Origin: Mesorhizobium hawassense
GTDB taxonomy: Bacteria; Pseudomonadota; Alphaproteobacteria; Rhizobiales; Rhizobiaceae
DNA: 64,000 bases
NCBI RefSeq assembly: GCF_003289945.1
Contig: NZ_QMBP01000002.1
Coordinates: 558,001-622,000 of the forward strand
Direction of reading: 5' to 3'
Of this stretch, positions 1 through 64,000 are shown one piece after another. Below the pieces are notes generated by a model that ran no database searches, had not been told where the DNA came from, and worked only from the letters and a program-made list of their open reading frames with translations. Numbering within the stretch: position 1 is the stretch's first letter; each line of letters begins with the position of its first letter. Made by a program: the position numbers and the translations under genes.

Positions 1-835
1 CGCTGGCATGACCGCTCGCGGCAAGAGCAGCGCCGACACCGAACAGCGCAGCACTTGCCGACAGCTTGCGAAGACCCGGCGGCCCGGCAAGCGACAACAG
101 CGCAAGACCAAGCGCGATCAGGCCGATCAGCACCGTCCAGACGAAGCTCGTCTCCAGCGCGGTCTTCCAGACCACCGGTGTCGCAAACCGCGCGAGCGGC
201 GCGCCAAGCCCGTCCAGCCCTTGCAGGCCGAGCGACACGGGCGCCGCGACGAGGCCGAAAAGCAGTGCGACGGCAACAAAGCGTTGGCCGCAGCGCCGGT
301 CCTTGGCCAGCCAGGCGAGCGCGAACGCGCCGCCGACGCCGAGAAGGAGGCCGGCGTAGAGAAGCAGCTTGGCTGCCCAGATCGCCGTGCGCAGCGTCCA
401 GTCGACGGCTTCGCCCGCCACCGGTGCAGCGCTTGGCGCGCCGATGGAAAACAGCACCGACCCACCGACCGGATGGCCATCCTCTGAAATCACCCGCCAG
501 CTCAGCACATGCGTGCCGGATTTGAGCGCCTCGGGATTGTCGATCGCGAGTGTCTGACCGTCCAGGCGATAGGAGTTCAGCGGCAGTTGCGTACCGTCCG
601 GACGCACCAGGGTGAGCACCAGCGGCGAGACCGGCTCGCTGAAAGTCAGCGAGAACTGCGAGGGACTCTGCGCCAGCACTGCGCCGTCAGCCGGATCGGT
701 CGCGACCAGCGCCGCATGCGCGAACGCACGGCCAGGCAGGATCAACAGCGCCATCAGCACAAAAGCAGCGAGCAGGCCGCTCGTGAGGAACCTGATGTGG
801 ACGCCGTTCAGGCGGACTGGGAAAGATGCGTTCAT
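1..835 (-). CDS. CopC-CopD fusion copper resistance protein (3' end outside window)
   Basis: The gene is read leftwards from ATG at 835-833 and runs off the left edge, so about 278 residues are visible. Residues 1-39 are a signal peptide ending AFA, giving a mature protein that starts HAALVATDP, as in CopC where the N-terminal His binds Cu(II). A CopC beta-sandwich follows to about residue 130, with a second ligand region DGHPVGGSVLFSI. From about residue 147 several hydrophobic segments begin the membrane CopD part. CopC-CopD fusions handle or import periplasmic copper. It is the last visible gene of a leftward copper operon, 53 bp after the YcnI-like gene. The truncation means I cannot judge the CopD end. 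Confidence 0.88.
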   Translation of the reverse strand, partial: MNASFPVRLNGVHIRFLTSGLLAAFVLMALLILPGRAFAHAALVATDPADGAVLAQSPSQFSLTFSEPVSPLVLTLVRPDGTQLPLNSYRLDGQTLAIDNPEALKSGTHVLSWRVISEDGHPVGGSVLFSIGAPSAAPVAGEAVDWTLRTAIWAAKLLLYAGLLLGVGGAFALAWLAKDRRCGQRFVAVALLFGLVAAPVSLGLQGLDGLGAPLARFATPVVWKTALETSFVWTVLIGLIALGLALLSLAGPPGLRKLSASAALFGVGAALAASGHAS

Positions 836-888
836 GCGGTCTTTGCGAGACGAAGCGGCGCGCCCTGATGGAGCGCGCCAACAGGAGA

Positions 889-1407
889 TCATTTCTTGGG
901 CAGCAATTTGATGCCGGGCGCCGGAGTTTCCAAGGCATCTTCATCCTGGCCGGCGGCCGGGATTTCGATCCAGCGATCGGTGGCGTCGCCGCATTCCTGC
1001 ACCACCGGGAAATAAAGCATCTGGCCCGCCGGCAGATCGGCAGCCAGCGAAGCGCGGAAGACGAACTCGTCATAGAATTCGTCGGGCAGGTTGCCGCCGC
1101 TCCAGTCCACTTCCTTGACGCCGGTGGTCAGCGTCTCGCCATAGAGCTGGTAGGATTTCTCGTACTTGCCCTTCTTGGTCTGCAGCGTCCAGCCGGGCTT
1201 TGGCATCGGCTTCACCGAAATCACACCTTCTGGAATCTGCACGCGCAGGGCGGTCGTCGCCTTGCCCTCGCAGCCATGCGGCACGCGCAGGACCGCCTTG
1301 TAGGTCGAGCCGACAGGCGCTTCCTGCGTTTCGAGTGTGATGTGGGCGAATGCGGCGTTGGTTCCGAGCGCAAGCAGCGCGCCCGCCGCCAAAAGATATT
1401 TCTTCAT
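889..1407 (-). CDS. YcnI-family (DUF1775) copper-associated secreted protein
   Basis: This 172-residue protein has a Sec signal peptide (residues 1-21, ending AFA) and a mature N-terminus beginning with His (HITLETQEAPVGS). YcnI-type proteins use the N-terminal His together with a conserved Trp to bind copper; candidate Trp residues are in PGWTLQTKKG and EVDWSGGN. The body matches the DUF1775 pattern (YKAVLRVPHGCEG, ALRVQIPEG). It lies between the PCuAC chaperone gene (31 bp upstream) and copC-copD (53 bp downstream), the usual ycnI neighbourhood. Its role in copper delivery comes from family knowledge. Confidence 0.88.
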   Translation of the reverse strand: MKKYLLAAGALLALGTNAAFAHITLETQEAPVGSTYKAVLRVPHGCEGKATTALRVQIPEGVISVKPMPKPGWTLQTKKGKYEKSYQLYGETLTTGVKEVDWSGGNLPDEFYDEFVFRASLAADLPAGQMLYFPVVQECGDATDRWIEIPAAGQDEDALETPAPGIKLLPKK

Positions 1408-1437
1408 GAAATGTCCCTCTGATTTCGAATTGGCGGA

Positions 1438-1983
1438 TTACTCAGCGTGATCCATGTCCATCTCGCCGGTCTCGCCCATGCCTTCGACCAGGAACTCGAC
1501 TTTGATGCTGCCGGCCTTCTCGAAGGTCAGCGTCGCGGGAAATTTCTCGCCCTGCTTCGGCTGCCGCTTCAGGCCGGTGAACATCAGGTGGTAGGCGCCC
1601 GGCTTCAGCGCGACCTTGCCGCCGGCCGGGATCTCCAGGCCGCCCTCGACCGGCCGCATGGTCATGACGCCGTCCTTGACACCCATCTCATGCAGTTCGG
1701 CCTTGTCCGAGATGTCGGAGGAAATCGACAGCAGCCGGTCCGGCGCGTTGCCCTTGTTGACCACGGTGAAATAGCCGCCGGCCACCTTGGCGCCTGGCGG
1801 CGTCGCCCGCGACCAGGGATGCTCTATCTCGAGATCGCCGATCTTGAATTCATGCGCCAGCGCGGCGGGAATGCAGGCGAAGAGGAGGAGAAGGGCGAAT
1901 GCGGCAAGGCCGACAGATTGCAGGCCGAGCGTCGGCGCGCCGCGAAGGGCATAGGCCTGTGCCCTGGGAAGAAATTTGGACAT
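1438..1983 (-). CDS. PCuAC-type periplasmic copper chaperone
   Basis: This 181-residue protein starts at ATG 1983-1981; the open frame extends further upstream but has no signal peptide there. A long N-terminal signal segment ends near PAALAHEFKIGD. The copper site H-M-X10-M-X21-H-X-M is present: ELHEMGVKDGVMTMR followed by GAYHLMFTGL. The C-terminus is Met/His/Asp-rich (GEMDMDHAE), which may add metal sites. PCuAC proteins deliver Cu(I), often towards cytochrome c oxidase assembly. Here the gene is inside the DUF2946-PCuAC-YcnI-CopCD run, which fits a general copper-handling operon. Confidence 0.9.
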   Translation of the reverse strand: MSKFLPRAQAYALRGAPTLGLQSVGLAAFALLLLFACIPAALAHEFKIGDLEIEHPWSRATPPGAKVAGGYFTVVNKGNAPDRLLSISSDISDKAELHEMGVKDGVMTMRPVEGGLEIPAGGKVALKPGAYHLMFTGLKRQPKQGEKFPATLTFEKAGSIKVEFLVEGMGETGEMDMDHAE

Positions 1984-2074
1984 GGTTGCTCCATGAATAC
2001 GTGGGTCGCGCCGGGATGCGGCCGCGAACAGTCTGATCGTTGGATGGATGCGTCCGCGAAAAGGTTCCGCGGTA

Positions 2075-2473
2075 TCAGACCATTGCCGGCGGCGCGCGCG
2101 GATTGGCGGGAGAACGGTCGCGGGCGAAATCCTGGTGTCGGAAGGCCGGAAGCTGGAAGGCGACGGTCTCAAAAACCCGGGTTCCGGCCAGTGCGCCGGC
2201 GTCCGGCGGCGGCGGATGCGCCGCCGAGACCATGTTGCAGCCAAGCGAGCAGCAGGCCGGCATATGCTGCTGGTGCGGATCGCCGCCGGGACGCTTGACG
2301 GCCCCGTCATGGGTGCAGATGACGTTGCCGAAGGCATCGAGCTGCGACGGCGCGCCGAAGGCGAAAGCGCCGAGCGAGGACTGAAGCAACAGAAGCAGCG
2401 CCGCGACGAACGCGGCCGGCATGCTCCATCGTCTCAGCCGGATATCCAACGGAAAGCTCTCCAGAAACCACAT
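2075..2473 (-). CDS. DUF2946 family small membrane/secreted protein
   Basis: The protein has about 132 residues from ATG 2473; starts 13 residues upstream or 17 downstream are also possible. It has one N-terminal hydrophobic segment (AAFVAALLLLLQSSLGAFAF) followed by a Cys/His cluster (ICTHDGA, then HQQHMPACCSLGCNM), the hallmark of DUF2946. The family is widespread in proteobacteria next to copper genes and has no proven function; the Cys/His cluster suggests metal binding. It is the first gene of the leftward copper operon, 91 bp before the PCuAC gene. The family call is from the CC-x-LGC pattern. Confidence 0.75.
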   Translation of the reverse strand: MWFLESFPLDIRLRRWSMPAAFVAALLLLLQSSLGAFAFGAPSQLDAFGNVICTHDGAVKRPGGDPHQQHMPACCSLGCNMVSAAHPPPPDAGALAGTRVFETVAFQLPAFRHQDFARDRSPANPRAPPAMV

Positions 2474-2555
2474 CGACCGTAGCACGGGGGGATGCGGTCG
2501 GAAAATCGGCAAAACCGCGCTGCGGCAACGCGGCGCGATTTGCCATGCTCGCTGG

Positions 2556-3458
2556 TCAGGCCGGCTGCGCCTGCCGCCCTTCAGGAATTGAAGTCAGCAG
2601 CGTCTGGCGCGCCGACTTCAGGTGCTTGCGGCAGGCGGCATCCACCTTGGCTGGATCGCGCGATTTCAGCGCCGCGATATAGGCGAGGTGCTCCTGCACC
2701 GCGACCGCGTTGCGCTGGCGCTCCTCGGCCTTGTTCCACTGGTAGTGATAGTGAAAGATCATCGCGATCACATCGTAGAAGTCGACGATGAAGCGGTTGT
2801 GCGAGGCGCGGTGGATCAGCCGGTGGAAGCGTTCGTCGAGCTCGGAGAACTCGTTGAAGCGCGTAGCGATTTCGCTCGCTAGCTGGCGGTGTTCGGACTC
2901 CAGCTGATCGAGATCGATCCACACCGCGCTGTCTTCCGGAAGCGCTGCGAAAGCCGCCGCCGAGCGCAGCTCGAACATCTCGCGGATCTCGGTCAGCTCC
3001 AACGCGAAGGCGCGCGTGAAACCCTTCAGCACCCAATGGCTGTTGCGCCGCTTCTCGATCAGCCCGAAGCGCGAGAAGCGGATCAGGAATTCGCGCACGC
3101 TGGTGGTACCGACACCGATCTCGCGCGCCAGCTCCAGCTCGTTGATCTGCATGCCGGCCTCGGCGCCCTCGGCAAGCAGCCGGCGCATGAAGGAGCGCTC
3201 GATGATCTCGGCCAGCGTATCGGTTTCCTCCTCGGGGAAGAAATCCTCCGGCTTCGGCGCCCGCAGCACCGTCTTGTTGCGCTTGTTCCAGTCGATCAGT
3301 CCGGTCTCTTCCATGCGCGATAGAATGCTGCGCACCGTCGTGCGGCTGACGCCGAGCAGCGTGCCGAGCTCAGGCTCGGACGGCAGGCTCTTGGTTTCGT
3401 CCAACAGCCTGAGGCAGCGGTTGAAGGCGTCCTTGTAGACATTGTTGCTCTTCGACAT
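2556..3458 (-). CDS. GntR/FadR-type regulator with two winged-helix domains
   Basis: This 300-residue protein starts at ATG 3458. A first winged helix-turn-helix spans about residues 25-66 (SEPELGTLLGVSRTTVRSIL). A second, different one spans about 85-148 (INELELAREIGVGTTSVREF). An FCD-type all-helical effector domain runs from about 155 to 290 with the expected D/H ligands (LDERFHRLIHRAS, QEHLAYIAAL, CRKHL). Normal FadR-family members have one DNA-binding domain and about 230 residues. It is divergent from the dehydratase gene at 3815 and probably controls that gene and the importer. The effector is unknown, plausibly a hexonate or uronate. Confidence 0.88.
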   Translation of the reverse strand: MSKSNNVYKDAFNRCLRLLDETKSLPSEPELGTLLGVSRTTVRSILSRMEETGLIDWNKRNKTVLRAPKPEDFFPEEETDTLAEIIERSFMRRLLAEGAEAGMQINELELAREIGVGTTSVREFLIRFSRFGLIEKRRNSHWVLKGFTRAFALELTEIREMFELRSAAAFAALPEDSAVWIDLDQLESEHRQLASEIATRFNEFSELDERFHRLIHRASHNRFIVDFYDVIAMIFHYHYQWNKAEERQRNAVAVQEHLAYIAALKSRDPAKVDAACRKHLKSARQTLLTSIPEGRQAQPA

Positions 3459-3516
3459 GCCCCGTATCCCCCAACGCTTGCGGCGGCCTGCCGGAAGCGC
3501 GATATGATCGGCGTTC

Positions 3517-3622
3517 CTAGAGCAGTTCGGCGTTTCCCGGAATTGCCGAACCGCTCTAAATCCTTGTCTCCGCTCAATTCCGGACGGAAAACCGCCAGGC
3601 ACTTTTCCTGGAATTGCTCTAG
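3517..3622. repeat. Composite dispersed palindromic repeat (copy 1)
   Basis: The element is bounded by CTAGAGC and GCTCTAG. One half (3517-3559) is an inverted repeat around AGTTCGGC and GCCGAACC. The other half (3575-3622) contains CAATTCCGGACGGAAAACCG and TTTTCCTGGAATTG. The reverse complement of the whole block matches the element at 37804-37906 almost throughout, and its second half matches 6752-6800. It is a dispersed intergenic repeat of the kind common in rhizobia. Confidence 0.8.
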
Positions 3623-3729
3623 CGCAGGCCTCCGAAAAGCGGAACGTTTCGCCAGCTTGCCAAACGGGCGGCCGCGGGCGTCTACTGAGACACGCGCCGC
3701 CCGCGACGAAAAAACAATTGACGCAAAAA

Positions 3730-3747
3730 TGTTTTTTCCCGATAAAA
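3730..3747. promoter_or_regulatory. Candidate operator TGTTTTTT-N3-GATAAA, site 1
   Basis: TGTTTTTTcccGATAAAA lies 68 bp before the dehydratase start, in the divergent region of the double-winged-helix regulator. AAAAAAC at 3709-3715 is the inverse of GTTTTTT at 3731-3737. The same TGTTTTTT-N3-GATAAA string occurs at 5583-5599 before the importer genes. Two sites flanking one small regulon suggest binding by the adjacent GntR regulator; this is inferred from sequence only. Confidence 0.45.
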
Positions 3748-3814
3748 GACATTACCTTTAAACGGGCGCAAGTCAATCCGCCCGCACTCCCAGGATCCAC
3801 CCAGGACAGCCGCC

Positions 3815-5320
3815 GTGACCGTTGCAAACACCATCCTTCTCTCGCCTTCCGACAATGTCGCCGTTGCCAACGGGCGCATCGAAATCGGGACGCCATTGCC
3901 GGGCGGCGCCACTGCTGCTGCGGTGATCGAGCCGGGCCACAAGGTGGCGATCAAGCCGATCGCTGCCGGCGATGCGGTGGTGAAATACGCGCAGGCGATC
4001 GGCCGCGCGACGTTGGACATCGCGCCCGGCGAGCATGTCCATTCGCACAATCTGGTGTTCGAGAGCGGCCGCCTGCCGGTGGTGCCGCCGAGCGAGGCCG
4101 AGCACGCCACCGAGGCCGACCGCAAGCGCACCTTCATGGGCTACCGCCGCGCCGACGGCCGCGCCGGCACGCGCAACTTCATCGGCATCATCGCCAGTGT
4201 CAATTGCGCGGCCACCGTTTGCCACGCCATTGCCGACGAGGCCAACCGCACGATTCTGCCGAAATATCCCGGCATCGACGGCTTCGTGCCGATCGTTCAC
4301 GGCCAGGGCTGCGGCATGAGCGGCACCGGCGACGGCATGATGGTGCTGCACCGCACGCTTGCGGGCTATGCGCGCCATCCGAATTTCGGCGGCGTGATGA
4401 TGGTGGGGCTGGGCTGCGAGGTCAACCAGCTCACCCTCTACGGCCAGAAGGGCGTCGCGGCGGGAAAACGCCATTTCAACATCCAGGAAGCCGGCGGCTC
4501 GCGCAAATCGGTCGAACGGGCGATGGGCGTGCTGGCCGAGATCGCCGATGAGGTCGGCCACTTGCAGCGCGAGCCGATCCCGGTCTCGGAAATCGTCGTC
4601 GGCCTGCAATGCGGCGGCTCGGACGGCATGTCGGGCATCACGGCGAACCCGGCGCTGGGCGCCGCCGTCGATATCCTGGCCGGCTGCGGCGGCATCGGCA
4701 TCCTCTCCGAGACCACCGAGATCTACGGCGCCGAGCATCTGCTTGCCTATCGCGCCGCCTCGCCCGAGATCGCCGCCAAGCTCGACGGCTATGTCAAGTG
4801 GTGGGAGGACCATACCGCCAAGCATGGCGCCTCGATCGACAACAACCCCTCGCCCGGCAACAAGCGCGGCGGCCTGACCACGATTCTGGAGAAATCGCTT
4901 GGCGCGGTCGCCAAGGGCGGCCAGACGCCGCTCAACGGCGTCTTCGGCTATGCCGAGAAGGTCTCGGGCAACGGCCTGGTGTTCATGGACACGCCCGGCT
5001 ACGACCCGGTCTCGGCCACCGGCCAGGTGGCCGGCGGCGCCAATGTCATCGTCTTTACCACCGGCCGCGGTTCGTGCTTCGGCTGCCATCCGACGCCGTC
5101 GATCAAGGTCGCCACCAACTCGACCATGTATCACCAGATGGAAGAGGACATGGACGTCAATTGCGGCGTCATCGCCTCGGGCGAGAAGACCATCGCCGGC
5201 ATGGGCCGCGAGCTCTTCGAGCTGATCATCGAGACGGCGTCCGGCCGCAAGACCAAGAGCGAGGCGTTCGGCTACGGCGACAACGAGTTCGTGCCCTGGC
5301 ATCTCGGCGCGACCCTCTAG
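3815..5320 (+). CDS. uxaA: Altronate/galactarate dehydratase family protein (UxaA-like)
   Basis: This 501-residue protein starts at GTG 3815. An N-terminal SAF-type domain (residues 1-95; GHKVAIKPIAAGD, GEHVHSHN) precedes the catalytic domain. That domain has conserved GYRRADGRAGTRNF, HGQGCG, MVGLGCEVNQ, GLQCGGSDGMSG and TTGRGSCFGCHPTPSIKV. UxaA/GarD enzymes dehydrate D-altronate or D-galactarate with a divalent metal. The neighbours, a ribose-type importer and an L-galactonate-5-dehydrogenase-like enzyme, favour a hexonate route through altronate to 2-keto-3-deoxygluconate. The exact substrate (altronate, galactarate or another aldonate) is not fixed by sequence. Regulation is probably by the divergent GntR protein. 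Confidence 0.88.
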   Translation: MTVANTILLSPSDNVAVANGRIEIGTPLPGGATAAAVIEPGHKVAIKPIAAGDAVVKYAQAIGRATLDIAPGEHVHSHNLVFESGRLPVVPPSEAEHATEADRKRTFMGYRRADGRAGTRNFIGIIASVNCAATVCHAIADEANRTILPKYPGIDGFVPIVHGQGCGMSGTGDGMMVLHRTLAGYARHPNFGGVMMVGLGCEVNQLTLYGQKGVAAGKRHFNIQEAGGSRKSVERAMGVLAEIADEVGHLQREPIPVSEIVVGLQCGGSDGMSGITANPALGAAVDILAGCGGIGILSETTEIYGAEHLLAYRAASPEIAAKLDGYVKWWEDHTAKHGASIDNNPSPGNKRGGLTTILEKSLGAVAKGGQTPLNGVFGYAEKVSGNGLVFMDTPGYDPVSATGQVAGGANVIVFTTGRGSCFGCHPTPSIKVATNSTMYHQMEEDMDVNCGVIASGEKTIAGMGRELFELIIETASGRKTKSEAFGYGDNEFVPWHLGATL

Positions 5321-5391
5321 TCCGCAGCCATCGTCGCGTCAGGAAGGCGCCGTCGACGGGGAAGGAATCGGGCCATCACAATCGTGCGACC

Positions 5392-5419
5392 TCAATATGG
5401 AATGAATATTCCATATTGA
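5392..5419. promoter_or_regulatory. Perfect 12-bp-arm AT-rich palindrome overlapping a TTGACA box
   Basis: The left arm TCAATATGGAAT (5392-5403) and right arm ATTCCATATTGA (5408-5419) are perfectly complementary with four bases between. The right arm runs into TTGACA (5416-5421), an ideal -35 hexamer; I see no strong -10 at the right distance. No T-tract follows, so this looks like an operator, not a terminator. Confidence 0.55.
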
Positions 5420-5582
5420 CAGAAAGATGAAATTAATGTTCCATCCCGATAAGGAGGAACGGAAGCACCTGTGCTGCCCGGGAGGAGCCGGCAGAGCCGA
5501 ACAAATCTCACCCCGCATCACGCAAAAGGCACCAGAGACCGCTTGCATCGACCATGGCGATGCACTATCAAAAAACGGCATC

Positions 5583-5600
5583 TGTTTTTTATTGATAAAG
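5583..5600. promoter_or_regulatory. Candidate operator TGTTTTTT-N3-GATAAA, site 2
   Basis: TGTTTTTTattGATAAAG repeats the motif at 3730-3747 with only the central three bases and the last base changed. Here it is part of an inverted repeat: TATCAAAAAAC (5566-5576) against GTTTTTTattGATA (5584-5597). It lies 72 bp before the binding-protein start. It is a candidate site for the GntR regulator at 2556-3458. Confidence 0.5.
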
Positions 5601-5671
5601 TTCTGTTTGGGCCACGCCTATCCAGACGGAGCTTCCGAAACCTTCACCAGGCGACTTTAGGGAGGAACCTA

Positions 5672-6667
5672 ATGAAATTCGTGACCAGCCTTCTCAACCG
5701 CCGCGCTTTCGTGGCTCTGGCCGCCGCTTCGATGCTTGCCGGCGCGCTGCATTCCGCACCCGCCTCGGCGGCCGACGTGACCATTCCGATCATCGTCAAG
5801 GACACCACCTCCTTCTACTGGCAGATCGTTCTGGCCGGCGCCCGCAAGGCCGGCAAGGACCTCGGCGTCAATGTGCCGGAACTCGGAGCCCAGGCTGAAA
5901 CCGACGTCAACGGCCAGATCTCGATCCTCGAGAACGCCGTTGCGAGCAACCCGGCGGCAATCGTCATCTCGCCGACCGAATTCAAGGCGCTCGGCAAGCC
6001 GATCGACGAGGCGGCTTCCAAGGTCAAGGTCATCGGCATCGACTCCGGCGCCGACTCCAAGGCCTTCACCTCCTTCCTGACCACCGACAACGTTCAGGGC
6101 GGCCGCGTCGCCGCCGACGGTCTCGCCGCCGCCATCGGCGCCGCCAATGGCGGCAAGGTCGAAGGCAAGGTCGCGCTGATCACCGCGCTTCCGGGTGCCG
6201 GCTCGCTCGAGCAGCGCAAGCAGGGCTTCATCGAACAGATCAAGGCCAAGTATCCGGGCCTCGAGCTCGTCGCCGATAAATATGCCGACGGTCAGGCCAC
6301 CACAGGCCTCAACATCGCGACCGACCTGATCACCGCCAATCCGGACCTCAAGGGCATCTTCGCCTCCAACCTGATCATGGCGCAGGGCGTCGGCCAGGCG
6401 ATCGCCGAGAATAAGCTTGCCGGCAAGGTAGGGCTGATCGGCTTCGACAGCGACGAGAAGCTGATCAAGTTCCTCAATGACGGCGTCATCTCCGGCCTCG
6501 TCGTCCAGGATCCGTACCGGATGGGCTATGACGGCATCAAGACCGCTTTGGCCGCCTCGAAGGGCGAGAAGGTCGAAGCCAATGTCGACACCGGCGCGAA
6601 CCTCGTCACCAAGGCGAACATGAAGGACCCGAAGATCGACGCGCTGCTCAACCCGAAGCTCAACTGA
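5672..6667 (+). CDS. ABC sugar importer, periplasmic binding protein (RbsB-type)
   Basis: This 331-residue protein starts at ATG 5672, behind the ribosome site GGAGG at 5661-5665. A Sec signal peptide (about residues 1-34, ending APASA) precedes a two-lobe periplasmic-binding fold of the RbsB type (IVKDTTSFYWQIVLAGARKA, DVNGQISILENAV, VIGIDSGADS, GLIGFDSDEKL). It delivers a sugar or sugar derivative to the ATPase and permease encoded next. A stable hairpin after the stop (6686-6713) probably makes this product more abundant than the membrane parts. The substrate is not readable from sequence; the adjacent hexonate enzymes suggest a sugar acid or its precursor. Confidence 0.9.
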   Translation: MKFVTSLLNRRAFVALAAASMLAGALHSAPASAADVTIPIIVKDTTSFYWQIVLAGARKAGKDLGVNVPELGAQAETDVNGQISILENAVASNPAAIVISPTEFKALGKPIDEAASKVKVIGIDSGADSKAFTSFLTTDNVQGGRVAADGLAAAIGAANGGKVEGKVALITALPGAGSLEQRKQGFIEQIKAKYPGLELVADKYADGQATTGLNIATDLITANPDLKGIFASNLIMAQGVGQAIAENKLAGKVGLIGFDSDEKLIKFLNDGVISGLVVQDPYRMGYDGIKTALAASKGEKVEANVDTGANLVTKANMKDPKIDALLNPKLN

Positions 6668-6685
6668 GCACCGTGATCCCTATCG

Positions 6686-6713
6686 GTTTCCGGGGCGGTC
6701 TCGCCCCGGAAAC
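6686..6713 (+). terminator. Strong hairpin between binding-protein and ATPase genes
   Basis: The arms GTTTCCGGGGCG (6686-6697) and CGCCCCGGAAAC (6702-6713) pair perfectly over 12 bp around a 4-base loop. There is no T-tract, so it is more likely an mRNA-stabilising or attenuating hairpin protecting the binding-protein message than a full terminator. Confidence 0.65.
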
Positions 6714-6751
6714 ATCCCCGGGGGTGGGACGGCTTGGAAATTCGACGGCCA

Positions 6752-6800
6752 AAGCATTCCAGGAAAAGTGCGTAGCGGTTTTCCGTTCGGAATTGCGTGA
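6752..6800. repeat. Dispersed palindromic repeat (copy 2, half element)
   Basis: The segment with CATTCCAGGAAAAG and GGTTTTCCGTTCGGAATTG matches one half of the composite repeats at 3517-3622 (reverse orientation) and 37804-37906. It sits in the 219-bp gap between the binding-protein and ATPase genes, 87 bp before the ATPase start. Confidence 0.75.
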
Positions 6801-6886
6801 ACTTGCCTTACCTTGCCGATCAAGATGCGCACCTGAAGACGCATCGCCGCATACCCAATGGTTGAGACCAAACTGGGAGGATTGTC

Positions 6887-8440
6887 ATGACGTCGACGGC
6901 GCAGGAACTGCACCCGGCCCCAACGCTGCAACCGGGCAGGACGATCCTCGAACTTAACGGGCTGGAAAAGCGCTATCCCGGCACGCATGCGCTGAAGCCC
7001 GTGCACCTTGCCTTCAAGGCGGGTGAGATCCACGCCATCGTCGGCGAGAACGGCGCCGGAAAATCCACCCTTATCAAGCTTCTGACCGGCGTTATGCCCC
7101 GCACCTCGGGCGAGGTCATCTGGGAAGGTCAGCCCGTGGCTTTGGCCACCCCGCACGAGGCGATGGCGCTCGGCATCAACGCCGTTCACCAGGAAGTGGT
7201 GCTGTGCCGCCATCTCACCGTCGCCGCCAATATGTTCCTCGGCGAAGAGGAGTCCCGCTTCGGCCTGCTGCAGCAGCGCGCCATGGTCAAGGACGCGCAG
7301 AAGATCATCAACGGCCTCGGCTTCGACCTGCCTGCGCATGTCGTGCTCGGCGACCTCACCATCGGCCAGCAGCAGCTGATCGCCGCTGCCCGCGCCACGG
7401 TGCGCGGCACCAAATTCCTGATCTTCGATGAGCCGACCGCCTACCTCACCCGCAAGGAGGCCGACCAGCTCTTCAAGCTGATCCGCCGGCTGAAGGGCGA
7501 AGGCGTCACCATCATCTATATCAGCCATCGCATGGAGGAAGTGTTCGAGCTCGCCGACCGCGTCTCCGTGCTGCGCGACGGCACGCTGGTAGGCACCCGC
7601 AACATCGCCGAAACCAACGAGCCCGAACTGGTCAAGCTGATGATCAACCGCTCGATCGAGCAGATCTACCACAAGGAGCATTTCACCCCCGGCGCGCCCA
7701 TCGTCGAGACGAAGAACCTCTCCGGCAAAGGTTTTGAGAATGTCTCGGTGACCGTCCGCGCCGGTGAGATCGTCGGTCTCTACGGCCTGATCGGCGCCGG
7801 CCGCAGCGAGTTCGTCACCACGCTCTACGGCCGCCACAAGAAATCGGCCGGTCAGATCCTCTGGCAAGGCAAGGAGGTTCAGGTCAATTCCGAGCACGAT
7901 GCGATCCGGCTCGGCATGGCGCTGGCCCCGGAAAGCCGCCGCGACCAGGGCCTGTGCCTCAATCTGCCGGTCGGCATGAACCTCAACCTGCCGATCTACA
8001 AACGCATATCGAGCAACCTGCTGATTTCCGGCGCCAAGGAAAAGACCGAGGCCGACCGCCAGATCGCCGACCTGCGCATCAAGACGCCGACGCGCAACGC
8101 GCTCGCCTCCAGCCTGTCCGGCGGCAACCAGCAGAAGATCGTCATCGGCAAATGGCTGGCGCATGGCGCCAAGCTGTTCATCTTCGACGAGCCGACGGTG
8201 GGCGTCGACGTCGGCACCAAGGCCGAGATCTACCGCCTGTTCAGCGCGCTTCTGTCGAAGGGCGCCGGCATCATCCTCATCTCGTCCTATCTGCCGGAAG
8301 TCTATGAGCTTGCCGACACGCTGCATGTGTTCCGGCGCGGCAAGCTGGTCGCCACGCATGGCTTCCGCACCGCCGATCACGAGGACATTCTCACGCAGGC
8401 GCTCGCCGAGAAACAAGAAAAGCAGGGAGGTCAGAAATGA
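6887..8440 (+). CDS. ABC sugar importer, double ATPase subunit (RbsA/MglA-type)
   Basis: This 517-residue protein contains two ABC domains in tandem, the standard RbsA layout. The first has Walker A GENGAGKST, a Q-loop VHQEVV, a divergent signature LTIGQQQ and Walker B FLIFDEPTAYLT. The second begins near residue 270; its Walker A is degenerate (GLIGAGRSE), as usual in this family, and it has an LSGGNQQK signature and Walker B LFIFDEPTVGVD. It powers import through the permease whose start overlaps its stop (ATGA). An RBS-like GGGAGG lies just before ATG 6887. Confidence 0.93.
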   Translation: MTSTAQELHPAPTLQPGRTILELNGLEKRYPGTHALKPVHLAFKAGEIHAIVGENGAGKSTLIKLLTGVMPRTSGEVIWEGQPVALATPHEAMALGINAVHQEVVLCRHLTVAANMFLGEEESRFGLLQQRAMVKDAQKIINGLGFDLPAHVVLGDLTIGQQQLIAAARATVRGTKFLIFDEPTAYLTRKEADQLFKLIRRLKGEGVTIIYISHRMEEVFELADRVSVLRDGTLVGTRNIAETNEPELVKLMINRSIEQIYHKEHFTPGAPIVETKNLSGKGFENVSVTVRAGEIVGLYGLIGAGRSEFVTTLYGRHKKSAGQILWQGKEVQVNSEHDAIRLGMALAPESRRDQGLCLNLPVGMNLNLPIYKRISSNLLISGAKEKTEADRQIADLRIKTPTRNALASSLSGGNQQKIVIGKWLAHGAKLFIFDEPTVGVDVGTKAEIYRLFSALLSKGAGIILISSYLPEVYELADTLHVFRRGKLVATHGFRTADHEDILTQALAEKQEKQGGQK

Positions 8441-9402
8441 GCACCGAGGCCATCGCCGCCGAAAGGCCCAAGCGAAATTACAACGCCCTGTTCGGGCTGA
8501 CGCTGCTGGCGCTGCTGGTTCTGCTGTGGGTCATCCTGTCGTTGGCGACGACGAGCTTCGCTTCGGCCAACAACATCTCGAACCTTTTGCGCCAGGGTTC
8601 GATGATCGCCATCCTGGCGGTCGGCCAGACCTTCGTCATCATCACCGGCGGCATCGATCTTTCCGTCGGCGCGGTGGTTGGCTTCTCCACGGTCATCGCA
8701 GCCATGTTGATCAATGCGGGCGTGCCGGTCTTCGTCGCCATCCTGATCACGCTTCTGGTTGGCGTCGCCATTGGCCTGTTCCACGGTTTCGGCATCGTCA
8801 AGATGGGCCTGCCGCCCTTCATCATCACGCTGGCGACGCTGACGTCGCTGCGCGGCATCGGCCTCTTGATGACCAACGGCAATTCGATCTCGATCAACAA
8901 CGACGCCTTCCAGGAATTCTCGCGCAACTCCTTTGTCGGCGTCCCCAATCTTTTCTGGATGGTGATCCTGGTCGGCATCCCGGCCTACATCTTCCTGCAT
9001 CACAGCCGCTGGGGCCGTTATCTGTTCTCGGTCGGCTCCAATGCCGAGGCCTCGCGCCTGTCCGGCGTCAACGTGCAGCGCACCATCTACATGGCCTATA
9101 CGCTGTCCGGTCTGTGCGCGGCCTTCGTCGGCGTGCTGCTTGCCTCGCGCATCGGCATCGGCAATCCGACGCAGGCGGAGGGCTGGGAACTGCAGGCGAT
9201 CGCCTCGTCGGTGATCGGCGGCACCTCGCTGTTCGGCGCGGTGGGTTCGGTGCACGGGCCGCTGCTCGGCGCCTTCATCCTCGCTACCATCAACAACGGC
9301 GCCAACCTGCTCAACGTCAACGCCTTCTGGCAGCGCATCATCACCGGCCTGCTGATCATCGTCATCGTCTACTTCGACGGCCTGCGCCGTCGCGGCAAGT
9401 GA
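8437..9402 (+). CDS. ABC sugar importer, permease (RbsC-type)
   Basis: This 321-residue hydrophobic protein has about eight or more membrane segments and the RbsC/AraH-type family pattern (FVIITGGIDLSVGAVVG, GLPPFIITLATLTSLRGIGL, GVNVQRTIYMAYTLSG). It starts in the four-base ATGA overlap with the ATPase gene, so it is translationally coupled. A rho-independent terminator follows at 9418-9455 and ends the transport operon before the dehydrogenase gene. Confidence 0.92.
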   Translation: MSTEAIAAERPKRNYNALFGLTLLALLVLLWVILSLATTSFASANNISNLLRQGSMIAILAVGQTFVIITGGIDLSVGAVVGFSTVIAAMLINAGVPVFVAILITLLVGVAIGLFHGFGIVKMGLPPFIITLATLTSLRGIGLLMTNGNSISINNDAFQEFSRNSFVGVPNLFWMVILVGIPAYIFLHHSRWGRYLFSVGSNAEASRLSGVNVQRTIYMAYTLSGLCAAFVGVLLASRIGIGNPTQAEGWELQAIASSVIGGTSLFGAVGSVHGPLLGAFILATINNGANLLNVNAFWQRIITGLLIIVIVYFDGLRRRGK

Positions 9403-9417
9403 ATCCTCCCTGACTGA

Positions 9418-9455
9418 CGCCGGTCCGCTCAACCGAGGGACCGGCGCCTTTTTTT
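9418..9455 (+). terminator. Rho-independent terminator after the importer operon
   Basis: The arms CGCCGGTCC (9418-9426) and GGACCGGCG (9438-9446) pair over 9 bp, followed by CC and seven T residues (9449-9455). It lies 16 bp after the permease stop and 18 bp before the dehydrogenase start, so the dehydrogenase either has read-through expression or a promoter inside the terminator region. Confidence 0.85.
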
Positions 9456-9472
9456 GAATACTGGAATTGCCC

Positions 9473-10489
9473 ATGAAAGCCGTCGTCTGCCGCTCGCCCG
9501 GCGACCTTGTCCTCGAAGACCGCGCCAACCCCGGAGCGCCGCCACCCGGTTGGGCGCGTGTCGCCGTCAGCCATGTCGGCATCTGCGGCACCGACTACCA
9601 CATCTTCGAAGGCAAGCACCCGTTCCTCGCCTATCCGCGCATCATGGGTCACGAAGTCGCGGGCACGGTCGTCGAGAGGGGTGAAGGCGTCGACCTTGCC
9701 GTCGGCGAACCGGTGATCATCAACCCCTATCTCGCCTGCGGCAAATGCATCGCCTGCCGGCACGGCAAGCCGAATTGCTGCGTGAAGATCGAGGTGCTCG
9801 GGGTCCACCGCGACGGCGCCATGTGCGACGAGATCCTGGTGCCGGAGCAGAACCTTTATCCGACGAACGGCCTTTCGCTAGCCGACGCCGCTGCGGTCGA
9901 ATTCCTGGCCATCGGCGCGCATGCGGTGCGCCGCTCGCTCGGAACGCCCGGCCAGCGCACGCTGGTCATCGGCGCCGGCCCGATCGGGCTTGGCACGGCG
10001 ATCTTCGCACGCATCGCGGGGCTGGATGTCGGCCTGCTCGACATGAGCTCCGAGCGCCTCGGCTTCGCTGAGAAGGAACTCGGCTTTGCTCCGCTGGACG
10101 CCTCGAAAGCGACGGCCGCCGAACTGGTGCGACAGACAACCGCCGGCGAAGGCTTCGACCTTGTTTTCGATGCCACCGGCAACACCCGGTCGGTGCAGTC
10201 GGCCTTCGCCCATGTCGCGCATGGCGGGACGCTGGTGCTGGTCAGCGTCGTCAAGGACGACATCGCCTTCTCCGACCCGGAATTCCACAAGCGCGAGATG
10301 ACGCTGGTCGGCAGCCGCAATGCGCTGCGAGCCGATTTCGACCATGTCGCGGCCTCGATCCGCGACGGCGCGGTGCCATTGGACAAGCTCGTCACGCATC
10401 GCACGACGCTCACCGCAACGCCGCGTGACCTCGCCAGGTGGGCGCATGAGAAGTCCGGCCTGATCAAAGCGGTGATCGAGGTCGGCTGA
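9473..10489 (+). CDS. Zinc-dependent dehydrogenase, L-galactonate 5-dehydrogenase-like
   Basis: This 338-residue medium-chain dehydrogenase starts at ATG 9473; an in-frame TTG lies 6 bp upstream. The catalytic zinc site has C in GICGTD and H-E in MGHEVAG. The structural zinc loop is CGKCIACRHGKPNCC, and the NAD-binding motif is VIGAGPIGLG. The segments GICGTDYHIFEGKHPF, SDPEFHKREMTLVGSRNA and IGAHAVRR recall E. coli LgoD (YjjN), which oxidises L-galactonate to D-tagaturonate. That fits the UxaA-like dehydratase nearby. L-idonate or L-gulonate 5-dehydrogenase activity is an alternative. Confidence 0.85.
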   Translation: MKAVVCRSPGDLVLEDRANPGAPPPGWARVAVSHVGICGTDYHIFEGKHPFLAYPRIMGHEVAGTVVERGEGVDLAVGEPVIINPYLACGKCIACRHGKPNCCVKIEVLGVHRDGAMCDEILVPEQNLYPTNGLSLADAAAVEFLAIGAHAVRRSLGTPGQRTLVIGAGPIGLGTAIFARIAGLDVGLLDMSSERLGFAEKELGFAPLDASKATAAELVRQTTAGEGFDLVFDATGNTRSVQSAFAHVAHGGTLVLVSVVKDDIAFSDPEFHKREMTLVGSRNALRADFDHVAASIRDGAVPLDKLVTHRTTLTATPRDLARWAHEKSGLIKAVIEVG

Positions 10490-10495
10490 GCGCGG

Positions 10496-11242
10496 CTAGT
10501 CGTTGGCTGAGAGTCTGAGTTCCACCCGCTCCGCTGAGAAGCGCGACTCGGCGAACTGGATAGGCTGACCGTCGAGCGTGACGTTGACGGACATCGTTAC
10601 CAGCACGATGGCGCCGGGTTGCAAGTCCAGTGCCGCAAGATCGTCGGCATCGGCATGCCGGGCCGATAGCACCGTCGACTGCCTGAGATAATCGTTGATG
10701 CCGAACCGCTTGAGCGAGGCAGTGATCGATCCCGTTTCCGCCATTGCCGTTTCAATACCGGCGAAGCGCTTGGCGTCGAACCAGGTCGTCGCCCGCGACA
10801 CCGGATGGCCGTCGGCCTCGCCGCGCGTCTCCAACCGGATCACGGCCGCGCCCCTGGCAATGCCCAACGCCTCGGCGATGCGCCGGCTGGCCGGTTCCGT
10901 AGATGACGACAGCAGCGCGATATGCCGCTCGGTCGTCTGCCCCTGCAGGCCGGTCGAGAAACGCGTGCGCGCGCCGATCGGATAGGACAGCCGCTTGCGC
11001 GACAAGACGAAGGTGCCGCGCCCCTGCTCGGCCTTCAGCACGCCTTCCTGCACCAGGGCTGCAATGGCGCTGCGCACCGTATGGCGGTTGACGCCGTAGC
11101 GCTCCGCCAGCGCCATCTCCGGCGGCAGCGCGGCATTCTCTGCGAAATCGCCGTTGGCAATCGCCTGCAGAATCCTGTCGGCGATCTGCCGCCACAGCGA
11201 CACGCCGTTGCGCCTCTCGATACTCGCCGCCAGCCCGGTCAC
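10496..11242 (-). CDS. phnF: PhnF-type GntR/UTRA regulator of phosphonate genes
   Basis: This 248-residue HutC-subfamily GntR regulator has a winged helix at residues 15-80 (LPPEMALAERYGVNRHTVRSAIAAL, GRGTFV) and a UTRA ligand domain from about 95 to 245. It is divergent from phnG. The 125-bp gap contains a perfect palindrome at 11323-11342 in front of phnG, a probable PhnF operator. PhnF proteins usually repress phn genes. The gene converges on the dehydrogenase gene, with only 6 bp between the stops. Confidence 0.88.
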   Translation of the reverse strand: MTGLAASIERRNGVSLWRQIADRILQAIANGDFAENAALPPEMALAERYGVNRHTVRSAIAALVQEGVLKAEQGRGTFVLSRKRLSYPIGARTRFSTGLQGQTTERHIALLSSSTEPASRRIAEALGIARGAAVIRLETRGEADGHPVSRATTWFDAKRFAGIETAMAETGSITASLKRFGINDYLRQSTVLSARHADADDLAALDLQPGAIVLVTMSVNVTLDGQPIQFAESRFSAERVELRLSAND

Positions 11243-11322
11243 TTATCGCCCCCAACCATTTTTCCCGCCTTGTCATCCACCCGTCATGGACTCCCGTTAG
11301 GGGTTGAGTATAATTTGTATAG

Positions 11323-11342
11323 TTGTCTATATCAATAGACAA
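11323..11342. promoter_or_regulatory. Candidate PhnF operator in the phnF-phnG gap
   Basis: TTGTCTA (11323-11329) and TAGACAA (11336-11342) form a perfect 7-bp-arm palindrome with a six-base centre. A TTGAGT hexamer at 11304-11309 with TCTATA or TATATC 16-18 bp downstream gives a possible phnG promoter whose -10 would lie inside the palindrome, as for a repressor site. Confidence 0.6.
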
Positions 11343-11367
11343 ATTTATGCATGCAGGGAGCGATGCC

Positions 11368-11829
11368 ATGCGAGGACAGGAAGCGCGCGAGCAGGCAGGG
11401 CGGAAGGCCGTGATGGCGACGCTGGCGCATACCGCGGCCGACGAGATCGTCCGCCTGTGGAGCGAGTCGGGCCTGCCTTCCGAGGCGGAGCTTTTGCGCG
11501 GCCCCGAAACCGGATTGGTGACGGTGCGCGGGCGGATCGGCGGCGGCGGCGCGCCCTTCAACGTGGGCGAGGCGACGGTCACCCGCGCCACGGTGCGGCT
11601 GCCGTCCGGACAGATCGGCCACTCCTATGCGCTGGGACGCGACAAGGGTAAGGCCAAGCTCGCGGCGATCGCCGACGCGCTCTGGCAGGACCCGGCGCAG
11701 CGCGAGGCGGTCGAGACGAAGCTGGTCGCGCCGCTGCGCGCGGCGCTCGATGCGGCGCGCGAGACGCGGCGCGTCGAAACGGCGGCTACGAAAGTGGATT
11801 TCTTCACCATGGTGCGCGGAGAAGACTGA
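11368..11829 (+). CDS. phnG: C-P lyase subunit PhnG
   Basis: This protein has 153 residues from ATG 11368, which is preceded by AGGGAG at 11355-11360. An ATG at 11347 is possible but has a poorer ribosome site, and the frame above it overlaps the operator palindrome. PhnG-type segments include ETGLVTVRGRIGGGGAPFN, VGEATVTRATVRL and GHSYALGRDKGKAKLAAIAD. PhnG is part of the core PhnG2H2I2J2 complex that makes ribose-1-phosphonate from ATP and phosphonate and then cleaves the C-P bond. Its stop overlaps the phnH start (TGATG). Confidence 0.93.
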   Translation: MRGQEAREQAGRKAVMATLAHTAADEIVRLWSESGLPSEAELLRGPETGLVTVRGRIGGGGAPFNVGEATVTRATVRLPSGQIGHSYALGRDKGKAKLAAIADALWQDPAQREAVETKLVAPLRAALDAARETRRVETAATKVDFFTMVRGED

Positions 11830-12440
11830 TGGACATCGCCACGCAATCGATCGACGGCGGCTTTGCCGAGCCGGTCTTCAACGCCCAGGCCGTATTCCGC
11901 GCCATCATGGACGCGATGGCGCGTCCAGGTTCCGTCCAGCCTTTGCCGCCGCTCGCCCATCCGCCGGCGCCACTTTCGGCGACGGCCGGCGCCATTGCGC
12001 TGGCACTCTGCGACAACGACACGCCGATCTGGCTCGATCCGCCGTTGCAGGCGGAAGCCACGGTCAAGACCTGGCTCGGCTTTCACACCGGCGCGCCTTT
12101 GGCCAACACGCCCGCCGACGCGCATTTCGCCCTGATCGCCAATCCGAAAGAGATGGCGGCGCTCGACGGTTTTGCGCAAGGCACGCAGGAATATCCCGAC
12201 CGCTCGACGACGCTCATCCTGCTCACCAGCGATCTCGGTTCCGGCCCCACGCTTTTGCTCGAAGGCCCCGGGATCGAAAAGACGGCGATGATCGCGCCGA
12301 CCGGCATGCCGCGCCATTTCGTCGAGCAATGGAAGCAAAACAACCAGCGTTTCCCGCGCGGCGTCGACATCATCCTGGCGGCACCAGGCAGCCTCGCCTG
12401 CCTGCCGCGCACCACCCGCATCAAGTCCATGGAGGCATGA
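11829..12440 (+). CDS. phnH: C-P lyase subunit PhnH
   Basis: This 203-residue protein matches PhnH by its opening GGFAEPVFNAQAVFRAIMDA, the MARPGSVQ motif and the C-terminal segment RGVDIILAAPGSLACLPRTT. PhnH dimerises and caps the PhnGHIJ core. The start overlaps the phnG stop, and phnI begins 2 bp after its stop, so the three genes are tightly coupled. Confidence 0.93.
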   Translation: MDIATQSIDGGFAEPVFNAQAVFRAIMDAMARPGSVQPLPPLAHPPAPLSATAGAIALALCDNDTPIWLDPPLQAEATVKTWLGFHTGAPLANTPADAHFALIANPKEMAALDGFAQGTQEYPDRSTTLILLTSDLGSGPTLLLEGPGIEKTAMIAPTGMPRHFVEQWKQNNQRFPRGVDIILAAPGSLACLPRTTRIKSMEA

Positions 12441-12441
12441 C

Positions 12442-13557
12442 ATGTATGTCGCGGTGAAAGGCGGCGAGGCGGCAATCGCCAACGCCCATCGTCTGATGGC
12501 CGACCGCCGCCGCGGCGACCGCTCGGTGCCGGCGCTGCGCCTCGACCAGATCGTCGAGCAGCTGGCGCTCGGCGTCGACCGGGTGATGAGCGAAGGCTCG
12601 CTCTATGATCGCGAGCTTGCGGCTCTGGCCGTCGTCCAGGCGCGCGGCGACATGATCGAGGCGATCTTCCTGGTGCGCGCCTACCGCACCACGTTGCCGC
12701 GCTTCGGCTACACCAATCCGGTCGATACCGGCGCCATGCAGATCGAGCGGCGTGTGTCGGCCACCTATAAGGACCTGCCCGGCGGCCAGGTGCTTGGGCC
12801 GACCTTCGACTACACCCACCGCCTGCTCGATCCCGAGCTTGCCGCCGGCGCCGATGTCGAAATGCCCGCGCAGCGTCCGGTCGAGGCCGAGCCCATGCCG
12901 CGCGTCTCTGCGATCCTCGCCCATGAAGGCCTGATCGAGGCCGATGGCGAAATGCCGCTTGACCATGTGCACGGCGATATCACGCGCGAGCCGCTGCAAT
13001 TCCCGATGGCGCGTGACATCCGCCTGCAGGCGCTGTCGCGCGGCGACGAGGGTTTCCTGCTGGCGCTCGGCTATTCGACGCAGCGCGGCTATGCCCGCAA
13101 TCACCCCTTCGTCGGCGAGGTGCGCATCGGCGAGGTCGAGCTCGAGCTGGACGTGCCGGAACTGCCCTTCGCCGCGCCGCTCGGCTCGATCCGCGTCACC
13201 GAATGCCAGATGGTCAACCAGTTCAAGGGCTCGGCCAAGGCGCCGCCGCAGTTCACGCGCGGCTACGGCCTGGTCTTCGGCCAGAGCGAGCGCAAGGCGA
13301 TGGCGATGGCGCTGTGCGATCGGGCGCTGCGCGCCTCCGAACTCGGCGAGGATGTCGTCGCCGCGGCGCAGGACGAGGAGTTCGTCATCTCGCATTCCGA
13401 CAATGTCCAGGCGACCGGCTTCGTCGAGCATCTGAAGCTTCCGCACTATGTCGACTTCCAGGCCGAGCTCGGCCTGGTCCGCCGCATGCGCGCCGAATAT
13501 GAAGCGCGGGAAAATGAGGACAAGGCCGCCGAGGAAAAGCGGGAGGCGGCGGAATGA
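12442..13557 (+). CDS. phnI: C-P lyase subunit PhnI (nucleosidase)
   Basis: This 371-residue protein starts MYVAVKGGEAAIANAHRL, the typical PhnI N-terminus, and shows RVSATYKDLPGGQVLGPTFD-type and FKGSAKAPPQFTRGYGLVFG-type family segments. PhnI displaces adenine from ATP to attach phosphonate to ribose triphosphate. The length is normal; the last 20 residues are a charged tail (ENEDKAAEEKREAAE). Unusually, the next gene (13560-13751) lies on the other strand, so phnI and phnJ are separated by a 253-bp gap instead of overlapping. Confidence 0.93.
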   Translation: MYVAVKGGEAAIANAHRLMADRRRGDRSVPALRLDQIVEQLALGVDRVMSEGSLYDRELAALAVVQARGDMIEAIFLVRAYRTTLPRFGYTNPVDTGAMQIERRVSATYKDLPGGQVLGPTFDYTHRLLDPELAAGADVEMPAQRPVEAEPMPRVSAILAHEGLIEADGEMPLDHVHGDITREPLQFPMARDIRLQALSRGDEGFLLALGYSTQRGYARNHPFVGEVRIGEVELELDVPELPFAAPLGSIRVTECQMVNQFKGSAKAPPQFTRGYGLVFGQSERKAMAMALCDRALRASELGEDVVAAAQDEEFVISHSDNVQATGFVEHLKLPHYVDFQAELGLVRRMRAEYEARENEDKAAEEKREAAE

Positions 13558-13559
13558 GC

Positions 13560-13751
13560 TTAATGCCCGCCCCCGGAATGTCCGCCGCCGCCGTCGAACG
13601 AGCCGCCGCTATAGCCGCTGGCGCCGCCGACCGTCTCGCCTTGCGGCGGGTCCTTCGGCGCGGGCAGAAACATCTTGCGAAGCGCGAAGGCCGCAACGCC
13701 GGCGAACACCAGCAAAAGCACGCCGAGATGCATCCAACCGGTAGAGTCCAT
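13560..13751 (-). CDS. Small membrane protein with Gly/His-rich tail, antisense within phn operon
   Basis: This 63-residue protein starts at ATG 13751; a start at 13787 would add 12 residues. One membrane segment (MHLGVLLLVFAGVAAFAL) is followed by a basic-Pro linker and a Gly/Ser/His tail (GGSFDGGGGHSGGGH). It lies on the opposite strand between phnI (its stop is 2 bp away) and phnJ. I do not recognise the family; the tail suggests metal binding or a disordered periplasmic end. The reading frame is convincing because the segment is hydrophobic, then linker, then low-complexity tail, and the gap between phnI and phnJ is otherwise unexplained. Confidence 0.55.
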   Translation of the reverse strand: MDSTGWMHLGVLLLVFAGVAAFALRKMFLPAPKDPPQGETVGGASGYSGGSFDGGGGHSGGGH

Positions 13752-13810
13752 CAGGGTCTTCTCCCGCGTCCTGGACGCCAAATCCATAGCACGGAGCGGA
13801 CGTGATCGCC

Positions 13811-14689
13811 ATGACCGACATAGCCACCTATAACTTCGCCTATCTCGACGAGCAGACCAAGCGGATGATCCGCCGCGCCATCCTGAAGGGCATCGCCATC
13901 CCGGGCTACCAAGTGCCTTTCGCCTCGCGCGAGATGCCGATGCCCTATGGCTGGGGCACCGGCGGTGTTCAGGTCACCGCCTCGATCATCGGCCCGGATG
14001 ATACATTGAAAGTCATCGACCAAGGCGCCGACGACACCACCAATGCCGTCTCGATCCGCGCCTTCTTCAAGAAGGTCGCCAAGGTCGCCGTCACCACGGA
14101 GACGGCGAAGGCGACGATCATCCAGACCCGTCACCGCATTCCGGAGCAGCCGCTCACCGCGGGCCAGGTTCTTGTCTTCCAGGTGCCGATCCCCGAGCCG
14201 CTGCGTTTCCTCGAGCCGCGCGAGACCGAAACGCGAAAAATGCATGCGCTGGAGGAATACGGCCTCATGCATGTGAAGCTTTACGAGGACATCGCCAAGC
14301 ATGGCCGCATCGCCACCACCTACGCCTATCCGGTAAAGGTCGAGGGCCGCTATGTGATGGACCCTTCGCCGACGCCGAAATTCGACAATCCGAAGATGCA
14401 TCGTTCGCCGGCTTTGCAGCTGTTCGGCGCCGGCCGCGAGAAGCGCATCTATGCGGTGCCGCCCTTCACCGACGTCGTCAGCCTCGACTTCGAGGACCAT
14501 CCCTTCGAGGTGCAGACCTTCGACCAGCCCTGCGCGCTCTGCGGCGCCGAGAACGTCTATCTCGACGAGGTCATCCTCGACGACCATGGCGGCCACATGT
14601 TCGTCTGCTCGGATACCGACCATTGCGAGAAGCGGCGGGCTGATGGACACGGAGAGCAGCCGGCAGAGACGGTCAAGGAGCGCGCGTGA
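13811..14689 (+). CDS. phnJ: C-P lyase catalytic subunit PhnJ (radical SAM)
   Basis: This protein has 292 residues from ATG 13811; a GTG 9 bp upstream is possible. The C-terminal cysteines are at residues 241, 244, 266 and 272 (CALCG then FVCSDTDHC), the same spacing as the three Fe-S ligands plus thiyl-radical cysteine of E. coli PhnJ. PhnJ cleaves the C-P bond of 5-phosphoribosyl 1-phosphonate to give 5-phosphoribosyl 1,2-cyclic phosphate and the alkane. Its stop overlaps the start of an unknown gene, not phnK (TGATG at 14687-14691). Confidence 0.95.
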   Translation: MTDIATYNFAYLDEQTKRMIRRAILKGIAIPGYQVPFASREMPMPYGWGTGGVQVTASIIGPDDTLKVIDQGADDTTNAVSIRAFFKKVAKVAVTTETAKATIIQTRHRIPEQPLTAGQVLVFQVPIPEPLRFLEPRETETRKMHALEEYGLMHVKLYEDIAKHGRIATTYAYPVKVEGRYVMDPSPTPKFDNPKMHRSPALQLFGAGREKRIYAVPPFTDVVSLDFEDHPFEVQTFDQPCALCGAENVYLDEVILDDHGGHMFVCSDTDHCEKRRADGHGEQPAETVKERA

Positions 14690-15135
14690 TGGGCACTTCA
14701 TTCGTCGCTATTGGCGACAAGGGCTTCTGGATGACGGACTCCGTCCTCTCGCTTTGGCTAAGGCTGCTGGCTCTAAATCTGGAGGGCGAAAGAGATCCAG
14801 CACATCCGCTTGCGGTGCTGCGCGACGAATGGTTATGGCAGTCGGAGGTTGCGAGCGTCGGATTTATGGACGCCAGGCTTGACCAAGTTGCTAGCGAGCC
14901 CGCCACGAAAGCATCTGTTGTCGCTGCTATCGAGAGGTTGCTCGACGAACTTTCCCGGCATCACGGCAAGCTCGCCGGACCCACCTTAAACCTTCTTGGC
15001 TTCAGAGGGGTCTCCTGGACTGGGGATTTCGAAGCGAAGGACCTGATCGAGGTCGGAAACGCTTTCCTCGCGCTGATTGCCGGAAAGATCGACTCCGAAG
15101 CCAACAGCACTGAATTCATGCCGGGATGCCGCTAA
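14689..15135 (+). CDS. Unknown protein inserted between phnJ and phnK
   Basis: This protein has 148 residues, starting in the overlap with the phnJ stop and ending in an overlap with the phnK start (TAATG), so it is translationally coupled on both sides. I do not recognise it. It begins GTSFVAIGDKGFWMTDSVLSL and contains an alternating hydrophobic/charged pattern suggesting an all-helical soluble fold (VLSLWLRLLALNLEGE, VVAAIERLLDELSRH). The DNA is less GC-rich, with codons such as TTA and CTA that are rare in its neighbours. That suggests later entry into the operon. A conserved accessory role in phosphonate use or an immunity-type protein are both open. Confidence 0.7.
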   Translation: MGTSFVAIGDKGFWMTDSVLSLWLRLLALNLEGERDPAHPLAVLRDEWLWQSEVASVGFMDARLDQVASEPATKASVVAAIERLLDELSRHHGKLAGPTLNLLGFRGVSWTGDFEAKDLIEVGNAFLALIAGKIDSEANSTEFMPGCR

Positions 15136-15911
15136 TGACCGACGAACCGCTGCTGCGCGTCTCCGCGCTCTCCAAATTCTACGGCTCGCGCGTCGGCTGC
15201 GAGAACGTCTCGATCGATCTCTGGCCGGGCGAAGTACTGGCCGTAGTCGGCGAGTCCGGCTCCGGCAAGACGACGCTGCTCAACTGCCTGTCGACCCGTC
15301 TGCTGCCCTCCTCCGGCACCGCCAGTTACCGCATGCGCGACGGCCAGTGGCGCGAGCTCTACCGGATGAGCGAAGCCGAGCGCCGCTTCCTGATGCGCAC
15401 CGACTGGGGCTTTGTTCACCAGAACCCCGCCGACGGGCTGCGCATGGCGGTCTCGGCCGGCGCCAATGTCGGCGAGCGGCTGATGGCGGTCGGCGACCGC
15501 CACTACGGCAGGATCCGCGCCACCGCGGTCGACTGGCTGTCGCGTGTCGAGATCGACGAGGACCGCATCGACGACGAGCCGCGCGCCTTTTCCGGCGGTA
15601 TGCGCCAGCGCCTGCAGATCGCCCGCAACCTGGTGACCGGACCGCGCCTCGTCTTCATGGACGAGCCGACCGGCGGCCTCGACGTCTCGGTGCAGGCCCG
15701 CCTGCTCGACCTGTTGCGCGGGCTGGTCACCGATCTCGGCCTCGCCGCGATCGTCGTTACCCACGACCTCGCGGTGGCCAGGCTTCTGTCGCAGCGCATG
15801 ATGGTGATGAAGGACGGCCGCGTCGTCGAAAGCGGCCTCACCGACCGCGTGCTCGACGATCCGCGCGCGCCTTATACCCAATTGCTTGTTTCCTCGATTT
15901 TGCAGGTATGA
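15135..15911 (+). CDS. phnK: C-P lyase complex ATP-binding protein PhnK
   Basis: This 258-residue ABC-type ATPase has Walker A GESGSGKTT, signature FSGGMRQRLQIARN, Walker B LVFMDEPTGGLD and switch His VTHDLA. PhnK binds the PhnGHIJ core as a dimer and is not a transport ATPase, although it resembles DppD. ATG 15135 is chosen because it overlaps the TAA of the preceding gene; an in-frame ATG at 15126 is also present. Its stop overlaps the phnL start. Confidence 0.92.
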   Translation: MTDEPLLRVSALSKFYGSRVGCENVSIDLWPGEVLAVVGESGSGKTTLLNCLSTRLLPSSGTASYRMRDGQWRELYRMSEAERRFLMRTDWGFVHQNPADGLRMAVSAGANVGERLMAVGDRHYGRIRATAVDWLSRVEIDEDRIDDEPRAFSGGMRQRLQIARNLVTGPRLVFMDEPTGGLDVSVQARLLDLLRGLVTDLGLAAIVVTHDLAVARLLSQRMMVMKDGRVVESGLTDRVLDDPRAPYTQLLVSSILQV

Positions 15912-16621
15912 TGATGGCCACCCCGCTTGTCGTTTCCGATGTCGCCAAGAGCTTCACCATGCATCTGCGTGACGGCGTCACGCTGCCGGTGGTGACGGGT
16001 GTCTCCTTTTCGATCCGCGCCGGCGAATGCGCGGTGCTTGGCGGCCCGTCCGGCGCCGGAAAAAGCTCGATCCTGAAGATGCTCTACGGCAACTATGCCG
16101 TCGACGAAGGCCAGATCATCGTCCAGCATGGCGGCGGGTTGATCGATCTCGCCAGCGCCAACCCACGCACCGTACTTGCCGTACGTCGGCAAACGATCGG
16201 CTATGTCAGCCAGTTCCTGCGCACCGTGCCGCGCGTCTCTGCGCTCGACGTCGTCGCCGAGCCGCTGGTCGAGCGCGGCGAGGACAGGGAAAGCGCGCGG
16301 GCGAAGGCTCGTTCGCTGCTGGCGCAGCTCAACCTGCCGGAAAAACTCTGGGCCCTGCCGCCGGCGACCTTCTCCGGCGGCGAGCAGCAGCGCGTCAACA
16401 TCGCGCGCGGCTTCATCACCGATCATCCGATCCTCTTGCTCGACGAGCCGACCGCCTCGCTCGACGCCAAGAACCGCGATGTCGTGGTCGAGCTCATCGC
16501 CGCCAAGAAGGCGGCGGGCGTGGCCCTGCTCGGCATCTTCCATGACCTCGATGTGCGTGACGCGGTCGCCGATCGCGTCATCGACGTCACCGCCTTCGCC
16601 GCCGGGAAGATCGCCGCATGA
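15908..16621 (+). CDS. phnL: C-P lyase system ATP-binding protein PhnL
   Basis: This 237-residue ABC-type ATPase has three consecutive ATG codons at 15908, 15911 and 15914. It has Walker [11 protein letters not shown], the PhnL-type segment [25 protein letters not shown], signature [14 protein letters not shown] and Walker [13 protein letters not shown]. PhnL associates with PhnK on the C-P lyase complex. The switch position reads GIFHDLD. The stop overlaps the ATG of the acetyltransferase gene (ATGA). Confidence 0.92.
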
Positions 16622-17235
16622 GCAAAAAACTGTCGGAAGCGCCGCTGGTCCATCCGACAGCGCAGGTCGAAAACTCGACGCTCGGCCGCTGGACCGAGAT
16701 CGCCGAGCGCAGCCGTGTCGCCGAATGCGAGCTTGGCGATTATTCCTACATGATGCAGGACTGCGCCGTCTGGTGCGCGACCATTGGCAAGTTCTCCAAC
16801 ATCGCGGCAAGTGTGCGCATCAATGCCACCAACCACCCGACATGGCGGCCGACGCTGCATCACTTCACCTACCGCGCCTCCGATTATTGGGACGACGCCG
16901 AGCATGAAAGCGAGTTCTTCGCTGAGCGTCGCGCCAAACGCGTCACCATCGGCCACGACACCTGGCTCGGCCATGGCTCGACCATTCTGCCTGGCGTGAC
17001 CGTCGGCGACGGCGCTGCGGTCGGCGCCGGCGCCGTGGTGTCGAAGGACGTCGCGCCCTACACCATCGTCGGCGGCGTGCCAGCAAAGCCGATCCGCGAG
17101 CGTTTCGACCGCCGCACCGCCGAGCGCTACCAGGCGCTTGCCTGGTGGGACTGGGACCATGCCAGGCTGCGCACCGCGCTCGACGATTTTCGCGAGCTGT
17201 CGGCGGAGGCGTTCCTGGAGAAGCATGGCGGGTAA
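16618..17235 (+). CDS. Left-handed beta-helix (hexapeptide) acetyltransferase of the phn operon
   Basis: This 205-residue protein of the XAT/Vat-like hexapeptide family has imperfect hexapeptide turns ([46 protein letters not shown]) and a C-terminal [13 protein letters not shown] motif. It has the catalytic-type His in [10 protein letters not shown] and matches the phosphonate-associated transferase hexapeptide family often found after phnL in alphaproteobacteria. It may acetylate an aminophosphonate or intermediate, in the way that PhnO does in enterobacteria, but it is a different fold. The start overlaps the phnL stop. Confidence 0.85.
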
Positions 17236-17239
17236 ATTG

Positions 17240-17336
17240 TGAATAGTGAATGGTGAATGGCAACGAAGCCCTTCTTCACCATTCACCATTCACCATTCAC
17301 CATTCACCATTCACCATTCACCATTCACCATTCACA
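17240..17336. repeat. 7-bp tandem repeat (TTCACCA)8 with inverted units upstream
   Basis: Eight full copies of TTCACCA run from 17275 to 17330, followed by a partial copy. Three inverse units (TGAATAG, TGAATGG, TGAATGG; about 17240-17260) precede them, so the transcript could fold into a long hairpin. The block fills most of the gap between the acetyltransferase stop (17235) and the next gene (17386). Period-7 repeats in non-coding DNA can change copy number by slippage. Confidence 0.9.
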
Positions 17337-17385
17337 ACCTTGACACACGACTCGGACAGGAGGCGATCTTCCCTAGGAGATCGCC

Positions 17386-18096
17386 ATGCTCGACACCGTC
17401 AAACCCTCGCTCGCCGGATTCTTCGAGGGCTCCAATCCGGCGCCGCCGACGCATCTTGGCACCCGCTACGACACGGCTGGCAACTTCCTGCCAGAACCCG
17501 GCAACACGGCCGTCAGCCATCTCGTCGCGGGCTCGCCCTCCGAAGCCGCGGTCATCAAGGTGCGTGAGCGCATGCTCGCCATGCCGGATGCGGATCGCCT
17601 CGCCTTTACGCCGATCTCCAGCCTGCACATGACCCTGTTCCAGGGAATCGTCGAATATCGGCGCCGCCTTCCCTACTGGCCTTCGGACGTGCCGCTCGGC
17701 ACCGGCATCGACGACATGACCCGCCTCTATCTCGAACGGCTGCAAGGCTTCGAGTGCCGCGGCGCATTCAACATCAAGGTCGTCGAAGTCCTGCCGACCG
17801 GCCTGACCGTTGCTGGCGCCACCGAGGAAGATCGCCGGATTCTGAAAGCCTGGCGCGATGCGCTATCCGTGCCGTTCGGCTACCGCCATCCGGACCACGA
17901 CACCTATGTCTTCCACATCACCTTCGCCTACCAGGTCCGGCGCCTCGCCGACGACCGCGCCGCGGCCTGGCAGGCATTGTTCGACGACAGCCTGTCGTTC
18001 CTCCAACGCGAGGCTCCAGTGATCGAACTCAGGCAGCCTGCATTCTGCAGCTTCAAGGACATGAAGCATTTCGAGGAATTGCTCGTGCTCGGATAG
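17386..18096 (+). CDS. 2H phosphodiesterase-like protein (DUF1868) in the phosphonate locus
   Basis: This 236-residue protein has the two H-x-T/S motifs of the 2H (LigT) phosphoesterase superfamily: HMTL at residues 81-84 and HITF at 177-180. Its N-terminus THLGTRYDTAGNFLPEPGNT fits the DUF1868 group. The 2H enzymes open 2',3'-cyclic or 1'',2''-cyclic ribose phosphates. PhnJ makes a ribose 1,2-cyclic phosphate that PhnP (absent here) normally opens. Location between phnL/acetyltransferase and phnC therefore suggests a cyclic-phosphodiesterase role in this pathway. The start at ATG 17386 is preceded by CTAGGAGATCGCC. Confidence 0.8.
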   Translation: MLDTVKPSLAGFFEGSNPAPPTHLGTRYDTAGNFLPEPGNTAVSHLVAGSPSEAAVIKVRERMLAMPDADRLAFTPISSLHMTLFQGIVEYRRRLPYWPSDVPLGTGIDDMTRLYLERLQGFECRGAFNIKVVEVLPTGLTVAGATEEDRRILKAWRDALSVPFGYRHPDHDTYVFHITFAYQVRRLADDRAAAWQALFDDSLSFLQREAPVIELRQPAFCSFKDMKHFEELLVLG

Positions 18097-18273
18097 GCCG
18101 GATGCATGTCACCCGGAAGTGCGCAGCGGGTCTGGGACAATAACTGCTTCAATCGGCATTCATTGGCCTGTGACTCGTAACAAAACTGACATCAATTCGA
18201 CACCCCAGCTTCATCGGCCTGCGATAGCGAAGGTCAACAGACCTTCAAACCCGCGACGGACTGGAGCCTTGGT

Positions 18274-19131
18274 ATGTCGGCATCATCGGCCACGCTGGAA
18301 ATCCGCGGCGTAACCCGACGATTTGGCAAGAACACCGCCGTCAGCGACATCAACGTCTCGATCCCGCGCGGCCAGATGGTCGGCATCATCGGCCGCTCCG
18401 GCGCCGGCAAGTCGACGCTTCTGCGCATGATCAACCGTCTCATCGATCCCAGCCAGGGGTCGATTTTTTTTGACGGCGCCGAGGTCTCCAGCCTGCATGG
18501 CTCGCCGCTGCGCCGCTGGCAGCGCGACTGCGCCATGATCTTCCAGCAGTTCAACCTCGTGCCGCGCCTCGACGTCTTGACCAACGTCCTGCTCGGCCGC
18601 CTCAACCATCGCTCCACCGTTTCCAATCTGCTCGGGATGTTCACGCACACCGAATGCGCCGAGGCGGTGGCCGCGCTCGAGCGCCTCGACATTGCACGCA
18701 CCGCGCTGCAGCCCGCCGGCACGCTGTCGGGCGGCCAGCAGCAGCGCGTGGCGATCGCGCGCGCCATGATGCAGCAGCCCAAGGTGCTTCTGGCCGACGA
18801 GCCGATCGCTTCGCTCGACCCGCTCAACGCAAAGGTGGTGATGGACTCGCTGCGTGACATCAATTTGCGCGAAGGCATCACCGTCGTCACCAATCTGCAC
18901 ACGCTGGACACCGCGCGCGCCTATTGCAACCGCATCATCGGCATGGCCGCCGGCAAGGTCGTCTTCGACGGCGCGCCGGAAGACCTCGACCGCGACGCCG
19001 TGCGCACCGTCTATGGCGCCGATGCCAGCGGCGCCGATATCTCCGAAGCCATCACGTCGACCAGCGTGACCATCAAGCCGAAGATCATCGCATCCGCCGG
19101 ACCGCTCGAGCCAGCATTCCCTGGCTACTGA
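18274..19131 (+). CDS. phnC: Phosphonate ABC importer ATPase PhnC
   Basis: This 285-residue ATPase has Walker [11 protein letters not shown]-loop [20 protein letters not shown] (the PhnC-type segment), signature [14 protein letters not shown], Walker [13 protein letters not shown] and a switch His in [10 protein letters not shown]. It energises phosphonate/phosphate-ester uptake with PhnD, PhnE1 and PhnE2 encoded next. A GGAG at 18263-18266 supports ATG 18274. The 177-bp upstream gap probably holds a separate promoter; I looked for a Pho box and found only imperfect CTGTGAC/CTGACAT-like pieces. Confidence 0.94.
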
Positions 19132-19272
19132 ACCCACCGCCCGGCCTCAGGCGGTCCGGGCAAATTGTGGATATCGGCAGAGCAACCCGGATCGCCCGCC
19201 AGCGTCAAAGGCAAAACTTGAAAAATCAGAACGCCGCCGGCGCGCAGCCGGAGCAACAGGAGAGAGACCAAA

Positions 19273-20181
19273 ATGTTCAGGAAAATGGTTTTTGGGGCGG
19301 TTTCGCTGCTCGCCATGGCGGCAAGCGCCGCGCACGCCGCCGACATCAAGGAATTCCGCGTCGGCATCCTCGGCGGTGAGAACGAGACCGACCGTCTGCG
19401 CAACTACCAGTGCCTCGCCGACCACCTGAAGGCCGAGTTCGGCTTCGATAAGGTGTCGCTGTTCCCGGCCGCCGACTATGACGGCGTCATTCAGGGTCTG
19501 CTCGGCGGCACGCTCGACTTCGCCGAACTCGGCGCCTCCGGCTATGCCAGCGTCTATCTCAAGGATCCGAAGGCTGTCACGCCGATCCTCACCACCAAGC
19601 AGACCGACGGCTCCACCGGCTATTATTCGATCGGCCTAGCGCTCAAGACCTCCGGCATCACCGACATCAAGTCGGCCAAGGGCAAGAAGCTCGGCTATGC
19701 CGATCCGGATTCGACCTCGGGTTACCTGATCCCGCTGACCCAGATCCCGAAGGACACCGGTGCTTCCAACGAGACCTACTTCGCCTCGACGCAGTTCAAC
19801 GGCGGCCACGAGAACAACGTGCTGGCCGTGCGCGACGGCAAGGTCGACGTCGCTGTCGACGATTCCTCGGGCATCGGCGACTTCAAGAACGGCTACACCT
19901 CGGGCACCTTCCACAAGGAAGTCGCCAAGGGCGCCGTCGACCCGAACGACTTCGTCGAAGTCTGGCGCTCGGGCCTGATCCCGAACGGCCCGCTGGTCGT
20001 TCGCACCGCGCTCGGCGACGACATGACCGCCAAGCTGACCGCCTTCTTCACCGCCCTGCCGGCCAAGGACAAGGCCTGCTTCGAAGGCGTCGAGGGCGGC
20101 GATTTCACCGGCTATGTCCCCGTGAAGCCGGACTTCTACAGCGTCATCGTCGAAGCCCGCAAAGCCGCTATCGGCGGCTAA
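19273..20181 (+). CDS. phnD: Phosphonate ABC importer binding protein PhnD
   Basis: This 302-residue periplasmic protein has a signal peptide ending near AAHAADIKEF. PhnD-type ligand-loop signatures include FAELGASGYASVYL, GKKLGYADPDSTSGYLIPL and DVAVDDSSGI. It binds phosphonates such as 2-aminoethylphosphonate in other bacteria; the substrate here is not determined. GGAGAGA at 19259-19265 is a good ribosome site. A hairpin with T-run follows the gene (20194-20226) and should make PhnD more abundant than the permeases. Confidence 0.94.
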   Translation: MFRKMVFGAVSLLAMAASAAHAADIKEFRVGILGGENETDRLRNYQCLADHLKAEFGFDKVSLFPAADYDGVIQGLLGGTLDFAELGASGYASVYLKDPKAVTPILTTKQTDGSTGYYSIGLALKTSGITDIKSAKGKKLGYADPDSTSGYLIPLTQIPKDTGASNETYFASTQFNGGHENNVLAVRDGKVDVAVDDSSGIGDFKNGYTSGTFHKEVAKGAVDPNDFVEVWRSGLIPNGPLVVRTALGDDMTAKLTAFFTALPAKDKACFEGVEGGDFTGYVPVKPDFYSVIVEARKAAIGG

Positions 20182-20193
20182 AGGCAAGATCAG

Positions 20194-20226
20194 AAAGGGC
20201 GGTGTACCTCCAGCACCGCCCTTTTT
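20194..20226 (+). terminator. Hairpin plus T-run between phnD and phnE1
   Basis: The arms AAAGGGCGGTG (20194-20204) and CACCGCCCTTT (20214-20224) pair over 11 bp, followed by T residues to 20226. It looks like an intrinsic terminator, but it lies only 13 bp before the phnE1 start, so partial termination is likely. Confidence 0.8.
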
Positions 20227-20239
20227 GCATGCTCCGATC

Positions 20240-21193
20240 ATGACATCAGCCACACTCCATTCCGACACGACCCGCCAGCAAGCCGATGCCTGGCGGCGCC
20301 AGACTTCGCTGCGCCGCTTCTACACCGCGCTTTGCGTCGGTCTGCTGCTTGTCGCCATGTGCGCTACCATGTGGTTCGCCGACGAGGCCAACGCCGGCCA
20401 CTTCTTCGACCGGCTGCCGCATATCCTCGATTTCCTGAGCTGGCTGATCCCGAAGGACTGCAACGACGTCTGGCGAGCGCTGTTTGACATCGCCTCGCCC
20501 AACGACAAGGGCACGCAGGAGTTCAATTTCCCGCTCGGTCGCGTCTACATCTGGGGCGGCTTCTACATCCCAGAATATTTCGAGCTGATGCTGACCACGG
20601 TGAACGTGGCGCTGGTCTCGACCTTCATCGGCTTCGTCTTCGCGGTACCCTTCTCCTTCATCGCCGCGCGCAATTTGACGCCGAGCCCGATCCTGCGGCT
20701 CGTCGTCAAGCGCTTCATGGAACTGCTGCGCGCCTTCCCGGAAATCGTCATTGCCGGCCTGTTCGCGGCCACCGTCTCGATCGGCCCGGTCGCCGCCATC
20801 ATCGCCATCGGTCTGCATTCGATCGGCGCCCTGGGCAAGCTGTTCTACGAGATCAACGAGAATATCGACATGCGCCCGGAGGAGGGCCTGCGCGCCGTCG
20901 GCGCCAACTGGTTCGAGCGCGTGCGCTTCGCCGACCTGCCGCAGGTGCTGCCTAATTTCATGTCCTATACGCTGCTCCGCATCGAGATCAACGTGCGTAT
21001 CTCGACCATCATGGGCGCGGTCGGCGGCGGCGGCATCGGCGAGGAGCTGAAGCTTTCCATCTCGCGCGGCTTCGGCGCCAAGACACTGGCGCTGGTGCTC
21101 TTGCTCTTCACTACCATCTTCCTCGTCGACCAGTTCTCCGCCTGGCTGCGCCGCAAGCTCGTCGGCGAGCAGGCCTTCCTGATGAGCGCTTGA
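20240..21193 (+). CDS. phnE: Phosphonate ABC importer permease PhnE1
   Basis: This protein has 317 residues from ATG 20240. One N-terminal membrane segment (YTALCVGLLLVAMCATMWF) precedes a PhnE-type permease core with LMLTTVNVALVSTFIGFVFA, the coupling motif EINENIDMRPEEGLRAVGA and IMGAVGGGGIGEEL. It pairs with the second permease PhnE2, whose gene starts 2 bp after its stop. Confidence 0.92.
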   Translation: MTSATLHSDTTRQQADAWRRQTSLRRFYTALCVGLLLVAMCATMWFADEANAGHFFDRLPHILDFLSWLIPKDCNDVWRALFDIASPNDKGTQEFNFPLGRVYIWGGFYIPEYFELMLTTVNVALVSTFIGFVFAVPFSFIAARNLTPSPILRLVVKRFMELLRAFPEIVIAGLFAATVSIGPVAAIIAIGLHSIGALGKLFYEINENIDMRPEEGLRAVGANWFERVRFADLPQVLPNFMSYTLLRIEINVRISTIMGAVGGGGIGEELKLSISRGFGAKTLALVLLLFTTIFLVDQFSAWLRRKLVGEQAFLMSA

Positions 21194-21194
21194 T

Positions 21195-22565
21195 ATGGCG
21201 GCGACAATGACTGTCGATCAAGTCAAGGCCATCGAAGACCGCCACCCGCAGATCTTCCAGCGGCCGGCCTACAAGCGCTTCTGGCCGCTGCTGCTGATCG
21301 CCGGCACGGTGCTCTACCTCGCTTATGCCTTGTGGTTCTTCAGCCTGCCGCAGGTGCTGCGCGAGTCGCATTGGGAGCGCCTGCCGCTCTTCCTGTCGCA
21401 ATGGATCAGCTACGACCTGCAGCCCGAATTCCGGCTCGACCAGCCTGAGATCACGCCGAAATATCCGCGCTTCTCCGCGCTTGGCGAAAACCCCAATCCC
21501 GACTGGGTGATCAAGAACCCCGACGGCACCTACACGGTTCAGATCGACGGTGATGCAAAATCCGTCACCTTCGACAAGACAAGGGCCTCGATCACCGCCA
21601 ATGGCGTGACCGTGCCGATAGCGCTGACCGGCGGCAAGCCCGTGGTGACCGGCCCGGTGCCGGACTGGATGACCGTGCACGACGACGAGATCGTCGCCAA
21701 GATGGGCTTTGCCGGCGAAGTGCGCGTCACCGTCGACCGCGTCAAGGTGCGCAAGCGCTTCCTCGGCTGGGCGAATTTCGTCTTCGACACCCGCTCGCCC
21801 TTCTTCGGCAAATCCGCCGGCGAGGTCTTCTCGTTGATCGTCTCGGGGCCAGAGCTCAAGCCCGGCACGTCGAACCTTGCTCTGGCCGCCGACAACATCT
21901 GGAACAACGCGCAGTGGCAGCACGGCGACGTCTGGACGAAGCTGTTGCAGACCATCGTCATGGCGTTCCTCGGCACGCTGCTCGGGGGCATCGTCGCCTT
22001 CCCGCTCGCCTTCTTCGCCGCCCGCAACATCACGCCGAGCGGCATCCTCAGCCAAGTGCTGAAACGCTTCTTCGACTTCATGCGCTCGGTCGACATGCTG
22101 ATCTGGGCGCTGTTCTTCACTCGCGCCTTCGGCCCTGGACCGCTGGCCGGTAGCGCGGCGATCTTCTTCACCGAGATCGGCACATTGGGCAAAACCTATT
22201 CCGAGGCGCTGGAGAACATCGACGACAAGCCGCGCGAAGGGGTACTCTCGACCGGAGCCAACGGCTTGCTGGTGCAGCGCTACGGCGTGCTGCCGGAAGT
22301 TGTGCCGATCTTCATCAGCCAGACGCTCTACCAGTGGGAATCGAATACGCGCGGCGCCACCATCATCGGCGCCGTTGGCGCCGGCGGCATCGGCCTGAAG
22401 CTCTGGGAAGCGATGCGCACCAATTCGAACTGGGCCAACGTCTTCTACATGGTGCTTTTGACGCTGCTCGTCGTCTTCATCTTCGACAACATCTCGAACT
22501 TCCTGCGCCGTAGGCTGAGCCGCACGCTGCATGACTACAACAGGCTGCAGGCAGAGCGGAGTTAA
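21195..22565 (+). CDS. phnE: Phosphonate ABC importer permease PhnE2 with extra periplasmic domain
   Basis: This protein has 456 residues, well above the roughly 260-320 usual for PhnE. A first membrane segment (about residues 28-50) is followed by about 190 residues with no membrane segment, rich in beta-type stretches (GTYTVQIDGDAKSVTFDKTR, GEVRVTVDRVKV). The permease core begins near residue 245 (LLQTIVMAFLGTLLGGIVAF) and carries EALENIDDKPREGVLSTGA and IIGAVGAGGIGLKL. The insert probably faces the periplasm, where it could touch PhnD. The gene ends the operon at a large palindromic element. Confidence 0.9.
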   Translation: MAATMTVDQVKAIEDRHPQIFQRPAYKRFWPLLLIAGTVLYLAYALWFFSLPQVLRESHWERLPLFLSQWISYDLQPEFRLDQPEITPKYPRFSALGENPNPDWVIKNPDGTYTVQIDGDAKSVTFDKTRASITANGVTVPIALTGGKPVVTGPVPDWMTVHDDEIVAKMGFAGEVRVTVDRVKVRKRFLGWANFVFDTRSPFFGKSAGEVFSLIVSGPELKPGTSNLALAADNIWNNAQWQHGDVWTKLLQTIVMAFLGTLLGGIVAFPLAFFAARNITPSGILSQVLKRFFDFMRSVDMLIWALFFTRAFGPGPLAGSAAIFFTEIGTLGKTYSEALENIDDKPREGVLSTGANGLLVQRYGVLPEVVPIFISQTLYQWESNTRGATIIGAVGAGGIGLKLWEAMRTNSNWANVFYMVLLTLLVVFIFDNISNFLRRRLSRTLHDYNRLQAERS

Positions 22566-22580
22566 CAGGCTCAGCACGGG

Positions 22581-22724
22581 AGGGTGCACCGAGATTCAGG
22601 TCAGGCCGAGCCGAAAATGGCAGGTTCCGAGAACCGGAGCGGAGCGTACTTGAAGTACGTGAGCACCGGAAGCGCAGGAAGCTGCCATTTGCAGGCCGGC
22701 CTCACCTGAATATCGATGCACCCT
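22581..22724. repeat. 144-bp palindromic element at the phn operon end
   Basis: The ends AGGGTGCACCGAGATTCAGG and CCTGAATATCGATGCACCCT are near-perfect inverses, with the inversion continuing through CAGGCC/GGCC and an inner TGGCAG/CTGCCA pair. The arms overlap the TAG stop of the leftward gene at 22723. The palindrome at 23604-23655 carries the same arms without the middle about 90 bp. It may serve both convergent transcripts as a terminator hairpin. Confidence 0.75.
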
Positions 22725-23574
22725 ACGCCGCCTTCCTCCACCCATCCCTGATATGCCTATACCCATCGCGATAGACAGCCTCCGGGCTCTCCGCAAAATC
22801 CCGCCAGACCTTCGTCGCCGCCGCCAGATCCTTCAGGGAGCGGCCGAAGGATTCGATCGTCAGCCAGTCGTCATAACCACTCTTACGAATGGCGGAGAAC
22901 GTCTCCTTCCAGGGAATGTTGCCACGCCCCGGCACACCGCGGTCGTTCTCCGAAATATGGATATGGACGACATTGCGGCGATGCTTCGTATAGGCGGCGA
23001 TCGGGTCGGCCTCCTCGATGTTGGCGTGAAAAGTGTCGTACATCGCCTTGATGTGCGGCCGGTCGATCACGTCGACATGCTCCGACAGGTCGGCCATGGT
23101 GTTGACCAGATAGCATTCGAAGCGGTTCACCGCTTCGAGCCCGATGGTGACGCCTTTCTTGCCGGCATGGTCGCCGATGGCGCGCTGCGAGGCGACCGAG
23201 CGCTTCTTTTCCGCCGCCGTCGGTCCGCTGCCGGAAAAGGCGCCGAGCGTCGAATGCAGCGGCCCGCTCAGCTTGTCCGCGCCGAGCGCGGCGCTGCAGT
23301 CGATCGCCCATTTCATGTAGTCAATGCCGGTCTTGCGGGTGGCGGCATCCGGCGAGATCAGGTTCATCGCCGGATCGCCCATCGCCGAGACCGCGGTGCG
23401 CTGCAGGCCGATGCGGTCGAGCATTTCGCCCAGCTTCCTGTAGTCATCCGGTGCGCCGGCAAAGACCGGTATCTCGACGCCGTCGAAGCCTGTCGCCTTG
23501 ATGTCCTTCAGCAGCGCCTCCTGCTTCTTCGAGACGCTGGTCGTCCACAAGAACATGCACATGCCGATCTTCAT
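22723..23574 (-). CDS. Ketose 3-epimerase-type TIM-barrel protein
   Basis: This protein has 283 residues from ATG 23574, chosen because GGAGG lies 8 bp upstream; an ATG at 23580 is immediately adjacent to that site. It is an AP-endonuclease-2-like TIM barrel with the D-tagatose/D-psicose 3-epimerase pattern. The catalytic Glu pair and metal site are in GLEAVNRFECYL, YDTFHANIEE, VHIHISENDRGVPG and LTIESFG. Such enzymes epimerise ketoses (tagatose, psicose, L-ribulose) at C3. It is the last gene of a leftward operon with an oxidoreductase and another TIM-barrel protein. Confidence 0.82.
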   Translation of the reverse strand: MKIGMCMFLWTTSVSKKQEALLKDIKATGFDGVEIPVFAGAPDDYRKLGEMLDRIGLQRTAVSAMGDPAMNLISPDAATRKTGIDYMKWAIDCSAALGADKLSGPLHSTLGAFSGSGPTAAEKKRSVASQRAIGDHAGKKGVTIGLEAVNRFECYLVNTMADLSEHVDVIDRPHIKAMYDTFHANIEEADPIAAYTKHRRNVVHIHISENDRGVPGRGNIPWKETFSAIRKSGYDDWLTIESFGRSLKDLAAATKVWRDFAESPEAVYRDGYRHIRDGWRKAA

Positions 23575-23603
23575 CGACATCCCCTCCCCATCACCTTCGA
23601 TCG

Positions 23604-23655
23604 AGGGGTGATGAGATTCAGGTCAGGCCGGCCTCACCTGAAGATCGTCGCCCCT
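23604..23655. repeat. 52-bp palindromic element, short form of the 22.6-kb repeat
   Basis: The sequence is centred on GGCCGGCC, with arms running from AGGGGTGATGAGATTCAGGT to CACCTGAAGATCGTCGCCCCT in inverse. The arm core ATTCAGGTCAGGCC/GGCCTCACCTGAA is shared with 22581-22724. Here too the arm overlaps the TAG stop of the leftward gene (Gfo/Idh/MocA, stop at 23654). Confidence 0.75.
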
Positions 23656-24841
23656 AGAGTTTCGTCCACGCCCCATTCTTCTTCGACGACTTCACGCAGG
23701 CCTCGATGAAGGCCATGCCCTCGACGCCGTCGGCGATGGTCGGGAAGACGACATCCTTAGCCGGCTTTCCGCCTTTCCTGCGCGCCGCGCGGATGGCGCG
23801 GGCCGCTTCCTGGTATATGTTGGCGAAGCCTTCGAGATAGCCCTCCGGATGGCCGGGAGGCACGCGGGTGACCCGCGCCGCCGCCGCCATCGATCCGGCG
23901 CCGCCGCGGGTGAGCAACTGCTTCGGCTGACCGAACGGCGTGTACCAAAGGTAGTTCGGATCGGCCTGCACCCATTCCAGCCCGCCCTTGGAACCGTAGA
24001 TGCGCAGCTTCAGCCCGTTCTCGTGGCCTGGCGCCACCTGGCTGGCCCAGATCATGCCCTTGGCCGGATGGCCCTTGCCGACCGGCTTGAAGCGCAGCAT
24101 GACGTTGACATTGTCGTCGAGCTGGCGGCCCGGCACGAAGGCGTCGAGATCGGCTGAAAGAGAATCCAGCTCCAGCCCGGAAACGAAGCGGGCGAGATTG
24201 TAGGCATGCGTGCCGATATCGCCGAGCGCGCCGCCCGCACCTGCTTGCTTGGGGTCGGAGCGCCAGGCCGCTTGCTTCTGGCCGGTGGCGGCGAGGTCCT
24301 CGGTCAGCCAATCCTGCGGATATTCCGACTGCACGATGCGGATGTCGCCGAGTTGGCCCTTGGCCACCATCTCGCGCGCCTGCCTGATCATCGGATAGGC
24401 GGTGTAATTGTGGGTCAGCACGAACACCTTGCCGGTCTTCTCGACGAGGGCGGCGAGCTTCTTCGCCTCGGCCAGCGAGGTCGCCAGCGGCTTGTCGCAG
24501 ATGACATGGATGCCGGCCTCGAGGAAGGCTTTTGCGGCCGGGACGTGCACGTTGTTGGGCGTGACGATCGCCACCGCCTCGATGCCGTCGGGACGCTTGG
24601 CCTCGGCCTTGGCCATCTCGGAATAGGAGCCGTAGCTGCGTGACGGATCGAGCCCGAGTTCCTCGGCCGAGGCCTTTGCCCGTTCCGGGTTCGACGACAG
24701 CGCGCCGGCCACCAGCACGAAGTCGTTGTCCATGCGCGCCGCGATGCGGTGCACCGCCCCGATGAAGGCGCCCCGCCCGCCTCCGACCATGCCATAACGG
24801 ATCGGGCCGCCTCCCGTTTCCGACTTCGATGCGCCGACCAT
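23654..24841 (-). CDS. Gfo/Idh/MocA family oxidoreductase
   Basis: This 395-residue NAD(P)-dependent dehydrogenase has the Rossmann motif GMVGGGRGAFIG near residue 17, the family signature VICDKPLATSLAEAKKL near 115-130, and the GGALGDIGTHAYNLARFVSG catalytic segment with Asp and His. The family includes inositol, glucose-fructose and other sugar dehydrogenases; the substrate is not readable from sequence. Co-directional TIM-barrel isomerase genes lie on both sides, so it probably oxidises the carbon skeleton they interconvert. AGGGAG lies a few bases before ATG 24841. Confidence 0.9.
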   Translation of the reverse strand: MVGASKSETGGGPIRYGMVGGGRGAFIGAVHRIAARMDNDFVLVAGALSSNPERAKASAEELGLDPSRSYGSYSEMAKAEAKRPDGIEAVAIVTPNNVHVPAAKAFLEAGIHVICDKPLATSLAEAKKLAALVEKTGKVFVLTHNYTAYPMIRQAREMVAKGQLGDIRIVQSEYPQDWLTEDLAATGQKQAAWRSDPKQAGAGGALGDIGTHAYNLARFVSGLELDSLSADLDAFVPGRQLDDNVNVMLRFKPVGKGHPAKGMIWASQVAPGHENGLKLRIYGSKGGLEWVQADPNYLWYTPFGQPKQLLTRGGAGSMAAAARVTRVPPGHPEGYLEGFANIYQEAARAIRAARRKGGKPAKDVVFPTIADGVEGMAFIEACVKSSKKNGAWTKL

Positions 24842-24893
24842 TTTTTCTCCCTCGTGTCTTGGATGTACCTCCCTCTGGGGAGGCGAAGTCGCG

Positions 24894-25949
24894 TCAAATC
24901 CCCATCATCGCGCGCAACAGCTTCTTGTCCGTCGTGCCGGCGGCGAAATCGTCGAAGGCTTTCTCCGTCACCCGGATGATGTGGTGCTGGATGAAGGGCG
25001 CGCCTTCGGCGGCGCCGTCCTCCGGATGCTTGAGACAGCATTCCCACTCGAGCACCGCCCAGGAATCATAATTGTACTGGGTGAGCTTGGAGAAGATGCC
25101 GCTGAAATCCACCTGCCCATCGCCCAGCGAGCGGAAGCGGCCGGCCCGGTTCACCCAGCCCTGGTAGCCGGAATAGACGCCTTGCCGTCCGGTCGGGTTG
25201 AACTCGGCATCCTTGACGTGGAACGCTTTGATCCGCTCGTGGTAGATGTCGATGAACTCCAGATAGTCGAGCTGCTGCAGCAGGAAATGTGACGGATCGT
25301 AGTTGATGTTGCAGCGCTTGTGGCCGCCGACCGCGTCGAGGAACATCTCGAAGGTCGCGCCGTCGAACACGTCCTCGGAGGGATGGATCTCGTAGCCGAC
25401 ATCGACGCCATTGTCCTCATAGACATCGAGGATCGGCTTCCAGCGCTTGCCTAGCTCGCCGAAGGCTTCCTCGATGAGACCAGCCGGCCGCTGCGGGAAG
25501 GGGTAGAGGTAAGGAAAAGCCAGCGAGCCGGTGAACGATACCAAGGCATTGAGCCCGAGATTGCGCGAGGCCTTGGCGCCGAACTTCATCTGTTCGACAG
25601 CCCATTTCTGGCGAGCCTTGGGATTGTCGTGCACCGATGGCGGCGCGAATCCGTCCATCTGCGCGTCATAGGCGGGATGCACCGCCACCAGTTGCCCCTG
25701 CAGATGCGTCGACAGTTCTGTGATCGCGACTCCGGCATCGGCGCAGATGCCTTTCACCTCGTCGCAATAGGCCTTCGACGACGCCGCCTTCTTGAGGTCG
25801 AACAGGCGCCCGTCCCAGGTGGGGATCTGCACGCCCTTGTAGCCGAGGCCGGCTGCCCATTTGGTGATCGAAGCCAGTGAATTGAACGGCGCGGCGTCGC
25901 CCGCGAACTGCGCTAGAAACAGGCCAGGCCCCTTCATCGTCGTCGGCAT
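24894..25949 (-). CDS. Sugar phosphate isomerase/epimerase-type TIM-barrel protein
   Basis: This protein has 351 residues from ATG 25949, with GGAGG 6 bp upstream; ATG 25955 sits directly on that site. It is an AP-endonuclease-2 (IolE/IolI-like) fold with metal-ligand segments DVGYEIHPSEDVFD, NINYDPSHFLLQ, IKAFHVKDAEFN and WAVLEWECCLKHPEDG. It is first in the leftward operon and divergent from another TIM-barrel gene at 26351. Two TGGT-N3-ACCA operators lie in the gap. The substrate is unknown; inositol- or ketose-type compounds are plausible. Confidence 0.85.
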   Translation of the reverse strand: MPTTMKGPGLFLAQFAGDAAPFNSLASITKWAAGLGYKGVQIPTWDGRLFDLKKAASSKAYCDEVKGICADAGVAITELSTHLQGQLVAVHPAYDAQMDGFAPPSVHDNPKARQKWAVEQMKFGAKASRNLGLNALVSFTGSLAFPYLYPFPQRPAGLIEEAFGELGKRWKPILDVYEDNGVDVGYEIHPSEDVFDGATFEMFLDAVGGHKRCNINYDPSHFLLQQLDYLEFIDIYHERIKAFHVKDAEFNPTGRQGVYSGYQGWVNRAGRFRSLGDGQVDFSGIFSKLTQYNYDSWAVLEWECCLKHPEDGAAEGAPFIQHHIIRVTEKAFDDFAAGTTDKKLLRAMMGI

Positions 25950-26053
25950 CGGCATCCTCCCTCTCTTTGTTTTCGCCACCAAGCATAGCGTCGATTGGAG
26001 CGAGGGCCACCCTGTTTGGGCGAACTTACCGGCATCTCAGCGCCATGCCATTC

Positions 26054-26064
26054 TGGTATTACCA
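26054..26064. promoter_or_regulatory. FadR-type operator TGGT-ATT-ACCA
   Basis: The palindrome TCTGGTATTACCAAAT has the TGGT-N3-ACCA core recognised by many FadR-subfamily GntR regulators. It lies 105 bp upstream of the leftward TIM-barrel gene (start 25949). An identical core is present at 45982-45992. Confidence 0.65.
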
Positions 26065-26233
26065 AATCTCGCAACTCGGTCAAGCGCCGGAAAACCGCGG
26101 GCTAGCCATCGCACTGCGAGCAAGCACTCAAGATTATCTTATAAAATCAGTATATTGACTACGCTGCCGGGCTGCCACCGCCCAGTTCTTGCCGCGCACG
26201 AAAATTTGCTGTAGAGGTCATGATAGGCCCAAT

Positions 26234-26244
26234 TGGTCGAACCA
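26234..26244. promoter_or_regulatory. FadR-type operator TGGT-CGA-ACCA
   Basis: The palindrome ATTGGTCGAACCAGTT has the same TGGT-N3-ACCA core. It lies 107 bp upstream of the rightward TIM-barrel gene (start 26351). The identical core TGGTCGAACCA recurs at 46158-46168. The FadR-type gene of this operon (28468) is the obvious candidate binder. Confidence 0.65.
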
Positions 26245-26350
26245 GTTTCCGAAGAAATGCTGGCAGCGCCTTGGGGAGGAAACGTGCGGCCGCCTCGAAC
26301 CGAGGCGTCGTGGGGTAAATGTGACAGGCGAATTCTGGGAAGGATAGACC

Positions 26351-27238
26351 ATGCATCTTTCGACGCACAATTGGATGCGGGCGGAGCCGCTCGAGGTGAC
26401 GCTGAAGCGCATCAAGAAATTCGGCTACGAGTCGATCGAGATTTCCGGCGAGCCCGAGCAGTACAAGACCAAGGAGACGCGCGCGCTCCTGAAGGAGCAC
26501 GGCATCCGCTGCTGGGGTTCGGTGACGCTGATGCTGGGCGAACGCAACCTCGCCGCCAAGAACCAGGGCCAGCGCGAGCGGTCGGTCCAATACGTCAAGG
26601 ACGTGCTCACCATGGTGAGCGAGCTCGACGGCGAGATCATCACGCTGGTGCCCGCGACCGTCGGCAAGGTCGTGCCGGACGGCACGGAGGCTGAGGAATG
26701 GGGCTGGGTGGTCGACGCCACGCGCGAATGCTTCACCCATGCCAAGAAGGTCGGCGTCAGGATCGCCGTCGAACCGCTCAATCGCTTCGAGACCTACCTC
26801 TTCAATCGCGGCGCCCAGGCGCTGGCGCTCGCCGACGCGGTAAGCCCCGAATGCGGCGTCTGCCTCGACGCCTATCACATCCACATGGAGGAATTTAACG
26901 TCTATGACGCGATCCGCCAGGTCGGAAAGCGCCTGTTCGATTTTCATGTCGCCGACAACAACCGCTTCGCCGCCGGCCTTGGCCAGATCGACTGGCCGAA
27001 GATCGTGCGCACGCTGAAGGACATCGGCTATGACGGCGCGCTGACGAACGAATTCGTTGCTCCCGTCGACCGCACACCGGCCGCGCCCTATCCGGAGATG
27101 GTCGAGCGCAATCCGGTCGACATCTCGCCCGAGCAGCTCAAATTCATCCAGGACCACGGCTCCAGCGTGCTCACGGAGAAATTCTACACCGACCAGATGC
27201 GCATCACCGCTGAAACGCTGCTGCCGCTGATCAAGTAG
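26351..27238 (+). CDS. Sugar phosphate isomerase/epimerase-type TIM-barrel protein
   Basis: This 295-residue AP-endonuclease-2 fold protein has metal-ligand segments RIAVEPLNRFETYLF (Glu), GVCLDAYHIHMEE (Asp, His), FDFHVADNNRFAAG (His) and GALTNEFVAP (Glu). It is first of a rightward run with an enolase-superfamily dehydratase, a FadR-type regulator and a D-2-hydroxyacid dehydrogenase. These enzymes would isomerise a keto sugar and dehydrate and reduce sugar acids; the precise substrate is unknown. Confidence 0.85.
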   Translation: MHLSTHNWMRAEPLEVTLKRIKKFGYESIEISGEPEQYKTKETRALLKEHGIRCWGSVTLMLGERNLAAKNQGQRERSVQYVKDVLTMVSELDGEIITLVPATVGKVVPDGTEAEEWGWVVDATRECFTHAKKVGVRIAVEPLNRFETYLFNRGAQALALADAVSPECGVCLDAYHIHMEEFNVYDAIRQVGKRLFDFHVADNNRFAAGLGQIDWPKIVRTLKDIGYDGALTNEFVAPVDRTPAAPYPEMVERNPVDISPEQLKFIQDHGSSVLTEKFYTDQMRITAETLLPLIK

Positions 27239-27295
27239 ACCTGCGACTGAACCATCCCTTCCGCCCGACGGGCGGACGGGGGCCGAAGGGAAAAC

Positions 27296-28465
27296 ATGCG
27301 CATCAACAGCGTTCAGGCCTGGTGGGTCCGTGTCCCGATCGAAGTCGCGAAGCAGCATCGCAGCGACTTCGGTCAGGTGACGACGTTCGACGCCGCCATT
27401 TTGCGCATCGAGACCGATGACGGCCTGGTCGGCTGGGGCGAAGGCAAGAACGCCGCCGGTAGCGCCGGCAGCTATGGCGCGCTCGTCCATATGCTCAACC
27501 ATGAGATCGCACCGCAGCTCATCGGCCGCGATCCGGCCGACATCGGCGTCGTCTGGGAAATGCTTTACAACGGCGTGCGGCATGAGACGGCCGCGCATGC
27601 CGGCCACGCCATGCCGCAGCTGGCGCGGCGCGGCATGAGCGTAGCAGCGATCAGCGCCGTCGACATCGCGCTCTGGGACATCCTCGGAAAGTCGCTCGGG
27701 CAGCCGGTGTGGCGGCTGCTCGGCGGCCGCAAGGTCGAGCGCATGCGGGCCTATGCCTCAGGTGGCTGGGCCTCCACCGAGGCCATCGGCGAGCAGTTGA
27801 TATCCTACATCGCCAAGGGCGGCTTCAAGGCCTTGAAGATGCGCGTCGGCGCCATGGACGGCGCGCCGCATCTTTCGGCCGCGCGCGTGCGCGCCGCGAG
27901 GCAGGCGATCGGGCCGGATGTCGAGCTGATGGTCGACGCGCACGGCACCTACACCGTCGCCGAGGCCAAGCGCTTCATCAAGCTCACCGCCGACCTCGAC
28001 CTTGCCTGGTTCGAGGAACCGGTGATCGCCGACGACAAACCGGGCATGGCCGAAGTCCGCGCCTCGGGCTCGACGCCGATCGCCACCGGCGAAAGCGAGG
28101 CCACACGCTACGCGTTCCGCGATCTGGCGGTGCTGAAGTCGGCCGACATCTTCCAGCCGGATCCCGCCTTCTGCGGCGGCATCAGCGAGGCGATGAAGAT
28201 CGGCACCATCGCCAGCGCCTTCAATCTGCGCTTCGCCCCGCATCTGTGGGCCGGCGCGCCCTGCTTCTTTGCCGGGCTGCATGTCTGTGCCGCCTCGCCC
28301 GCCAGCTTCATCATCGAATATTCGCTCGGCGCCAACCCGATGATCCACGACCTCGTCGAGGAGACTGTCGAAGCGAAGGACGGTATGATAGCGATCCCTG
28401 AAAAGCCTGGATTGGGATTCACCATCTCCGAGCGATTCCTGGAGGCGCACGCGCAACGTATTTGA
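27296..28465 (+). CDS. Mandelate racemase/muconate lactonizing-type enzyme (sugar acid dehydratase-like)
   Basis: This 389-residue enolase-superfamily protein has its metal ligands at D214 (MVDAHG), E240 (WFEEP) and E266 (TGESE). A K-x-R pair lies at 181-183 (KMR) and the catalytic His is at 316 (FAPHLW). The capping domain occupies about residues 1-130. Enzymes with this layout usually dehydrate sugar acids such as D-galactonate, L-fuconate or gluconate; the subfamily cannot be fixed by eye. GAAGGGA at 27286-27292 precedes ATG 27296. Confidence 0.88.
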   Translation: MRINSVQAWWVRVPIEVAKQHRSDFGQVTTFDAAILRIETDDGLVGWGEGKNAAGSAGSYGALVHMLNHEIAPQLIGRDPADIGVVWEMLYNGVRHETAAHAGHAMPQLARRGMSVAAISAVDIALWDILGKSLGQPVWRLLGGRKVERMRAYASGGWASTEAIGEQLISYIAKGGFKALKMRVGAMDGAPHLSAARVRAARQAIGPDVELMVDAHGTYTVAEAKRFIKLTADLDLAWFEEPVIADDKPGMAEVRASGSTPIATGESEATRYAFRDLAVLKSADIFQPDPAFCGGISEAMKIGTIASAFNLRFAPHLWAGAPCFFAGLHVCAASPASFIIEYSLGANPMIHDLVEETVEAKDGMIAIPEKPGLGFTISERFLEAHAQRI

Positions 28466-28467
28466 CG

Positions 28468-29184
28468 ATGAAAGAAAAGAACCTTCTGGCGGAACTTGCC
28501 GCCTATCTCTTCTCCAACTCCGACAAGGAGTCCGGCCGCACCCCGTCCGAGCGCGAGCTGGCGGAGCATTTCGGCGTCAGCCGCGGCCAGATCCGCGAGG
28601 CGCTCGCCATCCTCGAGGCCATGCGCATCGTCGAGCGGCGCGCCAAGTCCGGCATCTATATCGACACCAAGCAGGCGAGTGTGGAAGCGTTGGCGCTTTT
28701 CGCCCGCGCCGGGCTGCCGCTCGACCCGGTGCAGATCTACGAGACCGTCGAGCTGCGCAAGATCCACGAGATCAAGGCGGCCGAGCTTGCCTGCTCGCGC
28801 GCCACGGAAGAAAACTTCGAACGCCTGCGCGAGATCCTGAAGGCTTCCGAAGAGCGCATCGCCGCCGGCGAAGGCCTCGCCAAGGAGGACCGCGAATTCC
28901 ACCTCGAGATCGTGCGCGCGACCAAGAACAGCGTCTTTCACAACATCTGCAGCGTCTATTACCTGATGGGCGAGCAGCGCCTGCCGATCTATTTCAACGA
29001 CCCCGAACGCAGCGTTCGCTCGCATGCCGAGCACATCCAGATCTACGAGGCGCTGCTGCGCCGCGACGGCAATCTCGCCCAGGCCTTGATGAACGCCCAT
29101 TTGCAGGGCGCCGAGAGCTACTGGAAGGGGATCATCGAAGGCCGCGGAACCGAACCGAAAAGCGCTGCTCTCGAGAAGGCTTGA
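28468..29184 (+). CDS. FadR-type GntR transcriptional regulator
   Basis: This protein has 238 residues from ATG 28468, 2 bp after the preceding stop. The winged helix is at residues 20-72 (PSERELAEHFGVSRGQIREAL, RRAKSGIYI). An FCD domain from about 85 to 225 has D/H metal-type ligands (DREFHLEIVRAT, RSHAEHIQIYEALL). It is embedded in a sugar-acid operon whose promoter region carries TGGT-N3-ACCA palindromes, the typical FadR-family site, so autoregulation plus control of the divergent operon is likely. Similar palindromes at 46.0-46.2 and 51.0-51.1 kb suggest further targets. Confidence 0.9.
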   Translation: MKEKNLLAELAAYLFSNSDKESGRTPSERELAEHFGVSRGQIREALAILEAMRIVERRAKSGIYIDTKQASVEALALFARAGLPLDPVQIYETVELRKIHEIKAAELACSRATEENFERLREILKASEERIAAGEGLAKEDREFHLEIVRATKNSVFHNICSVYYLMGEQRLPIYFNDPERSVRSHAEHIQIYEALLRRDGNLAQALMNAHLQGAESYWKGIIEGRGTEPKSAALEKA

Positions 29185-29194
29185 GCGTCTTGCG

Positions 29195-29214
29195 GCCAAG
29201 CCCATTCGCTTGGC
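29195..29214 (+). terminator. Small hairpin after the FadR-type gene
   Basis: GCCAAGC (29195-29201) pairs with GCTTGGC (29208-29214) around six bases, 10 bp after the regulator stop. There is no T-run. It is a possible mRNA-processing or weak attenuating hairpin before the dehydrogenase gene. Confidence 0.4.
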
Positions 29215-29245
29215 GTCGCAAAAATGCGGCCCGAAAGGAACCCTG

Positions 29246-30223
29246 ATGCGCAAGATCCTGTCGACGCATCCGCTGCACCCTCGCGCCACGGCAATGCTGG
29301 CCGGCGCCGGGCGGCTCGCGATCGCTTCCGCGCTCGATCCCGAAACACTGACCGCCGAGGCCCGCGACGCCGACATCGTCATCGTGCGCGCGCCGCTGCC
29401 GCCTGAGTTGTTTCAAGGCGCGGCGAATTTGCGCGCCGCGATCCGCCACGGCGCCGGGCTGGACATGATCCCGGTCGAGGCAGCGACCGCCGCCGGCGTG
29501 CTGGTCGCCAACGTGCCTGCCGTCAACGCCCGCTCGGTCGCCGAGCATGTGATGTTCGCCGCGCTGGCGCTCTCGCGGCGCTTCCGCGTGATGGACCGCG
29601 ACCTGCGCGCCAAGGGCTGGCTTGCCGGGCGCGAGCACGCCAATTCGACCAGCGAGCTCGCCGGCAAGACGATCGGCATCGTCGGCCTCGGCGCGGTCGG
29701 CCAGGCCGTCGGCCACATCGCCGCGCATGGCTTCGACCTCAATGTCGTGGCGACGACGCGCAGTCTGCGCCCGGCGCCCGAGCGCGTTGGCTTCCTGTCG
29801 ATCGACGCGCTGGTCGAGCAGAGCGACATCATCGTGCTCTGCTGCCCGCTGACGGAGGAAACACGCGGCCTGATCAGCCGCGAGCGCATCGCCCGCATGA
29901 AGCCCAATGCGCTGCTGATCAACGTCTCGCGCGGCCCGGTGGTCGACGACGAAGCGCTGATCGAAGCCTTGCGGGCGGGCCGCATCGGCGGCGCCGCGCT
30001 CGACGTCTTTTCCACCCAGCCACTGCCGTCGAACCATCCCTATTTCGGCTTCGACAATGTCATCGTCACTCCGCACATGGCCGGCATCACCGAGGAATCG
30101 ATGATGCGCATGGGCGTCGGCGCGGCGAGCGAGGCTCTGCTGGTGCTGGCCGGCAAGCTGCCGGTCAATCTGCGCAACGCGGAAGTCATCGAGCACTACC
30201 GGCGGCGGTTTCCAGCTGGCTGA
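29246..30223 (+). CDS. D-2-hydroxyacid dehydrogenase (phosphoglycerate-dehydrogenase-like)
   Basis: This protein has 325 residues from ATG 29246 (AAAGGAA just upstream). The NAD-binding motif is GIVGLGAVGQAVG. The active-site triad fits the D-2-hydroxyacid dehydrogenase family: Arg in NVSRGPVVDDEAL, Glu in the following alpha/beta segment and His in VTPHMAGIT. It ends the sugar-acid operon and would reduce a 2-keto acid, or oxidise a D-hydroxy acid, derived from the dehydratase product. Hydroxypyruvate or glyoxylate reductase activity is also possible. Confidence 0.87.
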   Translation: MRKILSTHPLHPRATAMLAGAGRLAIASALDPETLTAEARDADIVIVRAPLPPELFQGAANLRAAIRHGAGLDMIPVEAATAAGVLVANVPAVNARSVAEHVMFAALALSRRFRVMDRDLRAKGWLAGREHANSTSELAGKTIGIVGLGAVGQAVGHIAAHGFDLNVVATTRSLRPAPERVGFLSIDALVEQSDIIVLCCPLTEETRGLISRERIARMKPNALLINVSRGPVVDDEALIEALRAGRIGGAALDVFSTQPLPSNHPYFGFDNVIVTPHMAGITEESMMRMGVGAASEALLVLAGKLPVNLRNAEVIEHYRRRFPAG

Positions 30224-30265
30224 TGCTGCCTCAATTTTCCCGGATTTGACGACGACCTTCCGGCG

Positions 30266-30652
30266 ATGCGCAAGAGCGCCGCGAAAGTCGTGCTGATCGC
30301 TATCTGCTGCCTGTCCGCGGCAGCAACCCGCGCCGACGCGCAAGGCAGTTTCGTGCCATGCGACAACGGCCTGCGCTGCGTGGTGGCGCCCTGTCCGTCG
30401 ACCAGCGCGCTCGACCTGGCCTCCGGCAAGGTCATCAAGGGTGTGTCGGTCGACATTGATGGCCTGCCGCAGCAGGACAAGGCGCTCGACCTTGCGGAAA
30501 AGCTCTATGCCGGCAACCTTGTCGTTGCCGGCATCATCGAGAACCGGCCGCATACCTTCAACGGTAAGCAATATAGCCTGCCGACGCTGGTTGCGACCGG
30601 CATCGAGCGGGTGTCCAGGGAAAGCGAGCGCGGACACTGCTCGGCGCGCTGA
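30266..30652 (+). CDS. Small secreted protein of unknown function
   Basis: This 128-residue protein has a signal peptide (residues 1-24, LIAICCLSAAATRADA) and a mature part containing CDNGLRCVVAPCPSTSAL, where closely spaced Cys residues precede a conserved-looking PCPS. I do not recognise the family. It stands alone between the dehydrogenase gene and the convergent amidase gene, with no obvious partner. Confidence 0.65.
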   Translation: MRKSAAKVVLIAICCLSAAATRADAQGSFVPCDNGLRCVVAPCPSTSALDLASGKVIKGVSVDIDGLPQQDKALDLAEKLYAGNLVVAGIIENRPHTFNGKQYSLPTLVATGIERVSRESERGHCSAR

Positions 30653-30668
30653 GGTTTTCAGTTCAGTC

Positions 30669-31964
30669 TCAGCCTTGCAGCAAAGTTTCCAGCGCCGCGG
30701 CGATGCCGAGAAGTCGATGATCATGCCCGTGCCTGCCCACCAGCATCAATCCGGCCGGCAGCTTCGTGCCGGGCATCGGCAGCGAGATCGCGCAGAGATC
30801 GAATTGGTTGGCGACCTGCGTGTTGCGCAAGAGCAGCCCTTCCGTCCTGTCGCGCAACGCTTCGTCGCCGGTCATGGCGGCAATCGACGGCGCGACCATC
30901 GGCACGGTCGGCAATGCCAGCACGTCGATCGTGTCAAGCCGTGCCGCCATGGTCGCCACGAGCTCGCCGCGACGGCGGATCGTGCGGATATAGGCCGAGG
31001 CGGGAACAGCCAGCGCGCGCGACAACGGCCCGGTGACGTGCGGATCGACCGGAACGGACGTGCCGCTCGCCAGCCAGTCGGCATGCACCTCGGCGCCTTC
31101 CATGGACGCGATCGTGCCGCGCCTGGTGGCCGCGCGCATCTCGGCGATGAGATCGTCGACGGGCAAATCGCCGACGCTGGCGCCGGCCTGCCCGATCCTG
31201 TCGATGCAGGCTTCGAAAGCTTCCGTAACCTCGGTTTGCGTCTCGCCGAACAGCATGCCGCGTGGAATGCCGATACGCACGCCGCCGAGCGGAACCGGCT
31301 GTAGGGCTGCCGGCTCTTCGCCCGCCATGATCGCGTCGGTGATCGCGCAGTCGGCGACGCTACGGGCAAGCGGACCGATCGAATCCAGCGTCATCGACAG
31401 CGGAAAGGCGCCCGTCAAGGGCACGCGCATCGCCGTCGGTTTGAAGCCGACGACGCCGTTGAGCGAGGCGGGGATGCGCACCGAACCACCAGTGTCCGAA
31501 CCGATCGAGATGTCGCTCGTGCCCTCGCCGACCGCAACGCCCGCTCCCGACGACGAGCCGCCCGGGATCAGGCTGGCGTCGGCGGCATTGCCCGGCGTGC
31601 CGTAATGCGTGTTGTCGCCGATCGCGGTGAAGGCGAACTCGGTCATGCTGGTCTTGCCGAGGATGACGGCGCCCGCCTGGCGCAGCCTCTGCACGATTGC
31701 CGCGTCCCGGGCCGCCGGCGCGGCGTTCGTTAGGAGGAGCGAGCCGGCGGTGGTCGGCTCGCCGGCGACGTCGAACAGGTCCTTGATCGAAACGATGCGC
31801 CCGTCGAGCGGCCCGAGGCTGACACCTGCCTTGCGGCGGGCATCGGACGCATCGGCGGCCGCGTGCGCGGCCTCGACATAGAGCTTCGAGTAGACCTTCT
31901 CGTCCGCCGCGCGATTGGCAAGACGTGACAGGATGTTTTCAAGACGATCGCGGACGGATTGCAT
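30669..31964 (-). CDS. Amidase signature family hydrolase
   Basis: This protein has 431 residues from ATG 31964. The Ser-cisSer-Lys triad is visible: Lys in VSIKDLFDV, cis-Ser in PGGSSSGAGVAVG and nucleophile Ser in DTGGSVRIPAS. Such enzymes hydrolyse amides, for example aryl or acyl amides, or act as GatA. With no gatB or gatC nearby and a shorter length than GatA, a catabolic amidase is more likely. It converges with the secreted-protein gene (16 bp between stops). Confidence 0.9.
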   Translation of the reverse strand: MQSVRDRLENILSRLANRAADEKVYSKLYVEAAHAAADASDARRKAGVSLGPLDGRIVSIKDLFDVAGEPTTAGSLLLTNAAPAARDAAIVQRLRQAGAVILGKTSMTEFAFTAIGDNTHYGTPGNAADASLIPGGSSSGAGVAVGEGTSDISIGSDTGGSVRIPASLNGVVGFKPTAMRVPLTGAFPLSMTLDSIGPLARSVADCAITDAIMAGEEPAALQPVPLGGVRIGIPRGMLFGETQTEVTEAFEACIDRIGQAGASVGDLPVDDLIAEMRAATRRGTIASMEGAEVHADWLASGTSVPVDPHVTGPLSRALAVPASAYIRTIRRRGELVATMAARLDTIDVLALPTVPMVAPSIAAMTGDEALRDRTEGLLLRNTQVANQFDLCAISLPMPGTKLPAGLMLVGRHGHDHRLLGIAAALETLLQG

Positions 31965-32082
31965 TTTCGATGTCGGGCCCTGCAAAGTTGCAACGTCTTC
32001 TAGGTACGGCCTGATGTCGGGCCGGCGAAGAGATAACCCGGCAAGCGTGCCTTTGCACCCTGCCAGCGATAGGAAGATGCTG

Positions 32083-32430
32083 ATGCTGTACAAAGGCGGC
32101 TGCCACTGCGGCAAGGTGGCCTTCGAGGTGCAGGGCGAGCTCGGCATGGCCGTGCGCTGCAACTGCTCGATCTGCGCGCGCAAGGGCGCGCTGCTGTGGG
32201 CCGTGCCACATGAGAAGCTCAATCTGGTCGCCTGGGGCGACGACCTCGGCCGCTACACATTCGGCAAGGCTCAAATCGCGCATCGTTTCTGCCGCACCTG
32301 CGGCATCCACCCCTTCGCCGAGCATGTCGGCGAAAGCGGCGAGCGGACGGCCTATGTCAACATCAACTGCCTGGACGACGTCGACATCGCCAGCATCGAA
32401 GTGTTCGAGTTCGACGGCCGCTCGGCCTGA
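32083..32430 (+). CDS. GFA (glutathione-dependent formaldehyde-activating) family zinc protein
   Basis: This protein has 115 residues from ATG 32083, with AGGAAG upstream; ATG 32077 is in frame. Zinc-binding Cys are arranged as in the GFA fold: GGCHCGKVAFEV, RCNCSICARKG and HRFCRTCGIHPF. The biochemical role of most members is unproven; some act in glutathione-linked formaldehyde metabolism. It is convergent with the SDR gene (3 bp between stops). Confidence 0.87.
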   Translation: MLYKGGCHCGKVAFEVQGELGMAVRCNCSICARKGALLWAVPHEKLNLVAWGDDLGRYTFGKAQIAHRFCRTCGIHPFAEHVGESGERTAYVNINCLDDVDIASIEVFEFDGRSA

Positions 32431-32433
32431 TCT

Positions 32434-33342
32434 CTACCGATAGCCCGTCGCGTCGGCCGGCTTGCCGGCATCCTGGATTTCAGGGACATAGCGCCAGGCA
32501 TCGGGACGCGATCCGTCGAGGTCAGTGAAGCCGTAGACTTGCGCCAGTCCGCCGCTGGACAGCGACTGGCCGTTCCAGCGCGAGTGCTCGGAGTCCGAGG
32601 CAAGTGCCACCACAGCGCGGCCGACGAAGCGCGGCGTCTCGGATATGACGAAATGCGGCACCTTGGCTGTAGCGTCGCGCCAGTTCTCCTCCCGCACGCC
32701 GAATGCCTCCAGCATCATCTCCGAGCGCAGCCAGCCCGGCGTCAGCGAGACGGACGTCGCGCCATGCTTTTCGAGGTCCTTGGCATGTGCCCAGGCCATG
32801 CGGTTCACCGCCACCTTGGCGAGATCGTAGAAGGGCGACAGCCGGTAGTGGTCGGCATTGTATTCGGCCGTGCCGTCGGTGACCTCGACGTGCAAGCCGC
32901 CCGGCTGCTCGATCATTAGCGGCAATGCGTGATGCGCGGTGATCAGATGCGTATCGATCCCAAGCCGCAGCAGCCGAAGGCCGTTTTCCAGATCGTGCTC
33001 CCAGACGGACTTGTTCCATTCGAACAGCTTCTCGCCGCCCCACAGATCGTTGACCAGTATGTCGAGCCTGCCCTGCTCGGCGCGGATACGCGCAACAAGC
33101 TGCAGAACCTCTTCGGAGACCAGATGGTCGACGCGGACGGCAATGCCCCTGCCGCCCTGCGCGGTGACCAGCTCCGCTGTCTCCTGGATGGTTTCGGGGC
33201 GCTGATAATCCGATTGCGAGGTGCGGGTCGTGCGGCCGGTGACATAGACCGTGGCGCCGGCAGCGCCCAGCTCGACCGCAATTCCACGGCCCGCGCCACG
33301 CGTTGCGCCGGCAACGAGCGCGACTTTCCCTTGAAGCCTCAT
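32434..33342 (-). CDS. Short-chain dehydrogenase/reductase
   Basis: This protein has 302 residues from ATG 33342, preceded by TTGGAGG. The NAD(P) motif is VAGATRGAGRGIA (TGxxxGIG-type variant) and the catalytic pair is Tyr/Lys in SPFYDLAKVAVNRM. Divergent from a TetR gene across an 81-93-bp gap with a clear palindrome, so probably repressed by it. The substrate is unknown. Confidence 0.88.
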   Translation of the reverse strand: MRLQGKVALVAGATRGAGRGIAVELGAAGATVYVTGRTTRTSQSDYQRPETIQETAELVTAQGGRGIAVRVDHLVSEEVLQLVARIRAEQGRLDILVNDLWGGEKLFEWNKSVWEHDLENGLRLLRLGIDTHLITAHHALPLMIEQPGGLHVEVTDGTAEYNADHYRLSPFYDLAKVAVNRMAWAHAKDLEKHGATSVSLTPGWLRSEMMLEAFGVREENWRDATAKVPHFVISETPRFVGRAVVALASDSEHSRWNGQSLSSGGLAQVYGFTDLDGSRPDAWRYVPEIQDAGKPADATGYR

Positions 33343-33397
33343 GAAACCTCCAAACTTGAACTGAGCGCAATGTGAGCTGGCGTTTGCCGCGCTCATC

Positions 33398-33425
33398 ATT
33401 TATAAATGATCGTTCGTTTATAAAT
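33398..33425. promoter_or_regulatory. Palindromic operator between SDR and TetR genes
   Basis: ATTTATAAA (33398-33406) and TTTATAAAT (33417-33425) are perfect inverses around TGATCGTTCG, giving a 28-bp site in the gap of a divergent TetR/SDR pair. It is AT-rich in a GC-rich genome and overlaps one possible ATG (33424) for the TetR gene. Confidence 0.65.
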
Positions 33426-33435
33426 GAGAGTCAAG

Positions 33436-34014
33436 ATGACCCGGCCCAAAACCCAATCCGACGAGCAGGTGCTGGAAGCCGCGTATCGGCTGATGCATGC
33501 CGACGGACCGGAAGCATTGACCTTTGAAAGGCTGGCGCAAGCCTGCGGCCTTTCAGGCTCGACGCTGGTGCAGCGCTTCAAGAACAAGGCGCTACTTAAG
33601 CAGCGCACGCTGCTCTATGCCTGGGATGGGCTCGACCGAAAGACCGAGCAGGCGGCGGCATCGGTTCCCAGAAGCCCGGCTGGCGCCGTCGAGCTGCTGG
33701 TCGCGCTCTCGCGCGGCTATGGCGACATCGAGTCCTATGCCGAAGGTCTGCTCGTCCTGCGCGAGGATTTGCGCGACCCGGCTTTGCGGGCACGTGGCGC
33801 TGCCTGGAAGGCTCAACTGAGCAGGGCGCTTGCCGCTTGCTTTGCCAATATTCCCCGCATCCCCGAGGATATCGGCCTGCTTATGGCCGCGCACTGGCAG
33901 GGCGCGCTGCTGTGGTGGAGTTTCGGCCCCGACGACATGGAGCTTACGGCCTATGTAGAGCGTAGTTTGAGGCGCTTCGTAACCGCCGTCACAATGCCGG
34001 CTCGAAACCTGTAA
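33436..34014 (+). CDS. TetR-family regulator
   Basis: This protein has 192 residues from ATG 33436; an ATG at 33424 lies inside the operator palindrome. The N-terminal helix-turn-helix is LTFERLAQACGLSGSTLVQRF (residues about 30-50), and the rest is an all-helical ligand domain. It probably controls itself and the divergent SDR gene. Confidence 0.87.
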   Translation: MTRPKTQSDEQVLEAAYRLMHADGPEALTFERLAQACGLSGSTLVQRFKNKALLKQRTLLYAWDGLDRKTEQAAASVPRSPAGAVELLVALSRGYGDIESYAEGLLVLREDLRDPALRARGAAWKAQLSRALAACFANIPRIPEDIGLLMAAHWQGALLWWSFGPDDMELTAYVERSLRRFVTAVTMPARNL

Positions 34015-34168
34015 CTGGGCGAAGGAGGGTGTGCGGGGGTTGCCGCTCCTTCATAATCGAAGCGTCAGCCACGCCGGCACGGCCGGCCTGCGGACATGGG
34101 CACAGAGATCGGCCTGCCAAATCGGACATCAGGGTCGGCAGCCGCAAAGGCTGGTTTGCGCAATGACC

Positions 34169-34182
34169 TTGACGGAGATCAA
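34169..34182. promoter_or_regulatory. FNR/FixK-type box upstream of the nitroreductase gene
   Basis: TTGAC-GGAG-ATCAA matches the TTGAT-N4-ATCAA consensus at nine of ten positions. It is 50 bp upstream of ATG 34233, a spacing compatible with activation from about -41. Oxygen-responsive control would suit an Acg-like nitroreductase. Confidence 0.55.
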
Positions 34183-34232
34183 GGACGATTTTCCGATTGG
34201 ACCTATCCTGCCGATGCGATTGATCGTGAGGC

Positions 34233-35318
34233 ATGATGAACAGGCGAACGATGCTCGTAGGCGCAGGCGCCGCGCTTGTCGCTACCGGCGCCGGTGCCGC
34301 CGCTTGGCAATCAGCGGTCGGGTCCATGGCCCAGTATGAGGCCTTCGCCGCCGGCTTGCGTGACCGCCTGACGCCCGATCTTGAGGCCGTCGTCCGCTAC
34401 GCTACCTTGGCTGCCAATAGCCATAATACGCAGCCCTGGCGGTTCCAGCTTGAGGGGCATGCAATCGAGATCCGGCCTGACCTTCAGAGGCGGACTCCGG
34501 TCGTCGACCCTGACGATCATCATCTCTATGTCAGCCTGGGATGCGCCGCGGCCAATCTCACGCTCGCCGCGGCGGCGACTGGCCGTGCCGGCGAGGCTTC
34601 GCTTACGGCTGACGGCAACGGAATCCGTTACGATTACTTCATGGGCGCGCCGAAAGCGGACCCACTGACCGACGCCATTCCGAAACGCCAATCGACGCGA
34701 GCCGAATATGATGGCCGCGCCACCCCCTCGGCGGATCTCGCCGAACTTGAGCGCGCAGCCGCGATACCGGGTGTAAGCCTGGCGCTTGTCACGGACCGGG
34801 CGCGGATGAATCAGGTACGAGACGTTGTCCTTGCCGGCAACGAGGATCAGATGAACGACCCCGCGTTCATGCGCGAGCTGAAACAGTGGATACGATTCAA
34901 TCCGCGCAGCGCGATGGCGAGCGGCGATGGGCTCTTCTCCGCCTCGAGCGGTAACCCGGCGCTGCCGACCGGCTTGGGTTGGATCGCGTTCGACCGGCTT
35001 TTTAACGTCGCGCAGGAAAACCGGAACTACGCCCGTCAAATCGACTCTTCCGCCGGGGTCGCGATCTTTTTTGGCGAGCGACCGGACCATGATCACTGGA
35101 TCAGGGTCGGCCAGGCATGCCAGCGCTTCGCTTTGGCCGCGACGAAGCTGGGGCTCAAGATCGCCTTTATCAATCAGCCGATCGAGGTCGCGCGCCTGCG
35201 CGGCGACCTGGCGGCGATCGTCGGCGAGACCCGCAGACCTGATCTTGTAGTGCGGTTCGGCTATGGACCGACCTTGCCGTTTTCGCCAAGGCGGCCGGTG
35301 GCTTCGGTTATCGCATGA
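34233..35318 (+). CDS. Acg-like nitroreductase-fold protein with Tat-type signal
   Basis: This 361-residue protein has a twin-arginine-type leader (MMNRRTMLVGAGAALVATGA). The segment VVRYATLAANSHNTQPWRFQ is typical of the Acg group of flavin-nitroreductase-like proteins, as are HHLYVSLGCAAANL and KRQSTRAEYDGR. Acg homologues in mycobacteria are hypoxia-induced and lack ordinary nitroreductase activity because a lid covers the flavin. Behind a FixK/FNR-like box, an oxygen-limitation role is plausible. It stands as a single gene. Confidence 0.8.
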   Translation: MMNRRTMLVGAGAALVATGAGAAAWQSAVGSMAQYEAFAAGLRDRLTPDLEAVVRYATLAANSHNTQPWRFQLEGHAIEIRPDLQRRTPVVDPDDHHLYVSLGCAAANLTLAAAATGRAGEASLTADGNGIRYDYFMGAPKADPLTDAIPKRQSTRAEYDGRATPSADLAELERAAAIPGVSLALVTDRARMNQVRDVVLAGNEDQMNDPAFMRELKQWIRFNPRSAMASGDGLFSASSGNPALPTGLGWIAFDRLFNVAQENRNYARQIDSSAGVAIFFGERPDHDHWIRVGQACQRFALAATKLGLKIAFINQPIEVARLRGDLAAIVGETRRPDLVVRFGYGPTLPFSPRRPVASVIA

Positions 35319-35454
35319 TAGTGTCGAGCCTGGGTGTTGGCGGCGGCGGCTTTTCCAGTGTCCAGTCACCGACTTTCCGTAGCAGCCATCGCGCGGCATC
35401 GGCCCGGAGCTCTGACGGCTCCGGGCTGACACGAGGTAGATCATACCAATCAGA

Positions 35455-36666
35455 CTACTCAGCCCGTTTCGGCCCCATCGCGAAAGTCACCAGGGCCGCG
35501 AGCAGCGTCGCCACGGCGCCGTAGGCGAAGGCGCTGGCAACGCCGGCATGATCGACCAGCAGGCCACCGACGATGGCGCCGAGCGCGATCGCCACCTGGA
35601 AGGTCGCGACCATCAACCCGCCTGCGCTCTCGGCCTGATCAGGCGCGGCGCGCACCAGCCACGTCTGCAATCCGACCGGCACGGCGCCGAAGGCAAAGCC
35701 CCAGGCGGTAACGGCCGCCGCCGCCGCGATCGGCGAGGCGCCGAGCACCAGCAGCGCCACCGCCGACAAGGCGATCAGCAGCGGCGCGAGGCCGACGGCC
35801 ATCTTCAGGTTGCGCTCGGCGAGGAAGGCGCCTGCGAAATTGCCAAAGAAGCCGCCGATGCCATAGGCGAGCAGCACCAGCGAGATGGTCGCGATCGGCA
35901 GCACCGGAACAGTTTCCAGGAACGGCCGCACATAGGTGAAGCCAGCAAACTGTCCGGACGCGACCAGCAGCACAACCAGTAGCGCCACGCGGATCATCGG
36001 CCGCTTCAGCACCGCGATCAGCGTGCGGAAGCTTGCGACGGTTGTCGGCGGCAGGCTGGGAAGGGTGGCGAGCTGCACCAGCAGCGCCAGCGCGCCGACG
36101 ACCGCCGCGATCATGAAGGCGGTACGCCAGCCCCAGATGTCGCCGACATAGGCGCCGACTGGAGCCGCCGTCACGGTGGCGACCGAGACGCCGGTCAGGA
36201 TGATCGACATGGCGCGCGGCATCAGCCGCATCGGCACGAGCCTGAGCGCCATGGCCGCCGACATCGACCAGAAGCCGCCCAGCGCGACGCCCAGCGCGAC
36301 GCGGGCAAGAAGCAGCATGGTGAGTGAGGACGCGAAGGCTGCGACGAGGTTGGAGACGATCAGGAGGACGGAGAGGATCCACATCACCAGCCGGCGGTCG
36401 AGCCGCTTGGTGATGATCGCCATGGTCGGCGCCGCGATCGCGCCGACGACGGCCGTCGCCGTCACCGCCTGGCCGGCGGCGCCTTCACTGACGCCGAGGT
36501 CCTGCGCCAACCGCGTCAACAGGCTGGCGGGCAGGAATTCGGCGGTGACTAGGCCGAAAACGCCGAGTGCCAGCGAGACCACCGCGCCCCATGCTGGTTC
36601 CGTTCGTTCCTCCGGTTCGGTTCTGTCGAGGACGGCGCCGATGGCGCCCGTGGCGGGTTCGGTCAT
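35455..36666 (-). CDS. Major facilitator superfamily transporter (drug/sugar efflux type)
   Basis: This 403-residue protein has about 12 membrane segments and the MFS motif region between segments 2 and 3 (AIITKRLDRRLVMWI). It resembles the AraJ/YdhP/purine-efflux DHA1 group (LGVFGLVTAEFLPASLLT, SVATVTAAPVGAYVGD). Divergent from an AraC-type regulator, which probably controls it. The exported compound is unknown. Confidence 0.88.
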   Translation of the reverse strand: MTEPATGAIGAVLDRTEPEERTEPAWGAVVSLALGVFGLVTAEFLPASLLTRLAQDLGVSEGAAGQAVTATAVVGAIAAPTMAIITKRLDRRLVMWILSVLLIVSNLVAAFASSLTMLLLARVALGVALGGFWSMSAAMALRLVPMRLMPRAMSIILTGVSVATVTAAPVGAYVGDIWGWRTAFMIAAVVGALALLVQLATLPSLPPTTVASFRTLIAVLKRPMIRVALLVVLLVASGQFAGFTYVRPFLETVPVLPIATISLVLLAYGIGGFFGNFAGAFLAERNLKMAVGLAPLLIALSAVALLVLGASPIAAAAAVTAWGFAFGAVPVGLQTWLVRAAPDQAESAGGLMVATFQVAIALGAIVGGLLVDHAGVASAFAYGAVATLLAALVTFAMGPKRAE

Positions 36667-36764
36667 GGCAAATTCTCCGATCTGTCTGCGGCGCCAGCTA
36701 GAGGACGACCAGCCCTGGGCTCCACCCGTTATATGCCTGGCGGGCGGCTCGTCAGTTCGGCCTG

Positions 36765-36797
36765 GTTGCGGCGCAACATTTGGCTGCAGTGCAACAT
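36765..36797. promoter_or_regulatory. Candidate AraC-regulator sites in the MFS/AraC gap
   Basis: GCAACAT occurs as a direct repeat at 36773-36779 and 36791-36797, 18 bp apart. The first copy also forms the palindrome GTTGC-GGC-GCAAC (36765-36777). Direct repeats about two helical turns apart are typical AraC-family sites. Confidence 0.4.
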
Positions 36798-36838
36798 AGG
36801 GAGTGACTGGCCGGAGTTTCCATGCTAGAAACGCCGAA

Positions 36839-37807
36839 ATGAACTACAATTCGTCCAAAACCGTTCTACAGGCTTCCGGCGACCCGCTGACCGACATGCT
36901 GCGCGGATTGCGCCTCGACGGCGTCGATTACGGCCGCTGCGTTCTGGGCGAGCCCTGGGCGGTTTCCTTTCCCGCGCAGAAGGCGGCGCGGTTCCATTTC
37001 ATCGGCCAGCAGGGCTGCTGGCTGTTTACGCCGGCCAAGGAATGGACCCAACTTTCGGTCGGCGACGCGCTGCTGATCCCGCGCGGCGACGAGCATGTGC
37101 TGGCGAGCGCGCCCGGCGTGCCGCCGGTGCCGATCGGCCGCTACACGATCGAGCCGGTTTGCGAGAATATCTACGACGTCTCCAACGGCTGCGACGGCTG
37201 CAAGACCTTGCTGTTTTGCGGCAGCATGCATTTCAACCTCGATGGCTCGCATCCGCTGCTGGAGATGATGCCCGACCTGATGCAGGCGCATAAGCTGATG
37301 GCGAACGCGCCCGGCATCCAGCATCTGCTCGACGCGATGGCGGGGGAGGTCACGATGGACCGCGTCGGCTCCGGCGGCATCCTTGCCCGACTGGCCGACG
37401 TGCTCGCCGCCACCATCATCCGCTCCTGGGTGGAAAATGGCTGCGGCGACTCCACCGGATGGATCGCCGCCGTGCGCAATCCGGATGTCGGCAAGGTGCT
37501 CGCCGCCATCCACCTGCAGCCGGAGCGCGACTGGACGGTCGAGGCGCTGGCCAGGATGATGGGCGCCTCGCGCTCCGCCTTCGCGCAGCGCTTCGCTACC
37601 GTCGTCGGCGAGACGCCGGCTAAATATGTCCTGCGCGTGCGCATGCACCAGGCACGGCAGTGGCTTACCCGCGACGGCATGCGGGTTTCGGTGGCGGCAT
37701 CGAGACTGGGCTACGATTCCGAGGCCTCCTTCAGCCGCGCCTTCAAGCGGGTGATGGGCCTGGCGCCGAGCCATTTCCGCAATGCCGCCGGTGAAGAACA
37801 AGCCTAG
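36839..37807 (+). CDS. AraC-family regulator with cupin sensor domain
   Basis: This protein has 322 residues from ATG 36839; a GTG at 36803 is also in frame. The N-terminal cupin-type domain (residues about 10-190) carries CDGCKTLLFCG and HFNLDGSHPLLEMMPDL, typical of the AraC cupin_6 group. The C-terminal double helix-turn-helix runs from about 220 to 315 (EALARMMGASRSAFAQRF, VAASRLGYDSEASFSRAFKR). It is divergent from the MFS exporter gene and probably activates it. Confidence 0.9.
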   Translation: MNYNSSKTVLQASGDPLTDMLRGLRLDGVDYGRCVLGEPWAVSFPAQKAARFHFIGQQGCWLFTPAKEWTQLSVGDALLIPRGDEHVLASAPGVPPVPIGRYTIEPVCENIYDVSNGCDGCKTLLFCGSMHFNLDGSHPLLEMMPDLMQAHKLMANAPGIQHLLDAMAGEVTMDRVGSGGILARLADVLAATIIRSWVENGCGDSTGWIAAVRNPDVGKVLAAIHLQPERDWTVEALARMMGASRSAFAQRFATVVGETPAKYVLRVRMHQARQWLTRDGMRVSVAASRLGYDSEASFSRAFKRVMGLAPSHFRNAAGEEQA

Positions 37808-37906
37808 AGCAATTCCAGGAAAAGCGCGTACCGGTTTTCCGTCCGGAATTGCGCAAAAAAAGACTAGAGCGGCTCGGGCGATTCCGTGAAACGCTGAACC
37901 GCTCTA
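37804..37906. repeat. Composite dispersed palindromic repeat (copy 3)
   Basis: The first half, with CTAGAGCAATTCCAGGAAAA and GGTTTTCCGTCCGGAATTGC, is followed by a second half from CTAGAGCGG to CTGAACCGCTCTAA. It matches the block at 3517-3622 in inverse orientation, including the order of the two halves. It lies between the AraC gene and the cupin gene. Confidence 0.8.
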
Positions 37907-38007
37907 AGCACCGGTTGCCGGGGCTGGAGGAACTGCCAAGTCTTTTGGACGCCGCGTCATTCCCCTCTGGTCGAGACGGCATAAGCTGGCTGACGGAGGA
38001 ACCCGCC

Positions 38008-38439
38008 ATGCCCAATCATCTCGCATCGCTTGCGTTCGCCGCCGCCGCCATTTTGCCGGGACGGGCTTTCGCGCTCGAAGACAGCTACTTGCCCGCCGAC
38101 AAGATCCCTTACGCCGTCGAAGCGCCGGGCCAGCCGCAGCGCCTTGGTGCGCTATGGGGAGAGCGGGCGAAAGGCCCGGCCGGAACGCTGCTGAAAGTTC
38201 CCGGCAACTGGCGCGCTCCTGTCCATGCCCACACCGCCGACTACCGCGCCGTGGTCATCAAGGGTCTTTGGGCGCATTGGCAGATGCAGGACGGCGGGGC
38301 GACCAAGGTGGAATTGCCGCCCGGTTCCTACTGGACCCAGAAGGCGGACGAGATGCATGACGATGCCTGCCTCTCGGACACCGAATGCGTGATCCTTCTG
38401 ATCAACGACACGCCTTACGAGACCTATCTGCCGAAATAG
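38008..38439 (+). CDS. Secreted cupin-domain protein
   Basis: This protein has 143 residues from ATG 38008 with GGAGGA at 37995-38000. A signal peptide (ending GRAFA) precedes a cupin barrel with metal-type His in VHAHTADYRAVVIKG and a second part PPGSYWTQKADEMHDDACLS. It resembles DUF4437/ChrR-type periplasmic cupins. Function is unknown; it converges on the LuxR-type gene. Confidence 0.78.
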   Translation: MPNHLASLAFAAAAILPGRAFALEDSYLPADKIPYAVEAPGQPQRLGALWGERAKGPAGTLLKVPGNWRAPVHAHTADYRAVVIKGLWAHWQMQDGGATKVELPPGSYWTQKADEMHDDACLSDTECVILLINDTPYETYLPK

Positions 38440-38453
38440 CCGGGTTCGAAGGT

Positions 38454-39212
38454 TCAATCGGCGAGCAGGTCAGGCCCACCAGCTCCCTGCCACCAACGGA
38501 TCAGCGCGATCCGGTTCCTGGCCTTCGAAATTCGAAACAGACGTTCAAGGAAGGTCTTGACGGTTGCCGGCGAGATATCGAGGTCCCGGGCGATCTGCTT
38601 GTTGGTCATACCCCTGCTCACTCGCATGATGATTTCGGTCTGACGCGGTGAAAGGCTGGGCAGCGCGGGCGAGCCTTCGAGCACGGCCGCGAGTCGAAGC
38701 GGGGCGGCAAGTTGCGTCGCCACCCGCGCAAGCTCCGCCTGCTCGCGCTCACTGAAACCCCGCCTGCCGTCGACATAGAGGCCAAGCCACGCCTGCATCC
38801 GCCCGTCCCGGCAGAGCATGATGCGGCCGTAGTCTGGGGGATTGCGCGCGTCGCCCATCAGCATCATGGGCAGAGGATTGACCCGCAGGAAGTAATCCTT
38901 GCCGTGAACGCCGGCGCCGATCGGCTCGATCCAGCAATTCTGCTGCCAACCGGGCACCCGATCGAGTTTCACCACCCACCGGATGGGCTCTTGTGGGCGC
39001 GGCATGGTCTCGCGCCGCATGAGCCGGCCTTCGCGCGAAACAGCCACCGAACCGACCCCGTCGCCGCGTCGGGTGAATGCCAGCGCCAGACCGTGAGGAC
39101 AGGCGGCCGAGAGCGCCTCGACCGCAAGCGACAGAACTGAGCCGGTATCGCTAAGCAAGTCCGCGGCACGTACCGCTTCCGCCACACGATCACGAAGCAT
39201 TCGGTCGGCCAT
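38454..39212 (-). CDS. LuxR-type HTH regulator
   Basis: This 252-residue protein has a C-terminal LuxR helix-turn-helix (LSPRQTEIIMRVSRGMTNKQ and RDLDISPATVKTFLERLF, about residues 188-245). The N-terminal 180 residues form an unassigned, possibly GAF-like sensor region ending in a helical linker (FSEREQAELARVATQLAAPL). It is divergent from the membrane hydroxylase gene at 39310. The ligand is unknown. Confidence 0.82.
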   Translation of the reverse strand: MADRMLRDRVAEAVRAADLLSDTGSVLSLAVEALSAACPHGLALAFTRRGDGVGSVAVSREGRLMRRETMPRPQEPIRWVVKLDRVPGWQQNCWIEPIGAGVHGKDYFLRVNPLPMMLMGDARNPPDYGRIMLCRDGRMQAWLGLYVDGRRGFSEREQAELARVATQLAAPLRLAAVLEGSPALPSLSPRQTEIIMRVSRGMTNKQIARDLDISPATVKTFLERLFRISKARNRIALIRWWQGAGGPDLLAD

Positions 39213-39309
39213 GGCCGCCTCCTGTCGGCCATCCGGCCGACTTTATCCTCTGCCGGACGAGCTTATCTTAACCGATCTATCGCAAGGACAGAAGCCGCGG
39301 CCACGAGCC

Positions 39310-40131
39310 ATGGACAGTTTGCTCTCGAAATTGCCGCCACTTGTCCTGCTCCTGGCCTTCCTCGGCATCTGGATCTGGGAATGGCTGCAAGCGGCGCGGC
39401 CGGGAAAGCGCGATTGGCGCCGGGGCCGTCGAAACCTGGTCATCTCGGTTCTCGGCATCGCCGCGGGTGGGCTCACGGCGGGCGCGTTGCTGGCCTTGTC
39501 TTCCACCGTCGAAGCCAATCATTGGGGAATGGCCGCGCTCGGCTTGCCGTTCTGGATCACCTTGGTCGCCGGTATCCTTCTGCTCGATCTCGCGGATTAC
39601 TGGCGCCACCGGATCAGCCATGCCGTGCCGCTTCTCTGGCGATTGCACCGCGTCCACCACAGCGATCCGCAAATGGATGTCACCACCTCGCTCAGAAGCC
39701 ATCCGCTAGAGGCAGCGCTAAGGCCCGCCTTTCTCGGAACGGCAATCCTGGCCCTCGGCATTCCGCCACTTCCCGTGACGCTCTATCCAGTCATCCAACT
39801 GCCGGTCTTGATCTTCCAGCACGCCAACGTCGCCCTGCCCAAGCAGGTCGATAGCCTTCTTGCATGGCTGATCGCCACGCCGGCGATGCATGTCGTGCAT
39901 CATTCCCGCTGGATGCCCGAAACCAATTCCAACTACTCGACATTTCTGACGCTTTGGGACCGTATCTTCGGCAGCTTCCGGCCATCGGTCCTACCGCGGG
40001 GAATCGGACTGGATGGCTACGACGATGAGCACAGCCAGACCGTGCTTGGTTTGCTCCTCGAGCCTCTTCGCAATCGGCCGACGGCTGCCGGCGTCCGCAT
40101 CGAGCCGTCCGCCGACGAAGCCGCAAACTAG
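39310..40131 (+). CDS. Sterol desaturase/fatty acid hydroxylase superfamily membrane protein
   Basis: This protein has 273 residues from ATG 39310. Three to five membrane segments surround the diiron His boxes HRISH, HRVHH and HVVHH (YWRHRISHAV, WRLHRVHHSDPQMDV, MHVVHHSRW). These enzymes hydroxylate or desaturate lipids such as carotenoids, sterols or sphingolipid-type chains. The LuxR-type regulator is divergent and may control it. Confidence 0.87.
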   Translation: MDSLLSKLPPLVLLLAFLGIWIWEWLQAARPGKRDWRRGRRNLVISVLGIAAGGLTAGALLALSSTVEANHWGMAALGLPFWITLVAGILLLDLADYWRHRISHAVPLLWRLHRVHHSDPQMDVTTSLRSHPLEAALRPAFLGTAILALGIPPLPVTLYPVIQLPVLIFQHANVALPKQVDSLLAWLIATPAMHVVHHSRWMPETNSNYSTFLTLWDRIFGSFRPSVLPRGIGLDGYDDEHSQTVLGLLLEPLRNRPTAAGVRIEPSADEAAN

Positions 40132-40150
40132 CCACGGCTTCGCTTGGACC

Positions 40151-41254
40151 CTATCCGGCGTGCCGCAGGCTGATGCCGCTGCCCTTGTCGAACATCACCA
40201 CCTTGTCGGGGTTCCAGGCGAAGCGCACCGGCTGCTCGATCGCGACGGCGGTCCTCGCCGGCACGGTGGCCCGCAGCATCGTGTCGCCGACCCTGAGCGT
40301 CACGATCTTCTCGACGCCGTGGTTCTCGACATCGTGGACCTGCGCCTCGACCGGCGCGCCGCTTTCCAGGTAGACGTCCTCCGGACGGATGCCGAAGACG
40401 AGCGGGCGACCGTCGGTCGCACCGCCCGTCTTCTCCCCCAGAAAAGCCTTGGGTCCCCCTGACAGCGGCAGTTCGAAATTCATCGGCGCCATCACCGCGC
40501 GATTTTCGACCAGCCTACCGTCGATGAGGTTCATCGGCGGCGAGCCGACGAAGCTCGCGACATAGGTGTCGCGCGGATTGTTGTAGATCTCATGCGGCGT
40601 GCCCGTCTGGACGATGCGGCCGTGGTTGAGCACGCCGACCTTGTCGCCCATCGACATCGCCTCGATCTGGTCGTGGGTGACGAACAGAAACGTGGCGCCG
40701 AGCTGCATCTGGAGGTTCTTCAGCTCCGTGCGCAGCGCCTCGCGCAGCTTGGCGTCGAGCGCCGACAGCGGCTCGTCCATCAGGAACACGCGCGGCTTGC
40801 GCACGATGGCACGGCCGATCGAGACGCGCTGCATCTCACCGCCGGAAAGCCGGTCGGTCTTGCGGTCGAGCAGATGCTCGATCCGCAGCGTACGGGCGGC
40901 GCGCGCGACGCGGTCCTTGATCTCGGCGTCCGGCAGCCGGCGGATCTTCGGCTTCAGCGGGAATTCGAGGTTCTCGCGTACCGTGTAGCGCGGATAGAGC
41001 GAATATTGCTGCAGCACCAGCGCCACGTCACGCTCCGCCGCGCCCCAACCGGCAACGTCGACGCCGTCGATGAAGACCTGGCCCTCGGTCGGCTTCTCGA
41101 GCCCTGCGATCAATCGCAACGCCGTCGTCTTGCCGGCGCCGGTCTCGCCGAGCAGCACGAAGAACTCGCCGTCGGCAATGTCGAGGTTGAGGCCGGTCAG
41201 CGCGGTGTGGCCGCCGAACTTCTTGGTGATGTTCCTCAGTTCGATATGGGCCAT
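40151..41254 (-). CDS. Sugar ABC importer ATPase, second of a pair (UgpC/MalK-type)
   Basis: This 367-residue ATPase has Walker A GETGAGKTT (Glu and Ala replace the common GPSGCGKST), Q-loop QQYSLYPRYTV, signature LSGGEMQRVSIGRA, Walker B VFLMDEPLSALD and switch His VTHDQ. A C-terminal TOBE-type regulatory domain occupies about residues 235-367. Its ATG overlaps the stop of the first ATPase gene. The two ATPases differ enough to suggest an obligate heterodimer, as in the rhizobial glycerol importer GlpST. Confidence 0.92.
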   Translation of the reverse strand: MAHIELRNITKKFGGHTALTGLNLDIADGEFFVLLGETGAGKTTALRLIAGLEKPTEGQVFIDGVDVAGWGAAERDVALVLQQYSLYPRYTVRENLEFPLKPKIRRLPDAEIKDRVARAARTLRIEHLLDRKTDRLSGGEMQRVSIGRAIVRKPRVFLMDEPLSALDAKLREALRTELKNLQMQLGATFLFVTHDQIEAMSMGDKVGVLNHGRIVQTGTPHEIYNNPRDTYVASFVGSPPMNLIDGRLVENRAVMAPMNFELPLSGGPKAFLGEKTGGATDGRPLVFGIRPEDVYLESGAPVEAQVHDVENHGVEKIVTLRVGDTMLRATVPARTAVAIEQPVRFAWNPDKVVMFDKGSGISLRHAG

Positions 41255-42357
41255 TACAGCCTTACCCCCAGCGACTTGCCGCTTGCCGTGTCGAAGAAAT
41301 GCGCCTGCTCCGGATCGATGCGGACATGGACCTTCTCGCCGGGACCCGAAACATAGCCGGCCTTGGTGCGCGCGCGCAGCATCGTGGAGCCGACCTTGAG
41401 GTCGACGATGTCGAAGGATCCGAGCGGTTCGATGATGTTCGCCTCGACCGGCATGTAGCCCGGCGCCGCATCGTGCCGGACGAGCACGCCCTCCGGGCGG
41501 ATGCCGAGCGTCAGGCCGCCATTGGAATGCCCGTTGAGCTTGGATAGGAACTGGGACGGGAACACGAAGCCGGCCGGCGCGTCGCCGACGGTTACGGAGG
41601 CGGCGCCCGCCTGATCCGCGACGCTGGCCTCGGCGATGTTCATCACCGGGCTGCCGACGAATTGCGCCACGAACAGGTTCGCCGGGTGCGAATAGACATC
41701 GTCCGGCGAGCCGACCTGCTGGATGAAACCCTCATGCATGATGACGATGCGGTCGGCGAGGCTCATCGCCTCGATCTGGTCGTGCGTGACGTAGATCGTC
41801 GTCGACCCTTGCTTGACGTGCAGGCGCTTGATCTCGGCGCGCATCTCCTCGCGCAGTTTGGCGTCCAGCGCGCCGATCGGCTCGTCCATCAGCATGGCCT
41901 TCGGCCGTCGCACAAGCGCGCGGCCGATCGCGACCCGTTGCATGTCGCCGCCCGAAAGCGCCGACGGCCTCTTGTCGAGCAGGTCGGTGATGCGCAGCAC
42001 CCGCGCGACCTCGCGCACGGACTTGTCGACCTCGCCGCTGCTCATGCGCGTGGCGCGCAGCGGAAAGGCGACGTTCTCGAACACCGTCATATGCGGGTAG
42101 AGCGAGAAGGACTGAAACACCATGGCGATGTCGCGGTCGGCGGCCTTGAGGTGCTGCACCGCCTTGCCGTCGATCAGGATGTCGCCCTTGTCGATCGTCT
42201 CCAGACCCGCGATGGCGCGCAGCGTCGTGGTCTTTCCGCAGCCGGACTGTCCGAGCAGCACGATGAACTCGTTGTCGGCGATGGCGAGGTTGAGATTGTG
42301 GATGACCTGGACGGCACCGAAGAATTTCTCGATGCCGCGAAGTTCGATCTGTGTCAC
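41254..42357 (-). CDS. Sugar ABC importer ATPase, first of a pair (UgpC/MalK-type)
   Basis: This 367-residue ATPase has Walker A GQSGCGKTT, Q-loop FQSFSLYPHMTV, signature LSGGDMQRVAIGRA, Walker B MLMDEPIGALD and switch His VTHDQ, with a TOBE-type C-terminus. Its start overlaps the end of the 73-residue membrane protein gene and its stop overlaps the start of the second ATPase gene. Confidence 0.92.
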   Translation of the reverse strand: MTQIELRGIEKFFGAVQVIHNLNLAIADNEFIVLLGQSGCGKTTTLRAIAGLETIDKGDILIDGKAVQHLKAADRDIAMVFQSFSLYPHMTVFENVAFPLRATRMSSGEVDKSVREVARVLRITDLLDKRPSALSGGDMQRVAIGRALVRRPKAMLMDEPIGALDAKLREEMRAEIKRLHVKQGSTTIYVTHDQIEAMSLADRIVIMHEGFIQQVGSPDDVYSHPANLFVAQFVGSPVMNIAEASVADQAGAASVTVGDAPAGFVFPSQFLSKLNGHSNGGLTLGIRPEGVLVRHDAAPGYMPVEANIIEPLGSFDIVDLKVGSTMLRARTKAGYVSGPGEKVHVRIDPEQAHFFDTASGKSLGVRL

Positions 42358-42575
42358 TGCCGGGCTCCCTCATGCGTCGCGGCTCCGGTTTCCTCGCTAC
42401 TGTCCGGCGCGATCTTCGACGTGATGTTGAAGCCGATCAGCCCGGCCAGGATGATCGTCACGCCGTAGGAATGCAGGTTGAGGCTCCATGGCTGGCAGAG
42501 CGCAACGATGCCCAGCACCATGAGGATCTGCGACGCCGGCAACAGGTATTTCTCGTTGATGGCGCGAAAACTCAT
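42354..42575 (-). CDS. Small two-helix membrane protein of the importer operon
   Basis: This 73-residue protein has two hydrophobic segments (YLLPASQILMVLGIVALCQP and SYGVTIILAGLIGFNI) and a polar tail. It overlaps the permease gene before it and the ATPase gene after it by four bases each, so it is surely translated with them. A small membrane protein is also present in the rhizobial glycerol importer operon (GlpU). Role unknown; assembly or regulation of the transporter is possible. Confidence 0.8.
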   Translation of the reverse strand: MSFRAINEKYLLPASQILMVLGIVALCQPWSLNLHSYGVTIILAGLIGFNITSKIAPDSSEETGAATHEGARQ

Positions 42576-43528
42576 TTGCGGATCGCTCCGAACGTCACGC
42601 CGCGAAGCAGATGGTTGCGCAGCAGGAACGTGAAGATCGCGACCGGCAGCAGGAACAGGAAAGTGCCTGCCGCGATCGTCGTCCAGTCCGGCAGGCCGGA
42701 GCCGATCTGCGACGGGATGAAGGGCGGCGCCGTCTGCGCCCGCCGGTTGGTCATGATCAGCGCGAAGGCGTATTCGTTCCAGGCGGTGATGAAGCAGAAC
42801 ACCGCGGTGGCTGCGATGCCGGTCGCCGCTTCCGGCAGCACGATCTTGAAGAAGGCCTGCATGCGCGTGTAGCCGTCGACGAGCGCCGCCTCCTCATATT
42901 CCTTCGGGATCTCGTCCATGAAGCCCTTCATCAGCCAGACCGAGAAGGACAGGTTGAAGGCGACGTAGAGAATGATCAGCCCAATATGCGAGTCGTTGAG
43001 GCCGACCATCCGGTACATCAGGAACATCGGGATGGCGACCACCACCGGCGGCAGCATGCGTGTCGACAGGATGAAGAACAAAAGATCCGCCTCGCCGGCA
43101 ATCTTGAAGCGCGAGAAGCCGTAGGCGGTGAAGGTTCCCATGCCGACCGCCAGCACCGTGCTGATGACCGCCACGATCAGGCTGTTCATGAAGCGGTCGG
43201 GATATTGCGAAAGCTGCACGTCCTTGCCGACCTTGAGCACCCGCTCGCCGCCGTCATAGATGCGTTTTTCCCACCACGGCGCCGCCTCGTACGCTTGCGG
43301 GTCGACGGTCTTCTGCATCTGCACGCGCTTGGTGAACAGTCGGATGAACGGCGTGACCTCCGGCTGGAACAGCACGGTGGGCGGCACGGTGATCGCCAGT
43401 TCCTTCGGTTTGAAGGCCGTCGAGGCGATCCAGTAGATCGGCGCCAGGAAGATCAGCGTCGCGACCAGCACCGCGGCGATTGCCGCGCGGTTGAAGGCGA
43501 CCTCGGAAGAAGTGCGGACGGCGGCCAT
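42572..43528 (-). CDS. Sugar ABC importer permease (MalG/UgpE-type)
   Basis: This 318-residue permease has about six membrane segments, a periplasmic loop of about 80 residues after segment 1, and the EAA motif EYEEAALVDGYTRMQAFFKIVLP that contacts the ATPase. It is the second permease of a heterodimer; its stop overlaps the small membrane protein gene. Confidence 0.92.
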   Translation of the reverse strand: MAAVRTSSEVAFNRAAIAAVLVATLIFLAPIYWIASTAFKPKELAITVPPTVLFQPEVTPFIRLFTKRVQMQKTVDPQAYEAAPWWEKRIYDGGERVLKVGKDVQLSQYPDRFMNSLIVAVISTVLAVGMGTFTAYGFSRFKIAGEADLLFFILSTRMLPPVVVAIPMFLMYRMVGLNDSHIGLIILYVAFNLSFSVWLMKGFMDEIPKEYEEAALVDGYTRMQAFFKIVLPEAATGIAATAVFCFITAWNEYAFALIMTNRRAQTAPPFIPSQIGSGLPDWTTIAAGTFLFLLPVAIFTFLLRNHLLRGVTFGAIRK

Positions 43529-43531
43529 CTG

Positions 43532-44437
43532 TCAGCGCTCCTTCACCTTGTTGAGATACTTCACGTAGAGGTTGGTGATGGCCAGCACCATGATCAGCAC
43601 GATGTAGGCCAGGGCGCAGGACTTGCCCGTATCCCACTGCTGGAAAGCCTGCTTGTAGAGCCTGATCGCGATCAGCTCGGCGGTCGGCTGGGTCGTCATC
43701 GTGTAGGCGATGTCGAAAGTCTTGAAGGCTTCCATGGTGCGGAAGATCAGCGCGATCAGAAGGATCGGCGAGACCAGCGGCAAGGTGATGCGGGTGAAGG
43801 TGTACCACCATCCGGCACGGTCGATCGCGGCCGCCTCGTAGAGATGCTGCGGCACCGCCGACAGGCCGGCGAGCGACAAAAGCATGACGAAGGGCGACCA
43901 CATCCAGATATCGGTGATCGCGACTGCGTAGAGCGCGCTGTCGGGATTGGAGAGCCAGGCGAAATCGCCAAGGCCGAATACGTAGTTGATCGGGCCCCAG
44001 GACGGGCTGTATAGCAGCTGCCAGAACAGGCCGACGACCGCCGCCGACATCATCATCGGCAACAGCAGGAGCGTGGTGATCAGGCCCTTCATCGGAAAGG
44101 AGCGGTTGAGCAGCAGCGCAAGGCCGAAGCCGACGATCATCTGTCCAGCCACCGAAACGATGACGTATTTCGCCGTGATGACGAAGTTCGACCAGATGTG
44201 GTCGTCGCTGAGCAGCTCGCGATAATTCTGCAAGCCGACGAACTGCCATGGCTCGCTCCGGTTCGCGGCGAAGTTCGTAAAGGAATAGCCAAGCGAGTAG
44301 ATCAGCGGAAAAATGTTGAAGACGATCAGGAAAACCAGCGTCGGGATGATGAACAGGTTGCGGATGGTCAGGTCGGACCAGCCGCGCGCGGCGGCCCTGG
44401 ACGCGGGATCGAGATTGGTAAGGGCTACCGAAGCCAA
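43532..44437 (-). CDS. Sugar ABC importer permease (MalF/UgpA-type)
   Basis: This protein has 301 residues from a probable TTG start at 44437, which follows AGGAG by seven bases; an upstream in-frame ATG (44488) falls inside a hairpin and is less likely. About six membrane segments are present, with the EAA-type loop LYEAAAIDRAGWWYTFTRITLP. It pairs with the second permease 3 bp downstream. Confidence 0.9.
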   Translation of the reverse strand: MASVALTNLDPASRAAARGWSDLTIRNLFIIPTLVFLIVFNIFPLIYSLGYSFTNFAANRSEPWQFVGLQNYRELLSDDHIWSNFVITAKYVIVSVAGQMIVGFGLALLLNRSFPMKGLITTLLLLPMMMSAAVVGLFWQLLYSPSWGPINYVFGLGDFAWLSNPDSALYAVAITDIWMWSPFVMLLSLAGLSAVPQHLYEAAAIDRAGWWYTFTRITLPLVSPILLIALIFRTMEAFKTFDIAYTMTTQPTAELIAIRLYKQAFQQWDTGKSCALAYIVLIMVLAITNLYVKYLNKVKER

Positions 44438-44456
44438 CTTTGTCTCCTGAAAACAG

Positions 44457-44490
44457 GAATGCCGGAGGGGAAAACCCTCCTCCGGCATTC
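44457..44490 (-). terminator. Hairpin between binding-protein and permease genes
   Basis: GAATGCCGGAGG and CCTCCGGCATTC pair over 12 bp (44457-44468 with 44479-44490). It lies 12 bp after the binding-protein stop. In the leftward transcript it is followed by CCTGTTTTC, so it may attenuate or stabilise mRNA, matching the hairpins after the other binding-protein genes in this window. Confidence 0.65.
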
Positions 44491-44502
44491 TGACTGTGGT
44501 GC

Positions 44503-45819
44503 TTACTTGTAGCGATTGTACTTGGTGAACGTCGCCTTCCAGTCGGCGGCGGTCTTGTCGAGGGCTTCCTGGGCGGTGCCCTTGCCGCCGACCACGAACG
44601 GATAGATGTTCTGGTTCAGCTGATCGAGCACTTCGGCGTATTCAGGTGTTGCCCAGAAGTCCTTGACCATGAACATCGTGTCGTAGAACGCCTTGTTGTA
44701 GGGCGTGGCGTTCTGGAAGGCATCCGACTTCAGCACGGCCTGGCTGCAGGTGTAGCCGCCGAGTTCGGCCCATTTCTTCTGCGTCTCGTCCTTGATGAAC
44801 CACTCGAGGAACTTCATCGCCTCGTCCTTGTTCTTCGAATACGAGACGACCGAGATGCCCTGGCCGCCGAGAGCGGCGAAGCGCTTGCCGTCCGGACCGG
44901 CCGGATTGGCGAAGAAGCCGGTGGCGTCGGCATAGGGGTTGGTGGCCTTGTTCACCAGCGGCGGGAAGAAGGCGAAGAAGTTCATGCTCATCGCGGCGAG
45001 GCCGCCAGTGATCGCCTGATTGTCTTCCACGAAGAAGGTCTTGCCCCAGCCGGGAGGCGTGAACTTGTAGAGTTCCTTGTACATGTCAAGGCCGGCTGCG
45101 GCTTCCTTGGAATTGGTGATGCCGTCGACCTTGTAGGAGGCGTAGTCGCCGAGATCGCCGCCATAGCTGAAGATGGCGCTTTCGACGCCCATCGCCATCG
45201 CGTCATAGGAATTGTCGGTGTAGATGGCGACGCCGTAGCGCTTCTGGTCCGGACGGTGGAAGAACTCGGCGATGTCGCGCAGCTGCGCATAGGTCGTCGG
45301 CACGGCGAGGTCGTAGCCGTACTTCGCCTTGAAGGCTTCCTTCTCCTTCGGGTCCTCGAACCAGTCCTTGCGGTAGGACCAGCCGATCGCGTCGCCTTCC
45401 AGCGGGATCGCCCAGTACTTTCCGGAACCGCCGGGATATTCGGCATAGTATTTGATGGTCGCCGGCGCCATCACGTCGCCGAGCTTGTGCTGGTTGAAGA
45501 AGTCGGTCAGGTCGACATAGTGGCCCTGCGTCGAACCGGCGCCGAGCCATTGCGAGTCGCCGACCACCATGTCGTAGGCGTCGCCATGTGCGTTGAATTC
45601 GGTGAAAGCCTTGGTCTGGAAGTCAGGCCACGGCGTGGTCTGAACCGTGACCTTCACGCCGGTCTCGGCCGTGTAGTCGTTGACGAGTTCCTGCAGATAG
45701 TTCGCCGGATCCCATTCCGCCCAGAAGATGGTGAGTTCCTTGTCCTGCGCGCGGACGGATGTCCCGCAGGCAAGCGCCAGCCCGATACCAGCAATCACGC
45801 TGGTCACTATCTTGCGCAT
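44503..45819 (-). CDS. Sugar ABC importer binding protein (family 1)
   Basis: This protein has 438 residues from ATG 45819, behind GGGAGG. A signal peptide ends near GTSVRAQDKEL. The mature part is a family-1 binding protein (LTIFWAEWDPANYLQELVND, VVGDSQWLGAGSTQGHYVDL). It starts a six-gene leftward operon, binding protein-permease-permease-small protein-ATPase-ATPase. Two TGGT-N3-ACCA palindromes lie upstream. The substrate is unknown; a polyol or sugar is likely from the subunit composition. Confidence 0.9.
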   Translation of the reverse strand: MRKIVTSVIAGIGLALACGTSVRAQDKELTIFWAEWDPANYLQELVNDYTAETGVKVTVQTTPWPDFQTKAFTEFNAHGDAYDMVVGDSQWLGAGSTQGHYVDLTDFFNQHKLGDVMAPATIKYYAEYPGGSGKYWAIPLEGDAIGWSYRKDWFEDPKEKEAFKAKYGYDLAVPTTYAQLRDIAEFFHRPDQKRYGVAIYTDNSYDAMAMGVESAIFSYGGDLGDYASYKVDGITNSKEAAAGLDMYKELYKFTPPGWGKTFFVEDNQAITGGLAAMSMNFFAFFPPLVNKATNPYADATGFFANPAGPDGKRFAALGGQGISVVSYSKNKDEAMKFLEWFIKDETQKKWAELGGYTCSQAVLKSDAFQNATPYNKAFYDTMFMVKDFWATPEYAEVLDQLNQNIYPFVVGGKGTAQEALDKTAADWKATFTKYNRYK

Positions 45820-45981
45820 AGTTTTCCTCCCTTGTGCGCATTCTACCGTGTCAAGCGAGCCGGCAGCGAAGCCGGCCCTGGTAGTTCCTCCTGTGATGGC
45901 ACCTCTCCGGTTCCGGGCCTCCTCGCCCTGCCGGAAATGGATCGCAGCCTTCACTTTTGATCCGCAATATCGGTCTTGATC

Positions 45982-45992
45982 TGGTATTACCA
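45982..45992. promoter_or_regulatory. FadR-type operator TGGT-ATT-ACCA
   Basis: ATCTGGTATTACCAATT is identical in its core to the palindrome at 26054-26064. It is 163 bp upstream of the binding-protein start (45819). It points to shared control of the importer and the TIM-barrel operons. Confidence 0.65.
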
Positions 45993-46157
45993 ATTTCAGC
46001 GTGGCGTCAAGCGCTTTCTTGAAGCGTCAGCAGCAGCCAGACAAGCCAAACATTGCGATATCTGTCTGTTTTACCTTGTTTTTCCTACTCCTTGATATGT
46101 ATGGCCCTTGCGATGGCCGGCTCACCACAGTTAACATTCAAGACTGCTTGCGTAATC

Positions 46158-46168
46158 TGGTCGAACCA
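46158..46168. promoter_or_regulatory. FadR-type operator TGGT-CGA-ACCA
   Basis: The perfect flanks ATC and GAT extend the palindrome to AATCTGGTCGAACCAGATT, the longest example in the window. The core equals that at 26234-26244. It sits directly after the TetR stop codon (46172), 176 bp from the site at 45982. Confidence 0.65.
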
Positions 46169-46171
46169 GAT

Positions 46172-46867
46172 TCAGGTGATTGCCGCCTTCGACGCCGCCG
46201 CCATTCCTGCCGATTCAACCCCCGATTCCGCCATCGCGGCGCGAACCAGCGCGCCCGCCGCCCATTGCGCCACCGACATCATCTCGGCGCTGTCCAGCCC
46301 CCAGATATCCTTCAGCACCGTCACCACCTCGACGCCGAACATCAGCGACAGCGCCTGGGCCAGACGTCTGAACTGGCGCGGCTTCAAGCGGCACTTGAGC
46401 GGCGCGATCGCATCTTTCAGCAAGTCGACGCGATGGCCGCGGGTGAAGGCTGGTTCGGATCCGAGCGTGCCCGCCTGGCGCCGCGCCCATTGATCGAGCG
46501 ACAGCTTCAGCGCCGCCTTGAACGTCGCCTCGAAGGCCTCGATGCGCGGCATCGCTGTGGCAAACAGATCCGCGACGCGCCGCTCGGCATCGTTCGACGC
46601 GGATTTCCAGGTGAGGATAGGGCCAAGCCCCTCATCGACCACGGCCTGCACCAGCGCCGCCTGGCTCGGGAAATACCGGTAGGCGGTGGCGCGCGAAACT
46701 TCCGCCGCCTCCGCGACCTCGCTGACCGAAGGCGTCATGCCGGACTGCATCAGCCGCGTCGCCGTTTCCAGCATCAGCCGCCTGGTGCGGGCGCGCGCGC
46801 CCTTCTCGACGGCCGGCGCCCGGGCGGCTTCGTCATTGAGGGCGGCTTGTTGACGTGAGACATCCAT
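46172..46867 (-). CDS. TetR-family regulator
   Basis: This protein has 231 residues from ATG 46867. The helix-turn-helix SVSEVAEAAEVSRATAYRYFPS is at about residues 47-68; the rest is a helical ligand domain. It is divergent from the UPF0261 gene with about 200 bp between, which contains a near-palindrome around ACGCGCGT (46876-46889) and two 48-bp direct repeats. It probably controls the UPF0261/TIM-barrel/cupin operon. Confidence 0.85.
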   Translation of the reverse strand: MDVSRQQAALNDEAARAPAVEKGARARTRRLMLETATRLMQSGMTPSVSEVAEAAEVSRATAYRYFPSQAALVQAVVDEGLGPILTWKSASNDAERRVADLFATAMPRIEAFEATFKAALKLSLDQWARRQAGTLGSEPAFTRGHRVDLLKDAIAPLKCRLKPRQFRRLAQALSLMFGVEVVTVLKDIWGLDSAEMMSVAQWAAGALVRAAMAESGVESAGMAAASKAAIT

Positions 46868-46875
46868 ATCAATAC

Positions 46876-46889
46876 GATACGCGCGTCTC
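46876..46889. promoter_or_regulatory. Candidate TetR operator
   Basis: GATACGCGCGTCTC is centred on the palindrome ACGCGCGT, 9 bp upstream of the TetR start, as expected for an autoregulated TetR gene. It is short and could arise by chance in GC-rich DNA. Confidence 0.35.
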
Positions 46890-46916
46890 AAAAATTTGCA
46901 ATGGCGCAATGACGGA

Positions 46917-47020
46917 GTCCCCACCAGCGACGAGGCTTCGCCGAGGAGCTCAAGGGTGGGGCAAGAAATAGGGTCCCCACCAGCGGCGAGGCTTTTGCCG
47001 AGGAGCTTGAGGGTGGGCAA
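46917..47020. repeat. Two 48-bp direct repeats upstream of the UPF0261 gene
   Basis: Copy 1 (46917-46964) and copy 2 (46973-47020) both run from GTCCCCACCAGCG to GGGTGGGCAA-type ends with few differences. Each copy has inverse ends (CCCCACC against GGGTGGGG), so each can also fold. The spacer is only 8 bp. They fill the space between the TetR and UPF0261 genes. Confidence 0.8.
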
Positions 47021-47067
47021 TAAGGCAAGCGGCAATGCCGGACACGCCGGATGACGGGGAACCACGG

Positions 47068-48264
47068 ATGGGACGCATCTATGTGGTCGGCACCGCCGAC
47101 ACCAAAGGTGAGGAACTCGCTTTCCTGGCCGATGCCGTCGCGAGGGCCGGCGGCGCGGTCGCTCGTGTCGATATCGGCATGCGCGGCGCGACCGTCCCCG
47201 TGGATATCGCCGCGAGCGAGGTTGCCGCGCATCATCCCAAGGGAGCCAGCGCGGTTCTCGGCATCGATGATCGCGGTGCCGCCGTTGCCGGCATGGGCGC
47301 CGCCTTCGCCAATTTCATCCGGTCGCGCGACGACGTCGCCGGCGTGATCGGAATCGGCGGCGGCGGCGGCACTTCGATCATCACCGCCGGCATGCGCGCC
47401 CTGCCGCTCGGCCTGCCGAAGCTCATGATCTCGACGCTCGCCTCCGGCGATACCGCGCCTTACGTCGATGTCTCCGACATCATCATGATGCCGTCGGTCA
47501 CCGACATGGCGGGGCTCAACCGGCTCTCGCGTGTCGTGCTGCACAACGCCGCCCAGGCGATCGCCGGCATGGCGGCAAAGCCGGCCCCGGCCACCGCCGG
47601 CAAACCGGCGCTTGGACTGACCATGTTCGGCGTCACCACGCCCTGCGTGACCGCGATCGTCGAGCGCCTGCGCGCCGACTATGACTGCATGGTCTTCCAT
47701 GCTACCGGCACCGGCGGCCGTTCGATGGAAAAGCTCGCCGATTCAGGCCTGCTCGCCGGCGTCCTCGACATCACCACGACCGAGGTCTGCGATTTGCTGT
47801 TCGGCGGCGTGCTTCCGGCGACAGAGGATCGCTTCGGCGCCATCGCCCGCACGAAGCTTCCCTATGTCGGCTCGGTCGGCGCGCTCGACATGGTCAACTT
47901 CTGGGCACCCCCCACGATCCCCGAGCGCTACCGCGGGCGGCTGTTCTATGAACACAATCCCAATGTGACGTTGATGCGCACCACGGCCGAGGAATGCCGC
48001 CGGATCGGCGAATGGATCGGCGGCCGCCTCGCCCGTTGCGATGGCCCGGTCCGTTTCCTGATCCCGGAAAAGGGCGTGTCGGCGCTGGATATCGAAGGCG
48101 GCGCCTTTTTCGACGCTGAGGCCGATCAAGCGCTGTTCGACGCTATCGAGCGCACGATCAAGCCGACCCGGAACCGCACCGTGACGCGCCTGCCGCTGCA
48201 CATCAACGATCCCGCATTCGCCACGGCCGCCGCCGAGGCTTTCCTCGACATCGCCAACACGTGA
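47068..48264 (+). CDS. UPF0261 / Tm-1-like ATP-binding domain protein
   Basis: This protein has 398 residues from ATG 47068; an ATG at 47035 adds 11 residues. The start [16 protein letters not shown] is the family hallmark. Gly-rich segments [20 protein letters not shown] and [20 protein letters not shown] follow, with [14 protein letters not shown] and a C-terminal [12 protein letters not shown]. The family corresponds to the N-terminal part of tomato Tm-1, which blocks tobamovirus replication; the bacterial role is unknown. The adjacent gene matches the C-terminal half of Tm-1, so the two products probably work together. Confidence 0.88.
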
Positions 48265-48275
48265 GACCGACAAGC

Positions 48276-49115
48276 ATGGCCGCCATTCCGCGCAAAAAGA
48301 TCCTTGAAAAATTCCGCAAGATGATCGCCGACGGCGTGCCGATCGTCGGCGGCGGCGCCGGCACCGGCCTGTCGGCCAAGGCCGAGGAAGCCGGCGGCAT
48401 CGACCTGATCATCATCTACAATTCCGGCCGCTACCGCATGGCTGGACGCGGTTCGGCCGCCGGCCTGCTCGCCTATGGCAACGCCAACGAGATCGTCAAG
48501 GAGATGGCCTATGAGGTGCTGCCGGTGGTGAAAAAGACGCCGGTGCTGGCCGGCGTCAACGGCACCGACCCCTTCGTCATCATGCCGCTGCTTCTCGCCG
48601 AGCTGAAGACGATGGGCTTTTCCGGCGTGCAGAACTTTCCGACCGTCGGCCTGTTCGACGGCACCATGCGCCAGAGTTTCGAGGAGACCGGCATGGGCTT
48701 CGGTCTCGAGGTCGACATGATCGCCGAGGCGCACAGGCTCGACCTGTTGACGACCCCCTATGTCTTCAATCCGGACGAAGCGCGCGCCATGACCAAGGCC
48801 GGCGCCGACATCGTCGTCGCCCATATGGGCGTCACCACGGGCGGCTCGATCGGCGCCACGTCGGCGAAAACTCTCGACGCCTGCGTCAAGGAGATCGACG
48901 CCATTGCCGATGCCGCGCGCTCGGTGCGCAAAGATATCATCCTGCTTTGCCATGGTGGGCCGATCTCGATGCCGGACGACGCGCGCTACATCCTGGAGCG
49001 CTGCAAGGACCTGCACGGCTTTTATGGCGCAAGCTCGATGGAACGGCTGCCGGCCGAAGCGGCAATCGCTAGGCAGACGGCGGATTTCAAGGCGATGACG
49101 AAAAGGAAGGGATGA
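48276..49115 (+). CDS. TIM-barrel signal-transduction/PEP-hydrolase-like protein (Tm-1 C-terminal type)
   Basis: This protein has 279 residues from ATG 48276, 11 bp after the UPF0261 stop. The TIM-barrel segments [49 protein letters not shown] and [19 protein letters not shown] fit the family annotated as PEP-hydrolase-like or TIM-barrel signal transduction. It resembles the C-terminal domain of Tm-1. A lyase or hydrolase role on a small keto acid is plausible but unproven. Confidence 0.85.
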
Positions 49116-49119
49116 AGCT

Positions 49120-49536
49120 ATGGCCGACAAGAGCAAGGTGTTCGTCTATCCGAAGGACGTCAGCGCCTTCGGCTTCGACTGGGGCAGGCTGGCCCTTACC
49201 GTTGCCCCGGAAGTGAACGGCGCCGAACGCTTTTCCGGCGGCGTCGTCGACCTGCCGCCGGGCAAGGGTCACACTCGCCACAATCACCCCGGCGCCGAGG
49301 AGATCATCTTCGTCATCTCCGGCAATGGCGAGCAAATGGTCGAGGACGAGAAGGGCAATCCGGTGGTGGCCAAGGTCGGTCCCGGCTGCACCATCTACGT
49401 GCCGGAAAGTCGCTTCCACTCGACGCTCAACACCGGCGACCAGCCGATGCAGTTATTCGTCGTCTATTCGCCGGCAGGACCCGAGCTTGCACTCCGGGAG
49501 CTACCGGATTTCAGGCTGCTGCCGGCTGGCAAGTAA
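49120..49536 (+). CDS. Cupin-domain protein of the Tm-1-like operon
   Basis: This 138-residue single cupin has metal-type His/Glu in GKGHTRHNHPGAEEIIFVIS and a later His in ESRFHSTLNTG. It starts 4 bp after the TIM-barrel stop with GAAGG upstream, so it is co-transcribed with the UPF0261 pair. The function is unknown; it could isomerise or bind the small acid handled by the pair. Confidence 0.85.
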   Translation: MADKSKVFVYPKDVSAFGFDWGRLALTVAPEVNGAERFSGGVVDLPPGKGHTRHNHPGAEEIIFVISGNGEQMVEDEKGNPVVAKVGPGCTIYVPESRFHSTLNTGDQPMQLFVVYSPAGPELALRELPDFRLLPAGK

Positions 49537-49551
49537 TCTTCAGCGTTGCAG

Positions 49552-49699
49552 CCCCCTCATCCGGCCGCTTCGCGGCCACCTTCTCCCCGAAGGGAGAAGA
49601 GACTGGGCGCCAGCGCTGGCACCCACCTCTCCCCCCGGGGAGAGGTCGGATTGCCCCGAATTGCCCTTCGCAATTTGGTTGGCAATCCGGGTGAGGGGG
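49552..49699. repeat. Palindromic intergenic repeat after the cupin gene
   Basis: The ends CCCCCTCATCCGG and CCGGGTGAGGGGG are inverses. Inner hairpins include CGGCCGCTTCGCGGCC, TTCTCCCCGAAGGGAGAA and CCTCTCCCCCCGGGGAGAGG. It lies between convergent genes (cupin and M24 peptidase) and could act as a bidirectional terminator. The sequence type is common between genes in rhizobia. Confidence 0.75.
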
Positions 49700-49712
49700 A
49701 GCGCCGTTGAGG

Positions 49713-50906
49713 CTAAGCTGCTACCCCACCCCGGTTCCAGCCTCTGCCCCGATCGCCAAACATCACATAGCCGGCGTCGGTCACCGCGACCGTGTCCTCC
49801 AGCTTGATGAAGCCGCGCGTCGGGTGGAGCATGGTCGTCTCGACCGACAGCACCATGTTCTTTTCCAGCGGCTTTGCCGCATAGGTGCCCTCATAGGCGA
49901 CCGGATGGTTCGTCATCAGGAACGGCGCCTCATGCGTGATCAGCCCCATGCCGTGGGCGAAGAAATCCGTATAGGGCGCCACCTTGGAGGCCTTCAGCAC
50001 ACCCTCCGCATGCGAAATCATGTCGCCGCCCAGCGCACCGGCCTGGACCTTGGAAAAGGCCGCCTGCTGCACGGTCTCGACTTCGGCCAGCAGATCTTCC
50101 AGTTCGGCATCCGGCTCGCCGAGCACGCCCATGCGGCAGAGATCGCCGATATAGCCGTGATAATTGCCGCCGGAATCGATCGACAGCACCTCGCCCTTCT
50201 TCCACGCCTGGCCTGACGAAGCGCGGTTGTGGCTGGAGCCCAGCGTCAGCAGGCAATATTCGAAATGCGCGCCGCGATTGGTCTCCTCGCGCCTGAGCTG
50301 CTCGATGATATCGGCCTTGGTCGTGCCCTCGCGCGCCCATTGAATGGTCGCCAGCATGGAATCGGTGATCAATTCGGAAGCGATGCGCAGCTGTTCCAGT
50401 TCGGCCTCGGACTTGATGGCGCGCATGGTCTCCAGCATGCCGGTGGCGTCGATCAGCTTCGCATCCGGCAGCGCCTTGCGGATCAACGTATAGGCGTCCG
50501 ACGGCAGGAAGCCGGGTTCGATGCCGATGCGGGCGGCCGACTTGCCGATCTTGCGCAAATGCTCCACCGCAAGATTGGCGGCGTCGAGCGTGCCCCAGCA
50601 GGCGGCGTGCAAGGTCGGAGTCCAGAACGGATGGTTCTGGTGCTCGCCGCCTTCCATCTTGTTGCCGATATAGGCGGCGTGTTCCGGCCCGCCCTTTTCA
50701 TAAAGAACGATCGGCAGATAGCGGCTGTGGCCGATCGCGTCCATGGCGGCAAAGAAGATGAACTTGTAGCCGCCGAGCAGATATTGCGTGTTGTGCTTGG
50801 AGGTGGCGAAGAGCACGTCGATGCCGGCTTCTTCCATCAGCCGGTCCACCCGCGCCTGGTCGAACGGAACGCTGCTGACTTCGGTTTTGCCCGGAGCGAT
50901 GTTCAT
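49713..50906 (-). CDS. M24-family metallopeptidase (Xaa-Pro dipeptidase/creatinase-like)
   Basis: This protein has 397 residues from ATG 50906, behind AGGGAG. The pita-bread metal ligands are visible: D244 (LSIDSGGNYHG), D255 (YIGDLCRMG), H319 (AHGMGL), Glu in VLSVETTM and Glu in KLEDTVAV. It may cleave X-Pro peptides or a peptide-like compound. It is divergent from a peptide-type ABC importer with TGGT-N3-ACCA palindromes between, so uptake and cleavage of one substrate is likely. Confidence 0.87.
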   Translation of the reverse strand: MNIAPGKTEVSSVPFDQARVDRLMEEAGIDVLFATSKHNTQYLLGGYKFIFFAAMDAIGHSRYLPIVLYEKGGPEHAAYIGNKMEGGEHQNHPFWTPTLHAACWGTLDAANLAVEHLRKIGKSAARIGIEPGFLPSDAYTLIRKALPDAKLIDATGMLETMRAIKSEAELEQLRIASELITDSMLATIQWAREGTTKADIIEQLRREETNRGAHFEYCLLTLGSSHNRASSGQAWKKGEVLSIDSGGNYHGYIGDLCRMGVLGEPDAELEDLLAEVETVQQAAFSKVQAGALGGDMISHAEGVLKASKVAPYTDFFAHGMGLITHEAPFLMTNHPVAYEGTYAAKPLEKNMVLSVETTMLHPTRGFIKLEDTVAVTDAGYVMFGDRGRGWNRGGVAA

Positions 50907-50914
50907 CTGCCTCT

Positions 50915-50952
50915 CCCTATCTTCATCGGCCGCCCCTATCTTCATCGGCCGC
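50915..50952. repeat. Perfect 19-bp tandem duplication at the M24 gene start
   Basis: CCCTATCTTCATCGGCCGC occurs twice without a gap (50915-50933 and 50934-50952). The first copy overlaps the ribosome site of the M24 gene (AGGGA in the leftward sense). It looks like a recent duplication. Confidence 0.9.
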
Positions 50953-51012
50953 AAGAGCGCCGAAAGTCATGATTGATGGCTGTCACTCAAATCTGCATCA
51001 TTTTGGCCACTC

Positions 51013-51023
51013 TGGTCCAGCCA
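51013..51023. promoter_or_regulatory. Weak FadR-type operator TGGT-CCA-GCCA
   Basis: TCTGGTCCAGCCAGA resembles the TGGT-N3-ACCA sites but has GCCA in the right half. It is 65 bp from the strong site at 51078 and 107 bp upstream of the M24 start, the same distance as the site at 26234 from its gene. Confidence 0.4.
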
Positions 51024-51077
51024 GAACCGATCACTTTCGCGCTGAGCGCGCTTTCATGAACCAACTTAGCTACAATC

Positions 51078-51088
51078 TGGTCTTACCA
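51078..51088. promoter_or_regulatory. FadR-type operator TGGT-CTT-ACCA
   Basis: ATCTGGTCTTACCAGAT is a perfect 7-bp-arm palindrome around a 3-bp centre. It lies 162 bp upstream of the peptide-binding protein start (51250), almost the same distance as the site at 45982 from its binding-protein gene (163 bp). Confidence 0.65.
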
Positions 51089-51249
51089 GATAATGAGATG
51101 GCGCCTGTTTCAGCTAGCTGATCCAGCGGACGGAAATTTCAAAGCCAAGCCATGATGCGCCAAATCCGTCTCTGGCGAAACCGTTGCCAAGGGCCATAAT
51201 TACACGCGATTGCCGCGCCTGCCACGGCGCGAAGAGGGGAGTTTTAGCA

Positions 51250-52860
51250 ATGTCCGAATTGACGATTTCACGCCGCGGCCTGCTGGCCGGCTCGGCGCTG
51301 CTGCTGGCCTCGACCGCGCTGCCGACCATCGGCTTTGCGCAGACGCCGAAGAAGGGCGGCCGGCTGATCGTCGCCGCAGACTCCGAGCCGCGCAACCTCA
51401 ACCCGGCGATCGTCGCCTCCAACGGCGTGTTCTTCATCTCAAGCAAGGTCGTCGAGACGCTGGCCGAAGCCTCCTTCGACGGCAAGGACGGGCTCGAGCC
51501 GCGCCTCGCGCTCTCCTGGGAAGGCGCCGCCGACGGATTGTCGGTGACCTTCAAATTGCGCGACGGCGTCAAATGGCATGACGGCAAGCCCTTCACTTCG
51601 GCCGACGTCGCCTTCTCGGCGCTGCAGGTCTGGAAGCCGCTGCAAAATCTCGGCCGCACCGTGTTCAACGACCTGACCGCCGTCGACACGCCGAACGAGC
51701 TGACCGCCATCTTCAAATTCGCTAAGCCGACGCCATTTCAGCTGATCCGCAACGCGTTGCCGGCGCTGTCGAGCGTCGTGCCGAAGCACGTCTATGAGGT
51801 TGGCAAGATCGAGGAAAACCCGGCCAACAACGCCCCGGTCGGCACTGGCCCGTTCAAATTCGCCGAGTACAAGGCCGGCCAATATTACCGATTGACGAAG
51901 AACGACGCCTATTGGGGCAAGGACGAGCCTTATCTCGACGAGATCATCTACCAGGTGCTGCCGGACCGTACCTCGGCCGCAGCGGCACTCGAGGCCGAAG
52001 AGATCCAGCTCGCCGCCTTCTCCGCCGTGCCGCTCGCCGACCTCGAGCGGATTTCCAAAGTGCCCGGCCTGAAGGTCATCACCAAGGGCTATGAGGGGCT
52101 GACTTACCAGCTCGTCGTCGAGATCAACCACCGCCGCAAGGAGCTCGCCGACCTGAAAGTGCGCCAGGCTATCGCGCATGCCATCGACAAGGATTTCGTC
52201 GTCAAGACGATCTTCCTCGGCTATGCCGCCACCGCCACCGGCCCGGTGCCGAAGAACGATCCGCAATTCTACACCGCCGACGTACCGACCTATCCCTTCG
52301 ACGTCGCCAAGGCCAACGCGCTGCTCGACGAAGCCGGCTACAAGCGCGCCGACGACGGCAAGCGCTTTGCGCTGAAGCTTTTGCCGGCGCCCTATTTCAA
52401 CGAGACGAAGCAGTTCGGCGACTATCTGCGCCAGGCGCTGGCCGCCATCGGCATCGACGCCGAGATCGTCAACAACGACTCGGCCGCGCACATCAAGGCC
52501 GTCTACACCGACCATGCCTTCGACCTCGCCGTCGGCCCGCCGGTGTTCCGCGGCGACCCGGCGATCTCGACCACCATCCTGGTGCAGAGCGGCATCCCGG
52601 ACGGCGTGCCCTTCTCCAACCAGGGCGGCTACAGGAACGCCGACCTCGACGCGCTGATCGCCAAGGCCTCGGAGACGCTCGACACAGCCGCCCGCACGGA
52701 GCTTTACAAGGAGTTCCAGAAGAAGGTCGCGGCCGACCTGCCGCTGATCAACGTCGCCGAATGGAGCTTCATTTCCGTCGCGCGCGATACGGTCGGCAAC
52801 ATCGCCGACAACCCGCGCTGGGCAGTGTCGAACTGGGCGGACACCTATTTGGCGGGTTGA
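51250..52860 (+). CDS. Peptide-type ABC importer binding protein (SBP family 5)
   Basis: This protein has 536 residues from ATG 51250. The leader MSELTISRRGLLAGSALLLA carries a twin-arginine-like SRRGLL motif, so export may be by Tat. The mature protein is DppA/OppA-type (PKKGGRLIVAADSEPRNLNP, SFKLRDG-type and KWHDGKPFTSADVAFS). It likely binds a dipeptide, opine or similar compound and feeds the permeases encoded after the palindromic repeat. Confidence 0.9.
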   Translation: MSELTISRRGLLAGSALLLASTALPTIGFAQTPKKGGRLIVAADSEPRNLNPAIVASNGVFFISSKVVETLAEASFDGKDGLEPRLALSWEGAADGLSVTFKLRDGVKWHDGKPFTSADVAFSALQVWKPLQNLGRTVFNDLTAVDTPNELTAIFKFAKPTPFQLIRNALPALSSVVPKHVYEVGKIEENPANNAPVGTGPFKFAEYKAGQYYRLTKNDAYWGKDEPYLDEIIYQVLPDRTSAAAALEAEEIQLAAFSAVPLADLERISKVPGLKVITKGYEGLTYQLVVEINHRRKELADLKVRQAIAHAIDKDFVVKTIFLGYAATATGPVPKNDPQFYTADVPTYPFDVAKANALLDEAGYKRADDGKRFALKLLPAPYFNETKQFGDYLRQALAAIGIDAEIVNNDSAAHIKAVYTDHAFDLAVGPPVFRGDPAISTTILVQSGIPDGVPFSNQGGYRNADLDALIAKASETLDTAARTELYKEFQKKVAADLPLINVAEWSFISVARDTVGNIADNPRWAVSNWADTYLAG

Positions 52861-52910
52861 TGCCGCACTTGCGGATCAACAGTCGGGGTGCTCAGCTTCC
52901 AGAATGAGAG

Positions 52911-53091
52911 TTCCTTCGCGCCCCCCTCTGTCCTGCCGGACATCTCCCCCACAAGGGGGGAGATTGGCAGTTTCGTCCCCATCGCACTTCTCGCAACGTT
53001 GGAGATTGGCGAAAGCAGCGATGACAGCTGATCTCCCCCCAAGTGGGGGAAATGTCCGGCAGGACAGAGGGGGGCGCCGTAGAGCGCGGCG
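52911..53091. repeat. Long palindromic repeat, intergenic copy
   Basis: The core palindrome spans 52918-53077; the arms pair GCGCCCCCCTCTGTCCTGCC with GGCAGGACAGAGGGGGGCGC and continue through GGACAT/ATGTCC and the C/G-rich TCTCCCCC block. It fills most of the 261-bp gap between the binding-protein and first permease genes. The same element, in the same orientation, is at 55168-55346 inside the ATPase gene. Confidence 0.9.
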
Positions 53092-53121
53092 CCCAAGGCT
53101 TGGCCCTCATATAGCTTCGCC

Positions 53122-54108
53122 ATGACCCGCGCCCTCCCCCTTCTGCGCCGCCGTCTCGTCGGCAGCATCTTCGTCCTCCTGATCGTCATTATCGGCAGCT
53201 TCCTCCTGCTCGAAGCCGCCCCCGGCGATGCCGTCGACGCCTATATCGTCTCGACCGGCGGCGATGCCGGCATGATCGAATTGCTGCGCCATCGCTGGGG
53301 CTTGGACCAATCCGAACTGACGCGCCTCGCCAACTACCTCTGGGCACTGCTGCATCTCGACCTCGGCCAATCGGTCACCTTCTCGCGACCGATCCGCGAC
53401 ATCATCCTCGAACGCCTGCCGACCACGCTGATCCTGATGGGCAGCGCCACCGCGCTCTCCTTCGGCCTTGGCTCGGCACTCGGCATCTATGCCGGCGCCA
53501 GGCCCGGCAGCGTCCGCGACCGTTTCCTGTCGATCGGCTCGCTGGCGCTTTATGCCGTGCCCGGCTTCTGGCTTGGCCTTGTGCTGATCGTCGTCTTTGC
53601 TGTCGACCTGCGCTGGCTGCCGATCGGCGGCATCGAGACCATCGCCTCTGCCAAGACCGGGCTGCCGCGGGCCGCCGACATCGCCACCCATCTCGTGCTG
53701 CCGGTCTCCGCGCTCGGCTTCATCTATCTTGCGCTTTATCTGCGCATGATGCGCGCCGGCATGGCCGAAGCCTGGCGGCAAGAATTCGTGCTCGCCGCTC
53801 GCGCCAGGGGCCTGACGCGCCGCCGCATCGTGTTTGCCCATGTCGCCCGCAACGCCCTGCTGCCGCTGGTCACCATGCTCGGCCTGCAATCGGCGCAGAT
53901 GCTGGGCGGCAGCGTCGTCATCGAAAGCGTCTTTGCCGTGCCCGGCCTCGGCCGTCTGGCGCAGGAAGCGGTCGCCGGGCGCGACACGCCGCTGCTGCTT
54001 GGCATCATCCTGGTCAGCGCCGTCCTGGTCATAGCAATCAATCTTCTGGTCGATCTCGCCTACGCTTTTCTCGACCCGCGTGTCGGTGCCGGCGAGGCAA
54101 GCGCATGA
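53122..54108 (+). CDS. Peptide-type ABC importer permease (DppB-like)
   Basis: This 328-residue permease has about six membrane segments (LVGSIFVLLIVIIGSFLLLE first), the DppB-type GLDQSELTRLANYLWALLHLDLG segment, and the EAA-type loop EFVLAARARGLTRRRIVFAHVARNALLP. It starts 44 bp after the intergenic palindrome, and its stop overlaps the next permease start. Confidence 0.92.
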   Translation: MTRALPLLRRRLVGSIFVLLIVIIGSFLLLEAAPGDAVDAYIVSTGGDAGMIELLRHRWGLDQSELTRLANYLWALLHLDLGQSVTFSRPIRDIILERLPTTLILMGSATALSFGLGSALGIYAGARPGSVRDRFLSIGSLALYAVPGFWLGLVLIVVFAVDLRWLPIGGIETIASAKTGLPRAADIATHLVLPVSALGFIYLALYLRMMRAGMAEAWRQEFVLAARARGLTRRRIVFAHVARNALLPLVTMLGLQSAQMLGGSVVIESVFAVPGLGRLAQEAVAGRDTPLLLGIILVSAVLVIAINLLVDLAYAFLDPRVGAGEASA

Positions 54109-54935
54109 ACCGGCTGCGCCGCTTCTTTTGCACACCGGAGGCGGTCGCCGGCGCGGCAATCCTCGCATCGCTGATCGCCATGGCGCTGGCGGCGCCGTTG
54201 ATCTTTCCCGGTGACCCGCAGGCGATCGCCGGCCCGGCACTGCTGCCGCCGTTCCACGACTGGTCGTTGCCGCTCGGCACCGACCGGCTCGGCCGCGACG
54301 TGCTGGCGGAGTTGTTCCATGGCGCCCGCACCTCGCTGGCCGTCGGGCTGGCGGCCGCCGCTGCGGCGCTTCTGATCGGCGCTATTGTGGGCACCTTAGC
54401 CGGCTTTGCCGGCGGCCTGATCGATGAAGTGCTGATGCGCGTCACCGACGCCTTCCAGACCGTACCGAGCTTCCTGCTCGCGCTCGCCTTCGTCAGCATT
54501 GTCGGCCCCTCACTGGGGGTCGTCGTCGCCGCGATCGCGCTCGGCGCCTGGACCGGACCCGCGCGGGTGGCGCGTGCGGAAGTGCTGTCGATCCGCGAAC
54601 GCGACTATGTCGCCGGCGCCCGCGTCATCGGCATGTATCCGCTCGAAATCGCCTTTCGCGAGGTGCTCCCCAACGCGCTGCCGCCAGTGCTGGCGCTGTC
54701 TTCCGTGATCGTCGCTGCGGCGATCCTTACCGAGGCAGCACTTTCCTTCCTCGGCCTTGGCGACCCCAATCGCGTCACCTGGGGCGGCATGATCGCCGAG
54801 GGGCGCACCGTGCTGCGAACCGCGCCGTTTCTGTCGATCGTTCCCGGCGTCGCACTCGTGCTGACGGTGCTCGGCGTCTACCTCGCAGGCGAAGGCGTCG
54901 TGGAGAGCACGGCGGTGCGCAGGAGCCTGTCGTGA
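54105..54935 (+). CDS. Peptide-type ABC importer permease (DppC-like)
   Basis: This 276-residue permease has about six membrane segments, the DppC-type segment LGTDRLGRDVLAELFHGARTSL, and the loop ERDYVAGARVIGMYPLEIAFREVLP. Starts within the previous gene (ATGA) and ends overlapping the ATPase start (GTGA). Confidence 0.92.
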   Translation: MNRLRRFFCTPEAVAGAAILASLIAMALAAPLIFPGDPQAIAGPALLPPFHDWSLPLGTDRLGRDVLAELFHGARTSLAVGLAAAAAALLIGAIVGTLAGFAGGLIDEVLMRVTDAFQTVPSFLLALAFVSIVGPSLGVVVAAIALGAWTGPARVARAEVLSIRERDYVAGARVIGMYPLEIAFREVLPNALPPVLALSSVIVAAAILTEAALSFLGLGDPNRVTWGGMIAEGRTVLRTAPFLSIVPGVALVLTVLGVYLAGEGVVESTAVRRSLS

Positions 54936-55942
54936 CGGTGCTGCTTTCCATTCGCGATCTTGCGGTGCGGTATCAACGCGACGGTGTGGAGGTGGCAGCG
55001 CTAAAAGGTGTCAGCCTGGATGTTCTCGCAGGAGAGCGCCTGGCGATCATCGGCGAAAGCGGTTCGGGCAAGAGCACGCTTGCGCTGGCGATCGCGGGGT
55101 TATTGGCCAAGTCGGCCCTTGTGGATGGCACGATCGAATGGCCGCCAGGCCAACTTCAGCCGTCTCGTTTCTTCGCACCCCCCTCTGTCCTGCCGGACAT
55201 CTCCCCCGCAAGGGGGGAGATCAGCAGTTCCGCTGGCGGCTTTCCTCCTGCAACGCCAGAGATTGGCGAAAGCGACCGCGACGGCTCAATCTCCCCCCTT
55301 GTGGGGGAGATGTCCGGCAGGACAGAGGGGGGCGCCGTAGAGCACCGGCGTTCTAATGTTCGTGGTGAATTGCCCCGCCTCGGCCGCGATATCGGCTTCG
55401 TCTTCCAGGACCCATCCTCCAGCCTCGACCCGGTGATGCCGATTGGGAGGCAGATCGCGGAGGTCGTGCACACTCATCTCCACCTCACTTGGCGAGACGC
55501 CTACGCCAAAGCCAAAACCCTGCTCGAACGCGTCCGCCTCCCCGACCCGGAAGCCACGCTGCGCTGCTACCCGCACCAGCTTTCCGGCGGCCAGAAGCAG
55601 CGCGTGGCGATCGCAGCGGCAATCGCGGCCGGACCAAAACTCCTGATCGCCGACGAAGCGACCAGCGCGCTCGACACCATCGTCCAGGCGGAGGTCGTCA
55701 CCCTGATCCGCGGGCTCGTCGCCGAGGACGGCATGACGCTGCTCTTCATCAGCCACGACATCGCACTCGCAGCCTCGCTTGCCGACCGCATCGCTGTGCT
55801 GCGCCACGGCGAACTGATCGAGCTCGGCCAGACCGATCAGATCATCAACGCGCCGCGCCAGAGCTACACGCGCGCGTTGCTCGATGCTCATCTCGGCCTC
55901 GACGCGAAGCCTTTGCTTGACCGGAAAGGCGCGTCCGCATGA
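54932..55942 (+). CDS. Peptide-type ABC importer ATPase (DppD-like) carrying an in-frame repeat insertion
   Basis: This protein has 336 residues from GTG 54932. Walker A GESGSGKST (residues 41-49), signature LSGGQKQRVAIAAA, Walker B LLIADEATSALD and switch His ISHD are intact. Between Walker A and the Q-loop FVFQDPSSSLDP, about 65-70 residues (roughly 76-144) are foreign to the family and are translated from a palindromic repeat (55168-55346) otherwise found between genes. The insertion keeps the frame, so a longer ATPase is probably made. Whether it still works is unknown. Confidence 0.88.
   Translation: MTVLLSIRDLAVRYQRDGVEVAALKGVSLDVLAGERLAIIGESGSGKSTLALAIAGLLAKSALVDGTIEWPPGQLQPSRFFAPPSVLPDISPARGEISSSAGGFPPATPEIGESDRDGSISPLVGEMSGRTEGGAVEHRRSNVRGELPRLGRDIGFVFQDPSSSLDPVMPIGRQIAEVVHTHLHLTWRDAYAKAKTLLERVRLPDPEATLRCYPHQLSGGQKQRVAIAAAIAAGPKLLIADEATSALDTIVQAEVVTLIRGLVAEDGMTLLFISHDIALAASLADRIAVLRHGELIELGQTDQIINAPRQSYTRALLDAHLGLDAKPLLDRKGASA
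55168..55346. repeat. Long palindromic repeat inside the ATPase gene
   Basis: The flanks and arms match the intergenic copy at 52911-53091: TTTCTTCGCACCCCCCTCTG on the left and GGCAGGACAGAGGGGGGCGC then CGTAGAGC on the right, with ATCTCCCCC blocks inside. The middle differs, as is common in such elements. It is read through in frame without a stop, encoding segments such as APPSVLPDISPARGEI and SPLVGEMSGRTEGGAV. Confidence 0.88.
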
Positions 55943-56724
55943 CCGTGCTTGCCGTCTCCAATCTCGCCAAGCGCTACCGTCGCGGCGGTAAGCCTTTCGC
56001 GGCAGTCGACGAGGTGTCCTTCGAGATCGGTCCGGCCGAAACGCTGGCGCTCGCCGGCCCGTCCGGCAGCGGCAAATCGACAATCGCAAAGCTGGTGCTG
56101 CGGCTGATCGAGCCCGATGCCGGCCGCATCGACTTCGAAGGCGGCGACTTCCTCGCGCTGTCAGGTGGCTCGCTGCGCGCGCGCCGCGCCCGTCTGCAGA
56201 TGGTGTTCCAGGACCCGCTTGCCGCCTTCAATCCGCGCGCCACCGTGGCGCGCGTGCTGGATGATCCGTTGCGCATCCACGCCATCGCCTCGCGCGCCGA
56301 GCGCCCGCTCCGGATAGCGGCGCTGCTGGAGCGCGTCGGCCTCGAGACCAACCTTGCCACGCGCGCCATTCATGAGATCTCCGGCGGCCAGCGCCAGCGC
56401 GTGGCGATCGCCCGCGCCATCGCCACGCGACCGTCGCTGATCGTGCTCGACGAAGCGGTTTCGGCGCTCGACGTCTCGGTGCGCGGACAGATCCTGGAAT
56501 TGTTGCTCGACCTGCAACGGCAGGAACGGATTGCCTATCTGTTCATCTCGCATGATCTCGGCGTCATCCGCGCAATCGCCCATCGCGTCGTCATCCTCGA
56601 TGCCGGCAAGATCGCCGAGAGCGGCGATGCCCGCACGGTCATCGCCAATCCGCAGTCGGCGGTCGGCAAGGCGCTTGTGGCGGCGACGCCGAAGCTTGTC
56701 AGAACCAGTCAGGAGGCATCATGA
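55939..56724 (+). CDS. Peptide-type ABC importer ATPase (DppF-like)
   Basis: This 261-residue ATPase has Walker A GPSGSGKST, Q-loop MVFQDPLAAFNPRATV, signature [14 protein letters not shown], Walker B LIVLDEAVSALD (Ala replaces the usual Pro-Thr pattern of DEPTSALD) and switch His ISHDLG. It has normal length with no repeat insertion, unlike its partner. It overlaps the partner's stop and the start of the following gene by four bases each. Confidence 0.92.
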   Translation: MTVLAVSNLAKRYRRGGKPFAAVDEVSFEIGPAETLALAGPSGSGKSTIAKLVLRLIEPDAGRIDFEGGDFLALSGGSLRARRARLQMVFQDPLAAFNPRATVARVLDDPLRIHAIASRAERPLRIAALLERVGLETNLATRAIHEISGGQRQRVAIARAIATRPSLIVLDEAVSALDVSVRGQILELLLDLQRQERIAYLFISHDLGVIRAIAHRVVILDAGKIAESGDARTVIANPQSAVGKALVAATPKLVRTSQEAS

Positions 56725-57228
56725 CCGACCCCGAAGCCGTCAGAGCCGAAAAACTGTCGAACGAGCTCGACTCCGCCTTTCGAAATCGCGCCGACCCTCT
56801 ACCGCCTCTTCCTCGACGAACTGACCGCCGAACTCGGCGCAGACAAGGCCGAGGCGGTTATGGTCCGCACCATCGAGAAGCGCGGCCGGGAAGTCGCTGC
56901 GGCTGCCTTCGCCGGTTTCGGCCCCAATGACGCGCCGGCGATCGGCGAAGCATTCCTCTCCGTCAGTCCGGATGGCGGCCGCATGTATCCGACCGACGTC
57001 GATCGCGGCCCGGACCATATAGCCTTCAAGGTGAAGCGCTGCCCGCTGAAAGACGCCTGGGTCGAAGCCGGCGTCGGCGAGGAAAAACTCGCCACGCTCT
57101 GCCGCATCGCCGGCGCCTTCGACCGCGGCCTGTTCGAGGCCACCGGCGTGCGCTTCGCCAATGTCACCTGGACACCCGGCCATGGCTCCGCCTGCTGTCA
57201 CATCGCGCTCACCAATCGGGATGCTTAG
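56721..57228 (+). pseudogene. ATC-hydrolase-like gene with a single-base frameshift
   Basis: The gene opens at ATG 56721 (MTDPEAVRAEKLSNELDS) in one frame and continues in the next frame as EIAPTLYRLFLDELTAELGA through to 57228. Removing one T from the run at 56778-56780 joins the two parts into one protein of about 168 residues. The downstream part (TPGHGSACCHIALTNRDA, RMYPTDVDRGPDHIAFKVKRC) fits the L-2-amino-thiazoline-4-carboxylate hydrolase family. It may be a real inactivation or a sequencing error. The ATGA overlap with the ATPase gene shows it belongs to the importer operon. Confidence 0.78.
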
Positions 57229-57240
57229 CCGGACAAGTGT

Positions 57241-58029
57241 TCAACCGTCGGCAAAGACGTGCAGCTCGCCGCCGGCCTCGTCGATCGCGGCGCGCAGCTC
57301 CGCCGCCGGTTCGCTGTCGGTGACGACATCGGAAATCTCACTCAGCGCGCAGACGCGCTCCAGGCCGCTGCGGCCGAACTTGTCGTTGGTGACGACCAGC
57401 ATCGTCGAGAGCGACCGCCGCATCATCGCCCGCTTCACCGCCGCCGCGCCCGAGATCATGTCGCTCGGCCCCTCGGTGTTCAGCGCCGAGGCGCCGATGA
57501 TGGCGACGTCGGCATTGTAGCGGCGGATGAATTCCACCGTGTCCTCGCCGAGCACGGCCGCTTCGCGGCTGTCATAGGTGCCTGGACAAAGGATGACGCG
57601 AAAGCCGGGATTGGCGCCGGCCACCGAGGCGACGCCGAGGGAGTTGGTGATGATCGTCAGGTCCCGGCCGTGCTGCGACAGGCTGCGCGCCACCTCATAG
57701 GCGGTCGACCCGCCGTCGATCATCACGATGCTGCCCTTCTCGATCAGTCCGGCAGCACCTCGCCCGATACGGGCCCGCTCCTCGACCATGGTGAGGCCGC
57801 GTTCGGCGATCACCGGCTCCGACGTCACCAGCGAAATGGTTGCGCCACCATATGTGCGGTTGAGCAGCCCCGCCTCGCCGAGCTCGATGAGATCGCGGCG
57901 GATGGTCTCGCCGGCGACGCCGATGCGGCGCGCCAGCTTCGAGATGCGGATCGACGCCGAGCGCCGGACCTCCGACAGGATCAGCTCATGTCGCTCCTTC
58001 TTCGTCAGCCGGCTCGGCTCGATGTTCAT
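57241..58029 (-). CDS. DeoR-family regulator
   Basis: This 262-residue protein has an N-terminal DeoR winged helix (RLTKKERHELILSEVRR, ISKLARRIGVAGETIRRDL, residues 7-60) and a phosphosugar-type effector domain from about 80 (VMIDGGSTAYEVARSL, TIITNSLGVASV). It is the last gene of the leftward polyamine operon, 62 bp after the oxidoreductase stop, or could have its own promoter there. It converges with the frameshifted gene (12 bp between ends). Confidence 0.88.
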   Translation of the reverse strand: MNIEPSRLTKKERHELILSEVRRSASIRISKLARRIGVAGETIRRDLIELGEAGLLNRTYGGATISLVTSEPVIAERGLTMVEERARIGRGAAGLIEKGSIVMIDGGSTAYEVARSLSQHGRDLTIITNSLGVASVAGANPGFRVILCPGTYDSREAAVLGEDTVEFIRRYNADVAIIGASALNTEGPSDMISGAAAVKRAMMRRSLSTMLVVTNDKFGRSGLERVCALSEISDVVTDSEPAAELRAAIDEAGGELHVFADG

Positions 58030-58091
58030 CGGTCTTCCTTCTCGGGGTCCCCGGCGTGGACATTAGCCACGCAGGGGACGGGAAGCCAGTG

Positions 58092-59387
58092 TCAGTGTCG
58101 GAGCCGGTCGCGCATCGCATACCACAGCATGCCGAGCACATAGAGCGGTCCGCGCAGCGCCGTGCCGCCGGGGAACGGCAGCGGCGTCAGTGTCGAGAAC
58201 AGGTCGAGCCGCGAGGCATCGCCGGTGATCGCTTCCGCCAGGAGCTTGCCCGACAGCGTCGACAGGATGACGCCCTTGCCGGAATAGCCATGCGCGAAAT
58301 AGACCTCGCCGTAATGCCCGACATGCGGCAGGCGCGACGTGGTCACCGACACCAGCCCGCCCCAGGCATGGTCGATGCGGCAGCCCCTGAGCTGCGGAAA
58401 CGTCTTTTCCATATGCGGCCGAACGAAAGCCGCGATGTCGGCCGGCGGCGAGGGCGTATAGCGCTCGCCGCCGCCGAACAGCAGGCGGCCGTCCGCCGAC
58501 ATGCGGTAGTAGTTGACGACGAACAGCGTGTCCGACACCGCGACATTTGCCGGGACGACGTTGCGCTCGCCCAGGGGCTCGGTGGCAACGATATAGTTGC
58601 CGACCGGCATGATGCGGCTGTTGACGCGCGGCTCGAGACCCTTGAGCAGCGCATCCCCGGCCAGCACCACATGCCTGGCGCGGACCGAGCCCTTGTCGGT
58701 GAACACCCGAATGGAGGGCTCGCGCTCCAGCCGCACGGCGACCGAGTTCTCGTGGATGATAACCCCCGCGCTGACCGCGGCGCGGGCGAGCCCCAGCGTG
58801 TAGTTTAGTGGATGCATGTGGCCGCCGAGCGGCTCGAAGACCGCGCCCTGATAGGGTGTGTCAACCTTCTGTCGCGCCTGAGCCGCCGAAAGGATCTCGA
58901 CATCGGTGAACTTCATCATCTTGGCGAGGCATTCGGCTTCGTCCTCGAAGTCGCGCATGTCGGAGTTGTTGACGGCGCCGACCAAATGACCGGTTAGGCG
59001 TAGGTCGCAGTCGATGGCATGGCGTTCGATGATGTCGAGCACCAGCCCGCGCGCCTCGAAGGCCAGGTCGAACAGCGCCTTCGCCCGTTCCGGCCCGAAG
59101 CTTTTGACCAGGCCCCTGGCGCCTTTGCGCAGGCCCGGGATCATCTGGCCGCCATTGCGCCCGGAGGCGCCCCAGCCGATTTTGCCGCCTTCGAGCAGCA
59201 CCACTTTCAGCCCACGCTCGGCCGCATGCAGTGCCGCCGAAAGACCGGTGCAGCCGCCACCGACGACCACCAGATCGGCCTCGACATCTGAGGCTAACTC
59301 AGGATGGTCGGGCGCCGGATTGGCGGTGGCGACATAATAGGATTTGCCGACATCGAGGCCGGAATTGAAACCTGTTGAATGAGCCAT
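58092..59387 (-). CDS. FAD-dependent oxidase, gamma-glutamylputrescine oxidase-like (PuuB-type)
   Basis: This protein has 431 residues from ATG 59387. The FAD motif VVVGGGCTGLSAALHAAERG is at about residues 42-61. DAO-fold segments GGKIGWGASGRNGGQMIPGL and the C-terminal FAHGYSGKGVILSTLSGKLL follow. PuuB oxidises gamma-glutamylputrescine to the aldehyde. The preceding gene encodes a PuuA-like glutamine synthetase homologue and the neighbouring genes a polyamine-type importer, so this role is likely. It starts 2 bp after the PuuA-like stop. Confidence 0.87.
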   Translation of the reverse strand: MAHSTGFNSGLDVGKSYYVATANPAPDHPELASDVEADLVVVGGGCTGLSAALHAAERGLKVVLLEGGKIGWGASGRNGGQMIPGLRKGARGLVKSFGPERAKALFDLAFEARGLVLDIIERHAIDCDLRLTGHLVGAVNNSDMRDFEDEAECLAKMMKFTDVEILSAAQARQKVDTPYQGAVFEPLGGHMHPLNYTLGLARAAVSAGVIIHENSVAVRLEREPSIRVFTDKGSVRARHVVLAGDALLKGLEPRVNSRIMPVGNYIVATEPLGERNVVPANVAVSDTLFVVNYYRMSADGRLLFGGGERYTPSPPADIAAFVRPHMEKTFPQLRGCRIDHAWGGLVSVTTSRLPHVGHYGEVYFAHGYSGKGVILSTLSGKLLAEAITGDASRLDLFSTLTPLPFPGGTALRGPLYVLGMLWYAMRDRLRH

Positions 59388-59389
59388 GA

Positions 59390-60760
59390 TCACACCTTGA
59401 GCAGCAGGTGGTCGCGTTCCCAGGCCGTCACGACGCTCTGGAACAGGTCGAGCTCCACGCTCTTCACGCGCAGGTAGGTCTGGAAGAAATCCTCGCCGAG
59501 CAGTGCCCGCACGGGCTCGCAGGCGGCGAAGCGATCGAGCGCCTCCTCCATGGTTTTCGGCAGCGTGCTCTTGCTCTTGTAGGCATTGCCGGATGCCTCG
59601 GCGGATCGCGCCAGCTTCTCCTCGATGCCGAGATAGCCGGCGATCAGCGAGCCGGCCATGGCCAGGTAGGGATTGGCGTCGGCCCCAGGCAACCGATTCT
59701 CGATGCGACGCGCGGCCCGGCCGCCCAGCGGCACGCGCAAGCCGCAGGAGCGGTTGTCATGCGACCATTCGATGTTGGCCGGCGCGCTGTGGTTCGGCCG
59801 GATGCGCCGGTACGAATTCACGTTGGGCGCAAACAGCGGCATGATTTCGGGGACGTATTTCTGCAGGCCACCGATGAACTGCGCGAACATTGCGCTGTCT
59901 TCACCGTCTGTACCGGCAAACAAGGGCTCGCCCGCTTCATCGACGATCGACATGTGCAGATGCATCGAGCTGCCGGCCTGCGCGGCGATTGGCTTGGCCA
60001 TGAAGGTGGCGTGCATGCCGTTGGCTTGTGCCGCCTGTCTGGCGAGGCGCTTGAACAGCAGCACCTTGTCGGCGAGCGCCAGCGGATCGCCATGCAGGAA
60101 GTTGATCTCCAGCTGCGCCGTGCCGGATTCATGGATCAGCGTCTCGAGCGGCAGCCCCGCGGCCGCCGAATGCGCGTAGATGCGCTGGATGACCGGTTCG
60201 AATTCCTCCAGCGCCTGCATGTCGTAGGGATGTTGCACGCTTTCCGGCCGGCCGTTGCGCCCGGTTGGCGCGATGATCGGGCGATCCGGATCCGGATTTG
60301 GCGCCGTCAGATAGAATTCGAGTTCCGGCGCCATCACCGCGCGCCAGCCACGCTGCTCATAAAGGTCGAGCACGGCTTTCAGCACATGGCGCGGCGAAGC
60401 CATCCACGGCCGGTCGTCCATGTGGAACGTGTCGGCGAAAACATAGGCTCTGCCGGCGCTGCCCGGCGCGAGACACAGGCTGGAAACGTCCGGCACCATG
60501 CGCATGTCCGGATCGGAATAAGCAAAGCCTTCGTCGATGGAGCCGGAATAGCGCCCGTCTATTGCGACCAGGAAGGCGCTGCTCGGCAGATAGAGCGCGC
60601 GGTCATCGAGCGACTTGAGGAACTTGGCCGCCGGCAGGGTCTTGCCGCGCAGCACGCCATTGACGTCGGGCACGAAGCACTCGACCTCGTTGATCGCATG
60701 CGTTTGCAACCAGCTTTGCGTGTCCGCGCCGGGGAATGAAGTGTTCAGATTGTCAGGCAT
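59390..60760 (-). CDS. Glutamine synthetase family protein, gamma-glutamylputrescine synthetase-like (PuuA-type)
   Basis: This 456-residue glutamine-synthetase fold enzyme has metal and glutamate-site segments APELEFYL, SGTAQLEINFLHGDPLAL, GSSMHLHMSIVD and ATP-site RIRPNHSAPANIEWSHDNRS. The lack of a regulatory adenylylation motif and the neighbouring PuuB-like gene indicate PuuA-type gamma-glutamylation of a polyamine instead of ammonia assimilation. The substrate could be putrescine or another amine. Confidence 0.87.
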   Translation of the reverse strand: MPDNLNTSFPGADTQSWLQTHAINEVECFVPDVNGVLRGKTLPAAKFLKSLDDRALYLPSSAFLVAIDGRYSGSIDEGFAYSDPDMRMVPDVSSLCLAPGSAGRAYVFADTFHMDDRPWMASPRHVLKAVLDLYEQRGWRAVMAPELEFYLTAPNPDPDRPIIAPTGRNGRPESVQHPYDMQALEEFEPVIQRIYAHSAAAGLPLETLIHESGTAQLEINFLHGDPLALADKVLLFKRLARQAAQANGMHATFMAKPIAAQAGSSMHLHMSIVDEAGEPLFAGTDGEDSAMFAQFIGGLQKYVPEIMPLFAPNVNSYRRIRPNHSAPANIEWSHDNRSCGLRVPLGGRAARRIENRLPGADANPYLAMAGSLIAGYLGIEEKLARSAEASGNAYKSKSTLPKTMEEALDRFAACEPVRALLGEDFFQTYLRVKSVELDLFQSVVTAWERDHLLLKV

Positions 60761-61148
60761 TGGTCATGTCCGTACGAAGGAGGAATCGCTTCGGCGGGCA
60801 TGTCCGTTCCGGTAGGGCGTTATCTAAGCTGCGTTATCCGAGGACGGACGCCCGCCTGATGGCCGGCCGAAAGGCCGGGTGCGGAGCGCCTTGCACCCCT
60901 TCGGTCCAGCCGTCACGAACGACATGCGAGCCGACCTTGGTCTCCTCCGCGCGCTGCAAATTCTCGAAGCGGCAGCAACGCATGATCAGCGATACCCCGC
61001 GCGCGCAAAAGAAATACCGCAGGCAAAAAACGGATGCCTTTCGCGGTATCGCTGTTTTGCAGCTTGCATGACGGGGTCTCATCAAGGTTCGGAGTTGATG
61101 GTTTGACCGATCATCGTTGCCGAAGCAAGTCCGCTTCGCTGGACCAGA
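60761..61148. other. Intergenic region upstream of the PuuA-like gene
   Basis: This 388-bp gap between the SDR gene end and the PuuA-like start has no convincing gene. It contains a hairpin at 61014-61049 (ATACCGCAGGC against GCCTTTCGCGGTAT, one internal bulge) and otherwise GC-rich sequence. It may hold a promoter for the PuuA/PuuB/DeoR genes. Confidence 0.5.
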
Positions 61149-61910
61149 TCAGCCAATGCTCTCGCCGCCATCCACCACCAGCGCCTGTCCTGTCATGAAC
61201 GATGAGCGGTCGGAGACCAGGAACAGGATGGCTTCGGCGATCTCCTCCGCGCTTGCCCAGCGCCCCATCGGGATCTTGGTGCGGACATAGTTTTCGATCG
61301 CGTCGCGCCCACCCATCTGGGCGATGAACGGCTCATTGAACGGCGTGTCGACCCAGCCGGGGCAGAGCGCGTTGATGCGCACATTGTGCCTGGCGTAGTC
61401 GAGCGACATCTGCCGGGTCATCGCCACCACGGCATGCTTGGACGTGGCATAGGCGATCATTTCGCGATCGTAGAAGACGCCGGAATTGGACGCCGTGTTG
61501 AGGATGACGCCGCCGCCTTGCGCGATCATCGCCGGCATGACGGTCTTCGCCGCGAGGAACTGCGCCCGCACGTTGATGCGCCACGAGGCATCCATGCCAT
61601 CGGTACCCACATCGGTCAGCGTGCCGCCGACCTGGATGCCGGCATGGCTGTGCAGGATGTCGATCCGGCCATGCCTGCCGAGCGTTCCCTCAATCAGCCC
61701 TTCGACGGCCTTATCATCGCCGACATCGGTGGCGATCGCCTCGGCGCGGCCGCCGGCGTCGCGGATGTCGGACGCGGTCGCCTCGCCGGTCGTCGGATCG
61801 CGGTCGGCGATGACCACGACCGCCCCTTCCCTGGCCATGATTATGGCGCCGGCGCGCCCGATCCCCGACCCAGCGCCCGTCACCACGGCGATTCGGTCTT
61901 TCAAAATCAT
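61149..61910 (-). CDS. Short-chain dehydrogenase/reductase of the polyamine operon
   Basis: This protein has 253 residues from ATG 61910. It has the coenzyme motif TGAGSGIGRAGA, NHAG-type variant HSHAGIQVGG, catalytic Ser in NTASNSGVF and Tyr-x3-Lys in YATSKHAVVAM. It starts 11 bp after the permease stop, so it belongs to the transport operon. It might oxidise or reduce an aldehyde or alcohol from polyamine breakdown; the substrate is unknown. Confidence 0.9.
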   Translation of the reverse strand: MILKDRIAVVTGAGSGIGRAGAIIMAREGAVVVIADRDPTTGEATASDIRDAGGRAEAIATDVGDDKAVEGLIEGTLGRHGRIDILHSHAGIQVGGTLTDVGTDGMDASWRINVRAQFLAAKTVMPAMIAQGGGVILNTASNSGVFYDREMIAYATSKHAVVAMTRQMSLDYARHNVRINALCPGWVDTPFNEPFIAQMGGRDAIENYVRTKIPMGRWASAEEIAEAILFLVSDRSSFMTGQALVVDGGESIG

Positions 61911-61921
61911 GGATGTGTCTT

Positions 61922-62734
61922 TCAAGGCGATGGCTTTCGCCGGCCGAGCTGCCATTGCGCGAGCAGGACGAGCAGGACCGACGCGCAGAGCACGATCGTC
62001 GCGATGGCGTTGATCTCCGGCGTCACGCCGCGCCGGATCGAGGCGAAGACATAGATCGGTAATGTCGTCTGGGCGCCGGCGACGAAGAAGGCGATGATGA
62101 AATCGTCGAAGGAGAAGGTGAAGGCGAGCAGGAATCCCGCGATCACCGCCGGCATGATCTGCGGCAGCACGATCGAGCGGAATGTCGTCAGCGGCGTCGC
62201 GTAGAGATCGCTCGAGGCCTCGACCAGATTGCGGTCGAGACTCGCGAGCCGCGTGCCGACGATCATCGTCACCAGCGCCATGGAAAACAGGCCGTGCGCG
62301 GCGATGATCGAGCCGTAGCCGAGCGAAAGCCGTGGCGGCTGGTCGGTCGGCCACAACTCAGCCAGGAACGGATTGACGACGGCGAAGAGCTGCACCAGCG
62401 CGACAAGCGTCGAGATGCCGATGACGACGCCCGGAACGACGATCGCCGCACCCAGAAGCGCGTCGAAGAGAGCCCGCGTCCGGGCGCCGACGCGCTGCAG
62501 CCCGAGCGCCGCGGCCGTGCCGCAGAACGCCGCAAGAAGCGCACTGGTGGTGGCGATGAAGAGGCTGTTCTTCAGCGCCTCGACCAGGAAGGGATTGGAC
62601 AGCGCCTTGCCATACCATTGCACCGAGAAGCCGGTGAACTCGCTGGCATGATGGCCGGCATTGAAGGAGAACAGCACGACCAGCGCGATCGGCAGATAGA
62701 GGAAGGCAAAGACGGCAACGACGAAGGCGCGCAT
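61922..62734 (-). CDS. Polyamine-type ABC importer permease (PotC/PotI-like)
   Basis: This 270-residue permease has about six membrane segments, starting RAFVVAVFAFLYLPIALVVLFSFN, with the PotC-type FTGFSVQWYGKAL and the EAA loop LVEASSDLYATPLTTFRSIVLP. It shares one base with the end of the upstream permease gene. It pairs with the PotB-like protein for putrescine/spermidine-type uptake. Confidence 0.92.
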   Translation of the reverse strand: MRAFVVAVFAFLYLPIALVVLFSFNAGHHASEFTGFSVQWYGKALSNPFLVEALKNSLFIATTSALLAAFCGTAAALGLQRVGARTRALFDALLGAAIVVPGVVIGISTLVALVQLFAVVNPFLAELWPTDQPPRLSLGYGSIIAAHGLFSMALVTMIVGTRLASLDRNLVEASSDLYATPLTTFRSIVLPQIMPAVIAGFLLAFTFSFDDFIIAFFVAGAQTTLPIYVFASIRRGVTPEINAIATIVLCASVLLVLLAQWQLGRRKPSP

Positions 62735-63597
62735 CAGATGAGGTCCACCCGGCGTGCGCCCGACAACCGGGTCGAGATGCGGTTGGCGACGATCAGCACC
62801 ACGACCGAGACCAGCACCAATGTGATGGCGATGGCCGATCCGAACGGCCAGTTGCGCGACTGCAGGAAGAGATCGACCAGCGCGTTACCGATGAAGAACA
62901 CCTTGCCGCCGCCGAGCAGTGTCGGGATCAGATATTCGCCCAGCAGCAGGATCATCACCAGCGAGAAGCCAGTCATGACGCCGGGCAGCGACAGCCTGAG
63001 CGTCACGCCGAGGAAGGTCGACAGCGGCGTCGCGCCGAGATCGGCGGAGGCTTCCAGCAGGCGCCGATCGAGCCGTTCCAGGCTGACATAGATCGGCAGG
63101 ATCATCAGCGGCAGGTAGCCGTAGACGATGCCGAGCAACACCGCGCCCGGCGTGTTGATCAGCCTGAGATCCTCGATCCCGACATAGGCGAGCAGCGCCG
63201 GGATGCCGCGCCCGCCGAGGATGTACATCCAGGCATAGGTGCGCATCAGAAGGCTGGTCCAGAACGGGATGACGATCAGCGCGAGCAGGATCAGCCGCCA
63301 GCGCTGCGGCGCGCGCAGCGCCAGATAATAGGCGACCGGATAGGCGACGAGCAGGCAGGCCAAGGCGCCGACCGGCGCCAGCAGCATCGTGTTCCAGAAC
63401 GCGGTCGCCCGCGCCGGCAGGTTGGCATATTGCGCGAAGGTCAGTGCGGCCTGATATCCGCCCTCCGGCGCCCGCTCGCCGACGCTGAAGATGGCGATGG
63501 CGACGAAGGGCAGCACCAGGAAGACGACCAGCCACAGCGCCGCCGGGGCGAGCAGCAGCGCCGTCATGAGGTTTTTGCGAAAGAGACTGCCGCGCAT
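62734..63597 (-). CDS. Polyamine-type ABC importer permease (PotB/PotH-like)
   Basis: This protein has 287 residues from ATG 63597. It has about six membrane segments (ALLLAPAALWLVVFLVLPFV first) and the loop RRLLEASADLGATPLSTFLGVTL for ATPase contact. The ATPase gene is not in the window; it probably lies beyond the right edge, upstream of the binding-protein gene or elsewhere in the operon. Confidence 0.92.
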   Translation of the reverse strand: MRGSLFRKNLMTALLLAPAALWLVVFLVLPFVAIAIFSVGERAPEGGYQAALTFAQYANLPARATAFWNTMLLAPVGALACLLVAYPVAYYLALRAPQRWRLILLALIVIPFWTSLLMRTYAWMYILGGRGIPALLAYVGIEDLRLINTPGAVLLGIVYGYLPLMILPIYVSLERLDRRLLEASADLGATPLSTFLGVTLRLSLPGVMTGFSLVMILLLGEYLIPTLLGGGKVFFIGNALVDLFLQSRNWPFGSAIAITLVLVSVVVLIVANRISTRLSGARRVDLI

Positions 63598-63674
63598 CGG
63601 GAAAGCCGGTTGGGAGCCGGCGGACTTTCGTCCGCCGGTCGCATTGTCTTGATCGGGTTTGTCGCCGGTCTCGC

Positions 63675-64000
63675 TCAAGCCGACTTGAAGCGCGCCATCA
63701 GCTCGGCGCGGCCCGGATCGGTCAGCGTGGCCGCGGCGCCGAATTCGAGCGGCTTCAACAGATCGGCGGCCGGATAGAGGATCGGGTTGTCGAGCACTTC
63801 CTTCGGCAGCAGCGCATTGACCCGCGCATCGGTCGAGGGCGCGCCATTGGCCAGATGCTCCTTCACCGCGACCTTCGGGTTCATCAGGTAATTGAGCAAT
63901 GCATAGCCGGCCGGCTTGTTCGGCGCGTCCTTCGGGATGGCATAGAAGTCGGTCCATATCTCGCCACCTTCCTTGCCGAGCACATAGGCGATCTCGGGGA
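63675..64000 (-). CDS. Polyamine-type ABC importer binding protein (PotD/PotF-like), 5' end outside window
   Basis: The visible 108 C-terminal residues end at 63675. GGEIWTDFYAIPKDAPNKPA and AGYALLNYLMNPKVAVKEH are typical of the PotD/PotF spermidine/putrescine binding proteins. It is first of the visible leftward operon; a 77-bp gap separates it from the PotB-like gene. The ligand site cannot be judged from this fragment. Confidence 0.87.
   Translation of the reverse strand, partial: PEIAYVLGKEGGEIWTDFYAIPKDAPNKPAGYALLNYLMNPKVAVKEHLANGAPSTDARVNALLPKEVLDNPILYPAADLLKPLEFGAAATLTDPGRAELMARFKSA

Follow-up and report, generated by a model that had tools for sequence, protein, structure and literature searches.

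We propose that the GntR/FCD protein encoded at 28468-29184 of the window (the whole 64-kb stretch of DNA analysed, G000:C2:558001-622000, 0.9% of a 7.33-Mb genome) controls a set of TGGT-N3-ACCA-type palindromes placed before import and putative catabolic genes. Very probably these sites are operators, with the GntR/FCD protein as their very probable reader; that it reads them as the operators of a repressor is the best explanation we can offer, and a likely one. Conservation of the paired sites in many genera points to one regulator acting over one putative breakdown pathway.

Predicted operators and promoters in the window

The features on which the argument rests are as follows.

22723-25955, minus strand: leftward operon (xylose-isomerase-like barrel, Gfo/Idh/MocA oxidoreductase, second barrel)
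26054-26064: predicted operator of class A, TGGTATTACCA, placed at the leftward TIM-barrel promoter
26079-26084, minus strand: CTTGAC, -35-like, leftward promoter (composite match G000:C2:584054-584084, minus strand)
26189-26217, plus strand: TTGCCG-N17-TAGAGG, predicted promoter of the TIM/enolase/gntR operon
26234-26244: predicted class B operator, TGGTCGAACCA, directly downstream of the rightward TIM/enolase/gntR promoter
26351-30223, plus strand: rightward operon (barrel, MR/enolase dehydratase-like gene, gntR, 2-hydroxyacid dehydrogenase)
28468-29184, plus strand: GntR/FCD (FadR-subfamily) regulator, proposed site reader (Pfam GntR and FCD)
40151-45819, minus strand: sugar-type ABC importer of six genes (two ATPases, a small ORF, two permeases and, at 44503-45819, a solute-binding protein)
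45982-45992: predicted operator of class A, TGGTATTACCA, lying where the importer promoter is expected to have its -10
46006-46011, minus strand: CTTGAC, -35-like, importer promoter (composite match G000:C2:603982-604011, minus strand)
46158-46168: predicted auxiliary operator of class B, TGGTCGAACCA, lying 176 bp upstream of the importer class A site
46172-46867, minus strand: TetR-type regulator, rival reader (Pfam TetR_N)
47068-49536, plus strand: UPF0261, PEP-hydrolase-like barrel and cupin genes
49713-50906, minus strand: M24/creatinase-type protein
51013-51023: predicted weak operator, TGGTCCAGCCA, with 7/8 core bases, before M24; a 7/8 partner is kept in 5/5 Mesorhizobium loci
51078-51088: predicted operator, TGGTCTTACCA, between M24 and a peptide-importer gene

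The preliminary description had placed palindromes of this kind in three intergenic regions, and all six sites stand where it put them, five exact and one with 7/8 core bases, far above chance. Specifically, exact TGGTNNNACCA occurs at 26054, 26234, 45982, 46158 and 51078, which gives five exact TGGT-N3-ACCA cores in the window versus 0.23 expected, an excess of about twentyfold over shuffled sequence, and none of 100 shuffles reached at least five. Two sites, 46155-46171 and 51075-51091, match the 17-bp palindrome ATCTGGTN3ACCAGAT perfectly; those at 26051 and 45979 carry two mismatches, and those at 26231 and 51010 carry three. All six sites are intergenic according to the ORF lists and a simple codon-usage gene model, the one at 46158-46168 stopping 3 bp before the end of the tetR stop (46172). 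The exact duplication of cores across loci (26054 with 45982, 26234 with 46158) and the pair spacings of 180 bp (26054/26234) and 176 bp (45982/46158), both noted earlier, were likewise recovered. The same window scan detected no TGGT-N3-ACCA site in front of the UPF0261, PEP-hydrolase-like and cupin genes (47068-49536).

Abundance of the motif was assessed by scanning the genome, a check that the preliminary description had proposed. The exact core occurs 43 times, including the five copies in the window, and the full palindrome is not common: its 15-bp form, TCTGGTN3ACCAGA, has exactly two copies genome-wide, both of them in the window. As a separate observation, reversing the core gives a sequence with 147 copies in this genome, more than the 43 of the core itself.

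The sites fall into two classes, class A being TGGTA-n-TACCA and class B mostly TGGTTnGACCA in one orientation, and they are ordered alike toward the importer and toward the leftward TIM gene: class B, class A, gene. In the other-genus loci described below, CTTGAC lies 12-13 bp ahead of class A in 22/22 importer regions and 13-14 bp ahead of it in 30/37 TIM regions (7/37 are without it), so class A covers the expected -10 of these predicted promoters. Toward the TIM/enolase/gntR operon, a TTGC-N17..21-TA[GC] pattern lies 18-21 bp ahead of class B in 27 of the 32 exact-pair loci; four of the five loci that lack it have the most diverged regulators. Beside the importer class B site, inspection by eye of the other-genus importer regions revealed no TTGC-type promoter element, and this copy therefore looks like an auxiliary operator.

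DNA looping between paired sites, which had been suggested at the outset, is unproved. In the divergent TIM pair each operator has a predicted promoter of its own, so the 180-bp pair needs no looping; its phasing gives p 0.001, though nearly all of its spacings are one inherited value (180 bp). At the importer, class B and class A lie 165-190 bp apart in most loci, 65 bp in two and 99 bp in one genome (G032), and the phasing evidence is weak: R is 0.47 with a nominal Rayleigh p of 0.024 at 10.5 bp for exact pairs taken one per genus, and becomes 0.30 with p 0.14 in a jitter test that adds five one-mismatch partners. The jitter test was based on 32 TIM-region spacings and 22 from the importer, leaving out the 99-bp G032 spacing and taking the 171-bp spacing of locus L170 from two possible weak partners.

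Conservation of the sites across genera

The preliminary description pointed to related genomes as a place to look for the same palindromes upstream of orthologous operons, and there they are kept across other genera. Within the Mesorhizobium-type sample, which comprised 80 regulator loci among the matches listed, both sites precede the TIM-barrel operons in all 79 loci that include the TIM region, at a spacing of 180 bp in 77 and of 181 and 172 bp in one each. The importer gene was reached in 13 of the 80 loci, five of which had a flank long enough to score, and all five have the pair at 176 bp. Additionally, 37 of the 64 regulator-positive genomes outside the genus were picked to span 28 genera. 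Two sites lie upstream of the TIM/enolase/gntR operon in every one of them (32 exact, 5 with one mismatch, located in the gene-proximal site), and two sites lie before the importer in 22/22 scored regions from 17 genera (17 exact, 5 with one mismatch, located in the distal site). The one-mismatch partners were sought post hoc; the expectation for a 7/8 match is about 0.12 per 300 bp. Because the exact core served to select the alignment rows, the core conservation of 1.0 arises by construction; the informative quantities are the counts above and the low conservation of the flanking columns, with means of 0.41-0.46 in the other-genus alignments.

Importer genes (at least 60% identity) occur within the fetched 16-20 kb around gntR in 28 of the 37 other-genus genomes, and the cluster is unbroken on S. 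meliloti pSymA (strain ml47), on R. etli CFN42 p42f and in R. johnstonii (L308, L340 and L342, respectively). In these three loci the TIM class A site and both importer sites are exact and the gene-proximal TIM site has one mismatch; the S. meliloti 1021 record (L339), whose regulator ortholog lies at 738 kb of pSymA, has the same sites. The six-gene importer also has the same layout in S. meliloti. Elsewhere, sites are kept at targets away from the regulator: about 10 kb of other genes separate the importer from the gntR operon in the window, the importer with both its sites lies about 80 kb from gntR in G165, and in G032 it lies on another contig (1.9 Mb) than gntR. Importer and gntR operon are neighbours in many relatives, and in Mesorhizobium the parts appear to have moved apart with their operators retained, a clear case of predicted operators outlasting the scattering of a gene cluster.

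The earlier claim that one regulator links three loci is supported for the TIM/enolase operons and the importer, and only in part for M24. At the third locus the link goes with the M24 gene, the divergent peptide importer being only a possible member. M24 was matched in 75 genomes, and we examined 30 of these. A strong site with a 7/8 partner 65-75 bp away is present in 5/5 Mesorhizobium loci; among 25 loci from other genera, 14 carry a single exact site, no farther than about 90 bp from the start, and 11 have no exact site. A further gene, of the DJ-1/PfpI type, lies about 36.5 kb before the window (G000:C2:520850-521467) and carries a pair of exact sites at a spacing of 74 bp. At least one site occurs in 30/30 Mesorhizobium DJ-1 loci examined, and two sites in 24/30. 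For DJ-1 genes at least 83% identical, an exact site precedes 22/28 in regulator-positive genomes versus 0/2 in regulator-negative ones (p 0.06), in a comparison that left out locus L370 (G235), and in a less similar subclass a site is found in 0/24 and 0/28 of regulator-positive and regulator-negative genomes of the 297-genome set, respectively. These patterns make the DJ-1 gene a probable fourth target of the regulon, with control by another FCD regulator as a possibility. The R. etli DJ-1 gene beside M24 had been considered as the ortholog of the Mesorhizobium gene and was dropped, its 80% identity placing it in the site-free subclass.

The regulator and the probable reader of the sites

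The preliminary description had recognized a FadR-subfamily GntR protein at 28468-29184, and the domain search agrees: the product scores 44.8 bits for Pfam GntR (cut-off 27) and 85.5 bits for FCD (cut-off 24.3), and its gene lies inside one of the proposed target operons. By its predicted GntR winged helix-turn-helix and C-terminal FCD domain the regulator is a member of the FadR subfamily of GntR, and in line with this assignment TGGT-N3-ACCA-type sites are seen, at the sequence level, near the regulator and its proposed targets. FadR_C, the acyl-CoA-binding C-terminal domain of E. coli FadR, was not among its Pfam matches, which at E<=1e-5 were GntR and FCD only. The recognition-helix region is nearly invariant across the 37 other-genus orthologs, and residues D143, H147, H188, H191 and H213 are invariant in the alignment of these orthologs; many FCD domains typically have a metal-binding Asp/His set. 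Among NCBIfam models, NanR, LldR, UxuR, GlcC, ExuR and PdhR were matched far under the family cut-offs (best 98 versus 260 bits), so the regulator is none of these; among PDB sequences, PdhR and NanR chains were matched. Of 80 named genome records among the matches listed, 78 are labelled Mesorhizobium and the remaining two only "Alphaproteobacteria" and "Bacterium", the best match listed being M. atlanticum at 100% identity. Across the family, an ortholog (E<=1e-60, 55-99% identity) is present in 69/297 genomes and 30/109 genera.

The 297 family genomes were scanned with a composite motif that joins the -35-like element to the operator, CTTGAC-N10-15-TGGTNNKACCA. It was found in 74 genomes, namely 68 of the 69 with the regulator versus 6 of the 228 without (Fisher p 9e-59). 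The sole regulator-positive genome without the composite (G043) has an assembly that is 76% complete. In G089, which has the composite and no detected regulator, orthologs of TetR, TIM3 and M24 are present; the assembly consists of about 770 contigs, so the regulator may just be absent from it. Further draft genomes have a second composite match, whatever gene follows, on another contig. TIM3 occurs in the same 69 regulator-positive genomes plus G089, and so does M24 (at least 54% identity). The composite association is therefore confounded by targets inherited with the regulator, and co-occurrence cannot tell one FCD protein from another; among intact genomes the regulator and its main targets are never found one without the other, so the link between regulator and sites rests on position and co-inheritance. 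More weight than to this association goes to the importers that keep both sites far from gntR (G032, G165) and to the six genomes, described below, that have composite sites and no detected TetR.

Three other readings bear on this assignment. In favour of chance palindromes, loose matches are common: the 17-mer with up to three mismatches has 286 genome matches versus 214 for the reversed control, which makes tolerant matching uninformative for finding members, and 19 of the 38 exact cores outside the window lie within predicted coding DNA (simple codon-usage gene model). The sites are nevertheless kept in 28 other genera inside diverged intergenic DNA, which already contradicts chance, and as a control the exact core occurs in 0/52 upstream regions of the site-free DJ-1 subclass; we give chance practically no credence. 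The TetR-type protein (46172-46867) could instead read the sites, since it adjoins the importer operators in many genomes and accompanies the GntR protein in 63 of that protein's 69 genomes, occurring also in G089. The motif, however, is of the FadR type, and TetR is unmatched (E<=1e-40) in six genomes that have the GntR protein and composite sites, four of them 99% complete (G013, G057, G116 and G258) and two 83% (G244 and G262). In G057, tetR is gone from between the importer and UPF0261 and both exact sites are still there. With the six genomes lacking a TetR match and the G057 locus in view, we rejected TetR as the reader and consider this reading very improbable.

A third possibility, that the reader of some or all sites is a different FCD/GntR paralog in this genome, is unlikely in our assessment. 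It draws on at least 13 further proteins related to the regulator (14 matches), among which paralog C13 has its own TGGTCCAACCA site beside and upstream of its gene, so the core is not private to the 28468-29184 regulator. Against a paralog, the sites precede gntR's own operon in 37/37 other-genus loci around the gntR ortholog. We accordingly keep the GntR/FCD protein as the favoured reader in what follows.

Proposed mechanism and relation to known systems

From the positions, promoter-like context, conservation and co-inheritance described above, we infer binding, repression, effector and substrate as follows. A dimer of the GntR/FCD protein would bind the TGGT-N3-ACCA palindromes as a repressor. 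Class A, over the expected -10 of the leftward TIM-barrel and importer promoters, would block RNA polymerase, and class B would act just downstream of the TIM/enolase/gntR promoter and, at the importer, as an extra upstream site. With gntR inside its own target operon, the regulator would also control itself. A pathway metabolite would release the repressor and so induce uptake and catabolism jointly; this effector is probably an acid sugar, as suggested by the FCD domain and by two of the enzymes, the dehydratase-like enolase and the 2-hydroxyacid dehydrogenase. At the level of broad families (Pfam, NCBIfam), the xylose-isomerase-like barrels fall near D-psicose epimerase and IolO and the enolase is acid-sugar-dehydratase-like, none of the 10 proteins tested having reached an NCBIfam cut-off; the genes may serve acid-sugar catabolism. 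A fuller model remains tentative, and we think it somewhat doubtful as a whole: an acid-sugar regulon through the Rhizobiaceae, built on an oriented module of class B, about 165-190 bp and class A on the -10, with the importer class B looping cooperatively and with the UPF0261/PEP-hydrolase-like pair, the cupin and the M24-fold enzyme doing unassigned steps of one pathway.

One switch would join a series of unassigned enzymes (UPF0261, a PEP-hydrolase-like barrel, an M24-fold protein, a cupin, IolO-like barrels and an MR/enolase dehydratase) in one putative pathway, which occurs on S. meliloti pSymA and in both R. etli and Mesorhizobium, and a single promoter fusion would then suffice to screen for inducer and substrate. 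No report of the regulon was found in a literature search with limited subscription coverage (titles and the starts of abstracts). Passages of two papers concern GntR genes, one important in pea nodules in R. leguminosarum (PMC7950203) and others named in S. meliloti (PMC11387232); neither could be tied to the 28468-29184 regulator. The regulon would be a new one of a known kind.

Three kinds of known system offer comparison. LacI and GalR repress through two operators, one of them a distant auxiliary site. The importer, where a predicted main operator lies at the promoter and an auxiliary one farther off, resembles this arrangement, but the protein families differ and there is no firm sign here of phasing or higher oligomers. 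PdhR, NanR, LldR, GlcC, UxuR and ExuR, which are FCD-type regulators of organic-acid use, share the same two domains, GntR and FCD, and differ in a gene neighbourhood unlike that of the window and in scores far below the cut-offs. With E. coli FadR the regulator shares the GntR-type helix-turn-helix and a TGGT-N3-ACCA operator. Read on the minus strand, the site at 46155-46171 differs at 1/17 bases from the E. coli operator ATCTGGTACGACCAGAT, as given in a passage of PMC7372789; in a passage of PMC3534715 the operator letters appear only within a primer. The two regulators part in their C-terminal domains, FCD here versus FadR_C in E. coli FadR, and in their targets, which are sugar-acid-like genes here and fatty-acid genes for E. 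coli FadR.

Gene order and content around the proposed regulon

The gntR operon and the six-gene importer, which are adjacent in many other genera, are separated in the window by approximately 10 kb of unrelated genes, and the leftward TIM operon directly adjoins another set of importer genes.

18274-22565: phosphonate-type ABC importer genes
30266-40131: amidase, SDR, MFS, AraC-like and other genes

The same genomes carry orthologs of the regulator, TIM3 and M24 (M24 at 54% identity or more), and in many loci UPF0261, PEP-hydrolase-like and cupin genes adjoin the M24/TIM3 orthologs. In the window, the stretch from the UPF0261 gene to M24 spans 47068-50906. No operator was found upstream of the UPF0261 gene in the window, and this gene may be under TetR control.

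Candidate operator cores elsewhere in the genome

Approximately 36.5 kb before the window, a further gene carries a pair of exact TGGT-N3-ACCA sites spaced by 74 bp. The sites are conserved across Mesorhizobium, and this gene is a probable fourth target of the proposed regulon.

G000:C2:520850-521467 (L273:3348-3968): DJ-1/PfpI gene

Over the whole M. hawassense genome (G000), 43 copies of the core TGGTNNNACCA compare with 147 of its reversed control, a severalfold deficit of the core that might reflect either avoidance of stray operators or codon composition only.

Another GntR/FCD protein

Contig C13 encodes another member of this family.

G000:C13:192527-193030 (L251): GntR/FCD protein

The DJ-1/PfpI gene adjoining it differs from that on C2. 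The protein has its own TGGTCCAACCA site at C13:193095 (L251), so more than one regulator has this core.
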